Notes under the pieces: model-generated
Databases searched by the model: none
Seen by the model: the letters and a program-made list of their open reading frames with translations, nothing else
What the model was told of the DNA's origin: nothing
Program-made: the position numbers and the translations under genes
Part shown: piece after piece, positions 1 to 64,000 of the stretch
How positions within the stretch are numbered: position 1 is the stretch's first letter
Layout: the number at the start of each line of letters is the position of its first letter
NCBI RefSeq assembly: GCF_007991655.1
Contig: NZ_BJYT01000001.1
Location: 434,001-498,000 of the forward strand
DNA from: Segetibacter aerophilus
GTDB lineage: Bacteria > Bacteroidota > Bacteroidia > Chitinophagales > Chitinophagaceae
Reading direction: 5' to 3'
Length of the DNA: 64,000 bases

Positions 1-103
1 CAACGTGGTTAAAGCTACTTTTAAGGCTTTGGCTCTTTTAAGAGAACCGATCCAGGTGGCAAGAACAAGAAACATTAGTTTAAAGAAAGTATTTAGTGCA
101 TAA
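1..103 (+). CDS. rpsE: 30S ribosomal protein S5, C-terminal end (partial)
   Basis: The window opens inside a gene whose last 33 codons (frame from base 2, stop at 101-103) read as the end of ribosomal protein S5, including ALLREPIQVARTRN. S5 belongs to the small subunit and takes part in decoding accuracy and mRNA unwinding. The next genes are rpmD, rplO and secY, which is the standard spc operon order and supports the call. The 5' part lies outside the window. Confidence 0.85.
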   Translation, partial: NVVKATFKALALLREPIQVARTRNISLKKVFSA

Positions 104-194
104 AACAAGTCGCTAGTCATTAAACACTTAAACCAATACGTAGAGATACTCCTTGTTTAATTATTGGATGACTAAATGACCAAATGACTTTATC

Positions 195-410
195 ATGAAA
201 AGAATTAAAATTACGCTTGTAAAAAGTGTTATCGACAGGCCAGAGACAGCTAAAAGAACTGTCGCTGCATTAGGTATCAAAAAGCTAAACGGAAGTGTAG
301 AAGTAGAAGCAACTCCGCAAATTTTAGGAATGGTAAGAAGGGTTGCTCATCTTTTGAAAGTTGAAGATGTTCAGGCCACTGAAACTACTCCGGCGGTAGC
401 AGCAGTATAG
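195..410 (+). CDS. rpmD: 50S ribosomal protein L30
   Basis: A 71-residue protein starting MKRIKITLVKSVIDRP, the usual L30 opening in which a short basic beta strand leads into a K-S-x-I-x-R-P segment. The core LGIKKLNGSVEVEATPQILGMVRRVAHLLKVE matches the ferredoxin-like L30 fold; a tail of about ten residues (ATETTPAVAAV) makes it slightly longer than the usual 58-62. It is a large-subunit protein. It lies 91 bases after rpsE and 98 before rplO, in the expected order, and is probably co-transcribed with them. Confidence 0.95.
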   Translation: MKRIKITLVKSVIDRPETAKRTVAALGIKKLNGSVEVEATPQILGMVRRVAHLLKVEDVQATETTPAVAAV

Positions 411-508
411 TTTTCTAAAAGTATTAGGCACTCCTAATACTAGGATCAATATTAACAGTATTAAGGAAAAGCGAGGGGAATCAACCCCGTAAGTAAAAAT
501 TAAATAAG

Positions 509-958
509 ATGAAATTACATGAATTAAGGCCTGCTAAAGGTGCAACGCACAAAGAAAAAAGAATTGGCCGTGGTGAAGCGTCCGGTAAAGGTGGAACTTC
601 TACAAAAGGTAACAAAGGTGGACAGAGCCGCGCAGGTTATAAAAGCAAAATGGCCCATGAAGGGGGCCAGATGCCAATTCAACGTCGTATACCTAAACGG
701 GGCTTTAAAAATCCACATCGTGTCGAATACAAAGTTCTTAATCTTGGACAGATAGACCACATCGTTGAGAAGTACGGTTTCACTGAAATTAGTGCTGAAA
801 ACTTATATGTAAATGGTCTAATAAACCAGACTGATCTTGTAAAAATATTAGGAAATGGTGAGCTTAAGAGTGTAGTAACTTTTAGAGTGAACGCAATAAG
901 TGAGAAAGCTAAAGCAGCTGTAGAAGCCGCAGGCGGAACAGTTGAAATTGTTAAGTAA
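509..958 (+). CDS. rplO: 50S ribosomal protein L15
   Basis: A 149-residue protein starting MKLHELRPAKGATHKEKRIG, with the glycine-rich basic N-terminal extension typical of L15 (GRGEASGKGGTSTKGNKGGQ) that threads into 23S rRNA. The C-terminal globular part ends in the AISEKAKAAVEAAGGTVEIV segment characteristic of the family. Its length fits (about 145-150). It lies between rpmD and secY as in most spc operons, but is followed at once by a strong hairpin (976-1001), so part of the transcription may stop before secY. Confidence 0.96.
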   Translation: MKLHELRPAKGATHKEKRIGRGEASGKGGTSTKGNKGGQSRAGYKSKMAHEGGQMPIQRRIPKRGFKNPHRVEYKVLNLGQIDHIVEKYGFTEISAENLYVNGLINQTDLVKILGNGELKSVVTFRVNAISEKAKAAVEAAGGTVEIVK

Positions 959-975
959 TTTTAGCGATATTTGCC

Positions 976-1001
976 AGACGCATCTGTGATGCGTCTTTTT
1001 T
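976..1001 (+). terminator. Intrinsic terminator or attenuator between rplO and secY
   Basis: A perfect 9-bp stem (976-984 with 988-996) with a 3-base loop is followed by a T run, the form of a rho-independent terminator. It starts 18 bases after the rplO stop and lies 40 bases before the secY start codon. It could set the ratio of ribosomal proteins to translocon. Confidence 0.75.
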
Positions 1002-1040
1002 GGCTTTAGAGAGATTAACACCTACAACTCAATTTAACAA

Positions 1041-2384
1041 GTGAAAAAATTCATTCAAACTCTTAAGAATATTTGGTCTATAGACGAACTACGTAGTAAA
1101 ATTGTTGTTACGCTTGCCTTACTGTTTACGTATCGTTTAGGAACTCATATAGTATTGCCTGGCATAAACCCTAACCTCTTGGCAAATGCGCAAGCAAATG
1201 CTTCTCAAAACGGATTATTGGGATTGTTCGATACTTTTGCTGGTGGTGCCTTTTCACAGGCATCTATTCTTGCCTTAGGTATTATGCCATACATCTCTGC
1301 TTCGATTTTTATGCAGCTGATGACTATTTTAGTTCCGCAGCTACAGAAGGTCCAGAAGGAAGGTGAAAGTGGCCAGAAGAAAATTAACCAGTGGACACGT
1401 TACCTGACTGTAATTGTTACAGCTTTCCAGGCAAGTGCTTATGTTGCTTACTTAAACGGTCCTGGTTATGCAGAAGCAATTATTCCCGCTTTCAAAGCAT
1501 ACTTCGCTATTTCAACTATTGTTACTCTAACTGCAGGTACTTTGTTTGTAATGTGGTTAGGTGAAAAAATACAGGATAAGGGGTTAGGTAACGGTACCTC
1601 TATCATCATCATGGTCGGTATCCTTTCTCGTTTTCCGCAAGCTCTTATCCAGGAATTTGGTGCTAAGCAAACCAGAGGTGGTGGCGGTTTATTGATCTTC
1701 TTGATTGAGATTGCCATTCTCATTGCGATCATTATGGGAATTATTATCCTTGTTCAAGGGGTTCGTAAAATACCTGTAAACTATGCGAAGCAAATTGTCG
1801 GAAACCGCCAGTTTGGAGGCGCAAGACAATTCTTACCTATGAAGGTTAATATGGCTGGTGTAATGCCAATCATCTTTGCCCAGGCTATTATGTTTTTGCC
1901 TACTTTATTCTCTTTTACCGAAAGCGGAAAAGGTATTGCGAAAGTCTTTGGAGACCACAGTAACTTTTGGTACATGGTAGTCTACGCTGTTATGGTAATT
2001 GCATTTACATTCTTGTATACAGCTTTAATTTTTAATCCAAAGCAAATGGGTGAGGATTTGAAGCGTAACAATGGATTTATTCCCGGTGTTAAGCCTGGAC
2101 AGCCAACATCTGATTACATTGGATCCATTATGGATAAGATTACCTTACCAGGTGCTATTTTCTTGGCTTTGGTGGGGATCCTTCCCGGTTTCGCTCAAAG
2201 GTTGGGAGTAACATCAAGCTTCTCTTCATTCTTCGGCGGGACATCCTTACTCATTATGGTAGCTGTTATTCTCGATACTCTTCAACAAATTGAAACTCAT
2301 TTAATGATGAGACAATATGATGGATTGATGGACAGCGGCCGCATTCAGGGAAGACAGCAGTTAACTACGACAGCATCTGTTTAG
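1041..2384 (+). CDS. secY: Preprotein translocase subunit SecY
   Basis: A 447-residue polytopic membrane protein beginning at a GTG codon (MKKFIQTLKNIWSIDELRSK). It forms the SecYEG channel that exports unfolded proteins across the inner membrane. The sequence shows about ten hydrophobic segments, the early plug region (GGAFSQASILALGIMPYISA) with the SecY-typical G-I-M-P-Y-I-S-A, and the cytoplasmic loop FNPKQMGEDLKRNNGFIPG leading to the last segments. The length matches SecY (430-450). No ATG lies near the conserved start, so GTG is taken. It follows rplO after a hairpin and precedes map. Confidence 0.97.
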   Translation: MKKFIQTLKNIWSIDELRSKIVVTLALLFTYRLGTHIVLPGINPNLLANAQANASQNGLLGLFDTFAGGAFSQASILALGIMPYISASIFMQLMTILVPQLQKVQKEGESGQKKINQWTRYLTVIVTAFQASAYVAYLNGPGYAEAIIPAFKAYFAISTIVTLTAGTLFVMWLGEKIQDKGLGNGTSIIIMVGILSRFPQALIQEFGAKQTRGGGGLLIFLIEIAILIAIIMGIIILVQGVRKIPVNYAKQIVGNRQFGGARQFLPMKVNMAGVMPIIFAQAIMFLPTLFSFTESGKGIAKVFGDHSNFWYMVVYAVMVIAFTFLYTALIFNPKQMGEDLKRNNGFIPGVKPGQPTSDYIGSIMDKITLPGAIFLALVGILPGFAQRLGVTSSFSSFFGGTSLLIMVAVILDTLQQIETHLMMRQYDGLMDSGRIQGRQQLTTTASV

Positions 2385-2406
2385 CTTAATAAGAAATTCA
2401 ATTTAA

Positions 2407-2440
2407 AAACCTGTTAGGATTTCCTGGCAGGTTTATTTTT
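2407..2440 (+). terminator. Hairpin with T run between secY and map
   Basis: AAACCTG (2407-2413) pairs with CAGGTTT (2428-2434), with further partial pairing inside, and is followed by a T-rich stretch to about 2440. It sits between the secY stop and the map start. It is the second terminator-like structure inside what is usually one transcript. Confidence 0.6.
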
Positions 2441-2461
2441 TACATGTCGAGAATAAGAAAT

Positions 2462-3265
2462 ATGGTCTTTTACAAAACAGAGGCGGAAATAGCTTTAATG
2501 AGAGAAAGTTGCCTGCTTGTGGGAAAGGTAATAGCTGAAGTGGCTAAATTTTTAAAAGCAGGAGTTACAACAATGCAAGCTAATAATATAGCTGAACAGG
2601 TTATTCGCGACAATAAAGCCGTTCCCAATTTTCTAAATTATCGTGGTTATCCATACACTGCTTGTATCTCGGTTAACGATGCCGTTGTGCATGGATTTCC
2701 TACTCACGACGTTCTAAAGGAAGGCGATATCGTTTCTGTTGATTTGGGAGTTTTCAAAAACGGGTTTCATGGTGATAGTGCTTATACTTTTGCTATCGGA
2801 AATCCGGGTGAGGAGATTTTGAAGTTGATGAAAATCACGAAAGAATCTTTATATAAGGGAATTGAAAAAGCGCATCATGGTAATAGAATTGGCGATATCG
2901 CTTTTGCTATACAGGATTATACGGAGAGAGTTAACGGTTACGGCGTCGTAAGAGAATTGGTGGGACACGGGTTGGGAAGAAGTTTGCACGAAGACCCGCA
3001 GGTTCCTAATTTCGGTAAAAGAGGTAATGGACCAAAGTTGAAAGAAGGGATGGTATTAGCTATTGAGCCGATGATCAACTTAGGGGTTAAGGAAGTTTTT
3101 TATGACGACGACGGGTGGACAGTTCGTACAAAAGATCATAAGGCTTCAGCCCATTATGAACACAACGTTTGCATAAGAAAAGGAAAGGCGGACATTCTTT
3201 CGTCTTTCAAGGAAATCGAGGAAGCCGAAAAAGCAAACTCCAATTTGTGCTCCGAATACTATTAA
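2462..3265 (+). CDS. map: Methionine aminopeptidase, type I
   Basis: Removes the initiator methionine from new proteins; a cytosolic dinuclear metalloenzyme. The metal ligands are visible as D in SVDLGVFKNGFHGDSAYTF (two Asp), H in LVGHGLGRSLHEDPQVPN, E in AIEPMINLG and the final E in SAHYEHNVCI. The start at 2462 (MVFYKTEAEIALMRESC) matches the usual M-x-x-Y-K-T-x-x-E-I opening and gives 267 residues; an ATG at 2444 would add six residues but lies directly against the T run of the upstream hairpin. It follows secY as in other Bacteroidota, but infA does not follow it. Confidence 0.93.
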   Translation: MVFYKTEAEIALMRESCLLVGKVIAEVAKFLKAGVTTMQANNIAEQVIRDNKAVPNFLNYRGYPYTACISVNDAVVHGFPTHDVLKEGDIVSVDLGVFKNGFHGDSAYTFAIGNPGEEILKLMKITKESLYKGIEKAHHGNRIGDIAFAIQDYTERVNGYGVVRELVGHGLGRSLHEDPQVPNFGKRGNGPKLKEGMVLAIEPMINLGVKEVFYDDDGWTVRTKDHKASAHYEHNVCIRKGKADILSSFKEIEEAEKANSNLCSEYY

Positions 3266-3270
3266 ATGTG

Positions 3271-3299
3271 AAACCTTCTTACTGAAGGTTTTTATCTTT
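3271..3299 (+). terminator. Intrinsic terminator after map
   Basis: AAACCTTC (3271-3278) pairs with GAAGGTTT (3284-3291), a 5-base loop lies between, and a T-rich tail follows. It begins 5 bases after the map stop, so the ribosomal operon ends here. Confidence 0.75.
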
Positions 3300-3310
3300 T
3301 CAGGATATTT

Positions 3311-3364
3311 TTTGTTCCGGCCATAAATGCTCTTATCAACATCGTTGTGTCACTCACTTGTACT
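3311..3364 (-). repeat. Dispersed intergenic repeat, copy A (GTG-A-CAC form)
   Basis: Read on the minus strand this copy shows the whole consensus: GTACAAGTG, the core AGTGACACAAC, a short variable part, then GCATTTATGGCCGGAACAAA. It is the fullest copy in the window and lies between the map terminator and the next gene. Confidence 0.75.
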
Positions 3365-3484
3365 GTTGGAATAATATCAGCTGCAACTGACGCCGTACGA
3401 TTCTTTTTCGCAATAATAATACAGGCCTTAAACTTACATCGGACGAGTTAAAATAATATTGTCACTAAAGGATTAACTAAATTA

Positions 3485-4708
3485 ATGAGCAAGTTGATAG
3501 TGATCGGTGGGGGAGCAGCAGGTTTTTTTTGTGCGATTAATGCGGCACGTTTAAACCCTAGCCTCCAGGTTACAATTGTTGAAAAGACAAGCAAACTACT
3601 TGCTAAAGTACGGGTGAGCGGTGGCGGAAGGTGTAATGTTACTCATGCCTGCTTTCAAATACCAGCGCTTGTAAAAAAGTATCCAAGAGGTACTAATCTT
3701 CTTAAGAAGAGTTTTCACCAATTCAATACGGCTCATTGCGTTTCATGGTTCGAAGAGAGAGGCGTAAAGTTGAAAACTGAAGCAGACAATAGGATGTTTT
3801 CGATTACAGACAGTTCTCAAACTATTATAGATTGTCTTCTAAGAGAGGCAAGTAAATATAAAGTTGAGATCCTGATGAATAGGGAAGTGAAACAATTGGC
3901 AAGAGTAAACGATGAATGGCAGCTGGTGTGTTCGGACAACTCCCTAATTACGGCAGATTATGTCTGTGTCGCATGTGGTGGATATCCAAAAAGCGCAATG
4001 TTCGAATGGCTAACACGGCTGGGACATTCTATCGAAGAACCTGTTCCTTCATTGTTCACTTTCAATATACCCAACAACCCTATAACGAAACTTATGGGTG
4101 TATCTGTTGAACAGGCAACGGTAAAGATTGTAGGTAGTAAACTATCAGATGAAGGGCCACTGCTTGTTACTCATTGGGGAATGAGCGGACCTGCGATTTT
4201 AAAGTTGTCAGCGTGGGGAGCAAGAGAACTTGCCAATAAAAATTATCACTTTAATATTCTCGTTAATTGGTTAAGTAGTTACAACGAGCAAACTTTACGC
4301 GATCAATGGCAATTATTAAGAAATGAAAAATCTGCCCAAAAAATTGGAAACCGTAACCCTTTTAATTTGCCATCTCGCTTGTGGATTTACTTGTTGAACG
4401 AGAGCGGGATAAATGAAGAGATTCGATGGGCAGATCTGCCGGGAAAAGAACAAAACAAACTCATTAAAAACTTAACAGCCCAGGAATTTGAAGTAAAAGG
4501 CAAAACTACCTTCAAAGAAGAGTTTGTTACTTGCGGAGGAATAAAACTGAGTGAAGTAGACGCAAATACGATGCAAAGCAAAATAGTCCCTAACGTATAC
4601 TTTGCTGGCGAAATTTTAGACGTCGACGGAATCACTGGAGGCTTCAATTTCCAGCATGCCTGGACAAGTGGATGGATAGCTGCAAAGGCAATAGCAGAAC
4701 CAGAGTAG
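3485..4708 (+). CDS. FAD-dependent oxidoreductase of the HI0933/YhiN (aminoacetone oxidase-like) family
   Basis: A 407-residue flavoprotein. The N-terminus MSKLIVIGGGAAGFFCAINA is a dinucleotide-binding fold with G-x-G-x-x-G. It is followed by the family signature KVRVSGGGRCNVTH (residues about 40-55), and the C-terminus FAGEILDVDGITGGFNFQ closes the FAD site. The middle holds the HI0933 insert domain. The substrate of the family is not settled; some members oxidise aminoacetone. The gene stands alone, between a repeat upstream and a convergent cytochrome gene 27 bases downstream. The family call is firm, the reaction is not. Confidence 0.88.
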   Translation: MSKLIVIGGGAAGFFCAINAARLNPSLQVTIVEKTSKLLAKVRVSGGGRCNVTHACFQIPALVKKYPRGTNLLKKSFHQFNTAHCVSWFEERGVKLKTEADNRMFSITDSSQTIIDCLLREASKYKVEILMNREVKQLARVNDEWQLVCSDNSLITADYVCVACGGYPKSAMFEWLTRLGHSIEEPVPSLFTFNIPNNPITKLMGVSVEQATVKIVGSKLSDEGPLLVTHWGMSGPAILKLSAWGARELANKNYHFNILVNWLSSYNEQTLRDQWQLLRNEKSAQKIGNRNPFNLPSRLWIYLLNESGINEEIRWADLPGKEQNKLIKNLTAQEFEVKGKTTFKEEFVTCGGIKLSEVDANTMQSKIVPNVYFAGEILDVDGITGGFNFQHAWTSGWIAAKAIAEPE

Positions 4709-4735
4709 CAGTCAAACTCTCAAACCCATTCTGAA

Positions 4736-5083
4736 CTACGATCTCTTCTGGTGCTTATAAGCCTTCATATATTTTCCAATTGCCTCAAGTTCATCCTTAG
4801 AGATTTCGTTTTTTTTAAATGAAGGCATTACCCCTAAACCATGTCTCACCTGGAATTTCTTTATAAAGGAAGGAGCGGGGTTCCAGTTGATATCGGGGCC
4901 AAGGCCACCTTCGCCTCCTGGGTGACATTTTTGACAGTACTCGTTGTAGAGCACTTGCCCTTTTGCAACCTCGGTGGTTTTTGGTTCAAAGGTTCCTACC
5001 AAAGGTTCGCTTCTTCTGAGAGCGCAACCGGCAAAAACGCCAATGCAAATAAATCTTGCAATACTTTTCAGGTAAGTCTTCAT
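4736..5083 (-). CDS. Small c-type cytochrome lipoprotein
   Basis: A 115-residue protein with an N-terminal signal ending in IGVFAGC, a lipobox-like site that would anchor it in a membrane facing the periplasm. One heme-binding C-x-x-C-H is present (YCQKCHPGGEGG) and a probable axial Met lies in GVMPSFKKNEIS, giving a single-heme class I cytochrome domain. Its ATG overlaps the TGA of the upstream gene (ATGA at 5080-5083), so the two are probably translated together. The role inferred is electron acceptor for the partner dehydrogenase-like protein. Confidence 0.88.
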   Translation of the reverse strand: MKTYLKSIARFICIGVFAGCALRRSEPLVGTFEPKTTEVAKGQVLYNEYCQKCHPGGEGGLGPDINWNPAPSFIKKFQVRHGLGVMPSFKKNEISKDELEAIGKYMKAYKHQKRS

Positions 5084-6537
5084 AAGCCCTCCTTTGTTAT
5101 TTTCCAGATCATTCCTGTTTTGGCTTGAGGTAGCTGAAGTTTTTTTGTAGATTTTACAATGCCAAAGTCAACTATATAAAGCGACGTCCCTGAAGGGTCG
5201 AACTTTACAGATAATGGTCTTTCAAGACCACCGCTTTTTCGTTTAGAAGCTGGTCCGTTTTTATGTCCTCTGTTCACTGCAAAATCCTCAATTACCCCAT
5301 TGTTTACATTTACTCGCACTATTTTAAATCCAACCGGCGACATTACCTTTCCCACTTCCGGAGCCATGTCTCCAAATTGTGCAACAAACGCTTCGCCTTG
5401 ATAACCAAAACTGCTATTCTTTGAAAAGTCAAATCCATTAGAAGACGAGTGTACAGCAAAAATTGCAGTTGGCTTTGGAGGTGTGTTTGGATATTTTGCT
5501 AATAGAGGTTCTAACTTCTTTTTACCTGGTGCATGAAACTCTTCATCATTGACAATAGATTTCCCCGCTGAAAAGTCAGGCCATCCGTACCATAGTCCAT
5601 CCTTTATCTCCCACAAAACATCGCCCGCGCCCCATACTGGCCTGCTACCGCGATCATCATATGCGTTTTCTGTTACAAACAATTTTCCTGTAGGAGAAAC
5701 AGCAAGCCCGTAGGGATTTCTAAATCCCCATGCGACAACTTCGGGGTTGCCACCGGAAACAGGTATTCGAAGTATTGACCCTGTGCAGGGACATGCTCCT
5801 TTAATAACCTGGCCACTTGCTGTTGAAGTTCCAAAAGGAGAGAAAGCACCGGTTGTCGTTGTATCTTCTTTGGCAGTTGTCAAAACATTTGGGCTACCAA
5901 AATTTTTTCCGGCTAGTGTGATGTCTGCACAGGGTATGTCATGAAAAGTATTTTTTCTTAGAAGCCATCCATATAGTGCATTATCAGGTCCAACGACTCC
6001 AGAATTAGTGGCAGTACCTAGCCCAAAATAAATGTAGCCATCTTTAATAACTGGCCCGTTTGTATGATGATCTCCCATCGTGGGCAGATTGCTGATGAGG
6101 GGAGTAATTTTTCCATCCATTGATATTCTCAATATTTTACCGCCTTCCAGCACCCCGCCTTCTGCTACATAAAAGTTGCCTTGGTAAAAGGTGATTCCGG
6201 TCCACGGACCATTGTTAGTACCGGTTGCAATTGTTGTAGTATTGCCGCCTTTGTTTATTCGCAATAACTTCGGCAAGTTGAATACTTCGCCATAAGAGTA
6301 ACCCGCTTCAACTACATACAAATTTCCATCGCCATCAAACGCAACAGCACTTGGAAACGTTAGGCCAGTTGTTACAGGTTCTATTTTATATCCTTTAGGC
6401 AACGCGATGTCCGCGGCGTTAACCTGTCTTGCTTGGACAGTTTTTATTTGCCCGCCCCCCGTAGACTTCCTCATTTTATAGCAGGAGGAAAATCCTAACA
6501 TAGTAACACTGACAATAAGTAATGGAAGCCACCTCAT
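5080..6537 (-). CDS. Secreted beta-propeller dehydrogenase-like protein (sorbosone dehydrogenase/GDH type)
   Basis: A 485-residue protein with an N-terminal signal and a likely lipidation cysteine (LGFSSCYKM). The rest is a six-bladed propeller pattern: LPKGYKIEPVTTGLTFPSAV, FDGDGNLYVVEAGYSYGE, WGFRNPYGLAVSPTGKLFVT and RPLSVKFDPSGTSLYIVDFG are the repeated blade motifs of the L-sorbosone/PQQ glucose dehydrogenase superfamily. Such proteins oxidise sugars in the periplasm and pass electrons to a cytochrome, which fits the overlapping cytochrome c gene downstream. Cofactor and substrate cannot be read from the sequence. Confidence 0.8.
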   Translation of the reverse strand: MRWLPLLIVSVTMLGFSSCYKMRKSTGGGQIKTVQARQVNAADIALPKGYKIEPVTTGLTFPSAVAFDGDGNLYVVEAGYSYGEVFNLPKLLRINKGGNTTTIATGTNNGPWTGITFYQGNFYVAEGGVLEGGKILRISMDGKITPLISNLPTMGDHHTNGPVIKDGYIYFGLGTATNSGVVGPDNALYGWLLRKNTFHDIPCADITLAGKNFGSPNVLTTAKEDTTTTGAFSPFGTSTASGQVIKGACPCTGSILRIPVSGGNPEVVAWGFRNPYGLAVSPTGKLFVTENAYDDRGSRPVWGAGDVLWEIKDGLWYGWPDFSAGKSIVNDEEFHAPGKKKLEPLLAKYPNTPPKPTAIFAVHSSSNGFDFSKNSSFGYQGEAFVAQFGDMAPEVGKVMSPVGFKIVRVNVNNGVIEDFAVNRGHKNGPASKRKSGGLERPLSVKFDPSGTSLYIVDFGIVKSTKKLQLPQAKTGMIWKITKEGL

Positions 6538-6666
6538 GTAAAAAAGTTTCTGATTTTAAGACCTAAAATATTTATACCAGATGTACGAAAACTTAAATAT
6601 GTGCGGTTTTCGAAATTGAAATTTCCACCCAATGTTTCTTATTGAAGCAGCGGTAGCTTCGATATT

Positions 6667-6705
6667 AAAAAAAGAGACCACCTCTTTACGAGATGGTCTC
6701 TTTTG
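6667..6705 (-). terminator. Intrinsic terminator of the T9SS cargo gene
   Basis: AGAGACCACCTC pairs with GAGATGGTCTCT (one G-T wobble), and A runs on the plus strand at 6667-6672 give the T run on the minus strand. It lies just downstream of the minus-strand gene ending at 6725. Confidence 0.75.
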
Positions 6706-6724
6706 AAAAATGCAACTGCTAATT

Positions 6725-7933
6725 TTATTGAATGAATATATTCTGGGTTAGACTTTCACTTTCGGAACGCAAAGTAATTCTGTAAATGCCTTTCGTTACG
6801 TTAGTAGGTAGCTGAATTTGTTTGTTGAGGTAGCCGTCAATTTTTATACTTGAGTTCTGTAAAGTTTGTCCTAAAGGATTTACGATTAACAATTTGTACA
6901 TTCCTGAAGCCAGGTTGTTTACTTGTACATTTAGGGCATTGCCTATTTGTTGAATTTTGAATTTTGCCGCAATATTCGTTTTAACTGTTAAAATATTACT
7001 CAGCTCTTTTCTATCCTTCTCAATAATTGCCAGCCTATAGTAATTGTTTCCCTGTAAAGGATTGTTATCAGTAAAGCTATATTGAGAGTTGATGCCTGAA
7101 TTGTTCCGGGCAGGAACAGTAGCGATAGTCGAAAACTGAATACCATTACCTGAGCGTTTCACTTCGTATCCTTCAATATTTGTCTCTTGCGCGACGCTCC
7201 AATTTAACTGTACTTTTTCTTGCAGAGGGGAAGCTTTAAAGTCCTTAAGAACTACAGGCAAAGCAGTGCTTGAGTTGTAGGTATAAAACGATTTGATAGT
7301 GTAAGGCTGGGTGCTACCAATTCTTGCAGTGCCATTGTAGCCTGTAAACGGATCTCCAAATCCTTCTGCAGAACGAGACACGGTGTTACCATCAATATAA
7401 GTTCCTACGAAATTTAGACGAATGGTTTGCCCGGGAGTCAACCCTAGCTCAGATTTTGAAAATCCTTTGCCATAAGAGTTGCCTACCGCATTTATTGCAA
7501 ACGTGTTACCTTCTATCATCACATAGCTAAGGAAAAGAAATTGAAATGAATAAATTTTTCCCCCGGTTTTGTCAAAAGCTATTGCAAAATCAGGAGTAAA
7601 ATTGGTTGGAAAATTTAATACAGGATTTTCAGTTCCACCCTGAGCCATTGTAGCCTTGCTATACTTATCTATCGAACCGAAACTAGAAAGTTGGCTTGTG
7701 CTGGTTATACCAGCTGTAGAAAACGTGTCGATATAAAGTACAAGAACACTATCAAAAGTGCCGGTTCCTTTATTTAAATAGATGGAAAAAGAATCCGGTG
7801 TGTTTATAACATTTAAAGTTCCTTTACCAACTGCACCTCCAAAGTCCGACTTACCATTTCCCTGGAATACGGTTGTTTGAGCGAATGTAGATGCTGAAAT
7901 AAATACCAGAATAGCGAGTAAAAATTGTTTCAT
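6725..7933 (-). CDS. Secreted protein with type IX secretion sorting domain, function unknown
   Basis: A 402-residue protein with a signal peptide (MKQFLLAILVFISASTFAQ). Residues about 20-220 form a beta-rich domain that I do not recognise. Residues about 230-310 resemble the linker domain seen before Por tails (LKDFKASPLQEKVQLNWSVA and GYEVKRSGNGIQF). The end, from about residue 325 (LASGMYKLLIVNPLGQ, then TKGIYRITLRSESES), is a type A C-terminal sorting domain, so the protein is exported by the type IX system and attached to the surface or released. It is divergent from the Crp-type regulator at 8176. Confidence 0.82.
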   Translation of the reverse strand: MKQFLLAILVFISASTFAQTTVFQGNGKSDFGGAVGKGTLNVINTPDSFSIYLNKGTGTFDSVLVLYIDTFSTAGITSTSQLSSFGSIDKYSKATMAQGGTENPVLNFPTNFTPDFAIAFDKTGGKIYSFQFLFLSYVMIEGNTFAINAVGNSYGKGFSKSELGLTPGQTIRLNFVGTYIDGNTVSRSAEGFGDPFTGYNGTARIGSTQPYTIKSFYTYNSSTALPVVLKDFKASPLQEKVQLNWSVAQETNIEGYEVKRSGNGIQFSTIATVPARNNSGINSQYSFTDNNPLQGNNYYRLAIIEKDRKELSNILTVKTNIAAKFKIQQIGNALNVQVNNLASGMYKLLIVNPLGQTLQNSSIKIDGYLNKQIQLPTNVTKGIYRITLRSESESLTQNIFIQ

Positions 7934-8175
7934 GGGTCTCTAAAGTTTAAGAATTAATAATAAGAAGTGTCGACTACAAATTAGGACAAATAAAAGACTT
8001 AAGAGCCCGGTGTATTAAGATTTTTTTCACATAGTTATTCCCTGACACCTAGTAGATAGCGTGCAAATATGGAGTTCCCCCCTATTATGAGGCAACACTG
8101 TTTTTTATAAAAGAAATTGAACAACAATGAAGACAATTCTCTTGATTAAAGAGCCAAAAACAATAAATTGCTTAA

Positions 8176-8742
8176 ATGATAGCACAGGTCATAGCCTATT
8201 TCAATAGCATTTGTAGCATGCCTGCGGAGTTGGTGGCTGATCTTGAAAGGTTGGTTGAAATAAAGGAATTGAAGAAAGATGATTTTCTGTTGAAGGCAGG
8301 CAAAATCTCCAACCACGCTTCATGGATTTTAAAGGGTTTAGTAAGGAGTTTTTATCTGAAGGATACAGAAGAAATTACTACCAAGTTTTTATGGGAGGGA
8401 GCGACGGTCACTTCAGTGTATAGCTTTTATTCACGTAAGCCTGGTAATGAAAACATCGTTGCTCTCGAAGACACCACTCTTGCAATGTTGCGCTTTGATG
8501 ATTTGCAATATTTATATAAAAACCATCCTGTCTTCAATTACATTGGAAGGGTTATCACCGAGCAGTACTTGTATATGCTCGAGATTGAAGTGTACAACCT
8601 CAGAAAGCAAAAGGCTGAAGACCGGTACCAATTTATCGTAAAGCACCTTCCAGACCTCCTACAGCGCGTGCCTCTTAAATATCTCGCCACTTATCTGGGA
8701 ATGAACCTCGAAACATTAAGCCGCATTAGGGCAAAGCGATAA
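8176..8742 (+). CDS. Crp/Fnr-family cyclic-nucleotide-binding regulator
   Basis: A 188-residue protein with an N-terminal cNMP-binding beta barrel (residues about 25-120: LKKDDFLLKAGKISNHASWI, then LKGLVRSFYLKDTEEITTKF), a dimerisation helix (VITEQYLYMLEIEVYNLRKQ) and a short C-terminal helix-turn-helix ending ATYLGMNLETLSRIRAKR. This is the usual form of the small Bacteroidota Crp-like regulators. No cysteine cluster for an iron-sulphur centre is present, so if it senses something it is a small molecule. Two FNR-box-like palindromes lie directly behind it (8761-8811) and may be its sites. Confidence 0.88.
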   Translation: MIAQVIAYFNSICSMPAELVADLERLVEIKELKKDDFLLKAGKISNHASWILKGLVRSFYLKDTEEITTKFLWEGATVTSVYSFYSRKPGNENIVALEDTTLAMLRFDDLQYLYKNHPVFNYIGRVITEQYLYMLEIEVYNLRKQKAEDRYQFIVKHLPDLLQRVPLKYLATYLGMNLETLSRIRAKR

Positions 8743-8760
8743 ACCTCTTCGGGCCTTTTT

Positions 8761-8774
8761 TTGATAAAAGTCAA
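8761..8774. promoter_or_regulatory. FNR/Crp-like operator, site 1
   Basis: TTGAT-AAAA-GTCAA has the half-site spacing of Crp/Fnr-family boxes (TTGAY-N4-RTCAA). It starts 19 bases after the stop of a Crp/Fnr-family gene and about 85 bases before the next gene. The two sites 8761-8774 and 8798-8811 can also pair as arms of one large hairpin, so a terminator-like role is the alternative. Confidence 0.45.
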
Positions 8775-8797
8775 ATTCCTTTTGTCGTTTCTTGAAA

Positions 8798-8811
8798 TTG
8801 ACTTTTGTCAA
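8798..8811. promoter_or_regulatory. FNR/Crp-like operator, site 2
   Basis: TTGAC-TTTT-GTCAA is a perfect TTGAC/GTCAA inverted repeat with 4-base spacing, like the boxes bound by FNR/DNR-type proteins. It is 49 bases upstream of the membrane protein gene at 8861, a sensible place for control of that gene. Confidence 0.5.
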
Positions 8812-8860
8812 ACGTTTTCCAACTAATCATCTTTTCCTTTGAGAGATAATAAATAGCTGT

Positions 8861-9709
8861 ATGAAAACTCTTCAAGTAGTAACGTTCGCCATCCTGGTGC
8901 TTGGTTTAGTAACAACTAATAGTTTTGCCGGTAACGATAAAGGCTTAGCTTTCTATCTTTTGATGCCTTATTTAATTATGATTATTATCGCACTTTATAG
9001 AAACTGTAAGTATCCAACAGGTGCGTCACATATTTCGCTTTTCATAGCTGCTTCTTCGGTTTGTTGGTTAACAGGCAGGGAATATTACAATGCTATTTAT
9101 CATCCCGCCTCCTCTACCGCAGGCTTAACATTTCTGGTAATGCCGGTAATGTCAGTTGTCTTGTTTCTCGGTGTGTACGCCATAGCTTTTGCCTTGTTAG
9201 GGCTAAGACAACAAAAATTTGAAGCAAGTATTATAAGTGTCACCTCTTTTAGAAACGTGTTGTTATTAATTGGTCTACTAATTTGTTTGTTGCTTTATCG
9301 CTCATGCAGATACAGTAACACAAAAAGAAGCACCTCTTATGAGGGAAGAGACTTTTTATCTGGAGACATTACAAAGGCAAAAAAGCTAGGTCTTTTTGTT
9401 AAGGAATTAAATTACAAAGTTGACAAATTTAGCGGGTCAATAAACTTTCATCCATACGTAGAAAAAGGTTTTATATATGGGGAGGACAGCACAGAAATCG
9501 AATCTTTAAGAAACACTGATTACCCTTATACTCTGGGGTTTCAAAGACATGCTGTAAAAGATGCAGTAATTGTAATAAGTAAAGAACGGCCCATCCACGT
9601 TAATTATTACGGACAATACCTTTTGCAAAAGCCCCAATTTGTCGATACTTTTTATTTTGACATAAAGAGTTCTGGTGTCACATTAGGGACAATAAAAGTT
9701 TGGGACTAA
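8861..9709 (+). CDS. Membrane protein of unknown function
   Basis: A 282-residue protein I do not recognise. It starts with a signal-like helix (residues 1-23, ending SFAG), then has about four hydrophobic segments (near 29-47, 57-70, 88-115 and 127-147) and a soluble C-terminal part of about 135 residues rich in beta strands (SGSINFHPYVEKGFIYGEDS, then SKERPIHVNYYGQYLLQKPQ). The C-terminal part could face either side. It follows the Crp-type gene after two palindromic sites, so it may be the target of that regulator. Confidence 0.6.
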   Translation: MKTLQVVTFAILVLGLVTTNSFAGNDKGLAFYLLMPYLIMIIIALYRNCKYPTGASHISLFIAASSVCWLTGREYYNAIYHPASSTAGLTFLVMPVMSVVLFLGVYAIAFALLGLRQQKFEASIISVTSFRNVLLLIGLLICLLLYRSCRYSNTKRSTSYEGRDFLSGDITKAKKLGLFVKELNYKVDKFSGSINFHPYVEKGFIYGEDSTEIESLRNTDYPYTLGFQRHAVKDAVIVISKERPIHVNYYGQYLLQKPQFVDTFYFDIKSSGVTLGTIKVWD

Positions 9710-9822
9710 ACCTATAACTATTGACCCATTTGCAGAAGTATTAGTTGTTTTATTGTTATGTCCGCACGACCTTGTCTTATTGTTACTTGAGCTTTAAACA
9801 TTTCTAACATAAAAATTAAAAA

Positions 9823-10383
9823 ATGAACAATTTGCTTGAAACTCGCGAAGGCGGCGCGCTTGTAGTTAAGGTTGCCTCGCAGGAAGAGTTTGATAAAATT
9901 CACCAGTTCAACCATGAGACTTTTGCGGATGAAATACCGCAGCACGAAAAAAGAGAAGATGGTAAGTTGGTCGATGCTTTTCATGAAAAGAATACTTATA
10001 TAGTTGCCTTAGAGGGTGAAGAGTTGGTAGGGATGGTATGTTATAATGCAATACGTCCGTTTTCGTTGGACAAAAAGATGGACAACCTTGACTCTTTTTT
10101 GCCTCCCCACCATAACCTGGTTGAAATAAGACTTTTTGCAGTGAAGAAAAATAAACGCAAGCAAGGGATCGCCATTGCTATGCTAAAGCACTTAATTCCC
10201 TCTTTAGTAGCAAAAGGATATGATCTTGGAGTTATATCTGCGAGCTTAAAAGAACTAGAGCTCTATCACAATATCGGTGCTGTTCCTTTTGGTTCGTTGG
10301 TTGGAACAAAGGACGTTCCTTATCAGCCCCTTTATTTTCACATCAATAATTTAAAAGGTGCTTTTAAAGTGGAGGGTAAATAA
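9823..10383 (+). CDS. GNAT-family N-acetyltransferase
   Basis: A 186-residue protein with the GNAT fold. The acetyl-CoA-binding motif A is visible as LVEIRLFAVKKNKRKQGIAI, in which the R/K-x-x-G-I-A loop holds the pyrophosphate, followed by a helix MLKHLIPSLVAKGYDLGVIS. Motif B is ELYHNIGAVPFG. The acceptor substrate is unknown. It is 52 bases upstream of a class V aminotransferase and probably shares its transcript, so the acceptor could be an amino compound made or used by that enzyme. Confidence 0.8.
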   Translation: MNNLLETREGGALVVKVASQEEFDKIHQFNHETFADEIPQHEKREDGKLVDAFHEKNTYIVALEGEELVGMVCYNAIRPFSLDKKMDNLDSFLPPHHNLVEIRLFAVKKNKRKQGIAIAMLKHLIPSLVAKGYDLGVISASLKELELYHNIGAVPFGSLVGTKDVPYQPLYFHINNLKGAFKVEGK

Positions 10384-10435
10384 ATGTGAACCACTTATTG
10401 CAATTAAGTGCTTTCATCATCCTAATTAATTTGTC

Positions 10436-11470
10436 ATGAATTCTCAAACTGTAAATGTTAGTACGGGTCCTGTGCAGATTTCGAAGCAAGTACAAAAGGC
10501 GTTTGCTGCTTCTCCAATCTCTCACCGATCAAAGGAATTTCGACATCTGTATAATGATAGCACCGAATTTTTATGCGAGCGATTCAATGCCCAGAAAACG
10601 TACCTACTATCTGGTAGTGGAACTGTAGCAAACGAGGCAATGATCTGGCAGATTAAACTGTTAGGGGGCAAAGGTTTAATCCTTTCCAACGGAGAATTTG
10701 GTGAGCGTCTAATAAGGCAGGCATCGAGGGCATCATTACAATTTATTGAATACGCTTTGGCCTGGGGAGAAGTATTTGAACTGCAGACTTTGGAAAATGA
10801 GATCGAGAAAAATAAGATTGAATGGATCTTGTTCTGCCACTGCGAAACTTCCACAGGAGTTCTCAACGATTTTGACTCCATTACTGAAATATGCGTCCGC
10901 AATAATTGTCGTTGTTTTGTTGATTGCATGAGTACGATCGGCACCGTTCCGCTCGATCTGTCTCGTGTTGCTATGGCTACTGCATCTTCAGGAAAAGGTC
11001 TTGCATCCATTCCTGGTCTTGCAATTATTTTTTGCAACAACACAGTCGTTTCATCAGAACAAATTCCTGTTTACTTCGATCTTGGTATGTATGATAAAAA
11101 AGATGGAATACCCTTTACCCTTTCGTCTAACCTCCTTAAAGCCCTCCAGATTTCTGCCCGTCAAAAGCTTCAAAGTAATCAGTTTGAATTGATAGATGAA
11201 TATGCAGGAAGTTGCTTCGATTTGTTGAAGGAAAAATGTTTGCTATCTTTTAATGAGTCCCGTTCTAAGGTTTTTACTGTTGTTCAACCTGGCAATACTT
11301 CCACTGATTTGGTTGTTGGATTAAGGCAGAAAAATATCATTGTCAGTCACGAAAGCGAATATCTCAAGCTAAGAAAGTGGTTCCAATTAGCTTTCTTCGG
11401 TTACTATAAGGAGGTGCAGCTTGATAGGGTATTTAAGACTTTACAAAAAGTGCTCAATTGCCCTATTTAG
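10436..11470 (+). CDS. Class V aminotransferase (serine/alanine-glyoxylate type)
   Basis: A 344-residue PLP enzyme. The opening VNVSTGPVQISKQV is the family's T-G-P-x-x-x start, GSGTVANEAMI (residues 60-70) binds the cofactor phosphate, D163 in FVDCMSTIG contacts the pyridine nitrogen, and the Schiff-base lysine is K187 in SSGKGLASIPG. The family transfers amino groups from alanine, serine or 2-aminoethylphosphonate. The protein is somewhat shorter than the usual 360-390 residues. It is paired with a GNAT acetyltransferase, which hints at a small biosynthetic route rather than central metabolism. Confidence 0.83.
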   Translation: MNSQTVNVSTGPVQISKQVQKAFAASPISHRSKEFRHLYNDSTEFLCERFNAQKTYLLSGSGTVANEAMIWQIKLLGGKGLILSNGEFGERLIRQASRASLQFIEYALAWGEVFELQTLENEIEKNKIEWILFCHCETSTGVLNDFDSITEICVRNNCRCFVDCMSTIGTVPLDLSRVAMATASSGKGLASIPGLAIIFCNNTVVSSEQIPVYFDLGMYDKKDGIPFTLSSNLLKALQISARQKLQSNQFELIDEYAGSCFDLLKEKCLLSFNESRSKVFTVVQPGNTSTDLVVGLRQKNIIVSHESEYLKLRKWFQLAFFGYYKEVQLDRVFKTLQKVLNCPI

Positions 11471-11514
11471 TCCAATTGTTGGCAGACCAATTATACAAGA
11501 TTAAATACACGTAA

Positions 11515-12657
11515 TTACTTTGTAACCACACTCGCTACTGGTTGTGCTATTAGCCTTGCAGGCTGCTGCTGTACCTTAACCGCATTAAAAGGGGTTTGAA
11601 TAATATTTCCATCAGGAAGTTCAGCGAGATAACCTTTGGCGTTTACTGCCAGCGGAACCAGCTCTGTATTCGCTTTTATTAGAATTCCCTGTGCAGTCTT
11701 TTGTGCCTTTAAAAGCTTTAAAGAACCAGACAAACTTTTAGCCGGAACTGCAGGCGCTGTTTTGATAGTGCGATTTACAAACGGCAATGGATTAACAGGA
11801 CCATCAGAAGTATACACCCCAAAATGAAGATGAGACGGGGTATGTATGGCGTTGCCTGTGTTGCCAACCAATCCTACTACCTCACCTTGTTTCACCAACT
11901 TTCCTTCCTGAACCAATTGTTTATCGAGGTGCGCATAGTAAAGAAAAGTGTTTTTATCTTTTACTTTCAGCCAAACCGTTTTGCCACCTAATCCACCTTC
12001 TCTTACCCCGGTAATCACCCCGTCTGCACCAGCAACAGCAGAAGTGAGTTTAGGAGCGAAAATGTCAATGCCTTCATGCGATCTTTTACCTGCATCCCGA
12101 TTATCTCCCCAATAACTTCCAATACTAGCCTTGCCACCAGACACCGGAAAACCAAGTGAAGGGCCTACTGAAATGGAAAGGGTATAGTCGCCGCTGTTAA
12201 ACAATTGCGGCTGTAGTCGTAAGATATATGAACCAGTTTCTTCGATGTCAAAACTAAACTGCGTAGCACTTGTATCGGCCGAGAGCAGGCGCGAAGTTTT
12301 TTCGTTTTGCTTAAAAAGGTCCGCAAATATTACAAAGCGTCCAGCTGTCTTTTTAGTAAGATCGAACGTTATGCGTTCACCGAATTTACCCTCAAACTCC
12401 AACGCCAATGCTCCCGGTCTATCGGAATGGAAGTGTCCATTTTGCCTGTATGGAAGTTGAATTGCCTGGGCATCTTCCAAAGCCCTTTTAGAAAGTGCAA
12501 GCCACTGACGTCCCTCCGGGGTTTCGTCGAGGTGACGGTCTTCAAGCTTTTCCGCATATTTTTCGTGCGGTGTTTTAGCTGCGAAAATATTTTTAACTGA
12601 TTTACAGGAAGTGCCAAGAAGGACAATCACTGCGAGGTAGGATAGAAATTTTTTCAT
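11515..12657 (-). CDS. M23-family peptidase lipoprotein
   Basis: A 380-residue protein starting MKKFLSYLAVIVLLGTSCKS, with a lipobox LGTSC; an in-frame TTG/ATG-less extension to 12678 adds seven residues outside the signal peptide and is not used. A beta-sandwich region (residues about 90-165) precedes the LytM/M23 domain, whose zinc ligands are H and D in RSHEGIDIF and the final H-x-H in SHLHFGVYTS. The C-terminal about 70 residues are SH3-like. Enzymes of this type cut peptidoglycan cross-links or activate amidases at the envelope. A -7-like box lies at 12676-12683. Confidence 0.9.
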   Translation of the reverse strand: MKKFLSYLAVIVLLGTSCKSVKNIFAAKTPHEKYAEKLEDRHLDETPEGRQWLALSKRALEDAQAIQLPYRQNGHFHSDRPGALALEFEGKFGERITFDLTKKTAGRFVIFADLFKQNEKTSRLLSADTSATQFSFDIEETGSYILRLQPQLFNSGDYTLSISVGPSLGFPVSGGKASIGSYWGDNRDAGKRSHEGIDIFAPKLTSAVAGADGVITGVREGGLGGKTVWLKVKDKNTFLYYAHLDKQLVQEGKLVKQGEVVGLVGNTGNAIHTPSHLHFGVYTSDGPVNPLPFVNRTIKTAPAVPAKSLSGSLKLLKAQKTAQGILIKANTELVPLAVNAKGYLAELPDGNIIQTPFNAVKVQQQPARLIAQPVASVVTK

Positions 12658-12675
12658 ACGATTTACCCTTCCTAG

Positions 12676-12683
12676 CAAAGCTA
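12676..12683 (-). promoter_or_regulatory. -7-like promoter box for the M23 peptidase gene
   Basis: TAGCTTTG on the minus strand matches the Bacteroidota -7 consensus TAnnTTTG. It is about 20 bases upstream of the ATG at 12657. No convincing -33 TTTG is seen, so this rests on one box. Confidence 0.4.
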
Positions 12684-12854
12684 AAGCCGAAGAAAGTGAA
12701 TAAAAGATTAATGTATTCGAAAGAGTCTTAGTAAATTCCTAAAGGATAGGAGAGACTACACTTGAAAGGTTACAAGCTTTAAGTTGGTAAATCTCGAATT
12801 ACCCGGACTGGTAACCGGAAACAGGTTTGAATGAATTTATCGTGAAAAAGATAA

Positions 12855-12885
12855 AATTAAAAAGAGCCTTAAATCAAGGCCCTTT
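12855..12885 (-). terminator. Intrinsic terminator of the PorT-like barrel gene
   Basis: On the minus strand AAGGGCCTTG-ATT-TAAGGCTCTT forms a stem with a wobble, followed by TTTTTAATTTT. It is about 90 bases downstream of the barrel gene stop at 12972. Confidence 0.6.
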
Positions 12886-12971
12886 CGTTGTTCTCATGTG
12901 CTAATCCTAAAACGCGCCTTCGCCTCGTAACTATAATCGTTCTTGAAAAAACTGACTTTCGACGCTACAAC

Positions 12972-13652
12972 TTATCTCTTAAACATAAACCCAACATTCA
13001 CCATAAGGTTTCTGCTTCTATAATTTTCTTCGTCCCGACTTACATTAGTAAGTCCGTGCAGGTAGTTAGTCGAGAGGTAAAAGCCGCTATTATGACGAAT
13101 AGCCAAAAGGGCACCTGCACTTGTTTCGAAACGTCTAAACCCTGCTCTGTCATTTTCTTCTGACTTGAAAGCATCCGCCGTGCCTGTGGTTTCCATCGCT
13201 GGTGTTCCCGGTGCATTAACTACATACATAGCTTTTACTTTACCGCTTAATCCGTACCCAAATGATGGCCCTGCTCCAACCATTATACTAAACGATCTTA
13301 CGTTTAAAGTGTAAGCCAGGTTCAAAGGCATTTCAAGATAATCAAGCTTGGTCTCTAACGATGAAAAATAGGTATTCATTCCACCAGGTGTTGTATTAGC
13401 TTGCAAATAAAGACTGGCGCCTTTCTGCAGATATCCCAGGGAAGTATGAATTAGCAGATGTTTTGTAACAGGAAGTTCGGCGACAGCCATTGCGCCTTTA
13501 AGTGTTCTTATGTCTTTTGTAAAACTCTTAAAGTTTGTGCTTTTAATATCTGCGGTACCCTGGTTTACGGATACTTGCACTCCGTATCGAATTTGAGTGA
13601 ATGCAATAGACGTGATGAAAGAACATGTAAGCAGTACAATTGCCTTTTTCAT
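12972..13652 (-). CDS. PorT-family outer-membrane beta-barrel protein
   Basis: A 226-residue protein with a signal peptide (MKKAIVLLTCSFITSIAFTQ) followed by alternating amphipathic strands such as RYGVQVSVNQGTADIK, HLLIHTSLGYLQKGASLYLQ, LEMPLNLAYTLNVRSFSIMV and GFYLSTNYLHGLTNVSRDEE, ending in NLMVNVGFMFKR with the aromatic/basic end typical of barrels. The L-D-Y-L-E-M-P-L segment is the PorT-like hallmark. These are eight-stranded barrels; the role of individual members is mostly unknown. It is a single gene with its own terminator. Confidence 0.85.
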   Translation of the reverse strand: MKKAIVLLTCSFITSIAFTQIRYGVQVSVNQGTADIKSTNFKSFTKDIRTLKGAMAVAELPVTKHLLIHTSLGYLQKGASLYLQANTTPGGMNTYFSSLETKLDYLEMPLNLAYTLNVRSFSIMVGAGPSFGYGLSGKVKAMYVVNAPGTPAMETTGTADAFKSEENDRAGFRRFETSAGALLAIRHNSGFYLSTNYLHGLTNVSRDEENYRSRNLMVNVGFMFKR

Positions 13653-13837
13653 TTTTTGGTGTTTAGGTTAATTTTTCTGCAAAAAAAGGATGAAAAGGGT
13701 TACACCTCTACCACACGTTTATGTGATTATTATAAACGGTTGATAGGTAGTTTTAAGACGCAAAGCGGAAAATGGGAGTTTCCCTAAATAATAGAAAAAA
13801 CAAATCCAAGTCTTTTTAAAAGAGCGGAGATTATATA

Positions 13838-13860
13838 AAATACTTCTCTAGAAAGTATTT
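13838..13860. repeat. Short inverted repeat downstream of a small gene
   Basis: AAATACTT (13838-13845) and AAGTATTT (13853-13860) are perfect inverted arms with a 7-base spacer. The element lies about 40 bases downstream (minus strand) of the small gene at 13903-14079. It may be a weak terminator, although no clear T run follows. Confidence 0.4.
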
Positions 13861-13902
13861 CTAATCTTAATATTTACAATGCTTTTTTTATTTGCCGAAT
13901 CC

Positions 13903-14079
13903 TTATGCTACGATAAGTTTTTCATGATCCCCGGCCATCAACAACAATTGGTGTCTGAATAAAAGGCAGCAGCTTTCAATTTCAAGCGTTTTGTTTTCTA
14001 GTACAGTTACATAAGGAGCATCACCATGAATGTGACAAGTAATGGTTTCAAGCTTTTCCTTTAATTTATCAGGAGCCAT
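13903..14079 (-). CDS. Small protein of 58 residues, function unknown
   Basis: An open frame on the minus strand, in an otherwise empty 660-base gap, reads MAPDKLKEKLETITCHIHGD and continues APYVTVLENKTLEIESCCLL to end MAGDHEKLIVA. The composition looks like a real folded protein: a charged amphipathic helix, a C-H-x-H motif (TCHIHGD), a beta strand pair and a Cys-Cys. C-x-H and C-C could bind a metal. The start is preceded by an AT-rich leader without a Shine-Dalgarno, as for its neighbours. I do not know its function; conservation would decide whether it is real. Confidence 0.55.
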   Translation of the reverse strand: MAPDKLKEKLETITCHIHGDAPYVTVLENKTLEIESCCLLFRHQLLLMAGDHEKLIVA

Positions 14080-14194
14080 TTTCTAATTTTTCTTTTTAAA
14101 ACGAATTAAGGCGCAAATTATTTCTTGTTTTTGAATTTCAAATAGTTATATCAAATTAATATGTTCAAGCCATCTAGTACCGTTAGGTCTAAAA

Positions 14195-14209
14195 TGTCAA
14201 CAGTTGACA
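14195..14209. promoter_or_regulatory. Perfect palindrome upstream of the YaiO-like gene
   Basis: TGTCAAC-A-GTTGACA is a 15-base odd-centred perfect inverted repeat, about 100 bases upstream of the gene at 14312. Its shape fits a dimeric repressor or activator site. No regulator gene is adjacent. Confidence 0.4.
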
Positions 14210-14311
14210 ATAAAAGGCAGGGAAAGTAGCAATACTTAAACAAAAAGATCCCGATTTCACTCCATTACAGCTTTAAACATAATGTGAAGCCTTTTTGCGC
14301 GTTATAATAAT

Positions 14312-15550
14312 ATGAACGTACGAATGCTTATTCTTATTTGCCTTTTAGTTATGACTGTAGGCGGGCAAGCTCAAAAACCGCTTACTTCGGATGAATTATT
14401 TAAAGCTGCACGGAATGCTGCTTTCGAAGAAAAGGATGATAACAAGGCAAAACAATTGGCGATGCAAGCGCTCATTCAAAGCCCTCAGTATTCCGAAATC
14501 CAGGTGTTCCTGGGAAGATTGTACAGTTGGCATAAACAGTACGATACTGCGATATATCATTATCAAAAAGTGTTGGCGTACGCTCCGGCGAACGAAGAAG
14601 CAAGCATAGCTTATACAGATCTTGAATACTGGAATGATAATTACGACAGAGCTCTTTCAATTTGTAAAGATGGATTAACCGCCAATCCAACTTCAGCTGA
14701 TCTGTTGCTTCGCAAAGCGAAAATTTTGAATGCGTTGAAACAATATAAAGAGGCGTCGGAAATTACTAACAAGCTTTTAAAATCAAACAAACACAACACA
14801 GCGGCACTGGCATTGGCTTTATCTCTAAGAGATGCGGCCGTAGCAAATAAAATAGGCGTGAGCTACGAGTATACTTATTTCGACAAACAATTCAGTCAAG
14901 ACTGGCATTTAGGTAGTATTGGTTATAGCAGGTATACAAAGATGGGTTCTGTTTCCGCTAACGTTAACTATGCAAACCGTTTCGGTAACAGTGGGTGGCA
15001 GGGTGAAGTGGACGCTTATCCTCGTATAAGCAAGACTTTTTATAGTTATGTAAGTGTTGGGTACTCGCCTGGCGAAACCGTGTTTCCGACTTATCGGGCA
15101 GGCTTCTCTTTATATGCAAATCTTCCCCGAAGTTATGAGGCAGAGGCAGGCATTCGCTATTTAAATTTCGGTAGCTCTACCTACATATACACTTTGTACC
15201 TCGGCAAGTATTACAGTAACTTTTTGTTTGGCGGTCGCACTTATATTACTCCGGCTACCGGTGGTGCATCGCAGTCTTACAGCGTGCTGGCAAGATATTA
15301 TTTCAAAGGCGCTGACGACTATATCGGTCTTACTGCCGGATCAGGCATCTCTCCTGATGACCGTTCAACCAGTATTCAATACAACAATAAAAGCAAACTT
15401 ACCTCGAGGCAGGCTTCCCTATCTTTTAATCATAATCTTACAAAAGTCAACATCATTTCTCTAAAAGCCGGCTGGATCAATCAACAGTATAAAACAGACG
15501 AAACCGGCAACCAGGTTAATCTTTCTATAGGGTTACAACGAAGGTTTTAA
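14312..15550 (+). CDS. TPR protein with YaiO-type outer-membrane barrel
   Basis: A 412-residue secreted protein. A signal peptide (ending GGQAQ) is followed by a TPR region of about residues 25-175 (AMQALIQSPQYSEIQVFLGR, HYQKVLAYAPANEEASIAYT, LLLRKAKILNALKQYKEASE) and by a C-terminal barrel of about 230 residues starting VSYEYTYFDKQFSQDWH, the YaiO-family signature. This TPR-plus-barrel plan is shared with proteins that export or modify surface polysaccharide, but YaiO itself has no assigned activity. The last residues QVNLSIGLQRRF end in the barrel-type aromatic. It appears to be a single gene. Confidence 0.83.
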   Translation: MNVRMLILICLLVMTVGGQAQKPLTSDELFKAARNAAFEEKDDNKAKQLAMQALIQSPQYSEIQVFLGRLYSWHKQYDTAIYHYQKVLAYAPANEEASIAYTDLEYWNDNYDRALSICKDGLTANPTSADLLLRKAKILNALKQYKEASEITNKLLKSNKHNTAALALALSLRDAAVANKIGVSYEYTYFDKQFSQDWHLGSIGYSRYTKMGSVSANVNYANRFGNSGWQGEVDAYPRISKTFYSYVSVGYSPGETVFPTYRAGFSLYANLPRSYEAEAGIRYLNFGSSTYIYTLYLGKYYSNFLFGGRTYITPATGGASQSYSVLARYYFKGADDYIGLTAGSGISPDDRSTSIQYNNKSKLTSRQASLSFNHNLTKVNIISLKAGWINQQYKTDETGNQVNLSIGLQRRF

Positions 15551-15681
15551 AAAAGGGATGCTGGAAATGGTTAATTTGAACAATAGAAATTCAAGGGCTA
15601 TGGTGCTAACATTTGAACAGTTCTGATGTGCACCAGATGCTTTTGCGACAATTATACTATTTGAACAAATACCACGGGAAA

Positions 15682-16710
15682 ATGATGAAACAAACAATTC
15701 TTCGTCGAGACTTTATAAGGACAACAACAATTGCTGGCATTGGAGCCGCTGTTTTAAACAATCTGCCTCGTTCATTTGGCAGAAGTGTATTGCAAAATGA
15801 AATGCGTGTAGGTATTATAGGTCTCGATACCTCCCATAGCGTGGCCTTTACCAAGTCGTTGAATACTCCCGGCAAGGCTGCAGAATTACAAGGGTTTAAG
15901 GTAGTAGCCGCTTACCCAAAAGGAAGCAACGATATAGAGTCGTCAGTTAAAAGAATTCCTGGTTATATAGAAGATGTGAAAAAGCTGGGTGTAGAGATTG
16001 TTGGATCAGAAGAAGAGTTGCTAAAAAAAGTGGATGTTGTTTTATTGGAGACCAACGACGGAAGACCTCACCTCGAACAAGCTTTAAAGGTTATTAAGGC
16101 AAAAAAGCCTTTTTTTATAGATAAGCCTGTAGCAGCATCTTTAAGCGACGTGATTTCTATTTATGAAAGTGCTAAGCGGAATAATGTCCCAATATTTTCA
16201 TCTTCTTCCCTGCGATATATGGAAAGCGTGCAAGACGTTGTCAAAGGAAAAGCAGGCGCTGTATTAGGTGCCGATACTTTCAGTCCGGCTACTTTAGAAA
16301 AAACTCATCCGGATCTTTTCTGGTACGGCATTCACGGCGTTGAGATTTTATTTTCGGTGATGGGTACCGGTTGCAGCGAAGTAAGACGGGTTCATACAAA
16401 CAATACAGACATTGTTATTGGTACCTGGAAAGACGGGAGGGTAGGCACCTTTCGGGGGACCCGGACGGGTACCCATGACTACGGCGGAACAGCTTACGGC
16501 GAGAAAGGGAATATTACTTTGGGACCATTCAAAGGCTATGACAATTTATTAGTGCAAATCTTAGAATTCTTTAAAACCGGCAAGGCGCCTGTGGTGCCGG
16601 AAGAAACCTTGGAAATCTACGCCTTCATGGAAGCTGCTGACGAAAGCAAACGGAAAAGCGGCGCGACTGTTAGTATAGAATCAGTGATTCAAAAAGCTAC
16701 AAAGAGATAG
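15682..16710 (+). CDS. Gfo/Idh/MocA-family oxidoreductase with Tat signal
   Basis: A 342-residue protein. The start at 15682 (MMKQTILRRDFIRTTTIAGI) gives a twin-arginine signal directly; the frame is open further upstream to 15613 but only from a non-ATG codon. The Rossmann part follows (MRVGIIGLDTSHSVAFTKSL), then the EKP-like loop reads IDKPVAASLSDV with D in place of E, and ends in a C-terminal alpha/beta domain with HGVEILFSVMG. Members oxidise or reduce sugars and cyclitols with NAD(P), here in the periplasm. The short length and the IDKP loop differ from the other Gfo-type proteins of this window. Confidence 0.82.
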   Translation: MMKQTILRRDFIRTTTIAGIGAAVLNNLPRSFGRSVLQNEMRVGIIGLDTSHSVAFTKSLNTPGKAAELQGFKVVAAYPKGSNDIESSVKRIPGYIEDVKKLGVEIVGSEEELLKKVDVVLLETNDGRPHLEQALKVIKAKKPFFIDKPVAASLSDVISIYESAKRNNVPIFSSSSLRYMESVQDVVKGKAGAVLGADTFSPATLEKTHPDLFWYGIHGVEILFSVMGTGCSEVRRVHTNNTDIVIGTWKDGRVGTFRGTRTGTHDYGGTAYGEKGNITLGPFKGYDNLLVQILEFFKTGKAPVVPEETLEIYAFMEAADESKRKSGATVSIESVIQKATKR

Positions 16711-16829
16711 CCTCCCCAGAACTTCAGCTTCTTCAATTTCTGGTTAACTCAATTTCTTAGTATTCAATTGCCTCTGCGTTTTAAAACCTAACTTTTTGTA
16801 AAATGGATTTAGTGGCTGTGTCTGTAATG

Positions 16830-16837
16830 TAAATTTG
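16830..16837 (+). promoter_or_regulatory. -7-like promoter box for the M13 peptidase gene
   Basis: TAAATTTG matches TAnnTTTG and is 20 bases upstream of the ATG at 16858. No -33 box at the usual spacing is seen. Confidence 0.4.
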
Positions 16838-16857
16838 TGGTTGAAAAACACACACCC

Positions 16858-18903
16858 ATGAAAATAAATACTTCGATGCGTTTACTTACGACAGCCAGCC
16901 TTTTTGTTGTAAGTATAGTTTATGCGGGTCCAGGAAAAAACGACCCAAAAGTTTCAAAGTACGTCGACAAGTCAAACATGGATTTGTCAGTAAAGCCGGG
17001 CGATAATTTTTACCAATATGTAAATGGTAACTGGATAAAAAACAACCCGGTACCTGCTAGTAAAACCCGTTGGGGAAGTTTTGATGTTTTACGCGAAGAA
17101 AGCTCGCAACGGCTAAGAACACTGTTGGATGAATCGGCGAAGAACACCGGCAAAGACAGGAAGACGCAAATGATCGGCGACTTTTATGCGAGTGGCATGG
17201 ACAGTGCTGCTATAGAAGCTGCAGGCATCATTGGTATCAAAGCAGATCTTGACCGCATTTCTGACATTAAAAACCTGCAGGCTGCTCTTACCGAAGTGGC
17301 TATGTTAAGAACAATGGGTTACAGCAGTCCCATCTTCCGTTTCGGAGTACAACAGGACAGAAAAAATGTAGATCAATACATCCCCCAGGTAAACCAGGGA
17401 GGAACAACTTTACCTGATCGCGATTACTACCTCAAGAACGATCCGCGTAGCATGCGCATCCGTGAGGCTTACAAAACTTACTTGCAACAGTTATTTTCAC
17501 TAGCGGGCGAAGAACCCGTGAAAGCCGCTGCAAGTGCGGATGCAGTAATGCGTATAGAGACAGCGCTTGCTAAAGTGCAATACAGTCGTGTTGAGCAACG
17601 TGATCCTTATAAAACCTATAACAAGTTTGCAATTAAAGACCTCAATGCTTTAACTCCCGACATGAATTGGAACAACCTATTTGTTCAAATGAAGGTTCAG
17701 GCGGGTGATAGTGTTTTGGTTGATAACCCGGCATTTTTAAAAACTGCTGATTTATTGTTAGGCGTGCTTCCCCTAAACGATTGGAAAAGCTACCTGCGTT
17801 GGTCGGTCCTAAAAAGCAGCGCGCCTTATTTAACGACTCCTTTTGTAGAAGCTAATTTTAAGTTCACACAAGTCCTTTCTGGTCAAAAAGAGCAAACTCC
17901 AAGATGGCAAAGAATTGCTGGCTTAGTGGATGCTTCGTTGGGAGAGATGTTAGGCCAGCTGTACGTCGAAAGGTATTTCAAGCCCGAGGCTAAGCAAAGA
18001 ATGGTTGATCTTGTAAATAACTTGCAAACAAGCTTCGAGGAAAGAATTAAGCGCCTTGACTGGATGAGCGAAGCCACCAAGAAAAGAGGTATCGAAAAAC
18101 TACATGCCTTCACTAAAAAGATCGCTTATCCTGATAAGTGGAAAGAATATGAAGGTCTGAACGTTTCGAGGAAAGATTTTATAGGCAACGTTCGCAGGGC
18201 CGACATGTGGGAGTATAATGATATGATTAACCACATGGGTAAGCCTGTCGATCGTACACGTTGGGGTATGACGCCGCCGACTATCAACGCTTATTATAGC
18301 CCTGTAAATAACGAGATTGTTTTTCCAGCCGCTATTCTGCAATCGCCTTTCTTCGATTTTGGTGCTGATGATGCGATTAACTATGGAGGTATTGGTGCTG
18401 TCATAGGACATGAAATGACTCACGGTTTCGACGACCAGGGCCGCCAGTATGCAGCCACCGGAAAACTGGAAGATTGGTGGACAAAAGAAGACGCTGATAA
18501 ATTTAAAACCAAGGCTGACCAGGTTGTAAATCTTTACAACAGTTTTACCGTGCTGGATACAATGCACTTAAATGGAAGACTGACGCTTGGTGAAAATCTC
18601 GCAGACCTTGGTGGTTTAAGCATGGCTTATGATGCTTTCACGAAGACAAAACAATTTAAAGAGAATCAGAAAATAGATGGATTTACGCCAGCACAGCGCT
18701 TCTTCTTAAGCTGGGCGCAGGTGTGGCGCAGCAACACTGTTCCTGAAACGCAGGCTCAGTTGGTGCTAACTGATCCTCATTCACCAGGCATGTACCGTGC
18801 TAACGGTGCCGTTATGAATATTGATGCGTGGTACACGGCATTCAACGTACAACCTGGAGATAAGATGTTTATTCCGAAGGAAAAAAGAACCTATATCTGG
18901 TAG
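16858..18903 (+). CDS. M13-family zinc metallopeptidase (neprilysin/PepO type)
   Basis: A 681-residue secreted peptidase. The start MKINTSMRLLTTASLFVVSI is taken because it gives a clean signal peptide. The M13 N-terminal domain begins at VKPGDNFYQYVNGNWIKNNP. The zinc site is HEMTH (H518, E519, H522) with the third ligand E579 in ENLADLGG, and the substrate-binding N-A-Y-Y motif is present (INAYYSPVNNE). The C-terminus ends in the family's Y-x-W (RTYIW). It degrades oligopeptides outside the cytoplasm. It is a single gene with a -7-like box before it and a strong terminator after it. Confidence 0.95.
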   Translation: MKINTSMRLLTTASLFVVSIVYAGPGKNDPKVSKYVDKSNMDLSVKPGDNFYQYVNGNWIKNNPVPASKTRWGSFDVLREESSQRLRTLLDESAKNTGKDRKTQMIGDFYASGMDSAAIEAAGIIGIKADLDRISDIKNLQAALTEVAMLRTMGYSSPIFRFGVQQDRKNVDQYIPQVNQGGTTLPDRDYYLKNDPRSMRIREAYKTYLQQLFSLAGEEPVKAAASADAVMRIETALAKVQYSRVEQRDPYKTYNKFAIKDLNALTPDMNWNNLFVQMKVQAGDSVLVDNPAFLKTADLLLGVLPLNDWKSYLRWSVLKSSAPYLTTPFVEANFKFTQVLSGQKEQTPRWQRIAGLVDASLGEMLGQLYVERYFKPEAKQRMVDLVNNLQTSFEERIKRLDWMSEATKKRGIEKLHAFTKKIAYPDKWKEYEGLNVSRKDFIGNVRRADMWEYNDMINHMGKPVDRTRWGMTPPTINAYYSPVNNEIVFPAAILQSPFFDFGADDAINYGGIGAVIGHEMTHGFDDQGRQYAATGKLEDWWTKEDADKFKTKADQVVNLYNSFTVLDTMHLNGRLTLGENLADLGGLSMAYDAFTKTKQFKENQKIDGFTPAQRFFLSWAQVWRSNTVPETQAQLVLTDPHSPGMYRANGAVMNIDAWYTAFNVQPGDKMFIPKEKRTYIW

Positions 18904-18921
18904 TAACAAAAAGTATCGTTC

Positions 18922-18958
18922 AATAAAAAGGTCCACATTTTTGTGGACCTTTTTTATT
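18922..18958 (+). terminator. Intrinsic terminator after the M13 peptidase gene
   Basis: AAAAAGGTCCACA pairs with TGTGGACCTTTTT around a T-rich loop, and a T run follows. It starts 19 bases after the stop codon and is symmetric enough to act in both directions. Confidence 0.85.
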
Positions 18959-18960
18959 GA

Positions 18961-19009
18961 CTAAGCATTTGTTTTTTATAGCATCATCGTTGTGTCACTC
19001 CCTTGTGCC
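18961..19009 (-). repeat. Dispersed intergenic repeat, copy B (GTG-A-CAC form)
   Basis: On the minus strand it reads GGCACAAGGGAGTGACACAACGATG-like (core 18984-19009), then a diverged right part containing CAAATGCTTAG. It lies directly behind the M13 gene terminator, in the convergent gap before 19147. Confidence 0.65.
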
Positions 19010-19146
19010 TTTATCAAAATTGCATCGCTGTGGCCTTCATGCAATTTTAAATATTTGTAAAGTAAGCACGCGGTGCTATCGAATATTTTAGAAATAACAA
19101 TGGCCGATGCGTAAACATCAGCCACCATAATTAGAGAGATAAAAGA

Positions 19147-19365
19147 TTACTTAGAAGATCCTTTTGATGGAGCCTCTACCTTTTGTTTAACCTTAACTCC
19201 TTTATACCTTTTATTCTGCTTTTTCCTGAAAGTGTTCGCGACCTTCTGACCAGGAGTAGATGTTTTTTTCACTTTGGTTTTTTCGACCGTTTGTGCTATT
19301 GACGATGTTGGTAAAGCAAAAGCACTTGCAAAGGATACGAGTAATAGAAAAATGATTTTTTTCAT
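19147..19365 (-). CDS. Small secreted lysine-rich protein, function unknown
   Basis: A 72-residue protein with a signal peptide (MKKIIFLLLVSFASAFALPT, cleavage probably after SSIAQ), leaving a mature chain of about 47 residues that is very rich in Lys and lacks Cys (KTKVKKTSTPGQKVANTFRK, then VKVKQKVEAPSKGSSK). The high positive charge suggests binding to polyanions such as DNA, LPS or surface polysaccharide, but no family is recognised. It stands alone, convergent with the M13 gene. Confidence 0.6.
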   Translation of the reverse strand: MKKIIFLLLVSFASAFALPTSSIAQTVEKTKVKKTSTPGQKVANTFRKKQNKRYKGVKVKQKVEAPSKGSSK

Positions 19366-19703
19366 AAATTAAATTTCCAATTATTCACAAATAATCATGC
19401 CAATAAATCAACAAGAAACTAAGAATGAAAGTGTTACACCGATCACGAGCGCGATTTGCCGGTCAAGTAGCAGTTAAGAATAGCATGAAAAAATTACAGA
19501 GTTGATGGGTTAATCAGTTGTAGTGCTGTAAAAATTTATAGGCCCGGTTAAACATAAAGAAAATTATTAGCATAAAGCAGTTACTTGTCTCGACATGTAA
19601 GCGGAGGATTTATACCATTAGTATAAAAGAATGGAAGGGGTTTGAGAATATTTATTAATTATGTAAATTAATACCTCCTTTACAACCCTAACTATCTAAT
19701 AGA
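19366..19703. other. Intergenic region with an AT-rich inverted repeat
   Basis: No gene is supported. The only structure seen is TATTAATT-N5-AATTAATA at 19653-19673 (perfect 8-bp arms), flanked by GGAGG at about 19603 and CCTCC at about 19674. It lies just upstream of the gene at 19704, where an operator would be placed. Confidence 0.4.
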
Positions 19704-20729
19704 ATGAAGGCCGTTCGACCCACAATTTTCTGTTGCTTTTTGTTTATCGGTACCATCTTGTCGGCTCAGAAAGTGGACAGTGTAAGATTTTTTGTTGATG
19801 AGCCCCCACTCAACGTTACCCTTACTACAGACATGGGAAAACTAATGAGCGAAAAGATGAAAGGCGAACTTTTAAAAGCAACCTTCTCAACTAAACTTTA
19901 CGATAGCACTGTGGTAGACGAAGAAATTCGAATCAACGCGAGAGGTGTCTACCGCAGAAAATATTGCTACATCCCGCCGATGCGTTTAAGTTTCCTAAAT
20001 ACTTCTTCGTCGAGGCTCCGTTCGCTTAAAGCTTTAAAAATGGTTTCTGGCTGCACCATTAACAAGCAGGCAGAACAACTATTGTTGAAAGAATATCTCG
20101 TCTATAAAATTCACAATCTGCTTACCCCTAAAAGTTTTCTTGCCAGGTTAGCCAAAGTAACCTACAGGGATAGCAAAGGCAAAAAGAAGCCTTTTACTCA
20201 GTACGCATTCTTTCTCGAGAATGTTGATGCTATGGCAAAAAGAAATCATTGTAAAGAGTGGAAGAGCGGTCCAGTAAATTATAATATGCTTGAGCGCGAA
20301 GAAACAACTATGATGTTTGTCTTTCAATATATGATTGGCAATACCGATTGGGGCCTCACAAACAATCACAACCTGAAAATAATCTATGGTAAAAAGGATA
20401 CCAGTACAACGCCTTTTGCAGTTCCTTACGATTTCGATTATTCAGGGTTGGTAAATGCCGAATATGCTGTTCCTAACGAAGAGTTAGGTATAACCAATGT
20501 AGTGCAGCGGTTATACCGGGGCTTTCCAAGATCGACTATGGAGTTGCAGGCTGTTTTCGATGTTTTTAACAGGCAAAAGGAAAAAATCTATAATGTCATC
20601 TCAGACTTCGAGCTGCTTGACAAGCGCAACAAAAAAGAAATGCTTGCGTACCTCGACGACTTTTATAAAACCATTAGTCAAAAATGGGAGGTGCAGTCCA
20701 TCTTCATTAAGAATGCCCGGCAGCAATAA
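19704..20729 (+). CDS. Secreted CotH/atypical-kinase-like protein
   Basis: A 341-residue protein with a signal peptide (ending TILSAQ). It is not a close match to a family I can name with certainty, but the layout resembles spore-coat CotH-type kinases. An N-terminal beta part contains RINARGVYRRKYC. The putative active segment is MIGNTDWGLTNNHNLKI, with Asp and Asn placed like a catalytic loop, and VPYDFDYSGLVNAEY gives the metal-binding D-x-D. CotH proteins phosphorylate extracytoplasmic proteins. If correct, this would be a periplasmic or surface kinase. It is followed by a dispersed repeat. Confidence 0.5.
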   Translation: MKAVRPTIFCCFLFIGTILSAQKVDSVRFFVDEPPLNVTLTTDMGKLMSEKMKGELLKATFSTKLYDSTVVDEEIRINARGVYRRKYCYIPPMRLSFLNTSSSRLRSLKALKMVSGCTINKQAEQLLLKEYLVYKIHNLLTPKSFLARLAKVTYRDSKGKKKPFTQYAFFLENVDAMAKRNHCKEWKSGPVNYNMLEREETTMMFVFQYMIGNTDWGLTNNHNLKIIYGKKDTSTTPFAVPYDFDYSGLVNAEYAVPNEELGITNVVQRLYRGFPRSTMELQAVFDVFNRQKEKIYNVISDFELLDKRNKKEMLAYLDDFYKTISQKWEVQSIFIKNARQQ

Positions 20730-20765
20730 GGGGAACTGGTCTTAGGGCTGCAAAGAATTACGACG

Positions 20766-20820
20766 GCACAAGTGTGCGACTCAACAAAAGCAAAATAGAA
20801 AAGTGTAGCCGGGTTAATAA
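20766..20820 (+). repeat. Dispersed intergenic repeat, copy C (TGCG-A-CTCA variant)
   Basis: It reads GCACAAGTGTGCGACTCAAC, then AAAAG, a variable part and TAGCCGGGTTAATAAATAAC. One base of the palindrome (CGC to CTC) differs, so this copy has lost the symmetry. It lies in the convergent gap between 20729 and 20853. Confidence 0.7.
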
Positions 20821-20852
20821 ATAACCAACTACACTTAGGAAATTTATAAGCA

Positions 20853-22283
20853 TTAAATATTCAGGTTATAAGTTCCCCTGTATTGTCTTTTTACAAACTG
20901 ATTTGCCGGTTCAAAATTGGTGATGCGTTGATTTTCTCCATCCCACAATAATTGTTTTCGACCCGGGTAAGTGATTTCACCTTTCGAATTTTTTTCCTGG
21001 TAGTTGTAACTCTTCACGGCAAGATTACCCATCAAAACGGTTTCAGTAAGTGGACCGCTTTTGTCAAAAGACGAACTCGTGTATGTGCCGTAACCCTTCT
21101 TGCAGGCATTTACCCACTGCGTTTGGTGCCCTTCGGTACCACGCTCAACAAAAGGATATTTCGACCCAGGCAAAGTAGTTTCTTTCATTCTTTTAGTTGG
21201 TAGCAAAGTTGGATTTCTACCAAACAGGCCCGCCATCAGTTTGCCTTTCGTTCCTTCGAAAATAATTCCACCATCCCATTCTCCCATTTGCTCAACGGGC
21301 ATTAGTTCGTCCGGTCTTCTTGGTTTTATACCGCCATCATACCAAACGAGTTCTACAGGTCCCATTGTTTTTCGGGCAGGAAACTTAATATAGGTAACCG
21401 ACGAAGGTGGATAGCTGTCGGTGTAAACCTCCTCTTTAAAAAAGCCGCTAAACACAGAACCAACGCTGCACGAAACGGCAACCGGGTATCCAAGATTTAG
21501 GGCACGATATGGAACATCAATAAAATGGCAACCCATGTCACCCAACGAGCCGGTACCAAAGTCTGTCCAGCCACGCCAGATGGCAGGCAAATAAATCGGG
21601 TTAAAGTCGCGATACGGAGCAGTGCCTAACCACAAATCCCAGTCAACCTCTTTTGGTATATCAAACTTACCCGTTGGCGTTGGTATTCCCTGTGGCCACG
21701 TAGGACGATTGGTCCAGACATGCACCGTATGCACGTCGCCGATTACACCTTGTTGTATCCATGTTTCTACTTTGCGCGTATCGTCGCCACTACTGCCCTG
21801 GTTACCCATTTGAGTGACAATTTTATATTTTGCTGCAGCCTTGGTCAGTACCCTTGCCTCGTAAATGTCATGGGTTAGCGGCTTCTCACAATACACGTGC
21901 TTACCCAATTGCATCGCAGCGAGTGCAATGGGTGCATGCATATGATCAGGCGTAGTAATTATTACAGCATCAATGTTCTTGTGCTCCTTATCAAGTAGCG
22001 TTCGATAGTCTTTATAATAAGGTGCGTTTGGCCATTTTGCCCTTGCCTTCACGGCCATGCGATCATCTACATCGCATAGTGCAGCAATGTTCTCTGCACC
22101 ATTGTTCCATGCGTAGGGTAGGTTTACTTCTGCCTTTCCACCCGCGCCAATACCCGCAATATTTAGTTTGTCACTAGGGGCAACGAAACCTCTTCCCAAA
22201 ACGTGGCGAGGCACAATGTAAAAGCCTGCTGCAGTAAGTGCAGTGTTTTTAATAAAGCTCCGTCGGCTGTTATTGTTATTCAT
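20853..22283 (-). CDS. Gfo/Idh/MocA-family oxidoreductase with Tat signal
   Basis: A 476-residue protein starting MNNNNSRRSFIKNTALTAAG, a twin-arginine signal, so it works folded in the periplasm. The Rossmann fold (LNIAGIGAGGKAEVNLPYAW), the loop YCEKPLTHDIYEARVLTKAA with the catalytic-side E-K-P, and the long C-terminal domain (FGTGSLGDMGCHFIDVPYRA) match the Bacteroidota branch of this family. The frame stays open upstream to 22433, but that part runs through repeat copy D and has no family match, so the start at 22283 is chosen. The substrate is probably a sugar or cyclitol. Confidence 0.9.
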   Translation of the reverse strand: MNNNNSRRSFIKNTALTAAGFYIVPRHVLGRGFVAPSDKLNIAGIGAGGKAEVNLPYAWNNGAENIAALCDVDDRMAVKARAKWPNAPYYKDYRTLLDKEHKNIDAVIITTPDHMHAPIALAAMQLGKHVYCEKPLTHDIYEARVLTKAAAKYKIVTQMGNQGSSGDDTRKVETWIQQGVIGDVHTVHVWTNRPTWPQGIPTPTGKFDIPKEVDWDLWLGTAPYRDFNPIYLPAIWRGWTDFGTGSLGDMGCHFIDVPYRALNLGYPVAVSCSVGSVFSGFFKEEVYTDSYPPSSVTYIKFPARKTMGPVELVWYDGGIKPRRPDELMPVEQMGEWDGGIIFEGTKGKLMAGLFGRNPTLLPTKRMKETTLPGSKYPFVERGTEGHQTQWVNACKKGYGTYTSSSFDKSGPLTETVLMGNLAVKSYNYQEKNSKGEITYPGRKQLLWDGENQRITNFEPANQFVKRQYRGTYNLNI

Positions 22284-22383
22284 TTTTAAGCAATTGTTAG
22301 AGCGTGAATGAGTGTTATAAATGTAAGAATTTTTATCCTTGGAAAGCTTGAATATAAAGCCTGGTTTAGTGCAAATAAATCTT

Positions 22384-22440
22384 TTATGGGCCCAGCAGTG
22401 GCTCCTCAATCTATCATTCGTTGCGTCGCACACTTGTACT
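22384..22440 (-). repeat. Dispersed intergenic repeat, copy D (GCG-A-CGC form)
   Basis: On the minus strand it reads AGTACAAGTGTGCGACGCAACGAATGATAG-like (core 22417-22440), then a diverged right part with CTGGGCCCATAAAAG. It lies between the oxidoreductase start and the kinase remnants. Confidence 0.7.
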
Positions 22441-22519
22441 TTTTGTTTAGATGCATCTTTTGAAAAAACTATAATCTACGTTTCCTTTTGATTAACTTTC
22501 TCAGGGGTACTAAAAAGTA

Positions 22520-22847
22520 GGTTTATAGAACTCGTGCAACACCCTTCTATCCAATTTATGAAAAAATGAAAAGATTGAATAAAACGTTCAAAGCTTTAGT
22601 TTCAGTAACTACAAAAAGAGTCGCTGATAAAGTAGAGATTACAATAAAAGACAATGGTATAGGCATACCACAGAAAGCAGTTGATAAAGTTTTTCAACCA
22701 TTCTTTACAACAAAACCAACAGGGCAGGGAACGGGGTTAGGATTGTCGTTAAGCTATGATATTATAAAGGCGCATGGTGGAGAGCTCCAAGTGGAAAGTA
22801 AAGAAGGCCTAGGGGCAGAGTTTATTATTCAATTGCCAATTATCTGA
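22520..22847 (+). pseudogene. Decayed histidine kinase, 3' end only (remnant 1)
   Basis: Bases 22566-22847 encode only a kinase ATPase end (KDNGIGIPQKAVDKVFQPFF, TTKPTGQGTGLGLSLSYDII, ending EFIIQLPII). There is no histidine-phosphotransfer part. DNA similarity to the intact kinase genes downstream continues left to about 22520, but out of frame and degraded. One run of 47 bases (22611-22657) is identical to 24740-24786. This is a broken copy of the same gene family rather than a small gene. Confidence 0.75.
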
Positions 22848-22910
22848 ACAGGGATTTGTGAGAAGGGCGTACATCCCATTTATCTCATAAATCCCATAAA
22901 TCCCCGTTCA
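22845..22910. repeat. Inverted repeat with two alternative right arms
   Basis: TGAACAGGGATTT (22845-22857) pairs, with one mismatch, with AAATCCCCGTTCA (22898-22910). The overlapping arm GGGATTTGTGAG also pairs, with one mismatch, with CTCATAAATCCC (22884-22895). The left arm includes the stop codon of kinase remnant 1. AAATCCCATAAATCCC-type repeats are common in Bacteroidota genomes as mobile short repeats. Confidence 0.6.
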
Positions 22911-22930
22911 AACAACTTATGATCTTGTAG

Positions 22931-22994
22931 AAGCGCATAGAGTCGAATTGAACATGAAGACAAAGGGAGGGCATTCTTAATTCAATTATCAGTA
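22931..22994 (+). pseudogene. Second decayed histidine kinase 3' end (remnant 2)
   Basis: This short stretch aligns with the last codons of the nearby kinase genes. One frame reads AHRVELNMKTKGG, like A-H-G-G-E-L-K-V-E-T-E-E-G; a second frame reads GRAFLIQLSV, like the final S-A-I-F-I-I-E-L-P-I. A frameshift between the two frames explains the switch. It lies 15 bases before the intact kinase at 23009. Confidence 0.55.
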
Positions 22995-23008
22995 AAACTC
23001 GGCTTTTT

Positions 23009-24976
23009 ATGAGATACAATTTTTTGCATATTCTCATCATACTAATTGCCAACAATGCTTTTGCACAATTTGTAGACTCAGCTAAAGCCAGGCAAATGTT
23101 TGCTACAAGTGTTAGTGATTCTACAACCTTGATTTCGCATTTGTACCTATCAAAGATTTTTATCGATATAAACAATGACAGCAGTATTAGCCATGCTCGA
23201 CAAGCTTACCAGTTAGCATTAAAATTAAAGTCAAAGAGTTATCAGGCTCAGTCTCTAGATTTGATGGGCGCCGTGCTTTTAAGAAGAGGTAATTTAGATC
23301 AATCTCTTGATTATTTACTTCAATCTAATTCAATTTTGAGTTCCTTAAACGATATTCATTTCCTAAAAATTAACAACAGAAATATTGCTGGTGTTTATAA
23401 AAGTTTGAATGATTATGATAGAGCAAGGGGGTACTATTTATCTGGATTAAATATTCCGCTTTCAGGAGACTCAACTGCTCGAAGCTGGCTACTTATGGAC
23501 ATCGGTGATTTGTACCTGCAAATGGGTAAGTTAGACTCGGCCCTTTACTACACAAAAAAATCCATCGATATTATATCTCTGCTATCTGATCGGGTCGGTA
23601 ATAAGTATCTGCCTGTTGCTCTACTTACTTTAGGGAAAATTCTAGAAAAAAAAGGTAATGTGTATGAAGCACAACAAAAATATCGGCAAGCTGTAGAAGT
23701 AGGACTAAAGTTTCATAATCTACAAGCCGCCGCCGAAAATTATATAGCTATTGCACATTTATTTAAAAAAAGCGGTAAGACAGACTCTTCGTTTATCTAT
23801 GCGAAAAAAGCTTTTGATATAGCAATTAAAGTAAATAATCCAAAATCTATTGCGGTAGCAAGTTCATTTTTGAAAGATTACTATAGAAGTAAAAATAATT
23901 TTGACAGTGCTTTTTTATACCAAGAAATTGGAAGCGCAGCTAAAGACAGTTTATTAAGTCTTGAAAAGATAAGGCAAATACAAAATCTATCTTTTAAAGA
24001 ACGATTGCAACAACAAGCAATACAAGACGCAAAAAACGAACTAAGGAACAGGGTAAAAGTATATAGTCTTGTTGCAGGATTAGTTATACTTATAGGAGCA
24101 GCTTTGTTTCTTTATAGAAACAATCGGCAAAAGCAGAAAGCGAATGCTTTACTGAAATTTCAAAAAGAACGAACTGAACGGGCATATGAGCAATTAAAGG
24201 CTACTCAAGTTCAACTCATTCAATCAGAAAAAATGGCATCTCTTGGAGAACTAACAGCAGGCATCGCCCACGAGATCCAAAACCCTTTAAACTTCATTAA
24301 CAATTTCTCAGACTTCAATACAGAATTGATAGAAGAGTTAGAACAAGAGGCAGACAAAGGAAATCTTGTTGAACTGAAATCAATAGCAAATGACATTAAA
24401 GAAAACGAACGAAAAATCAACCATCACGGCAAGCGAGCTGATGCAATAGTAAAAGGCATGCTCCAACATTCTCGTGCAAACACGGGCAAAAAAGAACCAA
24501 CTGATATTAACGCTTTAGCCGATGAATATCTACGACTAAGCTATCATGGCTTAAGAGCAAAAGACAGAGACTTCAATGCAGACTTTACAACAAACTTTGA
24601 TGCACAAGTAGGTAAGATCGACGTTGTTCCCCAAGACATAGGAAGAGTTTTATTGAACGTATACAACAACGCTTTTTTTGCAGTTTTTGAAAAAATGAAA
24701 AGATCGGATAAAACGTTCAAACCTTTAGTTTCAGTAACGACAAAAAGAGTCGCTGATAAAGTAGAGATTACAATAAAAGACAATGGCATAGGCATACCAC
24801 AGAAAGTAGTAGATAAAATCTTTCAACCATTCTTTACCACAAAGCCAACAGGGCAGGGAACAGGACTTGGCTTATCATTAAGCTACGACATTGTAAAAAC
24901 ACATAGTGGAGAGATAACAGTGGAAAGTACTGAGGGCGACGGAACTACCTTTATCATAACCATTCCAACAACTTAA
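23009..24976 (+). CDS. TPR-containing sensor histidine kinase
   Basis: A 655-residue protein. A signal-like N-terminus (ending NNAFAQ) is followed by about six TPR motifs (residues 30-300: QALDLMGAVLLRRGNL-type helices, YYLSGLNIPLSGDSTARSWL), a transmembrane helix at about 351-370 (LVAGLVILIGAALFLYR), a coiled coil and the kinase. H421 in GIAHEIQNPLNF is the phosphoacceptor. N, G1 (DNGIGIPQKV) and G2 (GQGTGLGLSL) boxes are complete. TPRs therefore lie in the periplasm. It is followed after one base by the giant kinase gene, so the two are probably translationally coupled. No response regulator is adjacent to this gene itself. Confidence 0.9.
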   Translation: MRYNFLHILIILIANNAFAQFVDSAKARQMFATSVSDSTTLISHLYLSKIFIDINNDSSISHARQAYQLALKLKSKSYQAQSLDLMGAVLLRRGNLDQSLDYLLQSNSILSSLNDIHFLKINNRNIAGVYKSLNDYDRARGYYLSGLNIPLSGDSTARSWLLMDIGDLYLQMGKLDSALYYTKKSIDIISLLSDRVGNKYLPVALLTLGKILEKKGNVYEAQQKYRQAVEVGLKFHNLQAAAENYIAIAHLFKKSGKTDSSFIYAKKAFDIAIKVNNPKSIAVASSFLKDYYRSKNNFDSAFLYQEIGSAAKDSLLSLEKIRQIQNLSFKERLQQQAIQDAKNELRNRVKVYSLVAGLVILIGAALFLYRNNRQKQKANALLKFQKERTERAYEQLKATQVQLIQSEKMASLGELTAGIAHEIQNPLNFINNFSDFNTELIEELEQEADKGNLVELKSIANDIKENERKINHHGKRADAIVKGMLQHSRANTGKKEPTDINALADEYLRLSYHGLRAKDRDFNADFTTNFDAQVGKIDVVPQDIGRVLLNVYNNAFFAVFEKMKRSDKTFKPLVSVTTKRVADKVEITIKDNGIGIPQKVVDKIFQPFFTTKPTGQGTGLGLSLSYDIVKTHSGEITVESTEGDGTTFIITIPTT

Positions 24977-24977
24977 T

Positions 24978-27900
24978 ATGGAAATTCAACAGGTAGGGTT
25001 GCTGTTAGAAAAAAATGCGGAACTAGAAAAAGTGTTAGCCGCAAAAAACCGGGAGTTGGAAATAGAAGCGGCATTGGAACGGGTGCGATCAAGGGCCATG
25101 GCTATGCACCATAGTCATGAATTAGCAGAAGCGGCAAACTTGTTATTTCTACAGGTCCAAACATTAGGTTTGCCTGTTTTAAGTTGCGGTTATAATATTT
25201 GGGAAAGGAATGAGACTATTTGCATGGCATGGATGAGTGATCAAAGCGGCTTAATTCAACAACCTTTTAAAATACCGCTAACAGAAAGTCCGGCCTTTAT
25301 CAAGTTTTATAATTCTAAACAAAGAGGTGAAGAATTTTACACTGAGGAAGTACGCGGAGAAGCCTTGGCTGCTCATTATCGGTACATGATTACACTTCCG
25401 GGCTTTGAAAAAATCGTAAAAGGATTTGAAAAAGCTGGATTTACACTCCCCACTTCTCAAGTTAACAACGTCGTAAATTTTTCACACGGCAACTTGGTTT
25501 TTATTACCTACCAACCTACTCCCGAGGCTCATGATATTTTTAAACGTTTTGGAAAAGTTTTTGATCAAACCTATACACGTTTTCTTGACCTACAGAAAGC
25601 TGAAGCGCAAACCAAGGCTGCTCAAATTGAGCTTGGTCTGGAGCGTATAAGGACGAGGGCCATGGCGATGCAGAAATCGGATGAACTGGCCGAGGCAGCG
25701 AAGCTCCTTTACAATGAGTTGAGAGCGCTCAACATTAACCCCGTCTCATGCGGATACATGTTTGTGAATGAAGAACAACAAACACAAACAGCGTGGGTTA
25801 CTTTGCCAGATGGAACCCTATTGCCTGATTATATCGTTTTCCCCTTATCAGGTGATCAGACTTTAAACGACCGATATAATGCCTGGAAGCAAAAAGAGCC
25901 GCTTCACAAGGCCAGGTTAGAAGGCGAGGAAAACAAAGAACATCATCGTTTTTTAGCCTCACAGGTACCCGCGGATATTTCAGCAAACATTTTTGCCCAC
26001 ATTCCAGACAACATCGTTTTTTACAGCGCTAACTTTTCAGCCGGCTATTTGATGATCATTGCCGCAGAATCATTTTCTTCTGAAGACGAACAAACCATCA
26101 TACGCTTTGCAAAAGTTTTTGAAATAACCTACACCCGTTTCCTTGATCTGCAAAAGGCGGAAGCACAAGTAAGAGAAGCGCGAATTGAGGCAGCGTTGGA
26201 ACGCGTTCGTTCGAAGGCGTTGGCAATGCACAAAAGCGATGACCTTCAGCAAGCGGCAGTAACGCTTTTTAACGAGCTTGAAAAAATCGAACCGCAAATC
26301 CTGCGTTGCGGTATTGCTATTCTTGACCCAATGAGGCCAAGAGCTGATGTTTGGATTGCGGTAAAAGGAAAGGAAGGAAATGCAATTCAAGTTTCTGGCA
26401 GTGAGCCGCTAGACACCCATCCCATGCTTCTTAACGCATACGAAGCATGGAAGCGGCAGGAAGACTATTCTCATCAGCTTCAGGGGGACGAGTTAATGCA
26501 GTATTATAATTCTATGGCTGTAAATACATTTCAAGCAACAGTTTCAGAAAGCCACAGCAGCAGCAATTTGGCCTACGGGCAGCGTTATTTCAACGCGGTG
26601 TTCACCCACGGATCCCTTTTCGTTTTTTTTAACCAATCTGGTTCAGAAGCAGTAGTTGCATTGGTGAAGCGTTTTGTTAATGTATTTGACCTGGCTTATA
26701 AGCGTTTTTTAGATTTGGAAAATGTCGAGGCGCAAGCAAGAGAAGCACAAATCCAACTGGCTCTAGAACGGGTAAGGGCAAGAACAATGGCGATGCAGAA
26801 AAGTGATGAACTTACTGATGTGGCGGCGTTACTGTTCAGGCAAGTAAGTGATCTTGGAATAAAGACTTGGACGACCGGTTTCAATGTTTGGAGTGAAGAC
26901 AATAACTTTTATACCGACTATATCACAAATCCGCAAGGTGGGTTTATGGATCCATACGTTATCGACGCGAGCATAATGCCGATTTCTATTAAGTTGCGTA
27001 ACGCCAAAATAAGGGGCGAAGAATTTTTTGTTAATTCTGAAGAAGGAGAGGCTCTTGCAGAGGTCTATCGTGAATTAGCGAAGTTTGGAAAAGATCAATT
27101 TAAGGGAGTATTGGAAAGCGGGTTTGAGTTTCCAACGAGTCAATATGAACACTTTGTCTTCGGGTCGAAGGTTAGCCTCATCTTCATTACGTATGAGCCG
27201 GTACCTAAAGCACACGATATTTTTAGGCGGTTTGGAAAAGTTTTCGAACAGACTTACACCCGCTTTCTGGATCTGCAGAAAGCAGAGGCGCAGGCAAGAG
27301 AGGCCAGAATTGAGTTGGCATTAGAAAGAGTTAGAGCAAGAACGATGGCAATGCAGAAAAGCACTGAGCTACTTGAAATATCGTCTTTGCTTTTTGAACA
27401 AGTAAAAGAATTGGGAGTAACGGCTATACAAAATTCTATTGGAATCGTTAACGAGGAAGCCGGTTTTGTTGAATTATCTACAACTATTTATGGCAGTCAT
27501 TTACTACGTACGCTTAATGTGCCAATCAATGATCCTTTTTTGATGGTTAAAGCAGTTGCTGCATGGAAAGCAAAACAGACTTCATTAACACTCAAGTTTG
27601 AAGGACAGGAATTAAAGAACTACAATGAATTACGAAACAGTTTTTACGAAAAGAAAGTAAATTTTCCTGAAGACTGCTGGTTTGTTTATATCAATTTCTT
27701 TTCAAAGGGATGGCTTTCGTTTTCTTCCGATAGAGAGGTATCCGGTGATATTCTCGTAGTACTAAGAAGATTTGCGGCTGTCTTTGAACAGACTTATATC
27801 CGTTTCCTCGATTTGCAAAAAGCAGAGGCGCATGCACGGGAGGCCCAAATAGAAGCGGCTATGGAACGGCTGCGAACAAAAGCGATGACCATGCAAACCT

Positions 27901-29834
27901 CTGGTGAGCTCGCTACTGTTGTTAAGTCATTGTATATCGAGTTGAAAAGACTTGACGAGTCACTGAACAGGGCTTTTATTATGATGTTTGATGAGCAAAC
28001 TGGAGGTGTAACCTGGTGGATGGCAGGTGATGATGAGGCTTTAACAGAACAGGCCTACCGCATCCCTTATAGCAACAACCCGCCGCAACTCGCCTACCTA
28101 AAGGGTTGGAAAGAACGGCAGGAAAAGTGGCTGTACGTGATGGAAGGAAACGAAAAGAAAGAGTGGGATGCATTTCTTTTCAATGAAACCGAACTATCCA
28201 CCTTACCGCCTATTGTTATTCAATTTATGAAGTCGTTTGAAAAAATCTACTTATCCGCATCCTTCAATAGTTTCGGATGCCTGACGACGGGCAGTGTTCA
28301 ATCGCTTAGTAGTGAGTCCTTCGATATTTTGGTTCGATTTTCTAAAGTTTTCGATCTTAGTTACACCCGATCCCTCGATTTAAAACAGGCGGAAGCGCAG
28401 GTGAAAGAAGCAAAAATAGAAGCTGCCCTTGAAAAGATAAGAAGCAGTTCGTTGACTATGCACCATTCTAACGAACTGGTAAGTGTTATTGGCGTGATGT
28501 TCGAAAAATTGAAAGAGTTAGACGTACTACTTGGTACTGTTGCTATATGGCTGTTTAACAAAGCAACGATGGATTCCATTTTTTGGGTAGGTAATGATTG
28601 GCAACAGCCTGCTATGGTTCATCTTCCGTACGATGAGCAATTAATGAAAGAAGACACTAATTATAAAGATGGTTGGGAGGCCTGGCTTAGTGGTGAGAGC
28701 TTCATAAATAAAGAGTATAGTAAACAACAAAAAGATAGATATTTCGAGTACGTACTGGCCCACAACGACCTCGTAGCCATTCCTCCTGCAGCAAGAGAGA
28801 TGCTTATTCAAGCGAACAAATATATTGCTTGCTTACTGGTAGAAAAACATTCTGCCTTGTATTTTGATTGCTGGCACGGGGCAACATATAACGAAGAAAG
28901 TGTCGAGATACTGAAAAGAGTTGCTAAAGTCTTTGAGCAAGCCTATGTACGGTTCCTTGATCTGCAGAAAGCAGAAGCACTTGCTGTACGGGCTGAGCAA
29001 GACCTGGCAGAAATAAAAGCAGCGAGGAAAAAAGCAGAAGAGACACTGGTTGAACTAAAGTCGACGCAGGCTCAACTTATACAGGCTGAAAAGATGGCTT
29101 CACTTGGAGAGCTGACTGCCGGCATCGCTCACGAAATCCAGAACCCCTTAAACTTCGTCAACAACTTTTCAGAAATCAACAAAGAACTTCTTGAAGAACT
29201 AAAAAGCGAATTGAACGAAGGAGATAAAGAAAATGCAATTTCGATTGCGAATGATGTTATAAATAATGAACAAAAAATAAATGAACATGGTCGCCGGGCG
29301 GATGCCATTGTGAAAGGCATGCTCCAGCATTCGCGTGCAAACGCAGGCAAAAAAGAACCAACAGACATTAATGCTTTAGCAGATGAATATTTGCGCCTAA
29401 GTTATCATGGCTTAAGAGCTAAAGACAAAAACTTTAATGCGGACTTCACAACAGATCTTGATGACAACGTAGGTACAATAAAAGTGGTTCCGCAAGACAT
29501 TGGAAGAGTTTTGCTCAATCTATACAACAACGCTTTTTATGCAGTTTTTGAAAAAATGAAAAGGTTGGATAAAACGTTCAAACCTTTAGTTTCAGTGGCC
29601 ACAAAAAGAGTTGATAATAAAGTAGAAATTATTATAAAAGACAATGGTATCGGTATTCCTGAAAAAGTAGTAGATAAAATTTTTCAACCATTCTTTACAA
29701 CTAAGCCAACAGGGCAGGGGACGGGGTTAGGCTTGTCATTGAGCTATGATATTATAAAGGCACATGGCGGTGAATTGAAAGTGGAGACAGAAGAAGGAAA
29801 AAGCGCAATTTTCATTATTGAGCTACCAATATAA
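24978..29834 (+). CDS. Giant soluble histidine kinase with seven tandem sensory modules
   Basis: A 1618-residue protein without membrane segments. From residue 29 it carries seven repeats of 180-189 residues, beginning at about residues 29, 217, 403, 592, 778, 958 and 1147. Each starts with a conserved helix like EAALERVRSRAMAMHKSDEL, contains a beta-rich GAF-like core of about 140 residues, and ends in FGKVFEQTYTRFLDLQKAEA before the next helix. After residue 1335 come a coiled coil and a complete kinase: H1385 in GIAHEIQNPLNF, DNGIGIPEKV and GQGTGLGLSLSYD. Repeats 1 and 4 are most alike. Only the GAF-like nature is an inference; the repeat structure is visible. It probably integrates several cytoplasmic signals. 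Confidence 0.85.
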   Translation: MEIQQVGLLLEKNAELEKVLAAKNRELEIEAALERVRSRAMAMHHSHELAEAANLLFLQVQTLGLPVLSCGYNIWERNETICMAWMSDQSGLIQQPFKIPLTESPAFIKFYNSKQRGEEFYTEEVRGEALAAHYRYMITLPGFEKIVKGFEKAGFTLPTSQVNNVVNFSHGNLVFITYQPTPEAHDIFKRFGKVFDQTYTRFLDLQKAEAQTKAAQIELGLERIRTRAMAMQKSDELAEAAKLLYNELRALNINPVSCGYMFVNEEQQTQTAWVTLPDGTLLPDYIVFPLSGDQTLNDRYNAWKQKEPLHKARLEGEENKEHHRFLASQVPADISANIFAHIPDNIVFYSANFSAGYLMIIAAESFSSEDEQTIIRFAKVFEITYTRFLDLQKAEAQVREARIEAALERVRSKALAMHKSDDLQQAAVTLFNELEKIEPQILRCGIAILDPMRPRADVWIAVKGKEGNAIQVSGSEPLDTHPMLLNAYEAWKRQEDYSHQLQGDELMQYYNSMAVNTFQATVSESHSSSNLAYGQRYFNAVFTHGSLFVFFNQSGSEAVVALVKRFVNVFDLAYKRFLDLENVEAQAREAQIQLALERVRARTMAMQKSDELTDVAALLFRQVSDLGIKTWTTGFNVWSEDNNFYTDYITNPQGGFMDPYVIDASIMPISIKLRNAKIRGEEFFVNSEEGEALAEVYRELAKFGKDQFKGVLESGFEFPTSQYEHFVFGSKVSLIFITYEPVPKAHDIFRRFGKVFEQTYTRFLDLQKAEAQAREARIELALERVRARTMAMQKSTELLEISSLLFEQVKELGVTAIQNSIGIVNEEAGFVELSTTIYGSHLLRTLNVPINDPFLMVKAVAAWKAKQTSLTLKFEGQELKNYNELRNSFYEKKVNFPEDCWFVYINFFSKGWLSFSSDREVSGDILVVLRRFAAVFEQTYIRFLDLQKAEAHAREAQIEAAMERLRTKAMTMQTSGELATVVKSLYIELKRLDESLNRAFIMMFDEQTGGVTWWMAGDDEALTEQAYRIPYSNNPPQLAYLKGWKERQEKWLYVMEGNEKKEWDAFLFNETELSTLPPIVIQFMKSFEKIYLSASFNSFGCLTTGSVQSLSSESFDILVRFSKVFDLSYTRSLDLKQAEAQVKEAKIEAALEKIRSSSLTMHHSNELVSVIGVMFEKLKELDVLLGTVAIWLFNKATMDSIFWVGNDWQQPAMVHLPYDEQLMKEDTNYKDGWEAWLSGESFINKEYSKQQKDRYFEYVLAHNDLVAIPPAAREMLIQANKYIACLLVEKHSALYFDCWHGATYNEESVEILKRVAKVFEQAYVRFLDLQKAEALAVRAEQDLAEIKAARKKAEETLVELKSTQAQLIQAEKMASLGELTAGIAHEIQNPLNFVNNFSEINKELLEELKSELNEGDKENAISIANDVINNEQKINEHGRRADAIVKGMLQHSRANAGKKEPTDINALADEYLRLSYHGLRAKDKNFNADFTTDLDDNVGTIKVVPQDIGRVLLNLYNNAFYAVFEKMKRLDKTFKPLVSVATKRVDNKVEIIIKDNGIGIPEKVVDKIFQPFFTTKPTGQGTGLGLSLSYDIIKAHGGELKVETEEGKSAIFIIELPI

Positions 29835-29954
29835 TTTGAGCAAATTTCCAAAAAACTGAAAAACTCGTATTGCAAGCATCTTAGGTATTATTTACAGAAC
29901 CAAATTAATAAGACCTATTATGCCGAGAAGCTCTTGAGGCTATGAAAAAATAGG

Positions 29955-30010
29955 GTACAAGGGAGTGACACAACTTAAGATGCGCAACGCATTCTTTGCT
30001 CATACAAAAA
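29955..30010 (+). repeat. Dispersed intergenic repeat, copy E (GTG-A-CAC form)
   Basis: It reads GTACAAGGGAGTGACACAAC, then a variable part, and a diverged right part GCATTCTTTGCTCATACAAAA. It lies in the 281-base gap between the giant kinase and the next kinase, which otherwise shows no gene or clear promoter. Confidence 0.65.
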
Positions 30011-30115
30011 GAGAAATAAAAATTTGTGGTTTAAGTAAACGGCTTTTCATTATTTTAACGCAAATTTTTATACGGATCTTTCCGATGCTGCTGAGCTAAA
30101 TATCTATAACCCCTT

Positions 30116-31489
30116 ATGTCAGGAGAACTCATACTTGCTTTTTTTCTTGTCAGGTACTTTCGACAATCTCAGCCTGATTCTTCGCCTTTTAAGAAATGGG
30201 ATAAACAGCTTTTACAGACGATGTATGTAATTGCTGCTCTTGGGGTTCTTGATCTGGTTGTATTTAAAAATTCTGTCCTTAACTGGGTAGCACATTTTTT
30301 TCTTTTAGGTGCCATTGGTATTGCTTATGTTCTGCCTGAACTTCGATTTTTTAGGAACACAGTCATTGCTGTTTTACCCTTTGCCATCGTATCTTTTTTA
30401 ACGGACGTGGTGGGTTTAATTCATACGCCTTTCTTTCAGAAGATTGAGGACTATTTCGAGATTATACAGATTTGTACAGTTGCCTGGATGATAGCCATGT
30501 TGATTGGCGTAAACAAGCAAAGGAAAGCGCTTGAAAAAGAACGGCAAAAGAGAGAGATTGAAGAGGAACAGAACAGGTTCATAGCAGCTCGTAGAGCGGA
30601 ACTTGAAACAATGGTTGCAGCCAGAACATCGGAGCTACTAACGCAAAAAGAAGAACTTGAGCATGCACTAATGGAACTACGCGAGACCCAGGTGCAGCTA
30701 ATACAAAAAGAAAAAATGGCATCGTTAGGAGAACTGACTGCAGGTATCGCACATGAAATTCAAAACCCTCTGAATTTTGTCAATAATTTCTCTGAAGTAA
30801 ATAAAGAACTGTTGGATGAAATGGAGCACGAAGTCGACAAGGGCAATATGGCTGAGGTGAAGGAGATCATGAAGGACATTAAGGAGAATGAAATAAAGAT
30901 CAGCCAACACGGTAAGCGAGCGGATGCAATTGTAAAAGGAATGTTGCAGCACTCCCGGTTAAGCTCAGGAAAAAAGGAGCCAACAGACATAAATGCTTTA
31001 GCAGACGAATATTTAAGATTGAGTTACCACGGTCTTCGCGCTAAAGACAAAAGTTTCAATGCAACTTTTAAAACGGATTTTGATGAATCGATAAAAGAAA
31101 TAGAAGTTATTCCACAAGATATTGGGCGTGTTTTGTTGAACTTAATAAACAACGCTTTTTACTCGGTGAACGAAAAGAAGAAAGCGTGGAGTCAAACCCC
31201 TAACACTGATAGGTATGACCCAATTGTTTATGTTGCTACAAAAAGGCTGGATGGTAAGGTGCAAATTTGTGTAAAGGATAATGGAATGGGAATTCCGCAA
31301 AAAGTGCTTGATAAAATTTATCAGCCTTTCTTTACAACCAAGCCAGCGGGACAGGGTACGGGTCTTGGTCTGTCGCTTAGCTACGAAATTTTGAAAGCAC
31401 ATGGAGGCGAGTTGAGAGTAGAAACCAGGGAAGGTGAGTTTGCGCAATTCATAATGGAACTGCCCTTTGCATCAGTTGATAAGGTATAA
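30116..31489 (+). CDS. Membrane-bound sensor histidine kinase
   Basis: A 457-residue kinase. About four hydrophobic segments occupy residues 1-140 (SGELILAFFLVRYF, QTMYVIAALGVLDLVVF, WVAHFFLLGAIGIAYVLP, TVIAVLPFAIVSFLTDVVGL) without a large outer domain, then comes a charged coiled coil (KQRKALEKERQKREIEEEQN) and a kinase core with H213 in GIAHEIQNPLNF, DNGMGIPQKV and GQGTGLGLSLSYE. The kinase part is close to the two upstream kinases, so all three share ancestry. The receiver gene starts 21 bases later, so the three genes 30116-32921 are likely one operon. Confidence 0.9.
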   Translation: MSGELILAFFLVRYFRQSQPDSSPFKKWDKQLLQTMYVIAALGVLDLVVFKNSVLNWVAHFFLLGAIGIAYVLPELRFFRNTVIAVLPFAIVSFLTDVVGLIHTPFFQKIEDYFEIIQICTVAWMIAMLIGVNKQRKALEKERQKREIEEEQNRFIAARRAELETMVAARTSELLTQKEELEHALMELRETQVQLIQKEKMASLGELTAGIAHEIQNPLNFVNNFSEVNKELLDEMEHEVDKGNMAEVKEIMKDIKENEIKISQHGKRADAIVKGMLQHSRLSSGKKEPTDINALADEYLRLSYHGLRAKDKSFNATFKTDFDESIKEIEVIPQDIGRVLLNLINNAFYSVNEKKKAWSQTPNTDRYDPIVYVATKRLDGKVQICVKDNGMGIPQKVLDKIYQPFFTTKPAGQGTGLGLSLSYEILKAHGGELRVETREGEFAQFIMELPFASVDKV

Positions 31490-31510
31490 ATAAAAACGTA
31501 TATTGATATT

Positions 31511-31891
31511 ATGAAAATATTAGTTGTAGATGATGAGCAAGACATGCAGACTTTGTTTCAGCAAAGGTTTAGAAAAGAAATAAAAGAGGGCCTTGCCAAC
31601 TTTGCTTTTGCTAATTCGGGCGAGGCAGCATTGCAGTACCTTCAGCAACATCATCACGAGGCAGTATTAATTCTCTCTGACATTAATATGCCGGGGATGA
31701 GTGGACTAGAATTGCTTCAGCATATCAAACAGAAATACGCTACACCTCCACCTGTAGTCATGATGATTACAGCGTACGGAGATAGCGAGAATTATAATAC
31801 AGCTATGCAATTGGGAGCAGACGATTTCCTGACCAAGCCGATCGATTTTCAACTTTTAAAGGAAAAATTAAAAATTAAGGTTAATGGCTAA
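31511..31891 (+). CDS. Stand-alone response regulator receiver
   Basis: A 126-residue single receiver domain: [20 protein letters not shown] has the acidic pair, D57 in [11 protein letters not shown] is the phosphoacceptor, T/S lies in [10 protein letters not shown] and K in [10 protein letters not shown]. There is no output domain, so it works by binding a partner or as a phosphate sink. It is 21 bases after a membrane histidine kinase and overlaps the cyclase gene by 8 bases (ATGGCTAA at 31884-31891), so the three gene products are very likely made together. Confidence 0.93.
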
Positions 31892-32921
31892 AATATTAGT
31901 TGCGGATGATGAAGTCGATCTTGAAATGCTCATAAAGCAAAAGTTTCGCCGGCAGATTAGAGAAAGCAAATACGAGTTCATTTTTGCTTTGAACGGAAAT
32001 GAAGCCTTAACGAAGATGCAACAGCACTCTGATGTGGAAGTCGTGCTAACTGATATTAACATGCCTGAGATGGACGGCCTCACACTTCTTACAAAATTAA
32101 ATGAGGTAAGCCCCTTGGTAAAGACTGTGATGGTATCAGCCTATGGAGATATGGAAAATATTCGCACCGCTATGAATCGCGGAGCCTTCGATTTCGTTTG
32201 CAAACCCGTCAACTTCCAGGATCTTGAACTAACCATAGAAAAAACAATCTTACATGTAGCACAGTTGCGCGAAACTTTAAACGCGATAAAAGAAAACAAC
32301 ATTCTTAGGATGTATGTAGACGAGAATGTTTTAAAGTTCATGAGTGGTACCGAGTACGAAAAAAGCTTATTGCAAAACGAAACGGTTGAGGCAACAGTTG
32401 CTTTCATTGATATCTGCAGCTTCACTTCAATGACCGAGAAGGAGCCGCCAAATGAAGTGGTTACCCTTCTTAACAACTACTTCGACGTGATGGTAAAGGA
32501 GATCATTGGCCAAAAAGGATACATAGATAAATTTATCGGGGATGCAATCATGGCGGTTTTTAGAGGAGATTACCATTTAGACAGGGCTATAGAAGCTTGT
32601 CTTGCAGTGCGAAAGCAGATCGAAAGTATACCTCCCCAACCGGGAAAATCTTATACGCCTAAGGTATCAATAGGCGTAAACAGCGGCGAAGTAATTTCAG
32701 GTAACATCGGTTCAGCAGATCTCAGGCGCCTCGATTATACAGTTATCGGCGATGTTGTCAATACCGCACAAAGGTTGCAGTCTATTGCTCAGGCGGGGCA
32801 GATTGTAATCAACCACAATTCGTACGAAAAGATAAAGGAGTCTTTTAACTGTGAAAAAATAGGTGAGGTTAGCCTAAAAAATAAAGCAAAGCAGGAGGTC
32901 GTGTACCAGGTGATGAACTAA
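31884..32921 (+). CDS. Receiver-class III adenylate cyclase fusion
   Basis: A 345-residue protein. Residues 1-125 form a receiver with D57 in [11 protein letters not shown] and K in DFVCKPVNF. Residues about 165-340 form a class III cyclase: metal-binding D176 (FIDICSFT) and D220 ([10 protein letters not shown]), the purine-selecting K216 just before (DKFIGD) and T in [10 protein letters not shown], and the transition-state N and R in [11 protein letters not shown]. Lys plus Thr is the adenylate-cyclase pattern known from CyaB1-like enzymes. Phosphorylation by the upstream kinases would thus control cAMP production. A Crp-like protein encoded at 8176 is a possible receiver of the signal, but far away. 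Confidence 0.9.
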
Positions 32922-32952
32922 AATTTTATTCTTGTTCTAACCAGCTTTCAAT

Positions 32953-32986
32953 CTGTTCCCGACATCGTTGTGTCACTCACTTCGAC
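32953..32986 (-). repeat. Dispersed intergenic repeat, copy F (GTG-A-CAC form)
   Basis: On the minus strand it reads GTCGAAGTGAGTGACACAAC, then GATGTCGGGAACAG, so the left and right parts lie closer together than in copy A. It lies 32 bases after the cyclase stop. Confidence 0.65.
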
Positions 32987-33193
32987 TATAACTATTTTCT
33001 GTACTTCTTCCAGCCAGTGTGATAACCGCCTAGATATGGGAGAGATTTCTCCATTTTCAAAAAATCTCCTTATTTTCCTTCAAACCTTTCTGAAATCTTA
33101 ATCTCAGTTCGGCGAATTAATAATAGAACATCCACCTTTTCGTTTATGAAAAGAAAATTCAGTTAAACCTATTTTGACCATTACTAATTATCT

Positions 33194-33958
33194 ATGAAAA
33201 AAGTTCTACTGCTTGTCGTTGTAATCTTGTTAACGCATTTCTGCGTTTTAGCCCAAACTGATACTTCTTTTTTATATTTCAATAAAAGCTGGAAGAGTTG
33301 TAATAAAGACACGGCCTTTTATTATGCCACCATTTATAAAGATGGCAACGTTTGGAGTAGGAAAGATTATTGGATGAAAGGAAATATTTTGCAGATGGAG
33401 GGCTCTTACCTGAAGAAAGATTGCAAAACTGAAGATGGATTATTTAAATGGTATAGGGAGAACGGAACCTTAATAAATATAAAACTCTATGAAAAAGGAA
33501 ATACAAATAACATAACGATTTATTACGAAGACGGTAAAAAGAGGGCTACGGCTTTTTATAAGAAAAACGTTCAAACTAACGCTATTGGTTGGGACGAAAA
33601 TGGACAAGAAATTCCGGATTTTGTTTTTGAGAGAGAAGCAAAATTTCCCGGAGGACTTATTGGTTGGCGAACGTATCTTGAAAAGAACTTAAATAGTAAT
33701 GTTGCCGCTGATGCAAATGCACCTGTTGGTGCTTATACTGTCAAGGTTCAATTTATCGTGAATAAAGAAGGTGCAATAGAAAACGTGCACGCGATTTCTG
33801 TTCCTGAAAAATGTGTTCAATGCGGAGTGGAAGCAATCAGGGTTATAAGCAATGGACCAAGCTGGGAGCCGGCGATACAATATAACAGACGAGTAATTTA
33901 CCAGGCACTCCAGTACGTAAGTTTCCAGGTAGCAGAAGAGAAGAAAGGGGGATCGTAG
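33194..33958 (+). CDS. Secreted protein with YwqK/MORN-like repeats and TonB-C-like domain
   Basis: A 254-residue protein with a signal peptide (ending CVLAQ). Residues about 40-140 hold MORN/YwqK-type repeats (DYWMKGNILQMEGSYLKKD, FKWYRENGTLINIKLYEKGN, YYEDGKKRATAFYKK). Residues about 155-250 resemble the C-terminal domain of TonB (FPGGLIGWRTYLEKNLNSN, then VKVQFIVNKEGAIENVHAIS). There is no TonB-type membrane anchor or Pro-rich spacer. This combination is frequent in Bacteroidota but its role is not known. It is probably periplasmic. Confidence 0.7.
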   Translation: MKKVLLLVVVILLTHFCVLAQTDTSFLYFNKSWKSCNKDTAFYYATIYKDGNVWSRKDYWMKGNILQMEGSYLKKDCKTEDGLFKWYRENGTLINIKLYEKGNTNNITIYYEDGKKRATAFYKKNVQTNAIGWDENGQEIPDFVFEREAKFPGGLIGWRTYLEKNLNSNVAADANAPVGAYTVKVQFIVNKEGAIENVHAISVPEKCVQCGVEAIRVISNGPSWEPAIQYNRRVIYQALQYVSFQVAEEKKGGS

Positions 33959-34011
33959 CACTGTTGATGCCTCAAAACAGGGCTATGGAAAGCTCCGTAA
34001 AGATTTGCCGT

Positions 34012-34067
34012 AGAAGGGTGTGACACAACTATGCTCCATAGCATTTAAATCGCTGGACAGAACAAAA
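34012..34067 (+). repeat. Dispersed intergenic repeat, copy G (GTG-A-CAC form)
   Basis: It reads GAAGGGTGTGACACAACTAT, a variable part, GCATTTAAATCGCTGGACAG and AACAAAATT. The base before the palindrome is T as in the GCG form, so it is intermediate between the two forms. It lies in the convergent gap before the helicase gene. Confidence 0.65.
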
Positions 34068-34087
34068 TTTTAAAATTTTCCATAAAA

Positions 34088-34124
34088 GCAAAAAGCCCTT
34101 CAAAATGATCGAAGGGCTTTTTCT
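34088..34124. terminator. Bidirectional terminator between the TonB-like and helicase genes
   Basis: AAAAAGCCCTTC pairs with GAAGGGCTTTTT, with A and T runs on both sides. It directly abuts the helicase stop codon (34125-34127) on the minus strand and can serve both convergent genes. Confidence 0.85.
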
Positions 34125-35396
34125 TTATAATGCTGCTTTTGTCTTAGCAATTGTATTTCTACTCCAAGGTGTGCGTTCTCTTCTTTGAACGCTATTATGC
34201 CTCGGTGTTGCCACGGACCTGTTGATGTTATTAGGATGTGCGGTAATCATTTTGCCTTTGCTGCTATGATAAGGCTGGTCTTCTATGATAGGAATATTTT
34301 TAGCTATCAGCTTATTAATATCCTTCAGGTAAGCCCTTTCTTCAGCGTCTACAAACGATAACGCAATTCCACTTGCACCGGCACGACCTGTACGGCCAAT
34401 ACGGTGAACATAGTTTTCAGCTACGTTTGGCAAGTCGAAGTTGATTACGTGCGTAAGCGCATCGATATCAATGCCCCTGGACGCAATATCTGTCGCAACA
34501 AGCACTCTCAATTCGCCTGTTTTAAACCTTGACAAAGCACGTTGCCTTGCAGTCTGTGACTTTTCTCCGTGAATGGCATCAGCATAGATATCTGCACGAT
34601 TAAGAAACTTGGCAACTTTATCAGCGCCATGTTTAGTCCTCGTGAATACCAACACATTTTTGATATTTGAATCCTGCAAAATATGCAGCAGCAGAGACGG
34701 CTTGTTTTCTTTTTCTACAAGATAAACTGCTTGTTCAACCTTTTCTGCAGTAGAAGAAACTGGCGTCACTTCGACTTTTACAGGGTTTTCTAAAATGGTA
34801 TCTGCAAGGGAAGCTATTTCTCTTGGCATAGTCGCGGAGAAAAACAACGTTTGTCTTTTTGTTGGCAACTTTGCTATCACCTTTTTTACGTCATGGATGA
34901 AACCCATGTCAAGCATACGGTCTGCTTCATCTAACACGAACATATCTATGTTCTGTAGGTTGATGTGTCTTTGATCCATCAGGTCAAGCAAGCGACCCGG
35001 TGTGGCGATCAAAATATCGATACCGTACCTTAATGCATTTACCTGTGGCACTTGAGAAACGCCACCAAAAACAACAAGGTGACTAAGTCCCGTATACTCA
35101 CCATATGCCATAAAGCTTTCGCCAATTTGTATAGCTAGTTCACGAGTTGGAGTAAGTATGAGTGCCTTTATTTGCTTTGGACCTCGTTGTGCAGCTTTCT
35201 GCTGATGCAATATTTGCAAAATTGGAATGGCAAAGGCCGCGGTTTTACCGGTACCGGTTTGAGCACAACCCAAAAGGTCTCTGCGGTCTAAAACAACGGG
35301 AATAGATTTTTCCTGGATAGGAGTAGGATTGGTATATCCTTCGGTTTTGAGCGCCTTTAAAATGGGCTCAATCAAATTTAAATTTTCGAATAACAA
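34125..35396 (-). CDS. DEAD-box RNA helicase, RhlE type
   Basis: A 423-residue cytosolic RNA helicase. The Q motif lies in [20 protein letters not shown], with motif [12 protein letters not shown], motif [14 protein letters not shown], motif III SATMP and motif [15 protein letters not shown] basic tail follows ([17 protein letters not shown]). The start is a non-ATG TTG at 35396 ([16 protein letters not shown]); homologs open with M-S-F-E-N at this point. The frame continues to 35435 from another TTG, but this adds a stretch unlike the family. A -7-like box at 35546-35553 would give a leader of about 150 bases, common for cold- or growth-controlled helicases. Confidence 0.92.
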
Positions 35397-35545
35397 TTGA
35401 AAATAATTTATAAAAAAGTAATTACAACCTTCCAAATTGTATGTGAAGATTGATTGAATATTCTGCTCATTGTAAATGACCAGATGAATGCTTTAAAGAG
35501 AAGGAAGATTATCGGGTCTGCTAGTCAGAGAGTATATGAATGGTG

Positions 35546-35553
35546 CAAATGTA
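35546..35553 (-). promoter_or_regulatory. -7-like promoter box for the helicase gene
   Basis: TACATTTG on the minus strand, followed by C, is the same box as before thrS and the BFN gene. It lies about 150 bases upstream of the chosen start, so the leader would be long. No strict -33 TTTG is seen. Confidence 0.4.
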
Positions 35554-35651
35554 AGGGAGAAATATGAAAAGAAATGGTAAAGGTTAAACATTGATTTATT
35601 TAAGCGATTGAAGCTGAATGCTTTTGTTGGTCGTATGACTGATAATGCCCG

Positions 35652-35694
35652 GAAATAAAAAAAGGTGTAGGGATCGTTTAACCCTACACCTTTT
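35652..35694 (-). terminator. Intrinsic terminator of the Gfo/Idh/MocA gene
   Basis: On the minus strand AAAAGGTGTAGGG pairs with CCCTACACCTTTT and a T run follows. It lies 20 bases downstream of the gene ending at 35714. Confidence 0.85.
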
Positions 35695-35713
35695 ACCTAA
35701 CACCGAAAAATTC

Positions 35714-37120
35714 CTATCCTTTAGTAAGCTTCATAGTTTCAGGATCCCAGTTCACAATTTTCTTTTGAAAATAGCTGTCGTTACAAGCAAGGGCAGGAGC
35801 TGCTGCACGAAAGCCGAATGTGGCATCTTCTACCACCGGCTTTCCTGTTCGCATGCTGTCAAAGAAATTAGTGATGTGCTGTAAATGCTCATTAAATCCC
35901 TGCGGATTTTTGTATTCGATGTCCGGCTTTGTTGGGCGTTTCCTCTCTTCGGGAGTCCATTTCTTATTGTATTCCTCCTGCAAAGCATCCTGCATTGCTT
36001 TTGGATACGTACCTACTGCATCGTATCCACCAAAGCCTGGCGCTTTAGCCATAATGCTATGGTGAACTTTCAATCCGCCGCCGTTTATTTCAATAGTTCC
36101 TTCTTCGCCAGTAAATTTTATCATTTCCTGGCCACCTGTTCCGCTTACAAAATTTACCTGCAATGTGAGTTCGAACGCGGGATGTTCTGCTGTTTCCGGA
36201 TATTGCATGATCCCAGTCATTACATCTGGTACGTTACGGCCGTCCTTCCAGTAAGACAACTGGCCTGCAGAGAAGATTTTTGTAGGACCTTTTGATCCTG
36301 TAATTACGTGCGTGCCTGACAGCAAGTGAACAAAAAGGTCTCCTGCAACGCCAGTCCCAAATTCTTTATAGTTCCGCCACCAGAAGAACTTCTTGGGATC
36401 GAAAGGGATTTTACCCATTCCGGCGATATATGCATCCCAGTCAACAGTCTCAGGGGATGCATTGTTAGGCATTGTATATTCCCATGCACCTATTGCATCC
36501 TGTCGGTCGTACACTGCATTTACCATATTTAGTTTACCTATCTCTCCTGATTTGTACAACTCGCGGGCCTTGTCATACACCAAACTGCTAACACGTTGGC
36601 TTCCGACTTGCATTGTTTTACCGCTTGCTTTTTGCGCTGCAATCACCCCCGCGCCTTCACTTATCTTATGCACCATAGGCTTTTCGCAATACACTGCCTT
36701 GCCCTGCCGCAAGGCGTCTTTGGTAATGCGTGCATGATAATGGTCGCTGGTAACGATCAAAACAGCATCAATATCTTTTCGATTGAGAATTTCGCGATAG
36801 TCCCTTGTAGTAAAAAGGTCTTTACCATATACTTCTTTAGCTCGTTCCAGCCTTCCGGTGTAAAGATCTGCTGCTGCAACCAATTCCACCCCCGGTACTT
36901 TCAAAGCCTGCCTCACATCATTATTGCCTTGGATCCCCAAACCTATAAGACCAATTTTTATCTGGTCGTTGGGGGATATTCTCTTTTCATATTGCAAAAT
37001 GCGCTCTTCTGCCTTCTCCCTGGCAGCGAGACTCGAAAGTGGACTTGAAGCAAGAAATAATCCTGTTGCCCCAATTTGTTCAAGAAATTTTCTACGTGAG
37101 GAATGACTTTGTTTTGACAT
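35714..37120 (-). CDS. Gfo/Idh/MocA-family oxidoreductase with Tat signal
   Basis: A 468-residue periplasmic enzyme beginning MSKQSHSSRRKFLEQIGATG, a twin-arginine signal. The Rossmann part IKIGLIGLGIQGNNDVRQAL, the loop YCEKPMVHKISEGAGVIAAQ with E-K-P, and the C-terminal part FGTGVAGDLFVHLLSGTHVI are typical of this branch. Members that are exported in Bacteroidota have been linked to oxidation of sugars at carbon 3 and to glycosidase-like activity. It is a single gene with a strong terminator, at the left edge of the sugar-processing neighbourhood. Confidence 0.9.
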   Translation of the reverse strand: MSKQSHSSRRKFLEQIGATGLFLASSPLSSLAAREKAEERILQYEKRISPNDQIKIGLIGLGIQGNNDVRQALKVPGVELVAAADLYTGRLERAKEVYGKDLFTTRDYREILNRKDIDAVLIVTSDHYHARITKDALRQGKAVYCEKPMVHKISEGAGVIAAQKASGKTMQVGSQRVSSLVYDKARELYKSGEIGKLNMVNAVYDRQDAIGAWEYTMPNNASPETVDWDAYIAGMGKIPFDPKKFFWWRNYKEFGTGVAGDLFVHLLSGTHVITGSKGPTKIFSAGQLSYWKDGRNVPDVMTGIMQYPETAEHPAFELTLQVNFVSGTGGQEMIKFTGEEGTIEINGGGLKVHHSIMAKAPGFGGYDAVGTYPKAMQDALQEEYNKKWTPEERKRPTKPDIEYKNPQGFNEHLQHITNFFDSMRTGKPVVEDATFGFRAAAPALACNDSYFQKKIVNWDPETMKLTKG

Positions 37121-37320
37121 GCAATTCGTTTTTACAACACTAAATGATTTTTGAAAAAAGTACGTTAGAAATTTGAAGTTAAGGAATATGAATAAATGAA
37201 AAGTGAAATGAATAAATTATTGAAATCACACCAGTTTCCTTTTTGTAAGAAGGCAGCGTTGCCTCTTTTTCACCTGAGCGTTTTTTTCCTTCTGGTAGTT
37301 TTAACCTTTTTAGGACATAT

Positions 37321-37965
37321 TTAAATAAGGTGCTCATCAAATCCAAGTTTGACTAGTTTTTCAAAAGCTTCCCAGATATCGCCAGGTATTGGTTGATAGA
37401 TTTGAAAGCCTTTTTCCGCATAAATTTTTATTCGCTGCAAATCACCAATCATTATGTGAATTACTTTTTCCATTGAAATTTCATCGTTGGGATAGTCGCG
37501 AAAAGATATTTGTGGAGACGTGACGATCAACTTCTTGTCGGGCCAGTGCTTTTTAAAAGTCGCAAAGCTTCTTCTTTCCATGTATGGCTTCTGTACTACG
37601 ATAAATGACTGTGGCTCGAGGTTGTGCCGCTCGAGTAGTTGCCGGGTAAAAAGAATATTCTCTCCTGTGTTTGTTGATTTGTTTTCTATTAAAATTCTTT
37701 CTTGCGGAACTCCCATTTCGATTGCGATTTTTGCAAACTTGTCTGCCTCCGTTTCTGTCCACATGTCTTCAGTCAAACGGCCAAGTCCGCCAGAAAAAAT
37801 TAGTAATGGGGCCCACTGTTGCAGGTAAAGCGCGGCTGCTCTTACCGCAACTCTTACATCATGACTTCCCAGGACAAGTATACAATCTGCCTTTTCAAGG
37901 CTATTATTTACATGGTGATAATCCCAAACTTTTTGTGCGAGTGCGATCACTTCTTCTGTCATCAT
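37321..37965 (-). CDS. YdcF-family (DUF218) protein
   Basis: A 214-residue protein starting MMTEEVIALAQKVWDYHHVN. The DUF218 core is visible as ADCILVLGSHDVRVAVRAAAL, the G-G-L loop LLIFSGGLGRLTEDMW, ILIENKSTNTGENILFTRQL, and FIVVQKPYMERRSFATFKKH. E. coli YdcF binds S-adenosylmethionine; SanA/ElyC relatives act in envelope biogenesis. There is no membrane segment in the chosen frame, so it is cytosolic like YdcF. The frame is open upstream to 38094, but this part runs into repeat copy H and is not used. Confidence 0.82.
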   Translation of the reverse strand: MMTEEVIALAQKVWDYHHVNNSLEKADCILVLGSHDVRVAVRAAALYLQQWAPLLIFSGGLGRLTEDMWTETEADKFAKIAIEMGVPQERILIENKSTNTGENILFTRQLLERHNLEPQSFIVVQKPYMERRSFATFKKHWPDKKLIVTSPQISFRDYPNDEISMEKVIHIMIGDLQRIKIYAEKGFQIYQPIPGDIWEAFEKLVKLGFDEHLI

Positions 37966-38088
37966 AGTAGACGAAAATAAGGGTAATACGGTATTTGTTG
38001 TCGTTGGGCAACGATTAAGATTTGAGTTGATTCTTTTTGTAACAGTGATGTAGATAAAGGCGCTTTTATTGCTCAATAAAAAAAGAAA

Positions 38089-38140
38089 GTACAAGTGTGC
38101 GACGCAACAAAAGTTGAAAGTGGTAAAAATGCCGGGTAAA
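38089..38140 (+). repeat. Dispersed intergenic repeat, copy H (GCG-A-CGC form)
   Basis: It reads GTACAAGTGTGCGACGCAAC, then AAAAG, a variable part and ATGCCGGGTAAAA. This is the clearest GCG-form copy, in a divergent gap. Confidence 0.75.
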
Positions 38141-38228
38141 AAATATTTACTTCAACACGAATGCTGTGTAGATTGCACATTAAGTATTTGGAAGGATAGG
38201 TAGAAAAATAAATAATTGGAGGTTAAAA

Positions 38229-38236
38229 TACTTTTG
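38229..38236 (+). promoter_or_regulatory. -7-like promoter box for the hexosaminidase gene
   Basis: TACTTTTG, followed by C, matches TAnnTTTG and lies 66 bases upstream of the start codon. The -33 position is not convincing. Confidence 0.35.
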
Positions 38237-38302
38237 CCCCTCTTTTAGGTAACAAACCAATCTTTACAACTACAGATAATTTCTGAAAACAAAAGTAAAT
38301 TA

Positions 38303-40234
38303 ATGATGAAAAAAACGATGACGCTTGGCCTTGTTTTGGCTTCTTTCTTCAATGCTATCAGCCAGGGCTCAACGCCCGTGGTATCTGTATTACCCCAACC
38401 GGCTTCGGTACAAACCGGCGCTGGAAATTTTCTACTAAAAAAGACAACCGCAATTGAAGCGTCTGCTACAGATGCAGATGCAAGAAGGGTTGCCGGCTAT
38501 CTTGCAAAAAAATTATCTACTGCTACCGGTTTTTCAATTCCGGTAAAAACGGCCACTTCTGGTTCAAACCTTGCCGCGAACATTCGATTGATTTTGTCTG
38601 CTGACACAACCTTGGGGATAGAAGGTTACAAATTGAGTGTTGTTCCGAATTCTGTAACAATTACTGCTTATAAACCTGCCGGGCTCTTTTACGGAATGCA
38701 AACTCTTGTGCAATTGTTTCCCAAGGAGATCGAAGGTAGTGCCGTGGCAAAAAACGTAAGTTGGACCGTACCTGCGACAACTATCACTGATAAACCGCGC
38801 TTTGGCTGGAGAGGACTAATGTTTGATGTCAGCCGCCACTTTTTTACTAAGCAGGATGTGAAGGATTACATTGACCAAATGGTCCGTTTCAAATTTAACC
38901 TGCTCCACTTACACCTGACTGATGATGAAGGCTGGAGAATACAGATAGAAGGCCTTCCGAGGTTGACGGAAGTTGGTGCATGGAATGTAAAAAAGGTCGG
39001 TTATTTTGGAACCTTTTCTCCACCAACGCCGGACGAGCCAAAGGATTATGGAGGATTTTATACGCAGGCTGATATTAAAGAAATCGTTCAATATGCAAAG
39101 GAACGATTTGTAAATATTCTGCCTGAAGTGGATGTTCCTGGTCATAGCCTTGCCGCTGTAGTTGCTTATCCTGAACTTTCTTGTACCCCTGGCGCCGATA
39201 AATACCAGGTAAGATCAGGCGAGGTAATTATGGACTGGTCTCACGGTGCACCACCCATTGCTCTTATCGACAATACGCTTTGCCCTGCGAACGAAAAGGT
39301 GTATGAATTCATGGATAAGGTAATGACTCAGGTTGCGGCCCTTTTCCCATTTGAATACATCCACGTGGGTGGCGACGAGTGCCCTAAAAACTTTTGGGAG
39401 AAAAGCGATGCGATAAAGGGTTTGATGGCCAAAGAAGGTTTAAAGAATATGGAAGAGGTGCAAAGCTATTTTGAAAAGAGACTTGAGAAGATTGTTGAAT
39501 CAAAAGGTAAAAAGTTTCTTGGTTGGGATGAAATTTTAGAAGGCGGACTTGCACCAAGTGCAGCAGTAATGAGCTGGCGCGGCATGAAGGGTGGGATAGA
39601 AGCAGCGAAGATGAAACATGAAGTAGTAATGAGCCCAACGAATTATGCTTACATCGATTATATGCAAGGCGATCCAATCGTCGAGCCACGAGTGTATGCA
39701 ACCCTTCGCTTAAATGACGCCTATAAGTTTGAAGCTGTTCCTGAAGGAGTGGATCCGATTTATATAAAAGGTGGCCAGGCGAATTTGTGGACAGAACAGG
39801 TTTACAACATGCGTCATGCGCAGTATATGACGTGGCCGCGCGGTCTTGCTATTTCAGAGGCGCTTTGGTCTCCTAAACAAAGCAGGGATTGGAACAAGTT
39901 TTACCCTCGGGTAGAAAACCAGTTTAAACGTTTTGATGTGGCAGAAGTGAAGTATGCCCCGAGTGTATACGACCCAGCTTTCAAAGTTTCTAAAGGAGCC
40001 GATAGTCTTTTGCATATTGAGTTAAGTACAGAAATACCTGACCTCGATATCTACTACACTTTTGATAATTCTTTTCCCGACAGATTTTATCCTAAATATT
40101 CTACTGCAATCACCCCGCCGAAAGATGCTGTAATGCTTAGAGTAATTACTTACAGAGGCAAAGAACCTAAAGGAAGAATGATTACAATGCCTATCGCGGA
40201 ACTGCAAACGAGGGCAACACCAAGAAGAAGGTAA
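38303..40234 (+). CDS. Beta-N-acetylhexosaminidase, GH20
   Basis: A 643-residue secreted enzyme (signal MKKTMTLGLVLASFFNAISQ after a double Met start). Residues about 25-165 form the GH20b alpha/beta domain (VVSVLPQPASVQTGAGNFLL), then the TIM barrel starts at RFGWRGLMFDVSRHFF. The catalytic pair is D358-E359 in HVGGDECPKNFW. A C-terminal beta domain (DIYYTFDNSFPDRF) is chitobiase-like. It removes terminal GlcNAc/GalNAc from chitin oligomers, glycans or peptidoglycan fragments and produces the sugars that nearby oxidoreductases may handle. It has a strong terminator behind it. Confidence 0.95.
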   Translation: MMKKTMTLGLVLASFFNAISQGSTPVVSVLPQPASVQTGAGNFLLKKTTAIEASATDADARRVAGYLAKKLSTATGFSIPVKTATSGSNLAANIRLILSADTTLGIEGYKLSVVPNSVTITAYKPAGLFYGMQTLVQLFPKEIEGSAVAKNVSWTVPATTITDKPRFGWRGLMFDVSRHFFTKQDVKDYIDQMVRFKFNLLHLHLTDDEGWRIQIEGLPRLTEVGAWNVKKVGYFGTFSPPTPDEPKDYGGFYTQADIKEIVQYAKERFVNILPEVDVPGHSLAAVVAYPELSCTPGADKYQVRSGEVIMDWSHGAPPIALIDNTLCPANEKVYEFMDKVMTQVAALFPFEYIHVGGDECPKNFWEKSDAIKGLMAKEGLKNMEEVQSYFEKRLEKIVESKGKKFLGWDEILEGGLAPSAAVMSWRGMKGGIEAAKMKHEVVMSPTNYAYIDYMQGDPIVEPRVYATLRLNDAYKFEAVPEGVDPIYIKGGQANLWTEQVYNMRHAQYMTWPRGLAISEALWSPKQSRDWNKFYPRVENQFKRFDVAEVKYAPSVYDPAFKVSKGADSLLHIELSTEIPDLDIYYTFDNSFPDRFYPKYSTAITPPKDAVMLRVITYRGKEPKGRMITMPIAELQTRATPRRR

Positions 40235-40247
40235 GGCTCGTTATAAA

Positions 40248-40288
40248 ACACGAAAGCCATCCAGTATTTGGATGGCTTTCGCGTTTTA
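40248..40288. terminator. Terminator between hexosaminidase and isomerase genes
   Basis: A 13-bp perfect stem (40251-40263 with 40269-40281) and a 5-base loop, with T-rich sequence on the right and A-rich on the left. It lies between convergent genes and may serve both. Confidence 0.8.
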
Positions 40289-40306
40289 TAGATTTTCCCT
40301 CTAAAA

Positions 40307-41218
40307 CTATTTATAGCCCCATTTTCTCATAATGGCTAAATCCTCCTTGCAATCGTCTAAAGGGTTACGTCCCTGGTAAGATTCCTGTTCGATAATCAGG
40401 TATTTTGATCCACCGGCTTTTTTTACAAAGTCGAGGTTCGCTTTTAGGTTGATAATGCCTTTCCCAAGAATTGTACTTTCATACTTTTCACCTGAGCCAG
40501 CGCTTTTTATTTCATCCTTTACATGTAGTGACTCAAATCTTCCGGGATGTTTTCTCAAAACATCTTCAGTCTTAGCCCCGCCGTTATACAGGTTGCCCAT
40601 ATCCAACTGGTGTATAACTAAAGCAGGGTCGGTATTCTTAAGAATGATATCGTACAGCATCATGCCGTTCATCTTTTCGCTAAACTCAAAATCGTGGTTG
40701 TGATAGCCGAATTTCATGCCTGACTTTTTACACAACTCCCCGCTTTTATTAAACACTTCCATGTAGCGCAAAGTGTCGTCGTAGGTTTTGCGAAGGCTTG
40801 CATCGAGCCATGGACTTATTACGTAAGACTGACCCAAAATGGCTGCATCTTCAACCGTTTGTTTCCAGGAATCTGAAAACTCTTTCTTCTGGCTGTCCCA
40901 GTGCTGCGGTCCCATCACCGTATGACCGCTTGGCATTTTTAAGCCAAGGTCATCCAGCACTTTTTTAAATTCTGTTGGCGTCCACCCGTACAATTTCCTA
41001 TTTACATAGTTGGCGTGTTCAACATGGGTGTAGCCCATCTCACGAAGTTGTTTTAGTGTAGCCAACGGGTCTTTTTTCATATCGTCTCTTACACTGTACA
41101 GTTGTATTCCAACTATCTGTTTTGTTTTTTTTGCTGCAAAAGCTTCGTTACCAAAAGCCATTGCGCCAGCAGCAACAAGAGAACTGTTTTTCAGGAAAGC
41201 ACGGCGTGTAGTATTCAT
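40307..41218 (-). CDS. Exported TIM-barrel sugar isomerase/epimerase
   Basis: A 303-residue protein with an N-terminal signal starting NTTRRAFLKNSSLVAAGAMA (twin-arginine). The rest is the xylose-isomerase-like TIM barrel (AP_endonuc_2): GIQLYSVRDDMKKDPLATLK, GYHNHDFEFSEKMNGMMLYD, LVIHQLDMGNLYNGGAKTED and SLHVKDEIKS supply the metal-binding E, D, H and E residues. Proteins of this type isomerise or epimerise sugars and cyclitols, and in Bacteroidota they process 3-keto-sugars in the periplasm. It is 119 bases from the nitrilase gene upstream and may share its transcript. Confidence 0.87.
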   Translation of the reverse strand: MNTTRRAFLKNSSLVAAGAMAFGNEAFAAKKTKQIVGIQLYSVRDDMKKDPLATLKQLREMGYTHVEHANYVNRKLYGWTPTEFKKVLDDLGLKMPSGHTVMGPQHWDSQKKEFSDSWKQTVEDAAILGQSYVISPWLDASLRKTYDDTLRYMEVFNKSGELCKKSGMKFGYHNHDFEFSEKMNGMMLYDIILKNTDPALVIHQLDMGNLYNGGAKTEDVLRKHPGRFESLHVKDEIKSAGSGEKYESTILGKGIINLKANLDFVKKAGGSKYLIIEQESYQGRNPLDDCKEDLAIMRKWGYK

Positions 41219-41337
41219 ACTATATAATTAAAGTGGAAAAGAAAGATGTTTACGATTTGTTGGAAGAAGATTAAATCTATGATTTTTAAAGCATTTTAAA
41301 AAAGTCGATAAAAACCTTCAAAGTAGAAGAAACCTAT

Positions 41338-42300
41338 TTATTCTTCCTGTTGTTCTTTCTCGAGCCATACAACATGTTGCTCTGCTTTATGAGGTTCCCC
41401 GATAATGTCTCCATACAAATCAGGTCTTCTGGCTTTTTTATATCGGTAACCTCCGGCGTCAATTAATTTTTGTGGGTTGATTACAGCCGTTGCAATGTCA
41501 TCTCCCAATGTTCTGCATTCTGCTATAACGTCACCGAAAGGATCGATGATCATAGAACAACCATTTTTCAACTGGTCGTCATCCATGCCAATAGGGTTAG
41601 AAAATACAACATAGGCTGCGTTATCATATGCTCTTGCAGGTAGCCATTTCATCAGCCAGCCACGGCCTTTCATTCCGTCAAATTCAAGTCTCAGAGAAGT
41701 TGGATCGTTCTCCCTATTCTCCCACAGCTTAGGATCAACAAAACCAGCTCCCGGCCTGGGCGAAGGAGTGCACATGGTAACATGAGGCATAAAAATAATG
41801 TCGGCACCAAGCAAATTTGTTGCACGTACGTTTTCAATTACATTACTATCATAGCAGATTAGAATTCCACACTTCCACCCCGCGATTTCAAATACCGTAT
41901 AAGAGTTCCCAGGTGTCAAATGAGGATTGATAAAAGGATGCAACTTCCTGTGCTTTGCAACGAGCCCGTTTTTATCAACGCACACATATGCTTTGTATAA
42001 TTTGTCTTCTTTGTCTTTTTCGAAAAGCCCTGCTAGAACAGTAATATCATGTTTGCCTGCAATTTCGGTAAGCCTTTGTATGCTTTCTCCGCCGGGAATT
42101 AGTTCAGCAAGTTCAATCATTTGCTCTTTGCTTAAATGCCGCGCAAAAGTGTACCCGGTAATGGAGCACTCATGAAAAGCAACAGCAGTTGCCCCTTGCT
42201 GTGCGGCCTTTTCGGCCAGCTTTTCGATCGTGTCTAAGTTGTACGCTTTGTCCCCGCTTTTATTTTCAAACTGGGCAGTGGCAATCTTTATGTTATTCAT
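41338..42300 (-). CDS. Nitrilase-superfamily carbon-nitrogen hydrolase
   Basis: A 320-residue cytosolic hydrolase. The catalytic triad is E44 (AVAFHECSITGYTF), K119 (AKHRKLHPF) and C149 (CGILICYDSNVIENVR). The superfamily cleaves amides, nitriles or N-carbamoyl compounds; the subfamily, probably an N-carbamoyl or omega-amidase branch, cannot be fixed here. It is 43 bases downstream of a TIM-barrel isomerase gene and upstream of another, so 43159-40307 looks like one minus-strand operon. Its substrate may be an amide released from an amino-sugar. Confidence 0.87.
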   Translation of the reverse strand: MNNIKIATAQFENKSGDKAYNLDTIEKLAEKAAQQGATAVAFHECSITGYTFARHLSKEQMIELAELIPGGESIQRLTEIAGKHDITVLAGLFEKDKEDKLYKAYVCVDKNGLVAKHRKLHPFINPHLTPGNSYTVFEIAGWKCGILICYDSNVIENVRATNLLGADIIFMPHVTMCTPSPRPGAGFVDPKLWENRENDPTSLRLEFDGMKGRGWLMKWLPARAYDNAAYVVFSNPIGMDDDQLKNGCSMIIDPFGDVIAECRTLGDDIATAVINPQKLIDAGGYRYKKARRPDLYGDIIGEPHKAEQHVVWLEKEQQEE

Positions 42301-42343
42301 AAAATCTATTGTTTGTTTTAGTTGGAAACCAGAAATCGGAAAT

Positions 42344-43159
42344 TCATTTATATCGCTCCCTTAACAAGGTCATCATGTACACATTCACTTCCCATTGATC
42401 AACGATTGGTTGTTTGGTATAAGGAAGCAAAGGCATGTAGGGCGGCGCTCCAAATTCGGAAGTTATTGTAAATATTTCGCGGTTATTTTTTCGCTGCAAT
42501 TCTATCACTTTGTCCCAACAATCTAAATGTTGCTGTAAAGCTTCATTCCATTCTGGCGCTCTTGGATCTGTGATTTGTGGCCCTTCGATAAATCCCACTC
42601 TAGAATGTATATGCTCAGTTCTCGAGATAGCCAGTTCTACAGCTTCGACCTGGTCGTGCAAGTACGTTTCAGCAGTATTAAACCAGTGAGATATATCTAA
42701 AGTGATCTTTAAATCTTCAATTTTTTGAAGGTATGTTTCTGTAATGTGAGCAGCGAAACTAAACTTCCCTCTATGTGTTTCATGTATAACCGGTACCCCT
42801 GTTTCTTCAGCTATATTTTTGGCTAAATCAATAAGCTGCTTGTTTTGCTCGAAAGTAAAATAATCCTTTCCCGTTTGGGTATTGATGAAAAGAGGTTTGG
42901 CTTCAGCAAGCGAACGAAGCCTCCATTCAAACTCCTTATAATGTTCTTCAAATGTTGGATTAATTGTTTCCCAATGTTGTCCAATAAATTCAAGTCCAAA
43001 ACTTTTAATCTCACTCAGTATTTCTTCTTTTTCTTTTTGGTCCGTAGGTAAACTTGCTTCTATTCCATCATAGCCCGCATCTTTTACATTTGTCAAAAAA
43101 GTCTTCCACAGAGTAAGTTCTTGCCCCCAGCGGGGACAGAAAAATAAAAGTTTCATCAA
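42344..43159 (-). CDS. TIM-barrel sugar isomerase/epimerase family protein
   Basis: A 271-residue protein without a signal peptide, so cytosolic, unlike the paralog at 40307. It starts MMKLLFFCPRWGQELTLWKT. Metal ligands expected for the AP_endonuc_2 barrel are visible in VIHETHRGKFSFAAHITETY, LKITLDISHWFNTAETYLHD, HIHSRVGFIEGP and ITSEFGAPPYMPLLPYTK. The final TSEFG with W and P nearby is typical. The substrate is unknown. It heads the minus-strand operon and is divergent from the PhyH gene at 43226. Confidence 0.82.
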   Translation of the reverse strand: MMKLLFFCPRWGQELTLWKTFLTNVKDAGYDGIEASLPTDQKEKEEILSEIKSFGLEFIGQHWETINPTFEEHYKEFEWRLRSLAEAKPLFINTQTGKDYFTFEQNKQLIDLAKNIAEETGVPVIHETHRGKFSFAAHITETYLQKIEDLKITLDISHWFNTAETYLHDQVEAVELAISRTEHIHSRVGFIEGPQITDPRAPEWNEALQQHLDCWDKVIELQRKNNREIFTITSEFGAPPYMPLLPYTKQPIVDQWEVNVYMMTLLRERYK

Positions 43160-43225
43160 TAAATTTTACTTGCCTAAATTTAATTAATTCGATTTATTTT
43201 AAATTTTCTACTTCAACGATTGTGT

Positions 43226-44071
43226 ATGCTAACGCCCGCTCAAATTAGTCAATATCATCACGACGGCTATCTTGTTCTAAAAAATTTTTGCAGCAAAGAG
43301 GAAATTGACAAACTGTATGCAGTTGCACTCGAAGATGGCGCTATGAAGAAAAACGCTTTAGATCTCAATGACCAGGCAGGCAAAAAAACAAAGTTATCTC
43401 TTTGGTTTACTCCAGGAAATGATGTGTTTGGTTATCTCACCCGAAGCAATAAAGTAATACAATCAATTGCACCATTGCTAGACAGTGATGCACCTGTTTG
43501 CCACTTTCATTCTAAGTTGATGCAAAAGGAACCTAGAGTTGGCGGCGCGTGGGAATGGCACCAGGACTATGGCTATTGGTATAAGAACCAATTCATGTTT
43601 CCTGACCAGCTAATAAGTATTATGGTTGCATTAACAGAGGCTAATAAAGAAAACGGATGCTTGCAGGTAATCAGGGGTTCTCATAAACTAGGCAGGGTCA
43701 ACCATGGTTTTGCAGGTGAGCAAGTTGGCGCTGACGCCGTGATGGTGGAGAATGCATTGCAAACAATGGAACTGGTTTATGTAGAGCTAGAGCCGGGTGA
43801 TGCCCTTATATTTCATAGTAATATTCTGCATCGCTCAGAAGCAAATTTGTCTGACCGTCCGCGTTGGTCGGTTATATCGTGCTATTGCTCGCAATCTAAC
43901 ATTGCCTACAACGAAACATCTACATCGTGGAAAGTGCCGGTAGATATAGTGCCTGACGAAGCGATTTTAACATGGGAAGCAGAGTCACTGTCTAATGCAG
44001 ATTTTCTTAAAAAAGAAGATGATCCGGCTTTGAAAGAAACTGGCTGGGAAAAGGAAGTTGCGGTAAAATAG
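43226..44071 (+). CDS. Phytanoyl-CoA dioxygenase-family oxygenase (1)
   Basis: A 281-residue Fe(II)/2-oxoglutarate-type oxygenase. The start MLTPAQISQYHHDGYLVLKN is the usual PhyH opening. The iron-binding H-x-D is in WEWHQDYGYWYK, the distal H in LIFHSNILHRSEAN, and R in DRPRWSVISCY binds 2-oxoglutarate. The substrate is unknown; proteins of this group hydroxylate small molecules. It is followed after 38 bases by the DUF1080 gene, and a second PhyH gene lies at 44960, so a role in the same sugar-related pathway is likely. Confidence 0.87.
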   Translation: MLTPAQISQYHHDGYLVLKNFCSKEEIDKLYAVALEDGAMKKNALDLNDQAGKKTKLSLWFTPGNDVFGYLTRSNKVIQSIAPLLDSDAPVCHFHSKLMQKEPRVGGAWEWHQDYGYWYKNQFMFPDQLISIMVALTEANKENGCLQVIRGSHKLGRVNHGFAGEQVGADAVMVENALQTMELVYVELEPGDALIFHSNILHRSEANLSDRPRWSVISCYCSQSNIAYNETSTSWKVPVDIVPDEAILTWEAESLSNADFLKKEDDPALKETGWEKEVAVK

Positions 44072-44109
44072 TTAAGGCTCTACAGTTTATATTAAATAAA
44101 AAAACAATA

Positions 44110-44709
44110 ATGAAAAAAACAGTACTTCTCTTTTGCATTGCAGTTTCAGTTGCATGCACGCTAACAGCCCAAAAGACAACTAAAATTTTTAATGGCAAGG
44201 ATTTAACAGGCTGGACAATTCATGGAACCGAGAAATGGTATGTTGAAGATGGTGAGCTGATTTGTGAAAGCGGACCTGATAAAGAGTACGGTTATTTGTC
44301 GACCAATAAGAATTACAAAAATTTCGTTCTCGAAGTGAAGTTTAAGCAGGAGGCTAATGGCAACAGTGGGGTATTTATCAGGTCGGGCATCCAGGGTACA
44401 AAGATTAGTGGCTGGCAGGTTGAAGTCGCTCCTGCAAATCAACACACCGGTGGTATTTATGAATCTTACGGAAGAAATTGGTTAATACAGCCAAAGCCTG
44501 AAGATGAGAAGTATTTAAAACAAGGCAGCTGGAACAAAATGAAAATCAGGGCAGTTGGTGATGAAGTAACTACGTGGCTCAACGGCCACCAGATGGTTTA
44601 TCTTAAAGACGAAAAAATCGGAAAGGGTGAGGGGTTTATTGCGCTACAAATTCATAGCGGTGGCGGTATAAAAGTACGGTGGAAGGACTTGAAGATAAAG
44701 GAGATGTAG
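44110..44709 (+). CDS. DUF1080 protein (3-keto-glycoside hydrolase type)
   Basis: A 199-residue secreted protein with a signal peptide (ending CTLTAQ). The DUF1080 domain, a concanavalin-like beta sandwich, is complete: IFNGKDLTGWTIHGTEKWYV, EDGELICESGPDKEYGYLST, NFVLEVKFKQEANGNSGVFI, GWQVEVAP and WLIQPKPEDE. In Bacteroidota, DUF1080 enzymes cleave glycosides whose sugar was first oxidised at carbon 3 by Gfo/Idh/MocA enzymes. Such oxidoreductases occur on both sides of this gene. It sits between two PhyH genes and has repeat copy I downstream. Confidence 0.88.
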   Translation: MKKTVLLFCIAVSVACTLTAQKTTKIFNGKDLTGWTIHGTEKWYVEDGELICESGPDKEYGYLSTNKNYKNFVLEVKFKQEANGNSGVFIRSGIQGTKISGWQVEVAPANQHTGGIYESYGRNWLIQPKPEDEKYLKQGSWNKMKIRAVGDEVTTWLNGHQMVYLKDEKIGKGEGFIALQIHSGGGIKVRWKDLKIKEM

Positions 44710-44792
44710 GTAGAGCGTTTTTAGTTTCCAGCTTTGTGTTTTGAGTTGTTCGTTACAACTCTTGTATTGAAAGCTCAAACTTAATTGAGGAT

Positions 44793-44850
44793 ATTTTTGG
44801 AACCAACATTAGTAATGCTAATCATCAGTGTTGTGTCACTCACTTGTACT
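44793..44850 (-). repeat. Dispersed intergenic repeat, copy I (GTG-A-CAC form)
   Basis: On the minus strand it reads GTACAAGTGAGTGACACAAC, then ACTGATGATT, GCATTACTAATG and TTGGTTCCAAAAAT. Left part and palindrome match copy A exactly. Confidence 0.72.
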
Positions 44851-44959
44851 TTCAATCTTTTTTGATCGGAAATCGCCGATGTGGCAATTTCTCTGGTTCA
44901 TTTTTTAGCTCCCTTTTTATTGTAACAAAATGTGTTAGTCAATTAAAATATCATAGACA

Positions 44960-45841
44960 ATGCAGGTAAGAGATTTAAGTGAAGTTCATGAGCAGGTCGC
45001 GAACCTGTTTCCGTGGCCCGAAAAGGCAGCGGACTGGGATCAGTACAGGCTGTCGAAAGACCAAATCGAATTTTTTAATGAGAACGGCTACCTGCCGGGG
45101 ATAAAATTGCTGAATGACGAGCAGCTTGAAATATTAAGAAGCGAATTGTTTCAGTTGGTAGATCCTGCGCTTCATGACAACTCTTTGTTCTACGAGTATA
45201 ACAGCAACGAGTCCACTGATCCACAAACAATTTTGTTTCATGCTTTGGGCGAGTGGCGTATTACAGAAGGACTGCACGACGTGCTCTGGAATCCAGCCTT
45301 TGTAATGGCTGCAAGTCAGTTGTTAGGAGATAAGCCCGTAAGGTTTTGGCACGACCAAATTTTTTATAAGCCTGCAAAAAAGGGTGGGGTTGTTGCGTGG
45401 CACCAGGACTACTCGTACTGGACTCGCACCAAGCCAGTTGCACACATCACCTGCTGGTGTTCGCTCGACGACGCGACGGAAGAAAACGGATGTTTACAAT
45501 ACATCCCCGGAAGCCAGCGGTGGGGTCTGTTGCCAAAGACTCATTTGGCTGGCGATCTTCATGGTATCCGTGAGTTTTTAACGGAAGAGCAGCAGCAGCA
45601 GTTTGACAAAGCAAAGGCAGTTCCTGTAAAGGCTGGCGAGGCAATTTTTCATCATTCACTTACCATGCATTGCTCTGGTGAAAACAGGAGCACAAGACCC
45701 AGGAGAGCATTTGTAATAAATGCTTTTGCAGACGGAGTTATTTCAGACTCTGATGAACCACTATTGCAGGGTGTACCAGTTGTGCCCAAAGGAAATAGGA
45801 TGGAGGGGCAATTTTTCCCGCTGTTGTTTAAAGGCATCTAA
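44960..45841 (+). CDS. Phytanoyl-CoA dioxygenase-family oxygenase (2)
   Basis: A 293-residue protein of the same superfamily as that at 43226 but clearly different. The N-terminus (VANLFPWPEKAADWDQYRLS) precedes the barrel, the H-x-D iron pair is in VAWHQDYSYWTRTKP, the distal H in IFHHSLTMHCSGEN, and R in RPRRAFVINAF. The cofactor set is complete, so it should be active. It is 34 bases before a cytosolic Gfo/Idh/MocA gene and probably shares its transcript. Confidence 0.87.
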   Translation: MQVRDLSEVHEQVANLFPWPEKAADWDQYRLSKDQIEFFNENGYLPGIKLLNDEQLEILRSELFQLVDPALHDNSLFYEYNSNESTDPQTILFHALGEWRITEGLHDVLWNPAFVMAASQLLGDKPVRFWHDQIFYKPAKKGGVVAWHQDYSYWTRTKPVAHITCWCSLDDATEENGCLQYIPGSQRWGLLPKTHLAGDLHGIREFLTEEQQQQFDKAKAVPVKAGEAIFHHSLTMHCSGENRSTRPRRAFVINAFADGVISDSDEPLLQGVPVVPKGNRMEGQFFPLLFKGI

Positions 45842-45875
45842 TGCCTGCAACTCTAACAACTAAGAAACTTAACCA

Positions 45876-46868
45876 ATGAAGAAAGTTAGATGGGGAATAT
45901 TAAGCACGGCAAAGATTGGTCGCGAAAAAGTTATTCCCGGAATGCAGGCTAGCGCCTTTTGTGATATTGCTGCAATTGCATCAAGAAACATCGAAGATGC
46001 GCAGGCAGTTGCAAATAAATTGGGTATATCAAAAGCTTATGGCTCTTATGAAGCATTACTAGACGATCAGGATATAGATGCGGTCTACATTCCTCTGCCT
46101 AACCAACTTCATGTGCCATGGGCGCTAAAAGCTTTGGAAGCAAATAAGCATGTTTTATGCGAAAAGCCGATTGGTTTAACTGCTGCAGAGGCGCAACAAT
46201 TATTAAAAGCAGTAGGGCAGAAACTTCACCTCAAGGTGATGGAGGCTTTTATGTATCGCTTTCACCCCCAGTGGCAGTATGCGAAGGAGATGGTGATGGA
46301 GGGGAAGATCGGTGACCTCAAAACAATTCAATCTTTTTTTTCATATTACAACGACGATCCTAATAACATCCGCAATCAGAAGGAAGCAGGCGGAGGCGGG
46401 CTGATGGATATCGGTTGTTATTGTATCTCTCTTTCACGATTTATTTTTGACAAGGAGCCTGCGCGGGTAATGGGTAAAGTAGAATATGACAAGAACTTCG
46501 GTGTGGACCAAATGGCGTCGGGCGTGTTAGACTTTGGTTTCGGCACTTCCACCTTTACCTGTTCTACACAGTTAACACCTTTTCAGCGCGTCAATATTTT
46601 AGGTACAACAGTCGGTATTGAAATAGAGATTCCTTTCAATGCTCCAACTGATGCACCCACGAAAGTTTGGGTTCATTCTAAGCAGGGAAAAAAAGAAATC
46701 ATTTTTGATATTGCCAATCAATATACCCTGCAGGGTGATTTGTTTTCGCAAGCTATTCTTAATGATACCCCTGTTCCTACACCCCTTGAAGATGCAGTCA
46801 ATAATATGAAAGCTATTGAAGCGATATTTGAAAGTTCAGACAAAGGACGATGGATTGAACTAGGGTAG
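45876..46868 (+). CDS. Cytosolic Gfo/Idh/MocA-family oxidoreductase
   Basis: A 330-residue protein starting KKVRWGILSTAKIGREKVIP, the dimeric dihydrodiol/glucose-fructose oxidoreductase-type opening, without a signal peptide. It has an NAD-binding fold, the E-K-P loop HVLCEKPIGLTAAEAQQLLK, and the C-terminal part ends with GGGGLMDIGCYCISLSRFIF. The usual length of this group is 330-350. It is the only one of the four Gfo-type proteins here that lacks a Tat signal, so it probably acts on imported product. It is followed by repeat copy J. Confidence 0.9.
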   Translation: MKKVRWGILSTAKIGREKVIPGMQASAFCDIAAIASRNIEDAQAVANKLGISKAYGSYEALLDDQDIDAVYIPLPNQLHVPWALKALEANKHVLCEKPIGLTAAEAQQLLKAVGQKLHLKVMEAFMYRFHPQWQYAKEMVMEGKIGDLKTIQSFFSYYNDDPNNIRNQKEAGGGGLMDIGCYCISLSRFIFDKEPARVMGKVEYDKNFGVDQMASGVLDFGFGTSTFTCSTQLTPFQRVNILGTTVGIEIEIPFNAPTDAPTKVWVHSKQGKKEIIFDIANQYTLQGDLFSQAILNDTPVPTPLEDAVNNMKAIEAIFESSDKGRWIELG

Positions 46869-46912
46869 GTTTGATCCTTTTTCCGGCCTTTTTTCCATAA
46901 AGAGAAAATGTT

Positions 46913-46965
46913 GAAGAGTGCGACGCAACAAAAGGCGCATTGATAGACATGGCCGGGTTACAAAT
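46913..46965 (+). repeat. Dispersed intergenic repeat, copy J (GCG-A-CGC form)
   Basis: It reads GAAGAGTGCGACGCAAC, then AAAAGGCGCATTGATAGAC and ATGGCCGGGTTACAAA. The left GTACAAG part is partly lost, the palindrome and the right part are intact. Confidence 0.7.
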
Positions 46966-47117
46966 TGTCTTACGCGTTTGCCATAAACCCTCTTGTAGTT
47001 TGCATCTTTTTGTATGTCTTTTTTTATGTTAGCTAACTGAAATAAGCAAAGTACATTCGCTTTTTTTAGGTAACGGTTGCTGTACCACAAAGAGTTGTTT
47101 TACTAATTTTACTATTG

Positions 47118-47723
47118 ATGAAGAGGAAAGGTTTTATTCTTTTATGGATGTTTTTTGCTTTTTCGAAAGTTTCGTTTGCCCAAAACAAGGCGGTTGTTTT
47201 AGAAAACGTATGGAACAATGATTTGAATAATTACAACCCCAAAGAGTATATCGATAAGTTGTACGAGGTGCTAAAGGCAAAACTGCAGGTGAAAGATTTT
47301 ATAGCAGATGTGCGCACACTAACATCCACAAAGAAAGATCGGAACTGGGATAAAAATGTGATAGAACAACTTAAAGCAAAAAAGGCGGCGGGCGAAAATG
47401 CTTACTTCATTGCCATCGCTAGCGAGCTAAGGCTTCCGGCTTTTAACCTGGGAAAATTTCTTTTTAAGAAACCTCCCCGAAGTTCTAAACTAACTTTTAC
47501 GCTGCACGTGTTCGACACAACCGGTACCGAGATAATTGGAGACACTATTGTTAACAGGGGCTGCCTCGTGAGAACATTTGATGAGGAAAAAGGCAGCAAA
47601 TTCTTTTATACGGATTACGATAATTTTATGTCAGACATGCAGTGCCACCTCGATGTGCTGCGGAAGTCGATACAAGACAAACCTCTCGCTAAAAAGCAAA
47701 AGCGATACTTGGAAACTAAATAG
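47118..47723 (+). CDS. Secreted protein of unknown function
   Basis: A 201-residue protein with a signal peptide (MKRKGFILLWMFFAFSKVSF, cleavage after FAQ). The mature part is mixed alpha/beta (YNPKEYIDKLYEVLKAKLQV, SKLTFTLHVFDTTGTEIIGD) with a basic C-terminus rich in Lys. I do not recognise it; it resembles no family I can name. The start is set at ATG 47118 because the frame begins with TTG just before it. It is convergent with the beta-lactamase-like gene. Confidence 0.65.
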   Translation: MKRKGFILLWMFFAFSKVSFAQNKAVVLENVWNNDLNNYNPKEYIDKLYEVLKAKLQVKDFIADVRTLTSTKKDRNWDKNVIEQLKAKKAAGENAYFIAIASELRLPAFNLGKFLFKKPPRSSKLTFTLHVFDTTGTEIIGDTIVNRGCLVRTFDEEKGSKFFYTDYDNFMSDMQCHLDVLRKSIQDKPLAKKQKRYLETK

Positions 47724-47754
47724 TCTACTTAGAACATCCTGCACACGTCTCCTT

Positions 47755-49125
47755 CTACTTTGGATCTTTACATGCACTAATTACTGCGGGAAGAAAAGTA
47801 TTCGGATCGAGTTCATTTCCCTTTTCGAGTGCCAGGCGAACCACTACCAATTTCTCTGAAGGTATTACCCAAACGTACTGGCCTTCGTAGCCCTGGCACC
47901 GAAAACAATCATCAGGGACAAGGGGATATTTTTTCGGGGCATGAATAGTCGCTTTGTTCAACCACCATTGGGCTCCGTAACTTCCTTCCTTTTTGGTGGT
48001 TTTTGCGGTAGTTGGAGTAGTCGTAAAGTTTACCCAGCCCACGGGTAAAATTCTTTCGCCATTCCAAACTCCGTCCTGTAAATAGAGCAGACCAAATTTT
48101 GCCCAGTCTAAAGCAGTGGCAAAACAATAAGAGGATGCGGCAAACGTGCCTCCTGCATCGACTTCTAAAACCGTATCATTCATTCCAATTTTATGAAACA
48201 ATTGTTCATAGGGGAAACGGTAGTAGTTTGCTTCACCAACCACCTGCCGGATGATATAAGAGAGAATATTCGTCGAGCCGCTTGAATAGTAGAATTTGGA
48301 ACCGGGAGGGTGTTGTAGTTTTTTGTGCAGCGCAAACCTGCCCATTTCTTTTTCACGGTACAACATGTTTGTTGCATCGCTAGGAGCAGCATAGTATTCC
48401 CACCAATTTAAACCGCTACTCATTTGCAGCAGGTTGGCGATGGTAATGTTTCGTCTTTCATCGTTTTTCCATTCTTTAATAGGAGCCGGCGCGTCGATTT
48501 GAAGTTTGTTTTGTTTAACTAGAATTCCTATTAAAGCACTTGTGATACTTTTAGCCATTGACCATCCGGCTAGTTTTGACTGTCGTGAAAATCCATTTGC
48601 ATATCTCTCTGCGATTATTTCTCCTTCATACAGTACCACAACGGCTCGCGTTCCTCTTTCGCCTTCGGCATCGTCGAAAGCTTCATCCAATGCTGCGTTT
48701 AATTGTTTAGTGTTGATGCCAGCGTTAACAGTTGTTTTTGACGAAATTCCATTTGCCCAGTTTTCAGAACTACTATTTATTACAGGTCTTGGTTCGATTG
48801 TACTCGCCTGTTCAATCAGCTCTTGTTCGTTAACTCCAATCATTAAAGTCGCACCAAGTCCCTCTCTATAAATGGCTTTCCTTTTTGCCATTCCCCTGAC
48901 TGTACCTGTTACAGATTTCTCTTGCTTGTCTATCGTATACCTTCCCAGGTTTAGAGGAAAAGCGCCTAATTCTTTTTGAATGATATCATTAGGAAGTCTT
49001 CCGCAAAGGAAAATATTCGAGCAAATTGTTTTAGCTCCATAGCCACTTATGATAGGAAACACTTTTGTTATCACGAAAAATCCAATTAGAAAAAGCAAGA
49101 ACAAAAGCACGATATAGAGCAGCAT
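47755..49125 (-). CDS. Serine beta-lactamase-like hydrolase (class C/DD-peptidase fold)
   Basis: A 456-residue protein anchored by an N-terminal membrane helix (LLYIVLLFLLFLIGFFVITK). The catalytic S-x-x-K is in AGWSMAKSITSALIG; the second motif Y-x-S/N is in FYYSSGSTNILSYI; the third, near KEGSYGAQWWLN, has G-A-Q in place of K-T-G. Such proteins include esterases, D-aminopeptidases and penicillin-binding-like enzymes; no beta-lactamase activity should be assumed. The catalytic domain faces the periplasm. The gene is single. Confidence 0.87.
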   Translation of the reverse strand: MLLYIVLLFLLFLIGFFVITKVFPIISGYGAKTICSNIFLCGRLPNDIIQKELGAFPLNLGRYTIDKQEKSVTGTVRGMAKRKAIYREGLGATLMIGVNEQELIEQASTIEPRPVINSSSENWANGISSKTTVNAGINTKQLNAALDEAFDDAEGERGTRAVVVLYEGEIIAERYANGFSRQSKLAGWSMAKSITSALIGILVKQNKLQIDAPAPIKEWKNDERRNITIANLLQMSSGLNWWEYYAAPSDATNMLYREKEMGRFALHKKLQHPPGSKFYYSSGSTNILSYIIRQVVGEANYYRFPYEQLFHKIGMNDTVLEVDAGGTFAASSYCFATALDWAKFGLLYLQDGVWNGERILPVGWVNFTTTPTTAKTTKKEGSYGAQWWLNKATIHAPKKYPLVPDDCFRCQGYEGQYVWVIPSEKLVVVRLALEKGNELDPNTFLPAVISACKDPK

Positions 49126-49193
49126 GAAGTGTAGATGTGTGGATGAAAGTTACTGTCTTTCACGCTTAACTGAAACGATGCATCAGCCTTAAT

Positions 49194-50027
49194 TTAAGAA
49201 AAGGCAAATGCAAGTTGAGAGGTTACTGAGGTGTGCTCAAACTTTAATTTGCCGCTGGTCGCGTTGTGAATATGATAGACTGGAGTTTCTTCGAAGCGCG
49301 AGGCTACAACAATTTTCACACCTTTAGCGTGCTCGTCAAATAACCTTTGTACAAGCAGAGGACAATTGTTATTTTTTGAAAGGTGAGAAAGGATGAGGTG
49401 AGTCATGAAAGCAGGCCGGTGTTGCGTAAAGAGTTCGACTGCTTGCCTGTTACTTAAATGACCGTGACCCCCGCTTATTCGCTTCTTAAGGAAGTAGGGA
49501 TAGCCTCCGGACTCGAGCATCAATTCGTCGAAATTGGATTCGAGAAAAGCTGCATGACAATTTTTAAAGTGCCTGATTAGATTTTTACAGGGAGTGCCAA
49601 TGTCTGTGAAAACGCCCACTTTTACTTTGTTGTATTCAATCACAAAGCTGTACGGGTCACATGCATCGTGACATTTTGAAAAGGCTGTAATGGCAAGGTC
49701 GCCAATGTAGACAGGTTGCTCGGGTGAGAAAGATTTTACCAAATGCTGTTCGAGGGAGAAGTTGCATTGTAGGAGTGTAGGCTCTGTTATGTAAACAGGA
49801 AATTGGTATTTCTTTACGAGCGAACATAATCCCTTAATGTGATCGGTGTGTTCGTGAGATACAAAAACCGCTTTTATCTTTTGAATATTCAAATCCAGCC
49901 GCTTCATTCTTTTTTCAATTTCCCTGCAAGAAATGCCCGCGTCTACTAAGACGGCTTCGTTTTGATTGCCGACATAGTAGCAATTGCCATTGCTGCCTGA
50001 GTTGAGGGAAGTGATGAATAAAGACAT
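49194..50027 (-). CDS. YycJ/WalJ-type metallo-beta-lactamase-fold hydrolase
   Basis: A 277-residue cytosolic protein with the H-x-H-x-D-H zinc motif at residues 58-63 (SHEHTDHIKGLCSLV) and the opening SLNSGSNGNCYYVG, which is the YycJ signature. Further ligands are in SKCHDACDPYSFVIEY and LSHLSKNNNCPLLV. In Firmicutes, YycJ (WalJ) is a DNA-exonuclease-like protein that acts in replication or repair; in Bacteroidota it is a general conserved protein. It is divergent from the threonine dehydrogenase-type gene. Confidence 0.88.
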   Translation of the reverse strand: MSLFITSLNSGSNGNCYYVGNQNEAVLVDAGISCREIEKRMKRLDLNIQKIKAVFVSHEHTDHIKGLCSLVKKYQFPVYITEPTLLQCNFSLEQHLVKSFSPEQPVYIGDLAITAFSKCHDACDPYSFVIEYNKVKVGVFTDIGTPCKNLIRHFKNCHAAFLESNFDELMLESGGYPYFLKKRISGGHGHLSNRQAVELFTQHRPAFMTHLILSHLSKNNNCPLLVQRLFDEHAKGVKIVVASRFEETPVYHIHNATSGKLKFEHTSVTSQLAFAFS

Positions 50028-50401
50028 AACAAAGCAAAGAAAGCAGGTTTTCGTGAATTAGTCAGCAAGTGAAGCCGCTTTTATGACGGGTGTTAAAAAG
50101 TAATTTTTAATTCTTGCCAACTGGGTGTTATCAACAAGGAAAAAGGGCAAGCTTACGTATTCTTGATATGGATTCGTGGCTTTGAATGACTGAGAAATTT
50201 ACAGGCATACGTGGAATAACTTCTTATCAACTGCTTAGCATGACAACTGCATTTTTGTTGCTTCAATTTTTTAATCAACCTTTGAAATGGAAACTGAAGT
50301 TGCAGGTGAACAGCCGTAAAAGTGTGCGACGCAACACTGTTGAGAAACGCATTTATGCCGGAAACAGAAAAATGATAGAAAAACATCAATAGCTAGAATA
50401 T
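50028..50401. other. Divergent intergenic region with a dispersed repeat
   Basis: It holds repeat copy K at 50315-50375. A frame at 50186-50392 exists but runs through the repeat and has no family match, so it is not called. No RNA gene is seen. Confidence 0.5.
50315..50375 (+). repeat. Dispersed intergenic repeat, copy K (GCG-A-CGC form)
   Basis: It reads CGTAAAAGTGTGCGACGCAAC-like sequence, then ACTGTTGAGAAAC, GCATTTATGCCGG and AAACAGAAA. Its right part is almost the same as that of copy A although its palindrome is of the other form, which ties the two forms into one family. Confidence 0.75.
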
Positions 50402-51352
50402 ATGCCGAACAGAGACGAAAAAATTTTGGTAGTAGGTGCATGCGGACAAATAGGAGTAGAGTTGACATTGCAACTTAGAAAGATACATGGCGAGGGAGTG
50501 GTGATAGCGAGTGATTTAAGGGAAGAGCATCCATTATTGAAAGGGACCGGTCCGTACGTTTCTTTGGACATAATGAATAAGGAGACTTTTCACGTGCTTG
50601 TTCTAAGATACAATATCACGCAGGTGTATTTGCTTGCAGCCATCCTGAGTGCCACGGGTGAAAAGAATCCAACGCTTGCATGGCATATTAATATGCAAAG
50701 TCTGCTCAATGTATTAGAGGTGGCGAAAGAAGAAAACCTTGCAAAAATTTACTGGCCCAGTAGTATTGCTGTTTTTGGCCCTAATTCACCAAAAGACAAT
50801 ACTCCACAACATACCATTATTGAACCTTCAACCGTATATGGTATTAGCAAATACGCCGGAGAGCGGTGGTGCGAATATTATTTCAACCGCTACAAAATTG
50901 ACGTACGGGGCTTAAGATATCCCGGGTTAATAAGTTACAAATCGCAACCCGGGGGAGGTACCACCGATTACGCTATTGAAATTTTTCATGACGCTTTAAG
51001 CAGCGGCCAATACACCTCTTTCTTAAAGGAAGATACCTACCTGCCCATGATGTACATGCCCGATGCCATCCGTGCAACCATTGAGTTAATGGAAGCGGAT
51101 GCTTCTAAAATAACCATTCGCTCTTCATACAACATTGGCGCAATGAGTTTTTCACCGGGGGAAATTGCTGCTGAAATAAAAAAGCATGTCCCTGAATTCA
51201 GTATTAATTATAAGCCAGACAGTCGCCAAAATATTGCAGATAGCTGGCCAAAAAATATTGATGACAGTGATGCAAAAAATGATTGGGGCTGGAAGCCTGA
51301 ATTTGGGATAGAAAGGATGACAGAAGATATGTTGAGAAACTTGCAGAAATAA
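50402..51352 (+). CDS. SDR-type L-threonine 3-dehydrogenase
   Basis: A 316-residue NAD-dependent enzyme of the extended short-chain (UDP-galactose-epimerase-like) family. The NAD motif is VVGACGQIG, the catalytic Y-x-x-x-K lies in TVYGISKYAGERW, and the segment GLRYPGLISYKSQPGGGTTD, with the D-Y-A-I-E-I-F-H that follows, is the hallmark of SDR-type threonine dehydrogenases. It oxidises L-threonine to 2-amino-3-ketobutyrate, which a ligase or decarboxylation then processes. No kbl gene is adjacent. It is divergent from the MBL gene and has a terminator after it. Confidence 0.88.
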   Translation: MPNRDEKILVVGACGQIGVELTLQLRKIHGEGVVIASDLREEHPLLKGTGPYVSLDIMNKETFHVLVLRYNITQVYLLAAILSATGEKNPTLAWHINMQSLLNVLEVAKEENLAKIYWPSSIAVFGPNSPKDNTPQHTIIEPSTVYGISKYAGERWCEYYFNRYKIDVRGLRYPGLISYKSQPGGGTTDYAIEIFHDALSSGQYTSFLKEDTYLPMMYMPDAIRATIELMEADASKITIRSSYNIGAMSFSPGEIAAEIKKHVPEFSINYKPDSRQNIADSWPKNIDDSDAKNDWGWKPEFGIERMTEDMLRNLQK

Positions 51353-51355
51353 ATA

Positions 51356-51393
51356 TAAAAGAGCATCGTAACAGATGCTCTTCTATATTTTAT
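51356..51393. terminator. Bidirectional terminator
   Basis: AGAGCATC (51360-51367) pairs with GATGCTCT (51374-51381), with A-rich and T-rich flanks. It lies between the convergent dehydrogenase and barrel genes. Confidence 0.8.
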
Positions 51394-51414
51394 TAAACCT
51401 ATTTACGAAATTGC

Positions 51415-52143
51415 TTAGAACCTGATACCAAGGTTAATTCCTAAGCCTCTTACTCCGGCCATCGATCCGGAAGTAGTAATGGTAGCGCCGGTGCTGGTTA
51501 CTGTAGATTTGATAGAAGTAAATGCCACGTCTATACTTTCAAGTTCCTCACGTAGAGAGCGCTGTTCTGATTCACTTAGTGCTGTTTGAGCTATGAAGTT
51601 ACCGTTAGCACTTCCAATACTTCCGCCTACAATCCACCAGTCTAGGTATAAACGTTTATGTAAAGTGAAGCTGCTTCCTAACATTAGTCCCCCCGTTGTT
51701 GCATTAAGTGAACCGGTAAATACAAGGTCTCTTTTTGCATTGGTTGAAGTAGTATAAGTGATCGGTCCCTGTAGATTATAACGGCCAAATCTTCCGTAAG
51801 GTGCAAGATAAAATCCATGAAATGCGCCTCTTTTGCCCACGTAATACCTTACCTCAGGAGTGAAAATAGAAGTGCCGAGTTTAAAGTCTCCTATCTTAAT
51901 GTCAGGATCATCGATCTGGTTTTCGATAAAAGATTTAAAGGCAATATTCGAGGTTGGGATCTTACTATAGCCCAAAGCAACCGTAAACCTTTTTCCAATC
52001 TGCCTTTCGTATTGAAGACCGAAGCCTTTGCCGACGAACGAGGACAGATTTACCTTAACCATGTTCTTCCCTTCCAACATCTGTGACTGCGCCGGCAGGT
52101 AAATTACAAACGCCAGAAGTGATAGTATAGACCTTACATTCAT
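51415..52143 (-). CDS. Outer-membrane beta-barrel protein (DUF3575-like)
   Basis: A 242-residue protein with a signal peptide (ending YLPAQSQ) and a series of amphipathic strands: MVKVNLSSFVGKGFGLQYER, RFTVALGYSKIP, FTPEVRYYVGKRGAFHGFYL, APYGRFGRYNLQ, RLYLDWWIVGGSIG, ending GVRGLGINLGIRF with the terminal Phe of barrels. The IFTPEVRYYVGK/AFHGFYLAPYGR pair is seen in the DUF3575 family of small Bacteroidota barrels. The role is unknown. It is upstream of a convergent terminator and downstream of the Rrf2 gene by 43 bases, so the two may share a transcript. Confidence 0.82.
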   Translation of the reverse strand: MNVRSILSLLAFVIYLPAQSQMLEGKNMVKVNLSSFVGKGFGLQYERQIGKRFTVALGYSKIPTSNIAFKSFIENQIDDPDIKIGDFKLGTSIFTPEVRYYVGKRGAFHGFYLAPYGRFGRYNLQGPITYTTSTNAKRDLVFTGSLNATTGGLMLGSSFTLHKRLYLDWWIVGGSIGSANGNFIAQTALSESEQRSLREELESIDVAFTSIKSTVTSTGATITTSGSMAGVRGLGINLGIRF

Positions 52144-52186
52144 GTTATTGTTTTTTATAGACTAGCAACTTTAACGCCAATAGGCC

Positions 52187-52609
52187 TTATAATATTATGC
52201 CGGTACCTGCAATGTCGGCTACAGTTTTATTTTCTAAAATAGCCAGGGAGGCGTCTCTAACCTGCAACATTACCCTGTTGAGACCACAGTAATTTTCGTC
52301 GCAGTTTTTGCACTTGGTGTAGAAGTGAAGGCTTACGCAAGGCAGTAGAGAAATGGGACCATCCATTAATCGCATCACTGTCGCCAGTTTAATGTCAGCC
52401 GGGTTCTTTGCAAAAAGATAGCCTCCTCCTTTTCCTTTTTTGCTGTCTAGTATTCCCGCTTTTTTTAATTGTAGTAGAATGTTTTCCAGGAATTTTAGCG
52501 GGATTGTTTTTTGCTCTGATATTTCTGCAATCAAAATAGGCCTTTGCTTATCCTGTTGTGCCATATACATTAATGCTTTAAAAGCATATTGTGTCTTCAT
52601 TGAAAGCAT
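52187..52609 (-). CDS. Rrf2-family regulator with a possible iron-sulphur site
   Basis: A 140-residue protein starting MLSMKTQYAFKALMYMAQQD, the standard Rrf2 opening, with the winged helix (SEQKTIPLKFLENILLQLKK, then LDSKKGKGGGYLFAKNP). Four Cys at 91, 100, 103 and 108 (LLPCVSLHFY, KCKNCDENYCGL) form a C-x8-C-x2-C-x4-C arrangement that could bind an Fe-S cluster, as in IscR or NsrR, though the spacing differs from both. It is divergent from a methyltransferase gene 101 bases away and probably regulates that region. Confidence 0.87.
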   Translation of the reverse strand: MLSMKTQYAFKALMYMAQQDKQRPILIAEISEQKTIPLKFLENILLQLKKAGILDSKKGKGGGYLFAKNPADIKLATVMRLMDGPISLLPCVSLHFYTKCKNCDENYCGLNRVMLQVRDASLAILENKTVADIAGTGIIL

Positions 52610-52695
52610 AGAACCGGGTTTAATGAAATTAAAATTAGTGTTATTAATTATTACGTTTTGGATAAACCTTATTTCTACAGACTAGGTATGCAGTC

Positions 52696-52703
52696 TACTT
52701 TTG
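52696..52703 (+). promoter_or_regulatory. -7-like promoter box for the methyltransferase gene
   Basis: TACTTTTG, followed by C, is 8 bases upstream of the ATG at 52711, so transcription would start at or close to the start codon and the mRNA would be almost leaderless. TTTC lies about 24 bases further upstream. Confidence 0.4.
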
Positions 52704-52710
52704 CGTCCAG

Positions 52711-53355
52711 ATGAAAGGTAATTACAACAGCATCGCTCCTTTTTATGACTTTCTTTCGAAAGCGGTTTTTGGTACTGCTATTGTAAATGCCCAACAATTT
52801 TTAATACAAACGATCCCACCGAAAAGTATAGTATTAATTGTTGGAGGAGGAACAGGTTGGATCCTGGAAGAAATTTGCAAAGTGCATGCAGAAGGATTAC
52901 AGATCGTGTATGTAGAACCATCAGAAAAAATGGTAGCCATATCAAAGAAGAGAAATGCAGGCGGAAATAAGGTGAGTTTTATTAACGAAGCTATCCAAGA
53001 CGCTGCACCCAACAACAAATTTGATGTAGTAATAACTCCCTTTCTTTTTGATAACTTTTTACCGCCAACAGCGCAATGGGTTTTTGAGAAAATAGATCGG
53101 CTTTTGGTACCGGAAGGGTCATGGTTGTTTGCAGATTTTCAACTGGTAAGAAAGAGTGCGTGGTGGCAGTTTATCATGCTAAAGATTATGTATCTCTTCT
53201 TCCGCATTGTGTGCAGAATAGAAGCTAATCATTTGCCTGACACAGATGTATTGTTTGATCAACACGAATATAAATTGATCCGCTCTCAAACTTTTTTCAA
53301 GAATTTTATCTGTTCTTTTACCTATAGAAAATCAAAGGCGATTTATGCTACCTGA
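52711..53355 (+). CDS. Class I SAM-dependent methyltransferase
   Basis: A 214-residue protein. After MKGNYNSIAPFYDFLSKAVF, like the opening of UbiE/MenG-type enzymes, motif I reads IVLIVGGGTGWILEEI, the acidic end of strand 2 is VYVEPSEKMVAISKKR, and motif IV is KFDVVITPFLFDNFLPPTAQ. The substrate is unknown, and it lacks the full UbiE signature. A hydrophobic segment near residue 155 (WWQFIMLKIMYLFFRIVCRI) could attach it to the membrane. It is divergent from the Rrf2 regulator gene. Confidence 0.82.
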   Translation: MKGNYNSIAPFYDFLSKAVFGTAIVNAQQFLIQTIPPKSIVLIVGGGTGWILEEICKVHAEGLQIVYVEPSEKMVAISKKRNAGGNKVSFINEAIQDAAPNNKFDVVITPFLFDNFLPPTAQWVFEKIDRLLVPEGSWLFADFQLVRKSAWWQFIMLKIMYLFFRIVCRIEANHLPDTDVLFDQHEYKLIRSQTFFKNFICSFTYRKSKAIYAT

Positions 53356-53399
53356 CTAAAATTTTATTCCACCCGGTAATACATGTCCAACGCAAAGCA

Positions 53400-54035
53400 T
53401 CAAAAAGAGAAGCTTTTTATCTGGGCGATAAAATTTTGAAAAAGATCATATTGAGAAAAAGCATAGCCAAATATTACAAGTAATCCGATACCTGCTATCG
53501 CTCCAAACAGGTGAGCAGAATGGTTAATACTACCGCCACCTTTTCTGTCAAGATAGACTGTTACTCCTAGATATAAAAAGCCAAAAATAAAACCCGGGAT
53601 ACCGATAGGAATAAACAGAAGGCTGAGTTTAACCAGGGGGTTCAAAAAGATACCTGCAAATATTACGGCTGACACTGCACCACTTGCCCCTAAACTTCTA
53701 TAGGAATAATCGTTCTTGTGTTTACTAAAAGTCGGCAACAGGCAAAGAAACTGCGAGATGACATATAGGGCCACGTACAGTATCGGTCCTAAAGAGCCAA
53801 AGAGGTATTTGAAGTTCTCTTCAACTAAGCCGCCAAAGCTATAAAGCGAAAACATATTAAAAAGCAAGTGCGGGGGATCAGCATGTATGAGTGCACACGA
53901 AAAAAACCGGTACCACTGATTTTGATTGGTAATTGCAGGCGGATAAAAAATCATTTGTTCTGTAACCCTTGGATTGGAGAAAGCTGAAAAGGAAATGACA
54001 GAAGTTATAATAACGATGATTAAAGTAATGTTCAT
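53400..54035 (-). CDS. Rhomboid-family intramembrane serine protease
   Basis: A 211-residue polytopic protein with about six membrane segments. The nucleophile serine lies in LGASGAVSAVIF, the active-site histidine in INHSAHLFGAIAG, and the early conserved loop is HADPPHLLFNMFSLYSFGG (first His and Asn stabilise the oxyanion). All catalytic elements are present, so activity is expected. It cuts membrane proteins within or next to their helices. It follows rlmH by 20 bases on the same strand and is probably co-transcribed with it. Confidence 0.93.
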   Translation of the reverse strand: MNITLIIVIITSVISFSAFSNPRVTEQMIFYPPAITNQNQWYRFFSCALIHADPPHLLFNMFSLYSFGGLVEENFKYLFGSLGPILYVALYVISQFLCLLPTFSKHKNDYSYRSLGASGAVSAVIFAGIFLNPLVKLSLLFIPIGIPGFIFGFLYLGVTVYLDRKGGGSINHSAHLFGAIAGIGLLVIFGYAFSQYDLFQNFIAQIKSFSF

Positions 54036-54055
54036 ACGGGCGGCAAGTTAAAGAA

Positions 54056-54529
54056 TTATTCGTGATGGTATTTTTCGTTCCGAATGATCGTACACGCCCG
54101 ATAAACCTGCTCCGCCAACATCAATCTCACCAATTGATGCGGGAAAACAAGCGGAGAAAGTGACCATATAAAATTTGCTCTTGCCTTCACCTGCTCATCT
54201 ACGCCGAATGCGCCACCAATTAAGAAGACGAGATTTTTTGTGCTGTTATTTCCCCGCGACTCTATCATCGCTGCCACTTGCGGCGAATTAATTTCTTTCC
54301 CTTTTTCATCCAGCAGAACCAGGTAGTCGTCCTTTTGCAAGCCGGTTAAAATTGTTTGCGCTTCATTCTTCTTTATATCGCCTTCCAAAGAATTTGTCGT
54401 TTGTCGAGCCGGAGAAACTATTTTCCATTCCACAGGGTAATATTTCGAGATCCTTTTTGTAAAATCTTCTACCCCCTCCTTTACGTAGCTTTCATGTACT
54501 TTTCCCACTGACCATAATTGAATTTTCAT
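54056..54529 (-). CDS. rlmH: 23S rRNA (pseudouridine1915-N3)-methyltransferase
   Basis: A 157-residue protein, the normal RlmH length, starting MKIQLWSVGKVHESYVKEGV. The SPOUT-fold SAM site is visible in LVFLIGGAFGVDEQVKARAN and SLSPLVFPHQLVRLMLAEQV, followed by YRACTIIRNEKYHHE, the end shared by all RlmH proteins. It methylates pseudouridine 1915 in helix 69 of 23S rRNA on assembled 70S ribosomes. It is transcribed with the rhomboid gene. Confidence 0.97.
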   Translation of the reverse strand: MKIQLWSVGKVHESYVKEGVEDFTKRISKYYPVEWKIVSPARQTTNSLEGDIKKNEAQTILTGLQKDDYLVLLDEKGKEINSPQVAAMIESRGNNSTKNLVFLIGGAFGVDEQVKARANFIWSLSPLVFPHQLVRLMLAEQVYRACTIIRNEKYHHE

Positions 54530-54590
54530 AAGCCGAAGTTAATTTGCAGGGCACTCAATTTTGATGGGACAAAGAAATAAATTGCACAAT

Positions 54591-54598
54591 TACATTTG
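54591..54598 (+). promoter_or_regulatory. -7-like box next to the M1 peptidase start
   Basis: TACATTTG, followed by C, lies only 3 bases before the ATG at 54602. If used, transcription would start on the start codon and give a leaderless mRNA. A chance match cannot be excluded. Confidence 0.3.
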
Positions 54599-54601
54599 CT
54601 A

Positions 54602-56545
54602 ATGCCACGGTTGTTAATCATACTCGTTTTCTTATTTACTTCTGCTGCGCAGGCTCAAAATCAACATGAGCGTTTTTTTGAAATTGCAAAGAATAGCGGG
54701 TTTGGACTAAATGGAGCAGATTTTTTCCAAAACAATAAAATGAACTTTTACGATGTCAAGTACCTAAAAATCGACATCACTGTACAACCTAAGAGCAAAT
54801 TCATTACGGCTAATTGCAGTTACAAAGTTTTGGTAAGCCAGGCTTTAGACACTTTCGCCATTGAATTTAAACAAAACATGGAGCTCGACTCGGTGTATCT
54901 AAATAATACCAAAGCAGCTTTTACCCGAGCCAATGATCATATTTACGTTCCGTTGCAACCTGTCGCAACAGCGGGAACTTTGCTTAATCTTTCTTTTTAT
55001 TACAAGGGAAATGTTGCTGCAGGTTTTTTCGCGGGAACAGATGCAAACGGCCTTGATTATTCCGCGAGTCTTTCAGAGGCTTTCCAGGCTCGTGAATGGT
55101 TTCCGGCTAAGCAGCTTTTAAATGACAAAATTGATTCTACCGATATTTGGATTACTACGGGCAGCGCTTTTAAATCCGGTTCAAACGGGCTTTTAAAAAC
55201 AGTCATTGACTTGCCCGGCAATTTGAAGCAATACAGGTGGTCTTGTCGCTATCCCTTAAGTTACTACATGCCGAGTGTTGCCGTTGGAAACTACCTTGAA
55301 TATAACAATTACGCAAAACCTGCCTCAATAGCTCCAGACTCTATCTTGGTTCAGAACCTGGTCTACAACAGCGTGCCTTATTTTAACCAGGTCAAACCGC
55401 AACTCGACAAGACGCCCCGCTTCATTGAAAAGTTCAGCGAGCTGTTCGGTATCTATCCTTTCTATAGAGAAAAGTATGGCCATTCCCAGGCAGACATTGG
55501 TGGGGGAATGGAGCATGCAACAATGACAACGATAAAAAATTTCGAAGAACAATTGGTTGCCCACGAGCTGGCTCACCAGTGGTTTGGTGATAATGTTACC
55601 TGCGCCTCATGGAATGACATTTGGGTGAATGAGAGTTTTGCTACCTACAGTCAATACCTGGCTGTCGAATACCTGCCGGCTCTTTTTCCAACCACGGCGG
55701 CCAAGACCATGGCTGACTTTCACAGCAACGCAATGTCTTCTCCCGCCGGCAGTGTCTATGTTCCGCCTGCTGATAGTTATAATGAAGGAAGAATTTTTAG
55801 TTACAGGCTAACCTATGCAAAGGGAGCGACCGCACTTCATAACCTTCGTTTCGAGATGCAAAACGATACCCTGTTTTTTAATACGCTTAAAAGATATCAG
55901 CAACAGTTTGCCAATTCTTTTGCAACCACAGCTGATTTTAAAGCAGTTGCAGAACAGGTTAGTGGCAAGAACCTGACTAATTTTTTCAATCAAAAAATCT
56001 ATGGTGAAGGGTACCCGATTTATGATGTTACCTACTTAAAGCATGGAAACGACAGTCTTGTTTTGCAAGTGCATCAGACTACATCAGCACCTGCTACAAC
56101 CCCTTTTTTTTCTGGTTTAATGGAGTACAAGATTTTATCGGCGCAGGGCGATACAACAATCAGATTAAATCAAACTGCTCCCGATCAAACCTTTTCTATT
56201 TTTTATCCTAAAAAGCCTAATGGCGTAATTGTAGATCCAAATAACTGGGTGTTAGACGGGGTAGGGACTATTAAAGAAGGAGTGTCTACGCAGCCTACTT
56301 CGAATGATTTTATAACTGTTTTTCCAAATCCGGTAAAAGACAATATATCTATTCGGCTACCCGTAAATAGGTATAGTTTGATCAGGGTGATTGATGTAAA
56401 CGGAAGGCTTCTTGCTAATTATACAATACCTGCCGGAACTACTTTGTTCAAACAAAACCTCCATCTTCCAACCGGCATTTACTTCCTTTATTTTTTCGGA
56501 AGCAACCGATCTGATGTTCGCAAAATATTGGTAAGTGGAAGATAA
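54602..56545 (+). CDS. M1-family metallopeptidase with type IX sorting domain
   Basis: A 647-residue secreted peptidase. The start MPRLLIILVFLFTSAAQAQN gives a signal peptide. An N-terminal beta domain precedes the gluzincin domain with GGMEHATMTT (exopeptidase-type motif with H in place of the usual N) and zinc site HELAHQWFGDNVTC plus E in WVNESFATYSQ. The C-terminal about 85 residues (FITVFPNPVKDNISIRLPVN, LPTGIYFLYFFG) are a type A sorting domain, so it leaves the cell by the type IX system. It is a surface or secreted aminopeptidase-like enzyme. It is followed by repeat copy L. Confidence 0.92.
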   Translation: MPRLLIILVFLFTSAAQAQNQHERFFEIAKNSGFGLNGADFFQNNKMNFYDVKYLKIDITVQPKSKFITANCSYKVLVSQALDTFAIEFKQNMELDSVYLNNTKAAFTRANDHIYVPLQPVATAGTLLNLSFYYKGNVAAGFFAGTDANGLDYSASLSEAFQAREWFPAKQLLNDKIDSTDIWITTGSAFKSGSNGLLKTVIDLPGNLKQYRWSCRYPLSYYMPSVAVGNYLEYNNYAKPASIAPDSILVQNLVYNSVPYFNQVKPQLDKTPRFIEKFSELFGIYPFYREKYGHSQADIGGGMEHATMTTIKNFEEQLVAHELAHQWFGDNVTCASWNDIWVNESFATYSQYLAVEYLPALFPTTAAKTMADFHSNAMSSPAGSVYVPPADSYNEGRIFSYRLTYAKGATALHNLRFEMQNDTLFFNTLKRYQQQFANSFATTADFKAVAEQVSGKNLTNFFNQKIYGEGYPIYDVTYLKHGNDSLVLQVHQTTSAPATTPFFSGLMEYKILSAQGDTTIRLNQTAPDQTFSIFYPKKPNGVIVDPNNWVLDGVGTIKEGVSTQPTSNDFITVFPNPVKDNISIRLPVNRYSLIRVIDVNGRLLANYTIPAGTTLFKQNLHLPTGIYFLYFFGSNRSDVRKILVSGR

Positions 56546-56569
56546 AAAGTAAGTATAGGGATTTGGTAT

Positions 56570-56620
56570 CAAGCTTAAGTACTCACCTCGGCGTTCGTTG
56601 CGTCGCACACTGCAGCTTTG
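56570..56620 (-). repeat. Dispersed intergenic repeat, copy L (GCG-A-CGC form)
   Basis: On the minus strand the core is GCAGTGTGCGACGCAACGAA (within 56592-56616); the right part is diverged. It lies between convergent genes. Confidence 0.6.
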
Positions 56621-56726
56621 GGTGATTTTATCACCGTTTTCCGTTTCCCTAAAATTACAAATGAGGTCACAAAAAAGACGTGTGCGCCTTTGCCTTCTTT
56701 GCCTGTAAACTTCGCTCAGAACGTAT

Positions 56727-57533
56727 CTAAGCGATTAAGCAAGTGTAGCCCTCAGGAAAAGAAAATTCTAAGTTGGAGGTTTGTTCAAAAATACCAAACA
56801 CTGTACTTCCGGAACCGGTCATCGAAGCATATAGGGCTCCTTTTTCGTACAGTTGTTCCTTTAAGTTTTTTATTGCAGGGTATAGATCGAAAACTGTTTT
56901 CTCAAAATCATTTACCAGCTCGTTTTTCCAAGTAGGTATTGGTTGCTTTATAATCTCGCTAACGCTCTTTAGTGGTCGGGCGGGCGTTAGCCTGGCAAAA
57001 GCTTCCTTGGTTGACACATGTATTCCAGGGTTAACCAACACAATTTTATATGACGCCAGATCTAATTCAACACGCGTCAGATTTTCTCCCCGTCCTGTAG
57101 CAAAGCAAGGTTTATTAATTATGAAAAACGGGCAATCGCTGCCTAATTGTAGCGCGTAGCTGATAAGTTTTTCTTCGGAAAGCTGTAGCTGAAAATGCTT
57201 GTTAAGCATGTTAAGCATAAAAGCACCGTCTGCGCTTCCTCCACCTAAACCTGCACCCATGGGAATGGCTTTGTGCAAATGAATAGTAACAGCAGGCAAA
57301 TCAGGAAAATCTTTCTTTAGAAGATGATAAGCTTTTACACAAAGATTATCGTCGATCGCACCGTTAACGGGCAAGCCGGTTGTCTGAAAACTAAAATCTT
57401 GAGATGGGATAATCTCCAAAGCATCTTTTATAGCAACAGGGTAAAAGACAGTTTCCAGGCTGTGGTATCCATCAGCTCTTTTGCCAATAACCTGTAAGCC
57501 TAAGTTGATTTTACAATTCGGAAAAAGAACCAC
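56727..57533 (-). CDS. ispE: 4-diphosphocytidyl-2-C-methyl-D-erythritol kinase
   Basis: A 268-residue GHMP kinase of the non-mevalonate isoprenoid pathway. It starts with ILFPNCKINLGLQVIGKRAD-like sequence (VLFPNCKINLGLQVIGKRADGYH, the K-I-N-L-G-L substrate loop), the ATP loop is PMGAGLGGGSADGAFML, and the third motif is YASMTGSGSTVFG. It phosphorylates CDP-methylerythritol in the cytosol. The gene is single; a degenerate repeat (copy M) lies upstream of its start. Confidence 0.96.
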   Translation of the reverse strand: MVLFPNCKINLGLQVIGKRADGYHSLETVFYPVAIKDALEIIPSQDFSFQTTGLPVNGAIDDNLCVKAYHLLKKDFPDLPAVTIHLHKAIPMGAGLGGGSADGAFMLNMLNKHFQLQLSEEKLISYALQLGSDCPFFIINKPCFATGRGENLTRVELDLASYKIVLVNPGIHVSTKEAFARLTPARPLKSVSEIIKQPIPTWKNELVNDFEKTVFDLYPAIKNLKEQLYEKGALYASMTGSGSTVFGIFEQTSNLEFSFPEGYTCLIA

Positions 57534-57683
57534 GATTTATTTGATTAGAAGGATTACAGAAAGTAGAACCGGGATTTATTGAATTAGAAGGATTGATGGG
57601 AAATAGAATGATAAAAGAATCTGAAAATTGAAACATTTTGTAGGAGTGGAGCTGAAGCCTGTTTTAACTTCTAAAGATGAACG

Positions 57684-57721
57684 GAGCGTCGCAACGGTGC
57701 TGCTATGAAAACAAATGCGGG
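57684..57721 (+). repeat. Degenerate dispersed repeat, copy M
   Basis: GAGCGTCGCAACGGTG, then CTGCTATGAAAACAAATGCGGG, shows a disturbed palindrome and a shortened right part. It may be an old copy of the family; this is the weakest member. Confidence 0.35.
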
Positions 57722-57792
57722 AAACCCTAGTAGCTTTACTAAAAAATAAAATCTTCCTTACAATTCAAACAAACCCGTGAATCGTAGTTGTA

Positions 57793-58380
57793 TCACTTCT
57801 TCCTCTTATTCAATTCGTCTCTGATAGAAATAGCTCTTATATAATCTTCCTGTTCAAGTACTTCGTTTAGCAGCGTATTTAATTCTTCGATACTCAGGCC
57901 GCTAAGATCATCACGACTTCCCGGCTCAGCGGTAGTAGAGACAGAAGATTTTTTCTTGGTAGCGCCAGAGTCTTCCATCAATATACCCGCGCTTTCAAGT
58001 ATATGATCATAGGTGTAAACAGGACATCCAAAGCGAACGGCCAAAGCTAAAGCGTCGCTCGTACGACTATCTATTTCTATCGTGTCGTGCTCATTGATGC
58101 AAACCAATTTAGAATAAAAAATTCCTTCCTGAAGATCACTGATTACTATTTCCTGTAGGTCTACGTTGAAAGCATTCATGAAGTTTTTGAGCAAGTCGTG
58201 AGTTAATGGGCGGCTTGGTTGCATTCTCTCGAGCGCTACTGCAATTGCCTGCGCCTCAAATCCTCCAATAACTATCGGTAACCGGCGAAGTCCATTTACT
58301 TCGCCTAACACTACCGCATATGAATGCGTCTGAGTTATGCTATGTGACAATGCTACAATTTCCAGTTCTATTTTCTTCAT
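57793..58380 (-). CDS. Bifunctional nuclease-family protein with UVR motif
   Basis: A 195-residue protein. Residues about 1-150 form the BFN (DUF151) domain: MKKIELEIVALSHSITQTHS, LPIVIGGFEAQAIAVALERM, RPLTHDLLKNFMNAFNVD and the acidic pair near SRTSDALALAVRFGCPVYTY. Residues about 160-195 form a UvrB/UvrC motif (LSIEELNTLLNEVLEQEDYI, RAISIRDELNKRKK). Related proteins cleave DNA and RNA in plants and thermophiles; the bacterial role is not settled. The UVR tail suggests contact with nucleic-acid repair proteins. A -7-like box lies 32 bases before the start. Confidence 0.9.
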   Translation of the reverse strand: MKKIELEIVALSHSITQTHSYAVVLGEVNGLRRLPIVIGGFEAQAIAVALERMQPSRPLTHDLLKNFMNAFNVDLQEIVISDLQEGIFYSKLVCINEHDTIEIDSRTSDALALAVRFGCPVYTYDHILESAGILMEDSGATKKKSSVSTTAEPGSRDDLSGLSIEELNTLLNEVLEQEDYIRAISIRDELNKRKK

Positions 58381-58411
58381 ACCTGCTATTCTTCAGAATG
58401 TAAATTATGCG

Positions 58412-58419
58412 CAAATGTA
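58412..58419 (-). promoter_or_regulatory. -7-like promoter box for the BFN gene
   Basis: TACATTTG on the minus strand, followed by CGC, is 31 bases upstream of the ATG at 58380. The identical TACATTTGCGC also lies in front of the divergent thrS gene. Confidence 0.45.
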
Positions 58420-58541
58420 AAGATTTAGGATTTCATATTTTTGTATCTCGTCAATTGATATTGAATTTTTATAGAATAAGGTTTTTTCGCGCAAAGAATT
58501 AAAGCTCAGTTAACAATTAATAACCTCTGCTGATAGTTTGT

Positions 58542-58549
58542 TACATTTG
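58542..58549 (+). promoter_or_regulatory. -7-like promoter box for thrS
   Basis: TACATTTG, followed by CGC, is 24 bases upstream of the thrS ATG at 58574. It is the same 11 bases as the BFN box on the other strand. The -33 position shows no clear TTTG. Confidence 0.45.
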
Positions 58550-58573
58550 CGCTCTTTAAATTGTAATCCTTTT

Positions 58574-60514
58574 ATGATCAATGTTTCTTTTCCTGATGGT
58601 GCAATAAGGCAGTATGAAAATGGTAGTTCGGCTATGGATATTGCAAAATCGATCAGCGAAGGACTTGCCCGCAAAGTGTTAGCGGCAAAGGTGGACGGAC
58701 AGGTCTGGGATCTATCAAGGCCCATTGATCACGATGTGTCTTTGCAACTGTTAACCTGGAACGAAATAGAAGGAAAATCCACCTTCTGGCATTCGTCTGC
58801 GCATTTAATGGCGGAAGCTTTAGAAGCAGTTTTTCCCGGAGTAAAACTTGGGATTGGCCCAGCCATAGAAAAAGGATTTTATTACGACATCGACTTAGGG
58901 GACAGGCAAATAACAGAAGAAGATTTACGAAAGCTCGAGGTGAAGATGGCTGAGTTGGCAAAAACGAATTCTGTTTATCAAAGGAAGGAAGTAAGTAAAG
59001 CTGATGCAGTAGAGTACTTTACCCAAAAGGGCGACGAATATAAATTGGAATTGATCGACGGTCTCAATGATGGAGAGATCACTTTTTATACCCAGGGAAA
59101 TTTTACTGACTTGTGTCGTGGACCGCATATCCCTAACACTGGTTTTATAAAAGCTATTAAGCTTACAAACATAGCCGGGGCTTATTGGCGTGGCGATGAA
59201 AAACGTAAAATGCTTACGCGCATTTATGGTGTAACATTTCCGAACCAGAAGGAACTGGATGAGTACGTCACTTTGCTTGAAGAGGCAAAGAAAAGAGATC
59301 ACCGCAAACTTGGGAAGGAGCTGGAGTTATTTACGTTTTCCGAGAGAGTAGGATTAGGTCTGCCATTGTGGCTTCCAAAAGGGGCGATGTTAAGAGAAAG
59401 CCTGCAACAGTTTTTACAGAAGGCTCAAATCGAGACAGGCTATCTTCCGGTAATCACTCCTCACATTGGCCATAAAAATTTGTATGTCACAAGTGGTCAC
59501 TACGAAAAATACGGCAAAGACAGCTTTCAGCCGATTAGGACTCCGCAGGAAGGAGAGGAATTTTTTCTGAAGCCAATGAACTGCCCGCATCATTGCGAGA
59601 TTTACAAAGCTGTTCCAAGAAGTTATAAAGATTTACCGCTTCGGCTCGCCGAATTTGGTACAGTTTATCGTTATGAGCAACACGGCGAATTACACGGACT
59701 AACTCGCGTACGCGGTTTTACACAAGACGATGCTCACTTGTTTTGCAGGCCCGACCAGGTGAACGATGAGTTTAAGAAGGTGATAGACCTTGTTCTATAT
59801 GTTTTTAAGTCGTTAAGCTTTAAAGATTATACGGCACAAATTTCATTAAGAGATAAAGAAGACAGATCTAAATACATAGGGACAGATGAGAACTGGGAGA
59901 TTGCAGAACAAGCAATTATTGAGGCTTCTGCCGAAAAAGGACTGTCAACTGTGATAGAATATGGAGAAGCTGCGTTTTATGGCCCAAAACTTGACTTCAT
60001 GGTGAAGGATGCCATCGGACGTAAATGGCAGCTAGGCACAATCCAGGTCGATTACAATTTGCCTGAAAGGTTCGACCTGACATATATAGGTGAAGACAAC
60101 GCGAAACATCGGCCGGTAATGATCCACCGGGCACCGTTTGGTTCAATGGAGCGTTTCATAGCAGTGTTAATTGAGCACTGTGCTGGGAAGTTTCCACTGT
60201 GGCTTGCACCAACCCAGGCGGTAATATTACCTATAAGCGATAAGTTTATTGAATATGCTGAAGAAGTAAAAAGCAGACTTAAAAAGTCTGATATAAGAGT
60301 GGAGGTAGATGAGCGAAACGAAAAGATAGGCCGAAAAATCAGGGAAGCGGAAATGAATAAAGTTCCTTACATGTTGGTGGTCGGAGAAAAAGAAGTAGCA
60401 GAAGGTAAAGTAGCACTAAGGAAACAGGCGAAAGGCGATTTAGGAACAAAAACGGTAGATGAAGCAATTGAATTTTTGAAAGAAGAAATAGATAGTAAAA
60501 GAGCTTTCGATTAA
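58574..60514 (+). CDS. thrS: Threonyl-tRNA synthetase
   Basis: A 646-residue class II synthetase, the normal length. The start [20 protein letters not shown] begins the TGS domain (residues 1-60); an upstream TTG at 58538 would overlap the promoter box and is not used. The editing domain has H-x-x-x-H in [11 protein letters not shown] and the C/H of [10 protein letters not shown] lies in the catalytic part, with motif 2 [19 protein letters not shown], motif 3 [13 protein letters not shown] and an anticodon-binding end. It charges tRNA-Thr. It is 100 bases upstream of infC, the usual pairing. Confidence 0.97.
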
Positions 60515-60614
60515 TTTGTTATTTTTACTTATATGAGATAAGAGGATTAGAATGAATGATTTTTGAATTAATTTTAAAAAAAACAAAAAATAAATAGTAA
60601 CCAAAAAAAGATTA

Positions 60615-61190
60615 ATGGCAGTAAACCCGGGTTTTTTTAGGGGACGTAACCCAAATTTTCGGAAAGAGCAACAACAGGAACATCGGACCAACAGGATGAT
60701 CCGGATACCTGAAGTGAGATTGGTAGGAGAAGGAATTGAGCCAGGTGTTTATCCTACAGAGAAGGCTTTAGCAATGGCTGAGGCACAAGGTCTTGATTTA
60801 GTTGAGATTTCTCCAAACGCAGTTCCACCTGTTTGTAGAATTATTGACTACAAAAAGTTTTTGTACGAGAAGAAGCGCAAGGAGAAGGAGATGAAGGCGA
60901 ACTCGAAGCAGAGCGAGGTGAAGGAAATTCGTTTTACACCAAGTACAGATGAACACGATTTTGACTTTAAGTGTAAACATGCTGAAAAGTTTTTAAAGGA
61001 AGGTGACAAGGTGAAAGCATACGTTCAGTTTAAAGGACGTGCAATTATGTTCAAAGACCGTGGCGAACTACTTCTTTTAAAGTTTGCGGAACGTTTAGCG
61101 GAGACTGGAGTTTTGGAAGGAATGCCTAAAATGGAAGGTAAAAGAATGCTGGTCATTTTTGCACCAAAGGGCCAGAAGAAAAACAAGTAA
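60615..61190 (+). CDS. infC: Translation initiation factor IF-3
   Basis: A 191-residue protein starting at ATG (not AUU), with a basic N-terminal extension (FRGRNPNFRKEQQQEHRTNR) before the IF3-N domain IRIPEVRLVGEGIEPGVYPT, a linker helix YEKKRKEKEMKANSKQSEVK, and the IF3-C domain (EIRFTPSTDEHDFDFKCKHA, GRAIMFKDRGELLLLKF). It keeps 30S subunits free and checks start codons. The usual partners rpmI and rplT do not follow; a terminator lies 22 bases after the stop instead. The upstream 100-base spacer is AT-rich with no hairpin I can see. Confidence 0.97.
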   Translation: MAVNPGFFRGRNPNFRKEQQQEHRTNRMIRIPEVRLVGEGIEPGVYPTEKALAMAEAQGLDLVEISPNAVPPVCRIIDYKKFLYEKKRKEKEMKANSKQSEVKEIRFTPSTDEHDFDFKCKHAEKFLKEGDKVKAYVQFKGRAIMFKDRGELLLLKFAERLAETGVLEGMPKMEGKRMLVIFAPKGQKKNK

Positions 61191-61212
61191 AATTTTCTAA
61201 AATATAGTAACG

Positions 61213-61241
61213 AACAGTAGACGATCTCTACTGTTTTTTTT
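61213..61241 (+). terminator. Intrinsic terminator after infC
   Basis: AACAGTAG (61213-61220) pairs with CTACTGTT (61228-61235), with a 7-base loop and a run of T. It ends the thrS-infC transcript, which therefore lacks rpmI and rplT. Confidence 0.82.
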
Positions 61242-61311
61242 GCGCCCATTATTTCCGTAGGCTTCGTCCTTAGCCGATTTGTTTAATTTTTATTAAAAAT
61301 TTTTATAAAGT

Positions 61312-61344
61312 GTTTGTACAGAAAGTGCCTATGATTTATCTTCG
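61312..61344 (+). promoter_or_regulatory. Promoter for the small gene at 61379
   Basis: TTTG (61312-61315) and TATCTTCG (61337-61344) lie about 20 bases apart, which fits the Bacteroidota -33/-7 pattern TTTG-N19-21-TAnnTTTG with one changed base. It would give a leader of about 30 bases. This argues for the start at 61379 rather than the open upstream ATG at 61310. Confidence 0.45.
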
Positions 61345-61378
61345 CATATTCTATTATCCATCTAAAAAACCTTCTAAT

Positions 61379-61636
61379 ATGAACATTCATTTCAACTTCC
61401 ACGGTTCGACTTATAAAGCGGGCCTGGCAAAACAAGGAGATAACAAATTGGAGGTGTTAATTAAGGATGATGTTTTAGAAAAGCAATTTGGCCATTCTCT
61501 TCCATTCTTCATTGAAAACAAGTCGATAAACTTTGATACTTTCAATCGCTCACATTCCGACTTGTACGCGTTGAATTCTTCTATATCGAAAGCTATTGTT
61601 GAACAGTGCTCGGAAATTTTAGATTCGTCTAATTAA
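61379..61636 (+). CDS. Small protein of 85 residues, function unknown
   Basis: A protein reading MNIHFNFHGSTYKAGLAKQG, then NKLEVLIKDDVLEKQFGHSL, PFFIENKSINFDTFNRSHSD and ending SEILDSSN. It looks like a compact alpha/beta protein without signal peptide, membrane helix or Cys-rich site. It has its own promoter-like region and a strong terminator, and lies where rpmI-rplT would be expected after infC. I do not recognise the family. The clean codon structure and the flanking signals make it likely to be real. Confidence 0.65.
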   Translation: MNIHFNFHGSTYKAGLAKQGDNKLEVLIKDDVLEKQFGHSLPFFIENKSINFDTFNRSHSDLYALNSSISKAIVEQCSEILDSSN

Positions 61637-61662
61637 TTGTTTCCTTTTTAAATATCTCCTTA

Positions 61663-61710
61663 ATAAAAAAAGCGTATAGCAATTATTAAAACTGCTATAC
61701 CCTTTTTTTA
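61663..61710. terminator. Bidirectional terminator between the small gene and gcvP
   Basis: GTATAGCA-like arm (61674-61681) pairs with TGCTATAC (61693-61700), with A runs before and T runs after. It can serve both convergent genes. Confidence 0.82.
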
Positions 61711-61724
61711 TGTTATTGTTTTTA

Positions 61725-64000
61725 TTAGTTGACTCCCATCTCCTGGTAAGACTCGATAGGCTCACAAGTGCAAATCAAATTCCTATCTCCGTAAGTGTTG
61801 TTTACACGACTTATAGCTGGCCAGAATTTGTTGTGCCGTAAGTAATCAAGAGGAAACGCAGCTTGTGAACGACTGTATGAATGGCTCCAATTATCAGCAG
61901 TAATTACCTGCAAACTGTGAGGGGCGTTTTTTAATACGTTGTCAATCTTATCCGCACTGCCTTTTTCAATTGCCACGATTTCTTCATGAATATTAATCAA
62001 CGCATTACAAAATCGATCTAGTTCAGTTTTGGGTTCACTCTCTGTTGGCTCAATCATGATTGTTCCGGCAACAGGGAAACTTAAAGTAGGAGCGTGGAAG
62101 CCATAATCCATTAAACGTTTTGCAACATCTTCTGCTTCAATCCCAAGGCTTTTAAATGGACGGAGGTCAACAATAAATTCATGGGCGCAAGTATTGTTCT
62201 TGCCACTATATAAAATTTTATAGTGTCCTTCGAGCCTTGCCTTCATGTAGTTCGCATTTAAAATAGCATATTCAGTTGCCTTTCTCAACCCTTCTGCTCC
62301 CAGCAGTTTGATGTAAGCGTAACTAATCAGCAAAATACTTGCAGACCCATAAGGAGCGGCGCTTACTGCATTGGCGCTACTTCCTTTATGGATGTTTACG
62401 TGCCCCGGTAAGAAAGGTGCAAGTTTATCATTCACGCAGATCGGTCCCATTCCGGGTCCGCCACCGCCATGGGGGATTGCAAAGGTCTTGTGTAGGTTAA
62501 GGTGACAAACGTCAGCTCCAATAAACCCCGGGGCAGTTAAGCCTACCTGCGCATTCATGTTAGCGCCATCCATATAAACCATTCCTCCATTCTCATGAAT
62601 GATGTTACAAATCTCACGAATACTTTCTTCGAATACCCCGTGGGTGCTCGGGTACGTAACCATTAAGCCTGCCAGGACATCTTTATATTTTTCGGCGTTC
62701 TTTCTTAAATCTTCCACGTCAATATTTCCAGCTTCGTCACATTTTGTAACTACAACTTTAAATCCAGCCATCACTGCACTTGCAGGGTTTGTTCCATGTG
62801 CAGAAATAGGGATGAGTATTACGTTTCTGTGGGCGTCGTTCCTGTCTTCATGATAGTCGCGGATCGCCAGCAAACCGGCGTACTCTCCTTGTGCACCACT
62901 GTTCGGCTGTAATGACGTAGCTGCAAAGCCGGTAATATTACTAAGCCATTTTTCCAATTCAATCACTATTTGATGGTAACCTTGCCACTGATCTGTTGGC
63001 GCAAAAGGATGCATTTTTGAAAATTCAGGCCAGCTTACAGGAATAAGTTCTGTAGCCGAATTTAATTTCATTGTACAACTACCCAAGGGGATCATTGAAT
63101 TGTCAAGACTGAGGTCTTTGTTTTCCAAAGACTTTAAATAACGCATCATCTCCGTCTCGCTGTGGTGCGTATTGAAAACCGGATGCAAAAGAAAAGTAGA
63201 CGTACGAGTCAGAGACGTTGGAATATTTTCAAGGTGGTCATTGTATTCAAACATAACTCCCGCATCTCCCATCCCTTTGATCTCGGCAAACAGGTGGAGT
63301 ATATCAAGCACGTCACATTGCGCGGTTGTTTCATCTATTGCTATTCCAACAAAACCATCGTTAAAATAATGAAAGTTGATTTGCTGCGCTTCAGCGAGGT
63401 TACGTATTGCAGCAACATCATCCACTTTTACTTTTATCGTATCAAAGTAGTGCCTGTTCACCTGTTCGAAGCCCATCTCAACAAGCTCATTGCTGAGAGA
63501 ATTTGCAAGAAGACTAACGCGCTTCGCAATGTTTTTCAATCCTTCTGGTCCATGATAAACCGCATACATTGCAGCCATGTTTGCAAGCAAAGCTTGAGCA
63601 GTACAAATATTGCTGGTTGCTTTTTCACGACGGATATGTTGTTCGCGGGTCTGCAACGCCATACGCAAAGCCCTGTTACCTTCAGTGTCAATGCTTACAC
63701 CTATTATGCGTCCTGGAATAACCCTTTTAAATTCATCCTTAGTAGCAAAGAAGGCTGCATGTGGTCCGCCAAATCCCATGGGTACTCCAAAGCGCTGGCT
63801 TGAACCAATTGCTACATCAGCACCCAATTCTCCCGGGGGGGTCAATAATGTAAGAGCAAGCAAATCAGTAGCGGCAACGACTTTCGCATCTACGGCGCGA
63901 GCTTTTTCGAAAAAGCTTCGATAGTCTTCAACGGCACCATCACTATTTGGATATTGAACAATTACACCAAAAAATGTTTCATCCAGTACCGCAGTTTTAA
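61725..64000 (-). CDS. gcvP: Glycine dehydrogenase (aminomethyl-transferring), 5' part missing
   Basis: The P protein of the glycine cleavage system, which decarboxylates glycine and passes the aminomethyl group to the lipoyl H protein. The frame runs open past the right edge: 63864-64000 reads on as [20 protein letters not shown] and continues into [19 protein letters not shown], so this is a partial gene. The visible part (758 codons of about 950-960) contains the PLP lysine in [20 protein letters not shown], the H-x-G-x-x-A region [19 protein letters not shown] and the usual end [20 protein letters not shown]-like residues. A terminator lies 15 bases after the stop. Confidence 0.97.

What the first reader, a model, noticed from the sequence alone, without database searches (positions are those of the whole stretch)
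3311..57721. Dispersed intergenic repeat family with a compensating palindrome
About 13 copies share GTACAAGTG, then AGTGWGYGACRCAAC, a short variable part and GCATTTATGGCCGGAACAAA. Cores: 3340-3364, 18984-19009, 20766-20790, 22417-22440, 29955-29974, 32962-32986, 34013-34029, 38089-38108, 44826-44850, 46913-46931, 50315-50335, 56592-56616 and (degenerate) 57684-57699. The palindrome occurs as GCG-A-CGC or GTG-A-CAC: C to T on the left arm goes with G to A on the right. That is compensating change around an odd centre, as expected for a symmetric protein-bound site, while a one-base loop argues against an RNA hairpin. Copies occur in both orientations, in convergent, divergent and tandem gaps. 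None lies inside a gene I accept. The shared right part in copies A (GTG form) and K (GCG form) ties both forms to one family. Possibilities: a mobile short element (REP/MITE-like) moved by a partner enzyme elsewhere, a chromosome-organising site, or a binding site for a regulator.
Basis: partly seen in the sequence, partly recalled or inferred. Interest (0 to 1): 0.8.

Follow-up and report, generated by a model that had tools for sequence, protein, structure and literature searches.

The report
Conserved intergenic repeat across one bacterial family
A roughly 75-base DNA sequence with a nearly invariant 20-base core is scattered between genes, in some genomes more than a thousand times, in many but not all members of one bacterial family; it looks like a protein-binding site that was spread by some copying process and then kept, and what binds or moves it is unknown.

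Summary
The repeat is real and genome-wide: GTGNGYGACRCAAC occurs 294 times in the window's genome, its reversed control 0 times; 85 of 87 copies on contig 1 lie outside predicted genes. The element spans about -26 to +48 around the core: GCTGAATAAAGA-like, GTACAAGn-GwGyGACrCAAC, variable U2, GCYGG..ACAAAAA. Two main core forms occur; the Y-R pair matches in 280 of 284 copies. It is patchy within one family (0 to about 1,300 copies) and nearly absent outside (0 of 163 and 1 of 288 genomes). Orthologous copies keep place, strand and core while flanks drift. It resembles REP/BIME/REPIN repeats (extragenic, head-to-head pairs, two forms), but has no hairpin and no linked Y1/RAYT transposase, none at all in the richest genome. 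Close direct neighbours are missing: 66 of 68 neighbouring solos within 2 kb are inverted. Best reading: a double-stranded DNA site for an unidentified protein, spread as a mosaic short element and probably kept by selection. A selfish miniature element is the main rival. The partner was not found.

The parts
3307..3381 (-). copy 1, core 3344-3355, A form (GAGTGACACAAC), gap 3265-3485
   Evidence: same gap and strand occupied in congeners G006 and G008, no copy found in the fetched stretches of G002 and G003
18952..19026 (-). copy 2, core 18989-19000, A form, GCACAAGG lead
   Evidence: ortholog in G006
20748..20822 (+). copy 3, core 20774-20785, T form with one broken pair (GTGCGACTCAAC)
   Evidence: ortholog in G006 has GTGCGACGCAAC
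22383..22457 (-). copy 4, core 22420-22431, T form (GTGCGACGCAAC)
   Evidence: ortholog in G006
29937..30011 (+). copy 5, core 29963-29974, A form
   Evidence: no exact-core copy upstream of the matching gene in G006
32930..33004 (-). copy 6, core 32967-32978, A form, GTCGAAGT lead
   Evidence: ortholog in G006
33992..34066 (+). copy 7, core 34018-34029, intermediate form (GTGTGACACAAC)
38071..38145 (+). copy 8, core 38097-38108, T form
44793..44867 (-). copy 9, core 44830-44841, A form
46892..46966 (+). copy 10, core 46918-46929, T form, GTTGAAGA lead
50298..50372 (+). copy 11, core 50324-50335, T form, GTAAAAGT lead
56560..56634 (-). copy 12, core 56597-56608, T form, GCTGCAGT lead
57684..57731 (+). 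degenerate copy 13, GAGCGTCGCAAC followed by a U2-like stretch
   Evidence: not scored as a member

Best explanation
The repeat is a dispersed site of about 75 bp whose 20-bp core (GTACAAGn-GwGyGACrCAAC) is read as double-stranded DNA by a protein that recognises the short dyad G-Y-G-A-C-R-C. Copies were spread through intergenic DNA by copying short modules (shown: near-identical modules of 55 bp or more at unrelated loci), with the core region often the switch point between an inner and an outer half (shown: breakpoints). Single copies and head-to-head pairs then stay in place while the core is kept (shown: conservation between species; inferred: that selection rather than conversion keeps it). 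The bound protein, the copying enzyme and any benefit to the host are inferred and unidentified; my most likely candidate is one transposase- or recombinase-derived DNA-binding protein whose sites the host has come to use, as is proposed for BIMEs.
For: 294 exact copies, 0 in the reversed control. 85 of 87 outside predicted genes; in five samples 15 of 319 cores fall in predicted genes (6 of the 15 in G072). Strand unrelated to the direction of flanking genes. Core near-invariant, flanks weaker but positional. Y-R pair kept in 280 of 284. No base-pair-like covariation outside the core; no excess single-strand folding in 11 window copies and the one dimer tested, z -0.37 to 1.42. In 20 interspecies pairs the 12-mer positions are 85-100% identical (10 of 12 at 95% or more), positions -45 to -20 only 15-50% and +21 to +44 30-60% (ungapped). 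Few decayed cores: among sites led by GTACAAG (at most 1 mismatch, prefiltered on GAC or CAAC) contig 1 has 66 with 0, 20 with 1, 0 with 2-3 and 4 with 4 mismatches, the last class also in shuffles. Pooled, solos are no more mutated than dimers: mean 0.87 (n=264) and 0.88 (n=92), p=0.88. Module copying: 23 same-genome pairs of at least 90% identity over at least 55 bp; 13 end by +23 on the outer side, 8 of them at +22; 4 start at -24 or later (examples).
Against: No protein was found: no transposase-like recurrent gene, judged by eye, in the 40 clusters shown or in 24 single-gene head-to-head intervals, and no repeat of 400 bp or more within the sampled stretches. Patchy: congener G003 has none and 43 of 98 family genomes have no match, so any host function is dispensable. 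The interspecies comparison required a core in both species, one window site is used twice and one pair (100388/41230) is doubtful. Conversion between copies could also keep cores alike; two same-gap sites in G067 and G280 carry different forms (92017 and its counterpart; 100388/41230). The solo/dimer result differs by group: dimers better conserved in genus 1 (0.64 and 0.88, p=0.23) and G072 (1.06 and 1.77, p=0.057), solos better in G067/G280 (0.69 and 0.93, p=0.046), and copies below the score cut-off are unseen.
Confidence: 0.42

Rival explanations
1. A purely selfish miniature element (MITE-like): two slightly different ends (A and T forms) of a non-autonomous transposon moved by an unidentified transposase; solos are single ends; uniformity reflects continued copying and conversion, not host use.
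For: Head-to-head pairs under 300 bp join an A and a T form in 32 of 44 (expected half; p=0.0017), driven by G067/G280 (20 of 25, p=0.0016); genus 1 has 8 of 11 (p=0.1) and G072 4 of 8. In G067 and G280 the two forms tend to carry different U2 sequences, as two ends of one element would. Near-identical copies at unrelated loci. At two head-to-head pairs the inner part differs between G067 and G280 although outer flanks align.
Against: Single ends should decay, but pooled solos are no more mutated than dimers (groups disagree). Place and strand persist between species with about 70-85% identity. No autonomous copy or transposase was found, though only part of each genome was read.
Confidence: 0.32
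2. A REP/REPIN family moved by a Y1 (RAYT) transposase.
For: Extragenic, hundreds of copies, 46 of 49 neighbours under 300 bp head-to-head and 0 direct, two forms in heterodimers; such traits are described for REPs (passages of PMC3733652, PMC2817692, PMC3116915).
Against: No hairpin. Y1_Tnp is found in 15 of 20 carriers and 16 of 20 non-carriers tested; it is absent from carriers G280 (1,299 copies, single contig), G033, G061, G081 and G002 and has 7 matches in non-carrier G003. Of 30 Y1 loci fetched (about one per genome; other Y1 genes not fetched) 4 hold one core and none has cores on both sides.
Confidence: 0.06
3. A DNA-uptake signal sequence like those of Neisseria or Pasteurellaceae (names and traits recalled).
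For: Many copies, both strands, conserved core, patchy taxonomic spread, inverted pairs.
Against: Nearly all copies are intergenic, near-miss sites are few, and modules were copied between unrelated loci, which accumulation by point mutation does not give.
Confidence: 0.05
4. A structured RNA element, terminator or riboswitch.
For: Copies whose nearest gene boundary is a 3' end lie within about 150 bp of it; terminator-like hairpins occur nearby.
Against: Strand is even in tandem gaps (18/17 and 12/11); no Rfam family reached its gathering score in the window; no covariation or folding signal; terminator-like hits are also common where a gene start faces the element (39 of 108, against 43 of 77 where a gene end does).
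Confidence: 0.04
5. Operators of one transcription factor regulon.
For: Short dyad with compensating forms.
Against: Hundreds to over a thousand copies, also in convergent gaps (12 of 85 on contig 1).
Confidence: 0.04

Closest known systems
REP / BIME / REPIN (RAYT-associated)
   Same: Extragenic, high copy, inverted close pairs dominate, two unit types that tend to pair as heterodimers, variable inter-unit segments, few direct neighbours
   Different: No stable palindrome, no RAYT link, solos not clearly decayed, unit about 75 bp with an odd 7-9 bp dyad
CGTC-tagged palindromic repeats (PMC3733652, passages)
   Same: No dedicated transposase found; head-to-head pairs, heterodimers in several families; reported from Bacteroidetes among five phyla
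   Different: Those have 8-9 bp stems, 4-5 base loops and short tails mostly fitting CCA; here no such stem-loop
MITEs such as Correia/Nemis elements of Neisseria (recalled, not tested)
   Same: Short, intergenic, many copies, inverted ends
   Different: No transposase, target duplication or uniform two-ended unit found; most copies are single
DNA uptake sequences (recalled)
   Same: Strong core, both strands, patchy spread
   Different: Long extended consensus, few coding copies, module copying

Membership tests
REP/REPIN | imperfect palindrome forming a hairpin in single-stranded DNA | tested here: not met
   11 of 13 window copies and one G067 dimer fold no better than shuffles, z -0.37 to 1.42
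REP/REPIN | cognate Y1/RAYT transposase in the genome, flanked by the repeat | tested here: not met
   0 Y1 in carriers G280, G033, G061, G081, G002; none of 30 fetched Y1 loci has cores on both sides; not every Y1 gene was fetched
REP/REPIN | doublets more conserved than singlets | tested here: inconclusive
   pooled mean mismatches 0.88 (92 dimer cores) and 0.87 (264 solos), p=0.88; genus 1 and G072 lean to dimers, G067/G280 to solos
REP/REPIN | extragenic, high copy, inverted doublets | tested here: met
   (46 head-to-head, 3 tail-to-tail, 0 direct of 49 neighbours under 300 bp)
MITE | terminal inverted repeats shared with an autonomous transposon in the genome | tested here: inconclusive
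   no repeats of 400 bp or more (85% identity) within each of five sampled stretches; no recurrent transposase-like gene seen; only about 14% of G000 was read
MITE | target-site duplication and clean empty sites | tested here: inconclusive
   candidate empty gaps were too diverged or may hold remnants
CGTC repeats | 8-9 bp stem with 4-5 base loop ending in CGTC | tested here: not met
   folding; definition from passages
DNA uptake sequence | preferential uptake of bearing DNA | not testable with these tools
   needs an experiment
structured RNA family | conserved secondary structure | tested here: not met
   no Rfam hit at gathering score in the window, no long-range pair-like covariation in 269 copies, no folding signal with DNA parameters (RNA parameters not run)

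The most novel reading that the evidence does not exclude
A polarity-sensitive chromosome site: a protein (architectural or recombinase-like) senses the relative orientation of neighbouring cores, so that direct pairs closer than about 2-4 kb are not tolerated while inverted pairs are, giving a bacterial chromosome marked every few kilobases by oriented sites.
Probability: 0.15. Interest if true: 0.85.

Novelty: new variant of a known kind. Interest (0 to 1): 0.6.

Why it matters
An abundant, strongly conserved intergenic sequence shared by many genera of one bacterial family was not described in any paper my searches listed (five papers hold one of the 12-mers, by title on unrelated subjects). 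If its binder is found it would show either a mobile-repeat system without the usual RAYT enzyme or a chromosome-wide site with orientation rules. Genomes with 0 to about 1,300 copies in the same family make a good natural experiment.

Tried and rejected
RAYT partner: rejected. Protein coding: the frame reading V-Q-V-C/S-D-A/T-T looked tempting, but third-base positions are near-invariant where coding would let them vary and only 30, 78 and 48 of 316 copies are open across roughly -45 to +48 in the three frames. RNA element. Phage, plasmid or virus carriage: no match in the plasmid and phage collections for one dimer copy; 12 and 16 stretches in 2.9 million viral contigs, not examined further. 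Partner gene beside copies: none seen. Homology-driven deletion as the cause of missing direct pairs: intervals of 300-2000 bp are rarer than random intergenic placement gives (C1 11, expected 16.8 sd 3.5; G067/G280 44, expected 64.0 sd 3.8; G072 12, expected 14.0 sd 1.5), though intervals of 2-4 kb are in excess in G067/G280 (74, expected 49.6 sd 4.9); dimer-solo neighbours under 4 kb show no clear alternation (28 and 18); but surviving direct pairs at 2-4 kb are same-form in 25 of 31, the opposite of what homology predicts; left open. Strict alternation as a functional rule: not supported by the dimer-solo counts; the lag-2 and lag-3 pattern follows from the nearest-neighbour rule. Clean empty sites: none convincing. 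Orientation to replication: not tested beyond strand counts (130 and 164). Gene calls in scripts are a simple codon-usage method. Many comparisons were made on the same copies, so single p values near 0.01 should be read with care.
Full report
Observation. The 12-mer GTGYGACRCAAC with up to 2 mismatches occurs 23 times in the window, 9.07 (sd 2.89) times in shuffles. In the window's genome G000 (5,893,322 bases, 79 contigs; the window is contig 1, 434001-498000) GTGNGYGACRCAAC occurs 130 times forward and 164 reverse, the reversed control never. Twelve of the 13 listed copies score as members, all in gaps between predicted genes; the 13th is degenerate.

Anatomy. Aligning 87 copies on contig 1 shows information from about -26 to +48 around the core. 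With 284 copies (contig 1 plus named contigs; 269 of them) the order is a GCTGAATAAAGA-like unit, a spacer, GTACAAG-n-GwGyGACrCAAC, U2 (AGCTnAATAG-like, GATGCTGAA-like or GGCGATGCC-like), GCYGG and an A-run. Core positions 1, 3 and 7 change together: T,C,G or A,T,A, with T,T,A in between; the Y-R pair matches in 280 of 284. Outside the core I saw no base-pair-like covariation, and 11 of the 13 window copies plus one G067 dimer do not fold better than shuffles as single-stranded DNA. No Rfam family reached its gathering score in the window.

Placement. 85 of 87 contig-1 copies lie outside predicted genes and in all gap types; in tandem gaps strands are even (18 and 17 in ++, 12 and 11 in --). 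The nearest gene boundary lies on the element's 3' side in 57 of 85 (35 plus 22), and the median distance is 73-96 bp on that side and 105-156 on the other in the three groups, so the element sits closer to the gene on its 3' side whichever way that gene runs. In five samples 15 of 319 cores fall in predicted genes.

Distribution. Nine of 10 genomes of the genus, the window's included, carry it (21 to 724 copies); G003 has none. Of 98 family genomes, one per genus, 55 have at least one match; by my count from the table 36 have four or more. Single matches can be chance: of the 30 loci read from 20 low-copy genomes most show a lead or tail like the consensus, a few do not. With the longer pattern, 0 of 163 genomes of other families of the order and 1 of 288 genomes of the class outside the family (G493, one copy; 4 of the 288 are also among the 163) match. 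The richest, congeners G067 and G280, hold 1,053 and 1,299 copies. Named carriers are recorded as Chitinophagaceae or as Chitinophagales, Sphingobacteriales or Bacteroidota without finer rank, plus genera such as Segetibacter, Ferruginibacter and Niastella (a capped list); that the window belongs to Chitinophagaceae is inferred.

Conservation and movement. In the stretch syntenic between G067 and G280 (blocks of about 70-85% identity), 14 of 17 G067 cores have a same-strand core within 130 bp of the matching place, 11 of them within 2 bp. In the stretches compared with G006, window copies 3344, 18989, 20774, 22420 and 32967 have same-strand orthologs, 29963 has none, and two G006 copies (12394, 16278 on its contig 99) have no exact counterpart in the window; copy 3344 also has a counterpart in G008. 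Over 20 pairs the 12-mer positions are 85-100% identical, the flanks -45 to -20 only 15-50% ungapped (pairs were chosen by having a core, one window site counts twice, one pair is doubtful). Against plain vertical descent, 23 same-genome pairs at different loci are at least 90% identical over at least 55 bp; 13 stop by +23 (8 at +22) and 4 share only the core and outer side (examples; pairs overlap, so they are not independent). The family is thus a mosaic whose halves are exchanged at or beside the core. At two head-to-head pairs the outer flanks align between G067 and G280 while the inner DNA differs; at one of them G280 holds a predicted gene of 156 residues where G067 has about 100 bp.

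Pairs and orientation. Of 49 neighbours closer than 300 bp, 46 are head-to-head, 3 tail-to-tail and 0 direct. Head-to-head pairs join the two forms in 32 of 44 (p=0.0017), mainly through G067/G280 (20 of 25); genus 1 has 8 of 11 and G072 4 of 8. In G067 the A form more often carries a GATGCC-like and the T form an AGCT-like U2 (22 and 9; 5 and 16), in G280 likewise (15 and 4; 3 and 26), as if they were two ends. Between solos, 66 of 68 neighbours within 2 kb are inverted, 53 of 72 at 2-4 kb and 43 of 86 beyond (sums). Intervals of 300-2000 bp are fewer than random intergenic placement predicts, while those of 2-4 kb are in excess in G067/G280, so close direct pairs are missing rather than close inverted pairs added. 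Simple homology-driven deletion predicts that surviving direct pairs be of unlike form; they are alike in 25 of 31 at 2-4 kb. This stays unexplained.

Known families. The look is that of REPs, BIMEs and REPINs (passages of PMC3733652, PMC3116915 and PMC2817692). But there is no hairpin; Y1 transposases occur in 15 of 20 carriers and 16 of 20 non-carriers tested, are absent from several carriers including single-contig G280, and in the 30 fetched Y1 loci never have cores on both sides. Whether solos decay, as REPIN singlets do, is unclear: pooled they do not, but the three groups disagree. I therefore do not file it as a REP. CGTC repeats lack a transposase too but have 8-9 bp stems. A MITE of an unknown transposon stays possible. 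Text searches for the core 12-mers or for such repeats listed nothing that describes this family, by title and abstract start.

Verdict. A real, abundant, probably selected double-stranded DNA site spread as a mosaic short element; new as a family as far as these searches show; mechanism partly inferred and partner unknown.

Noticed in passing
window 23009-31489: Neighbouring histidine-kinase-like ORFs (HATPase_c in 23009-24973 and 30116-31486; 24978-29834 was not scanned). A protein search with the 457-aa one gives 46 matches in G000 and 30-60 in the nine congeners, many of them probably general kinase homology.
   Followed up: no
G493 contig C9:2255-2274: The only copy found outside the family (class search): a single GAG-form 20-mer near a contig start; contamination, transfer or chance.
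   Followed up: no
genome G043: 15 copies split 14 forward to 1 reverse across contigs, unlike the roughly even split in other carriers with many copies.
   Followed up: no
G067 and G280 head-to-head pairs: Inner segments contain other short hairpin-like motifs (CTGTCGAC runs, GCTCATAGCT runs), possibly nested repeat families.
   Followed up: no
G067/G280/G009 samples: A T-form variant ending GCAAG instead of GCAAC recurs, sometimes opposite a GCAAC ortholog.
   Followed up: partly
window 13904-14151: A stretch 91% identical to G006, higher than the 74-81% of neighbouring blocks; possibly an RNA or regulatory region, no Rfam hit at gathering score.
   Followed up: no
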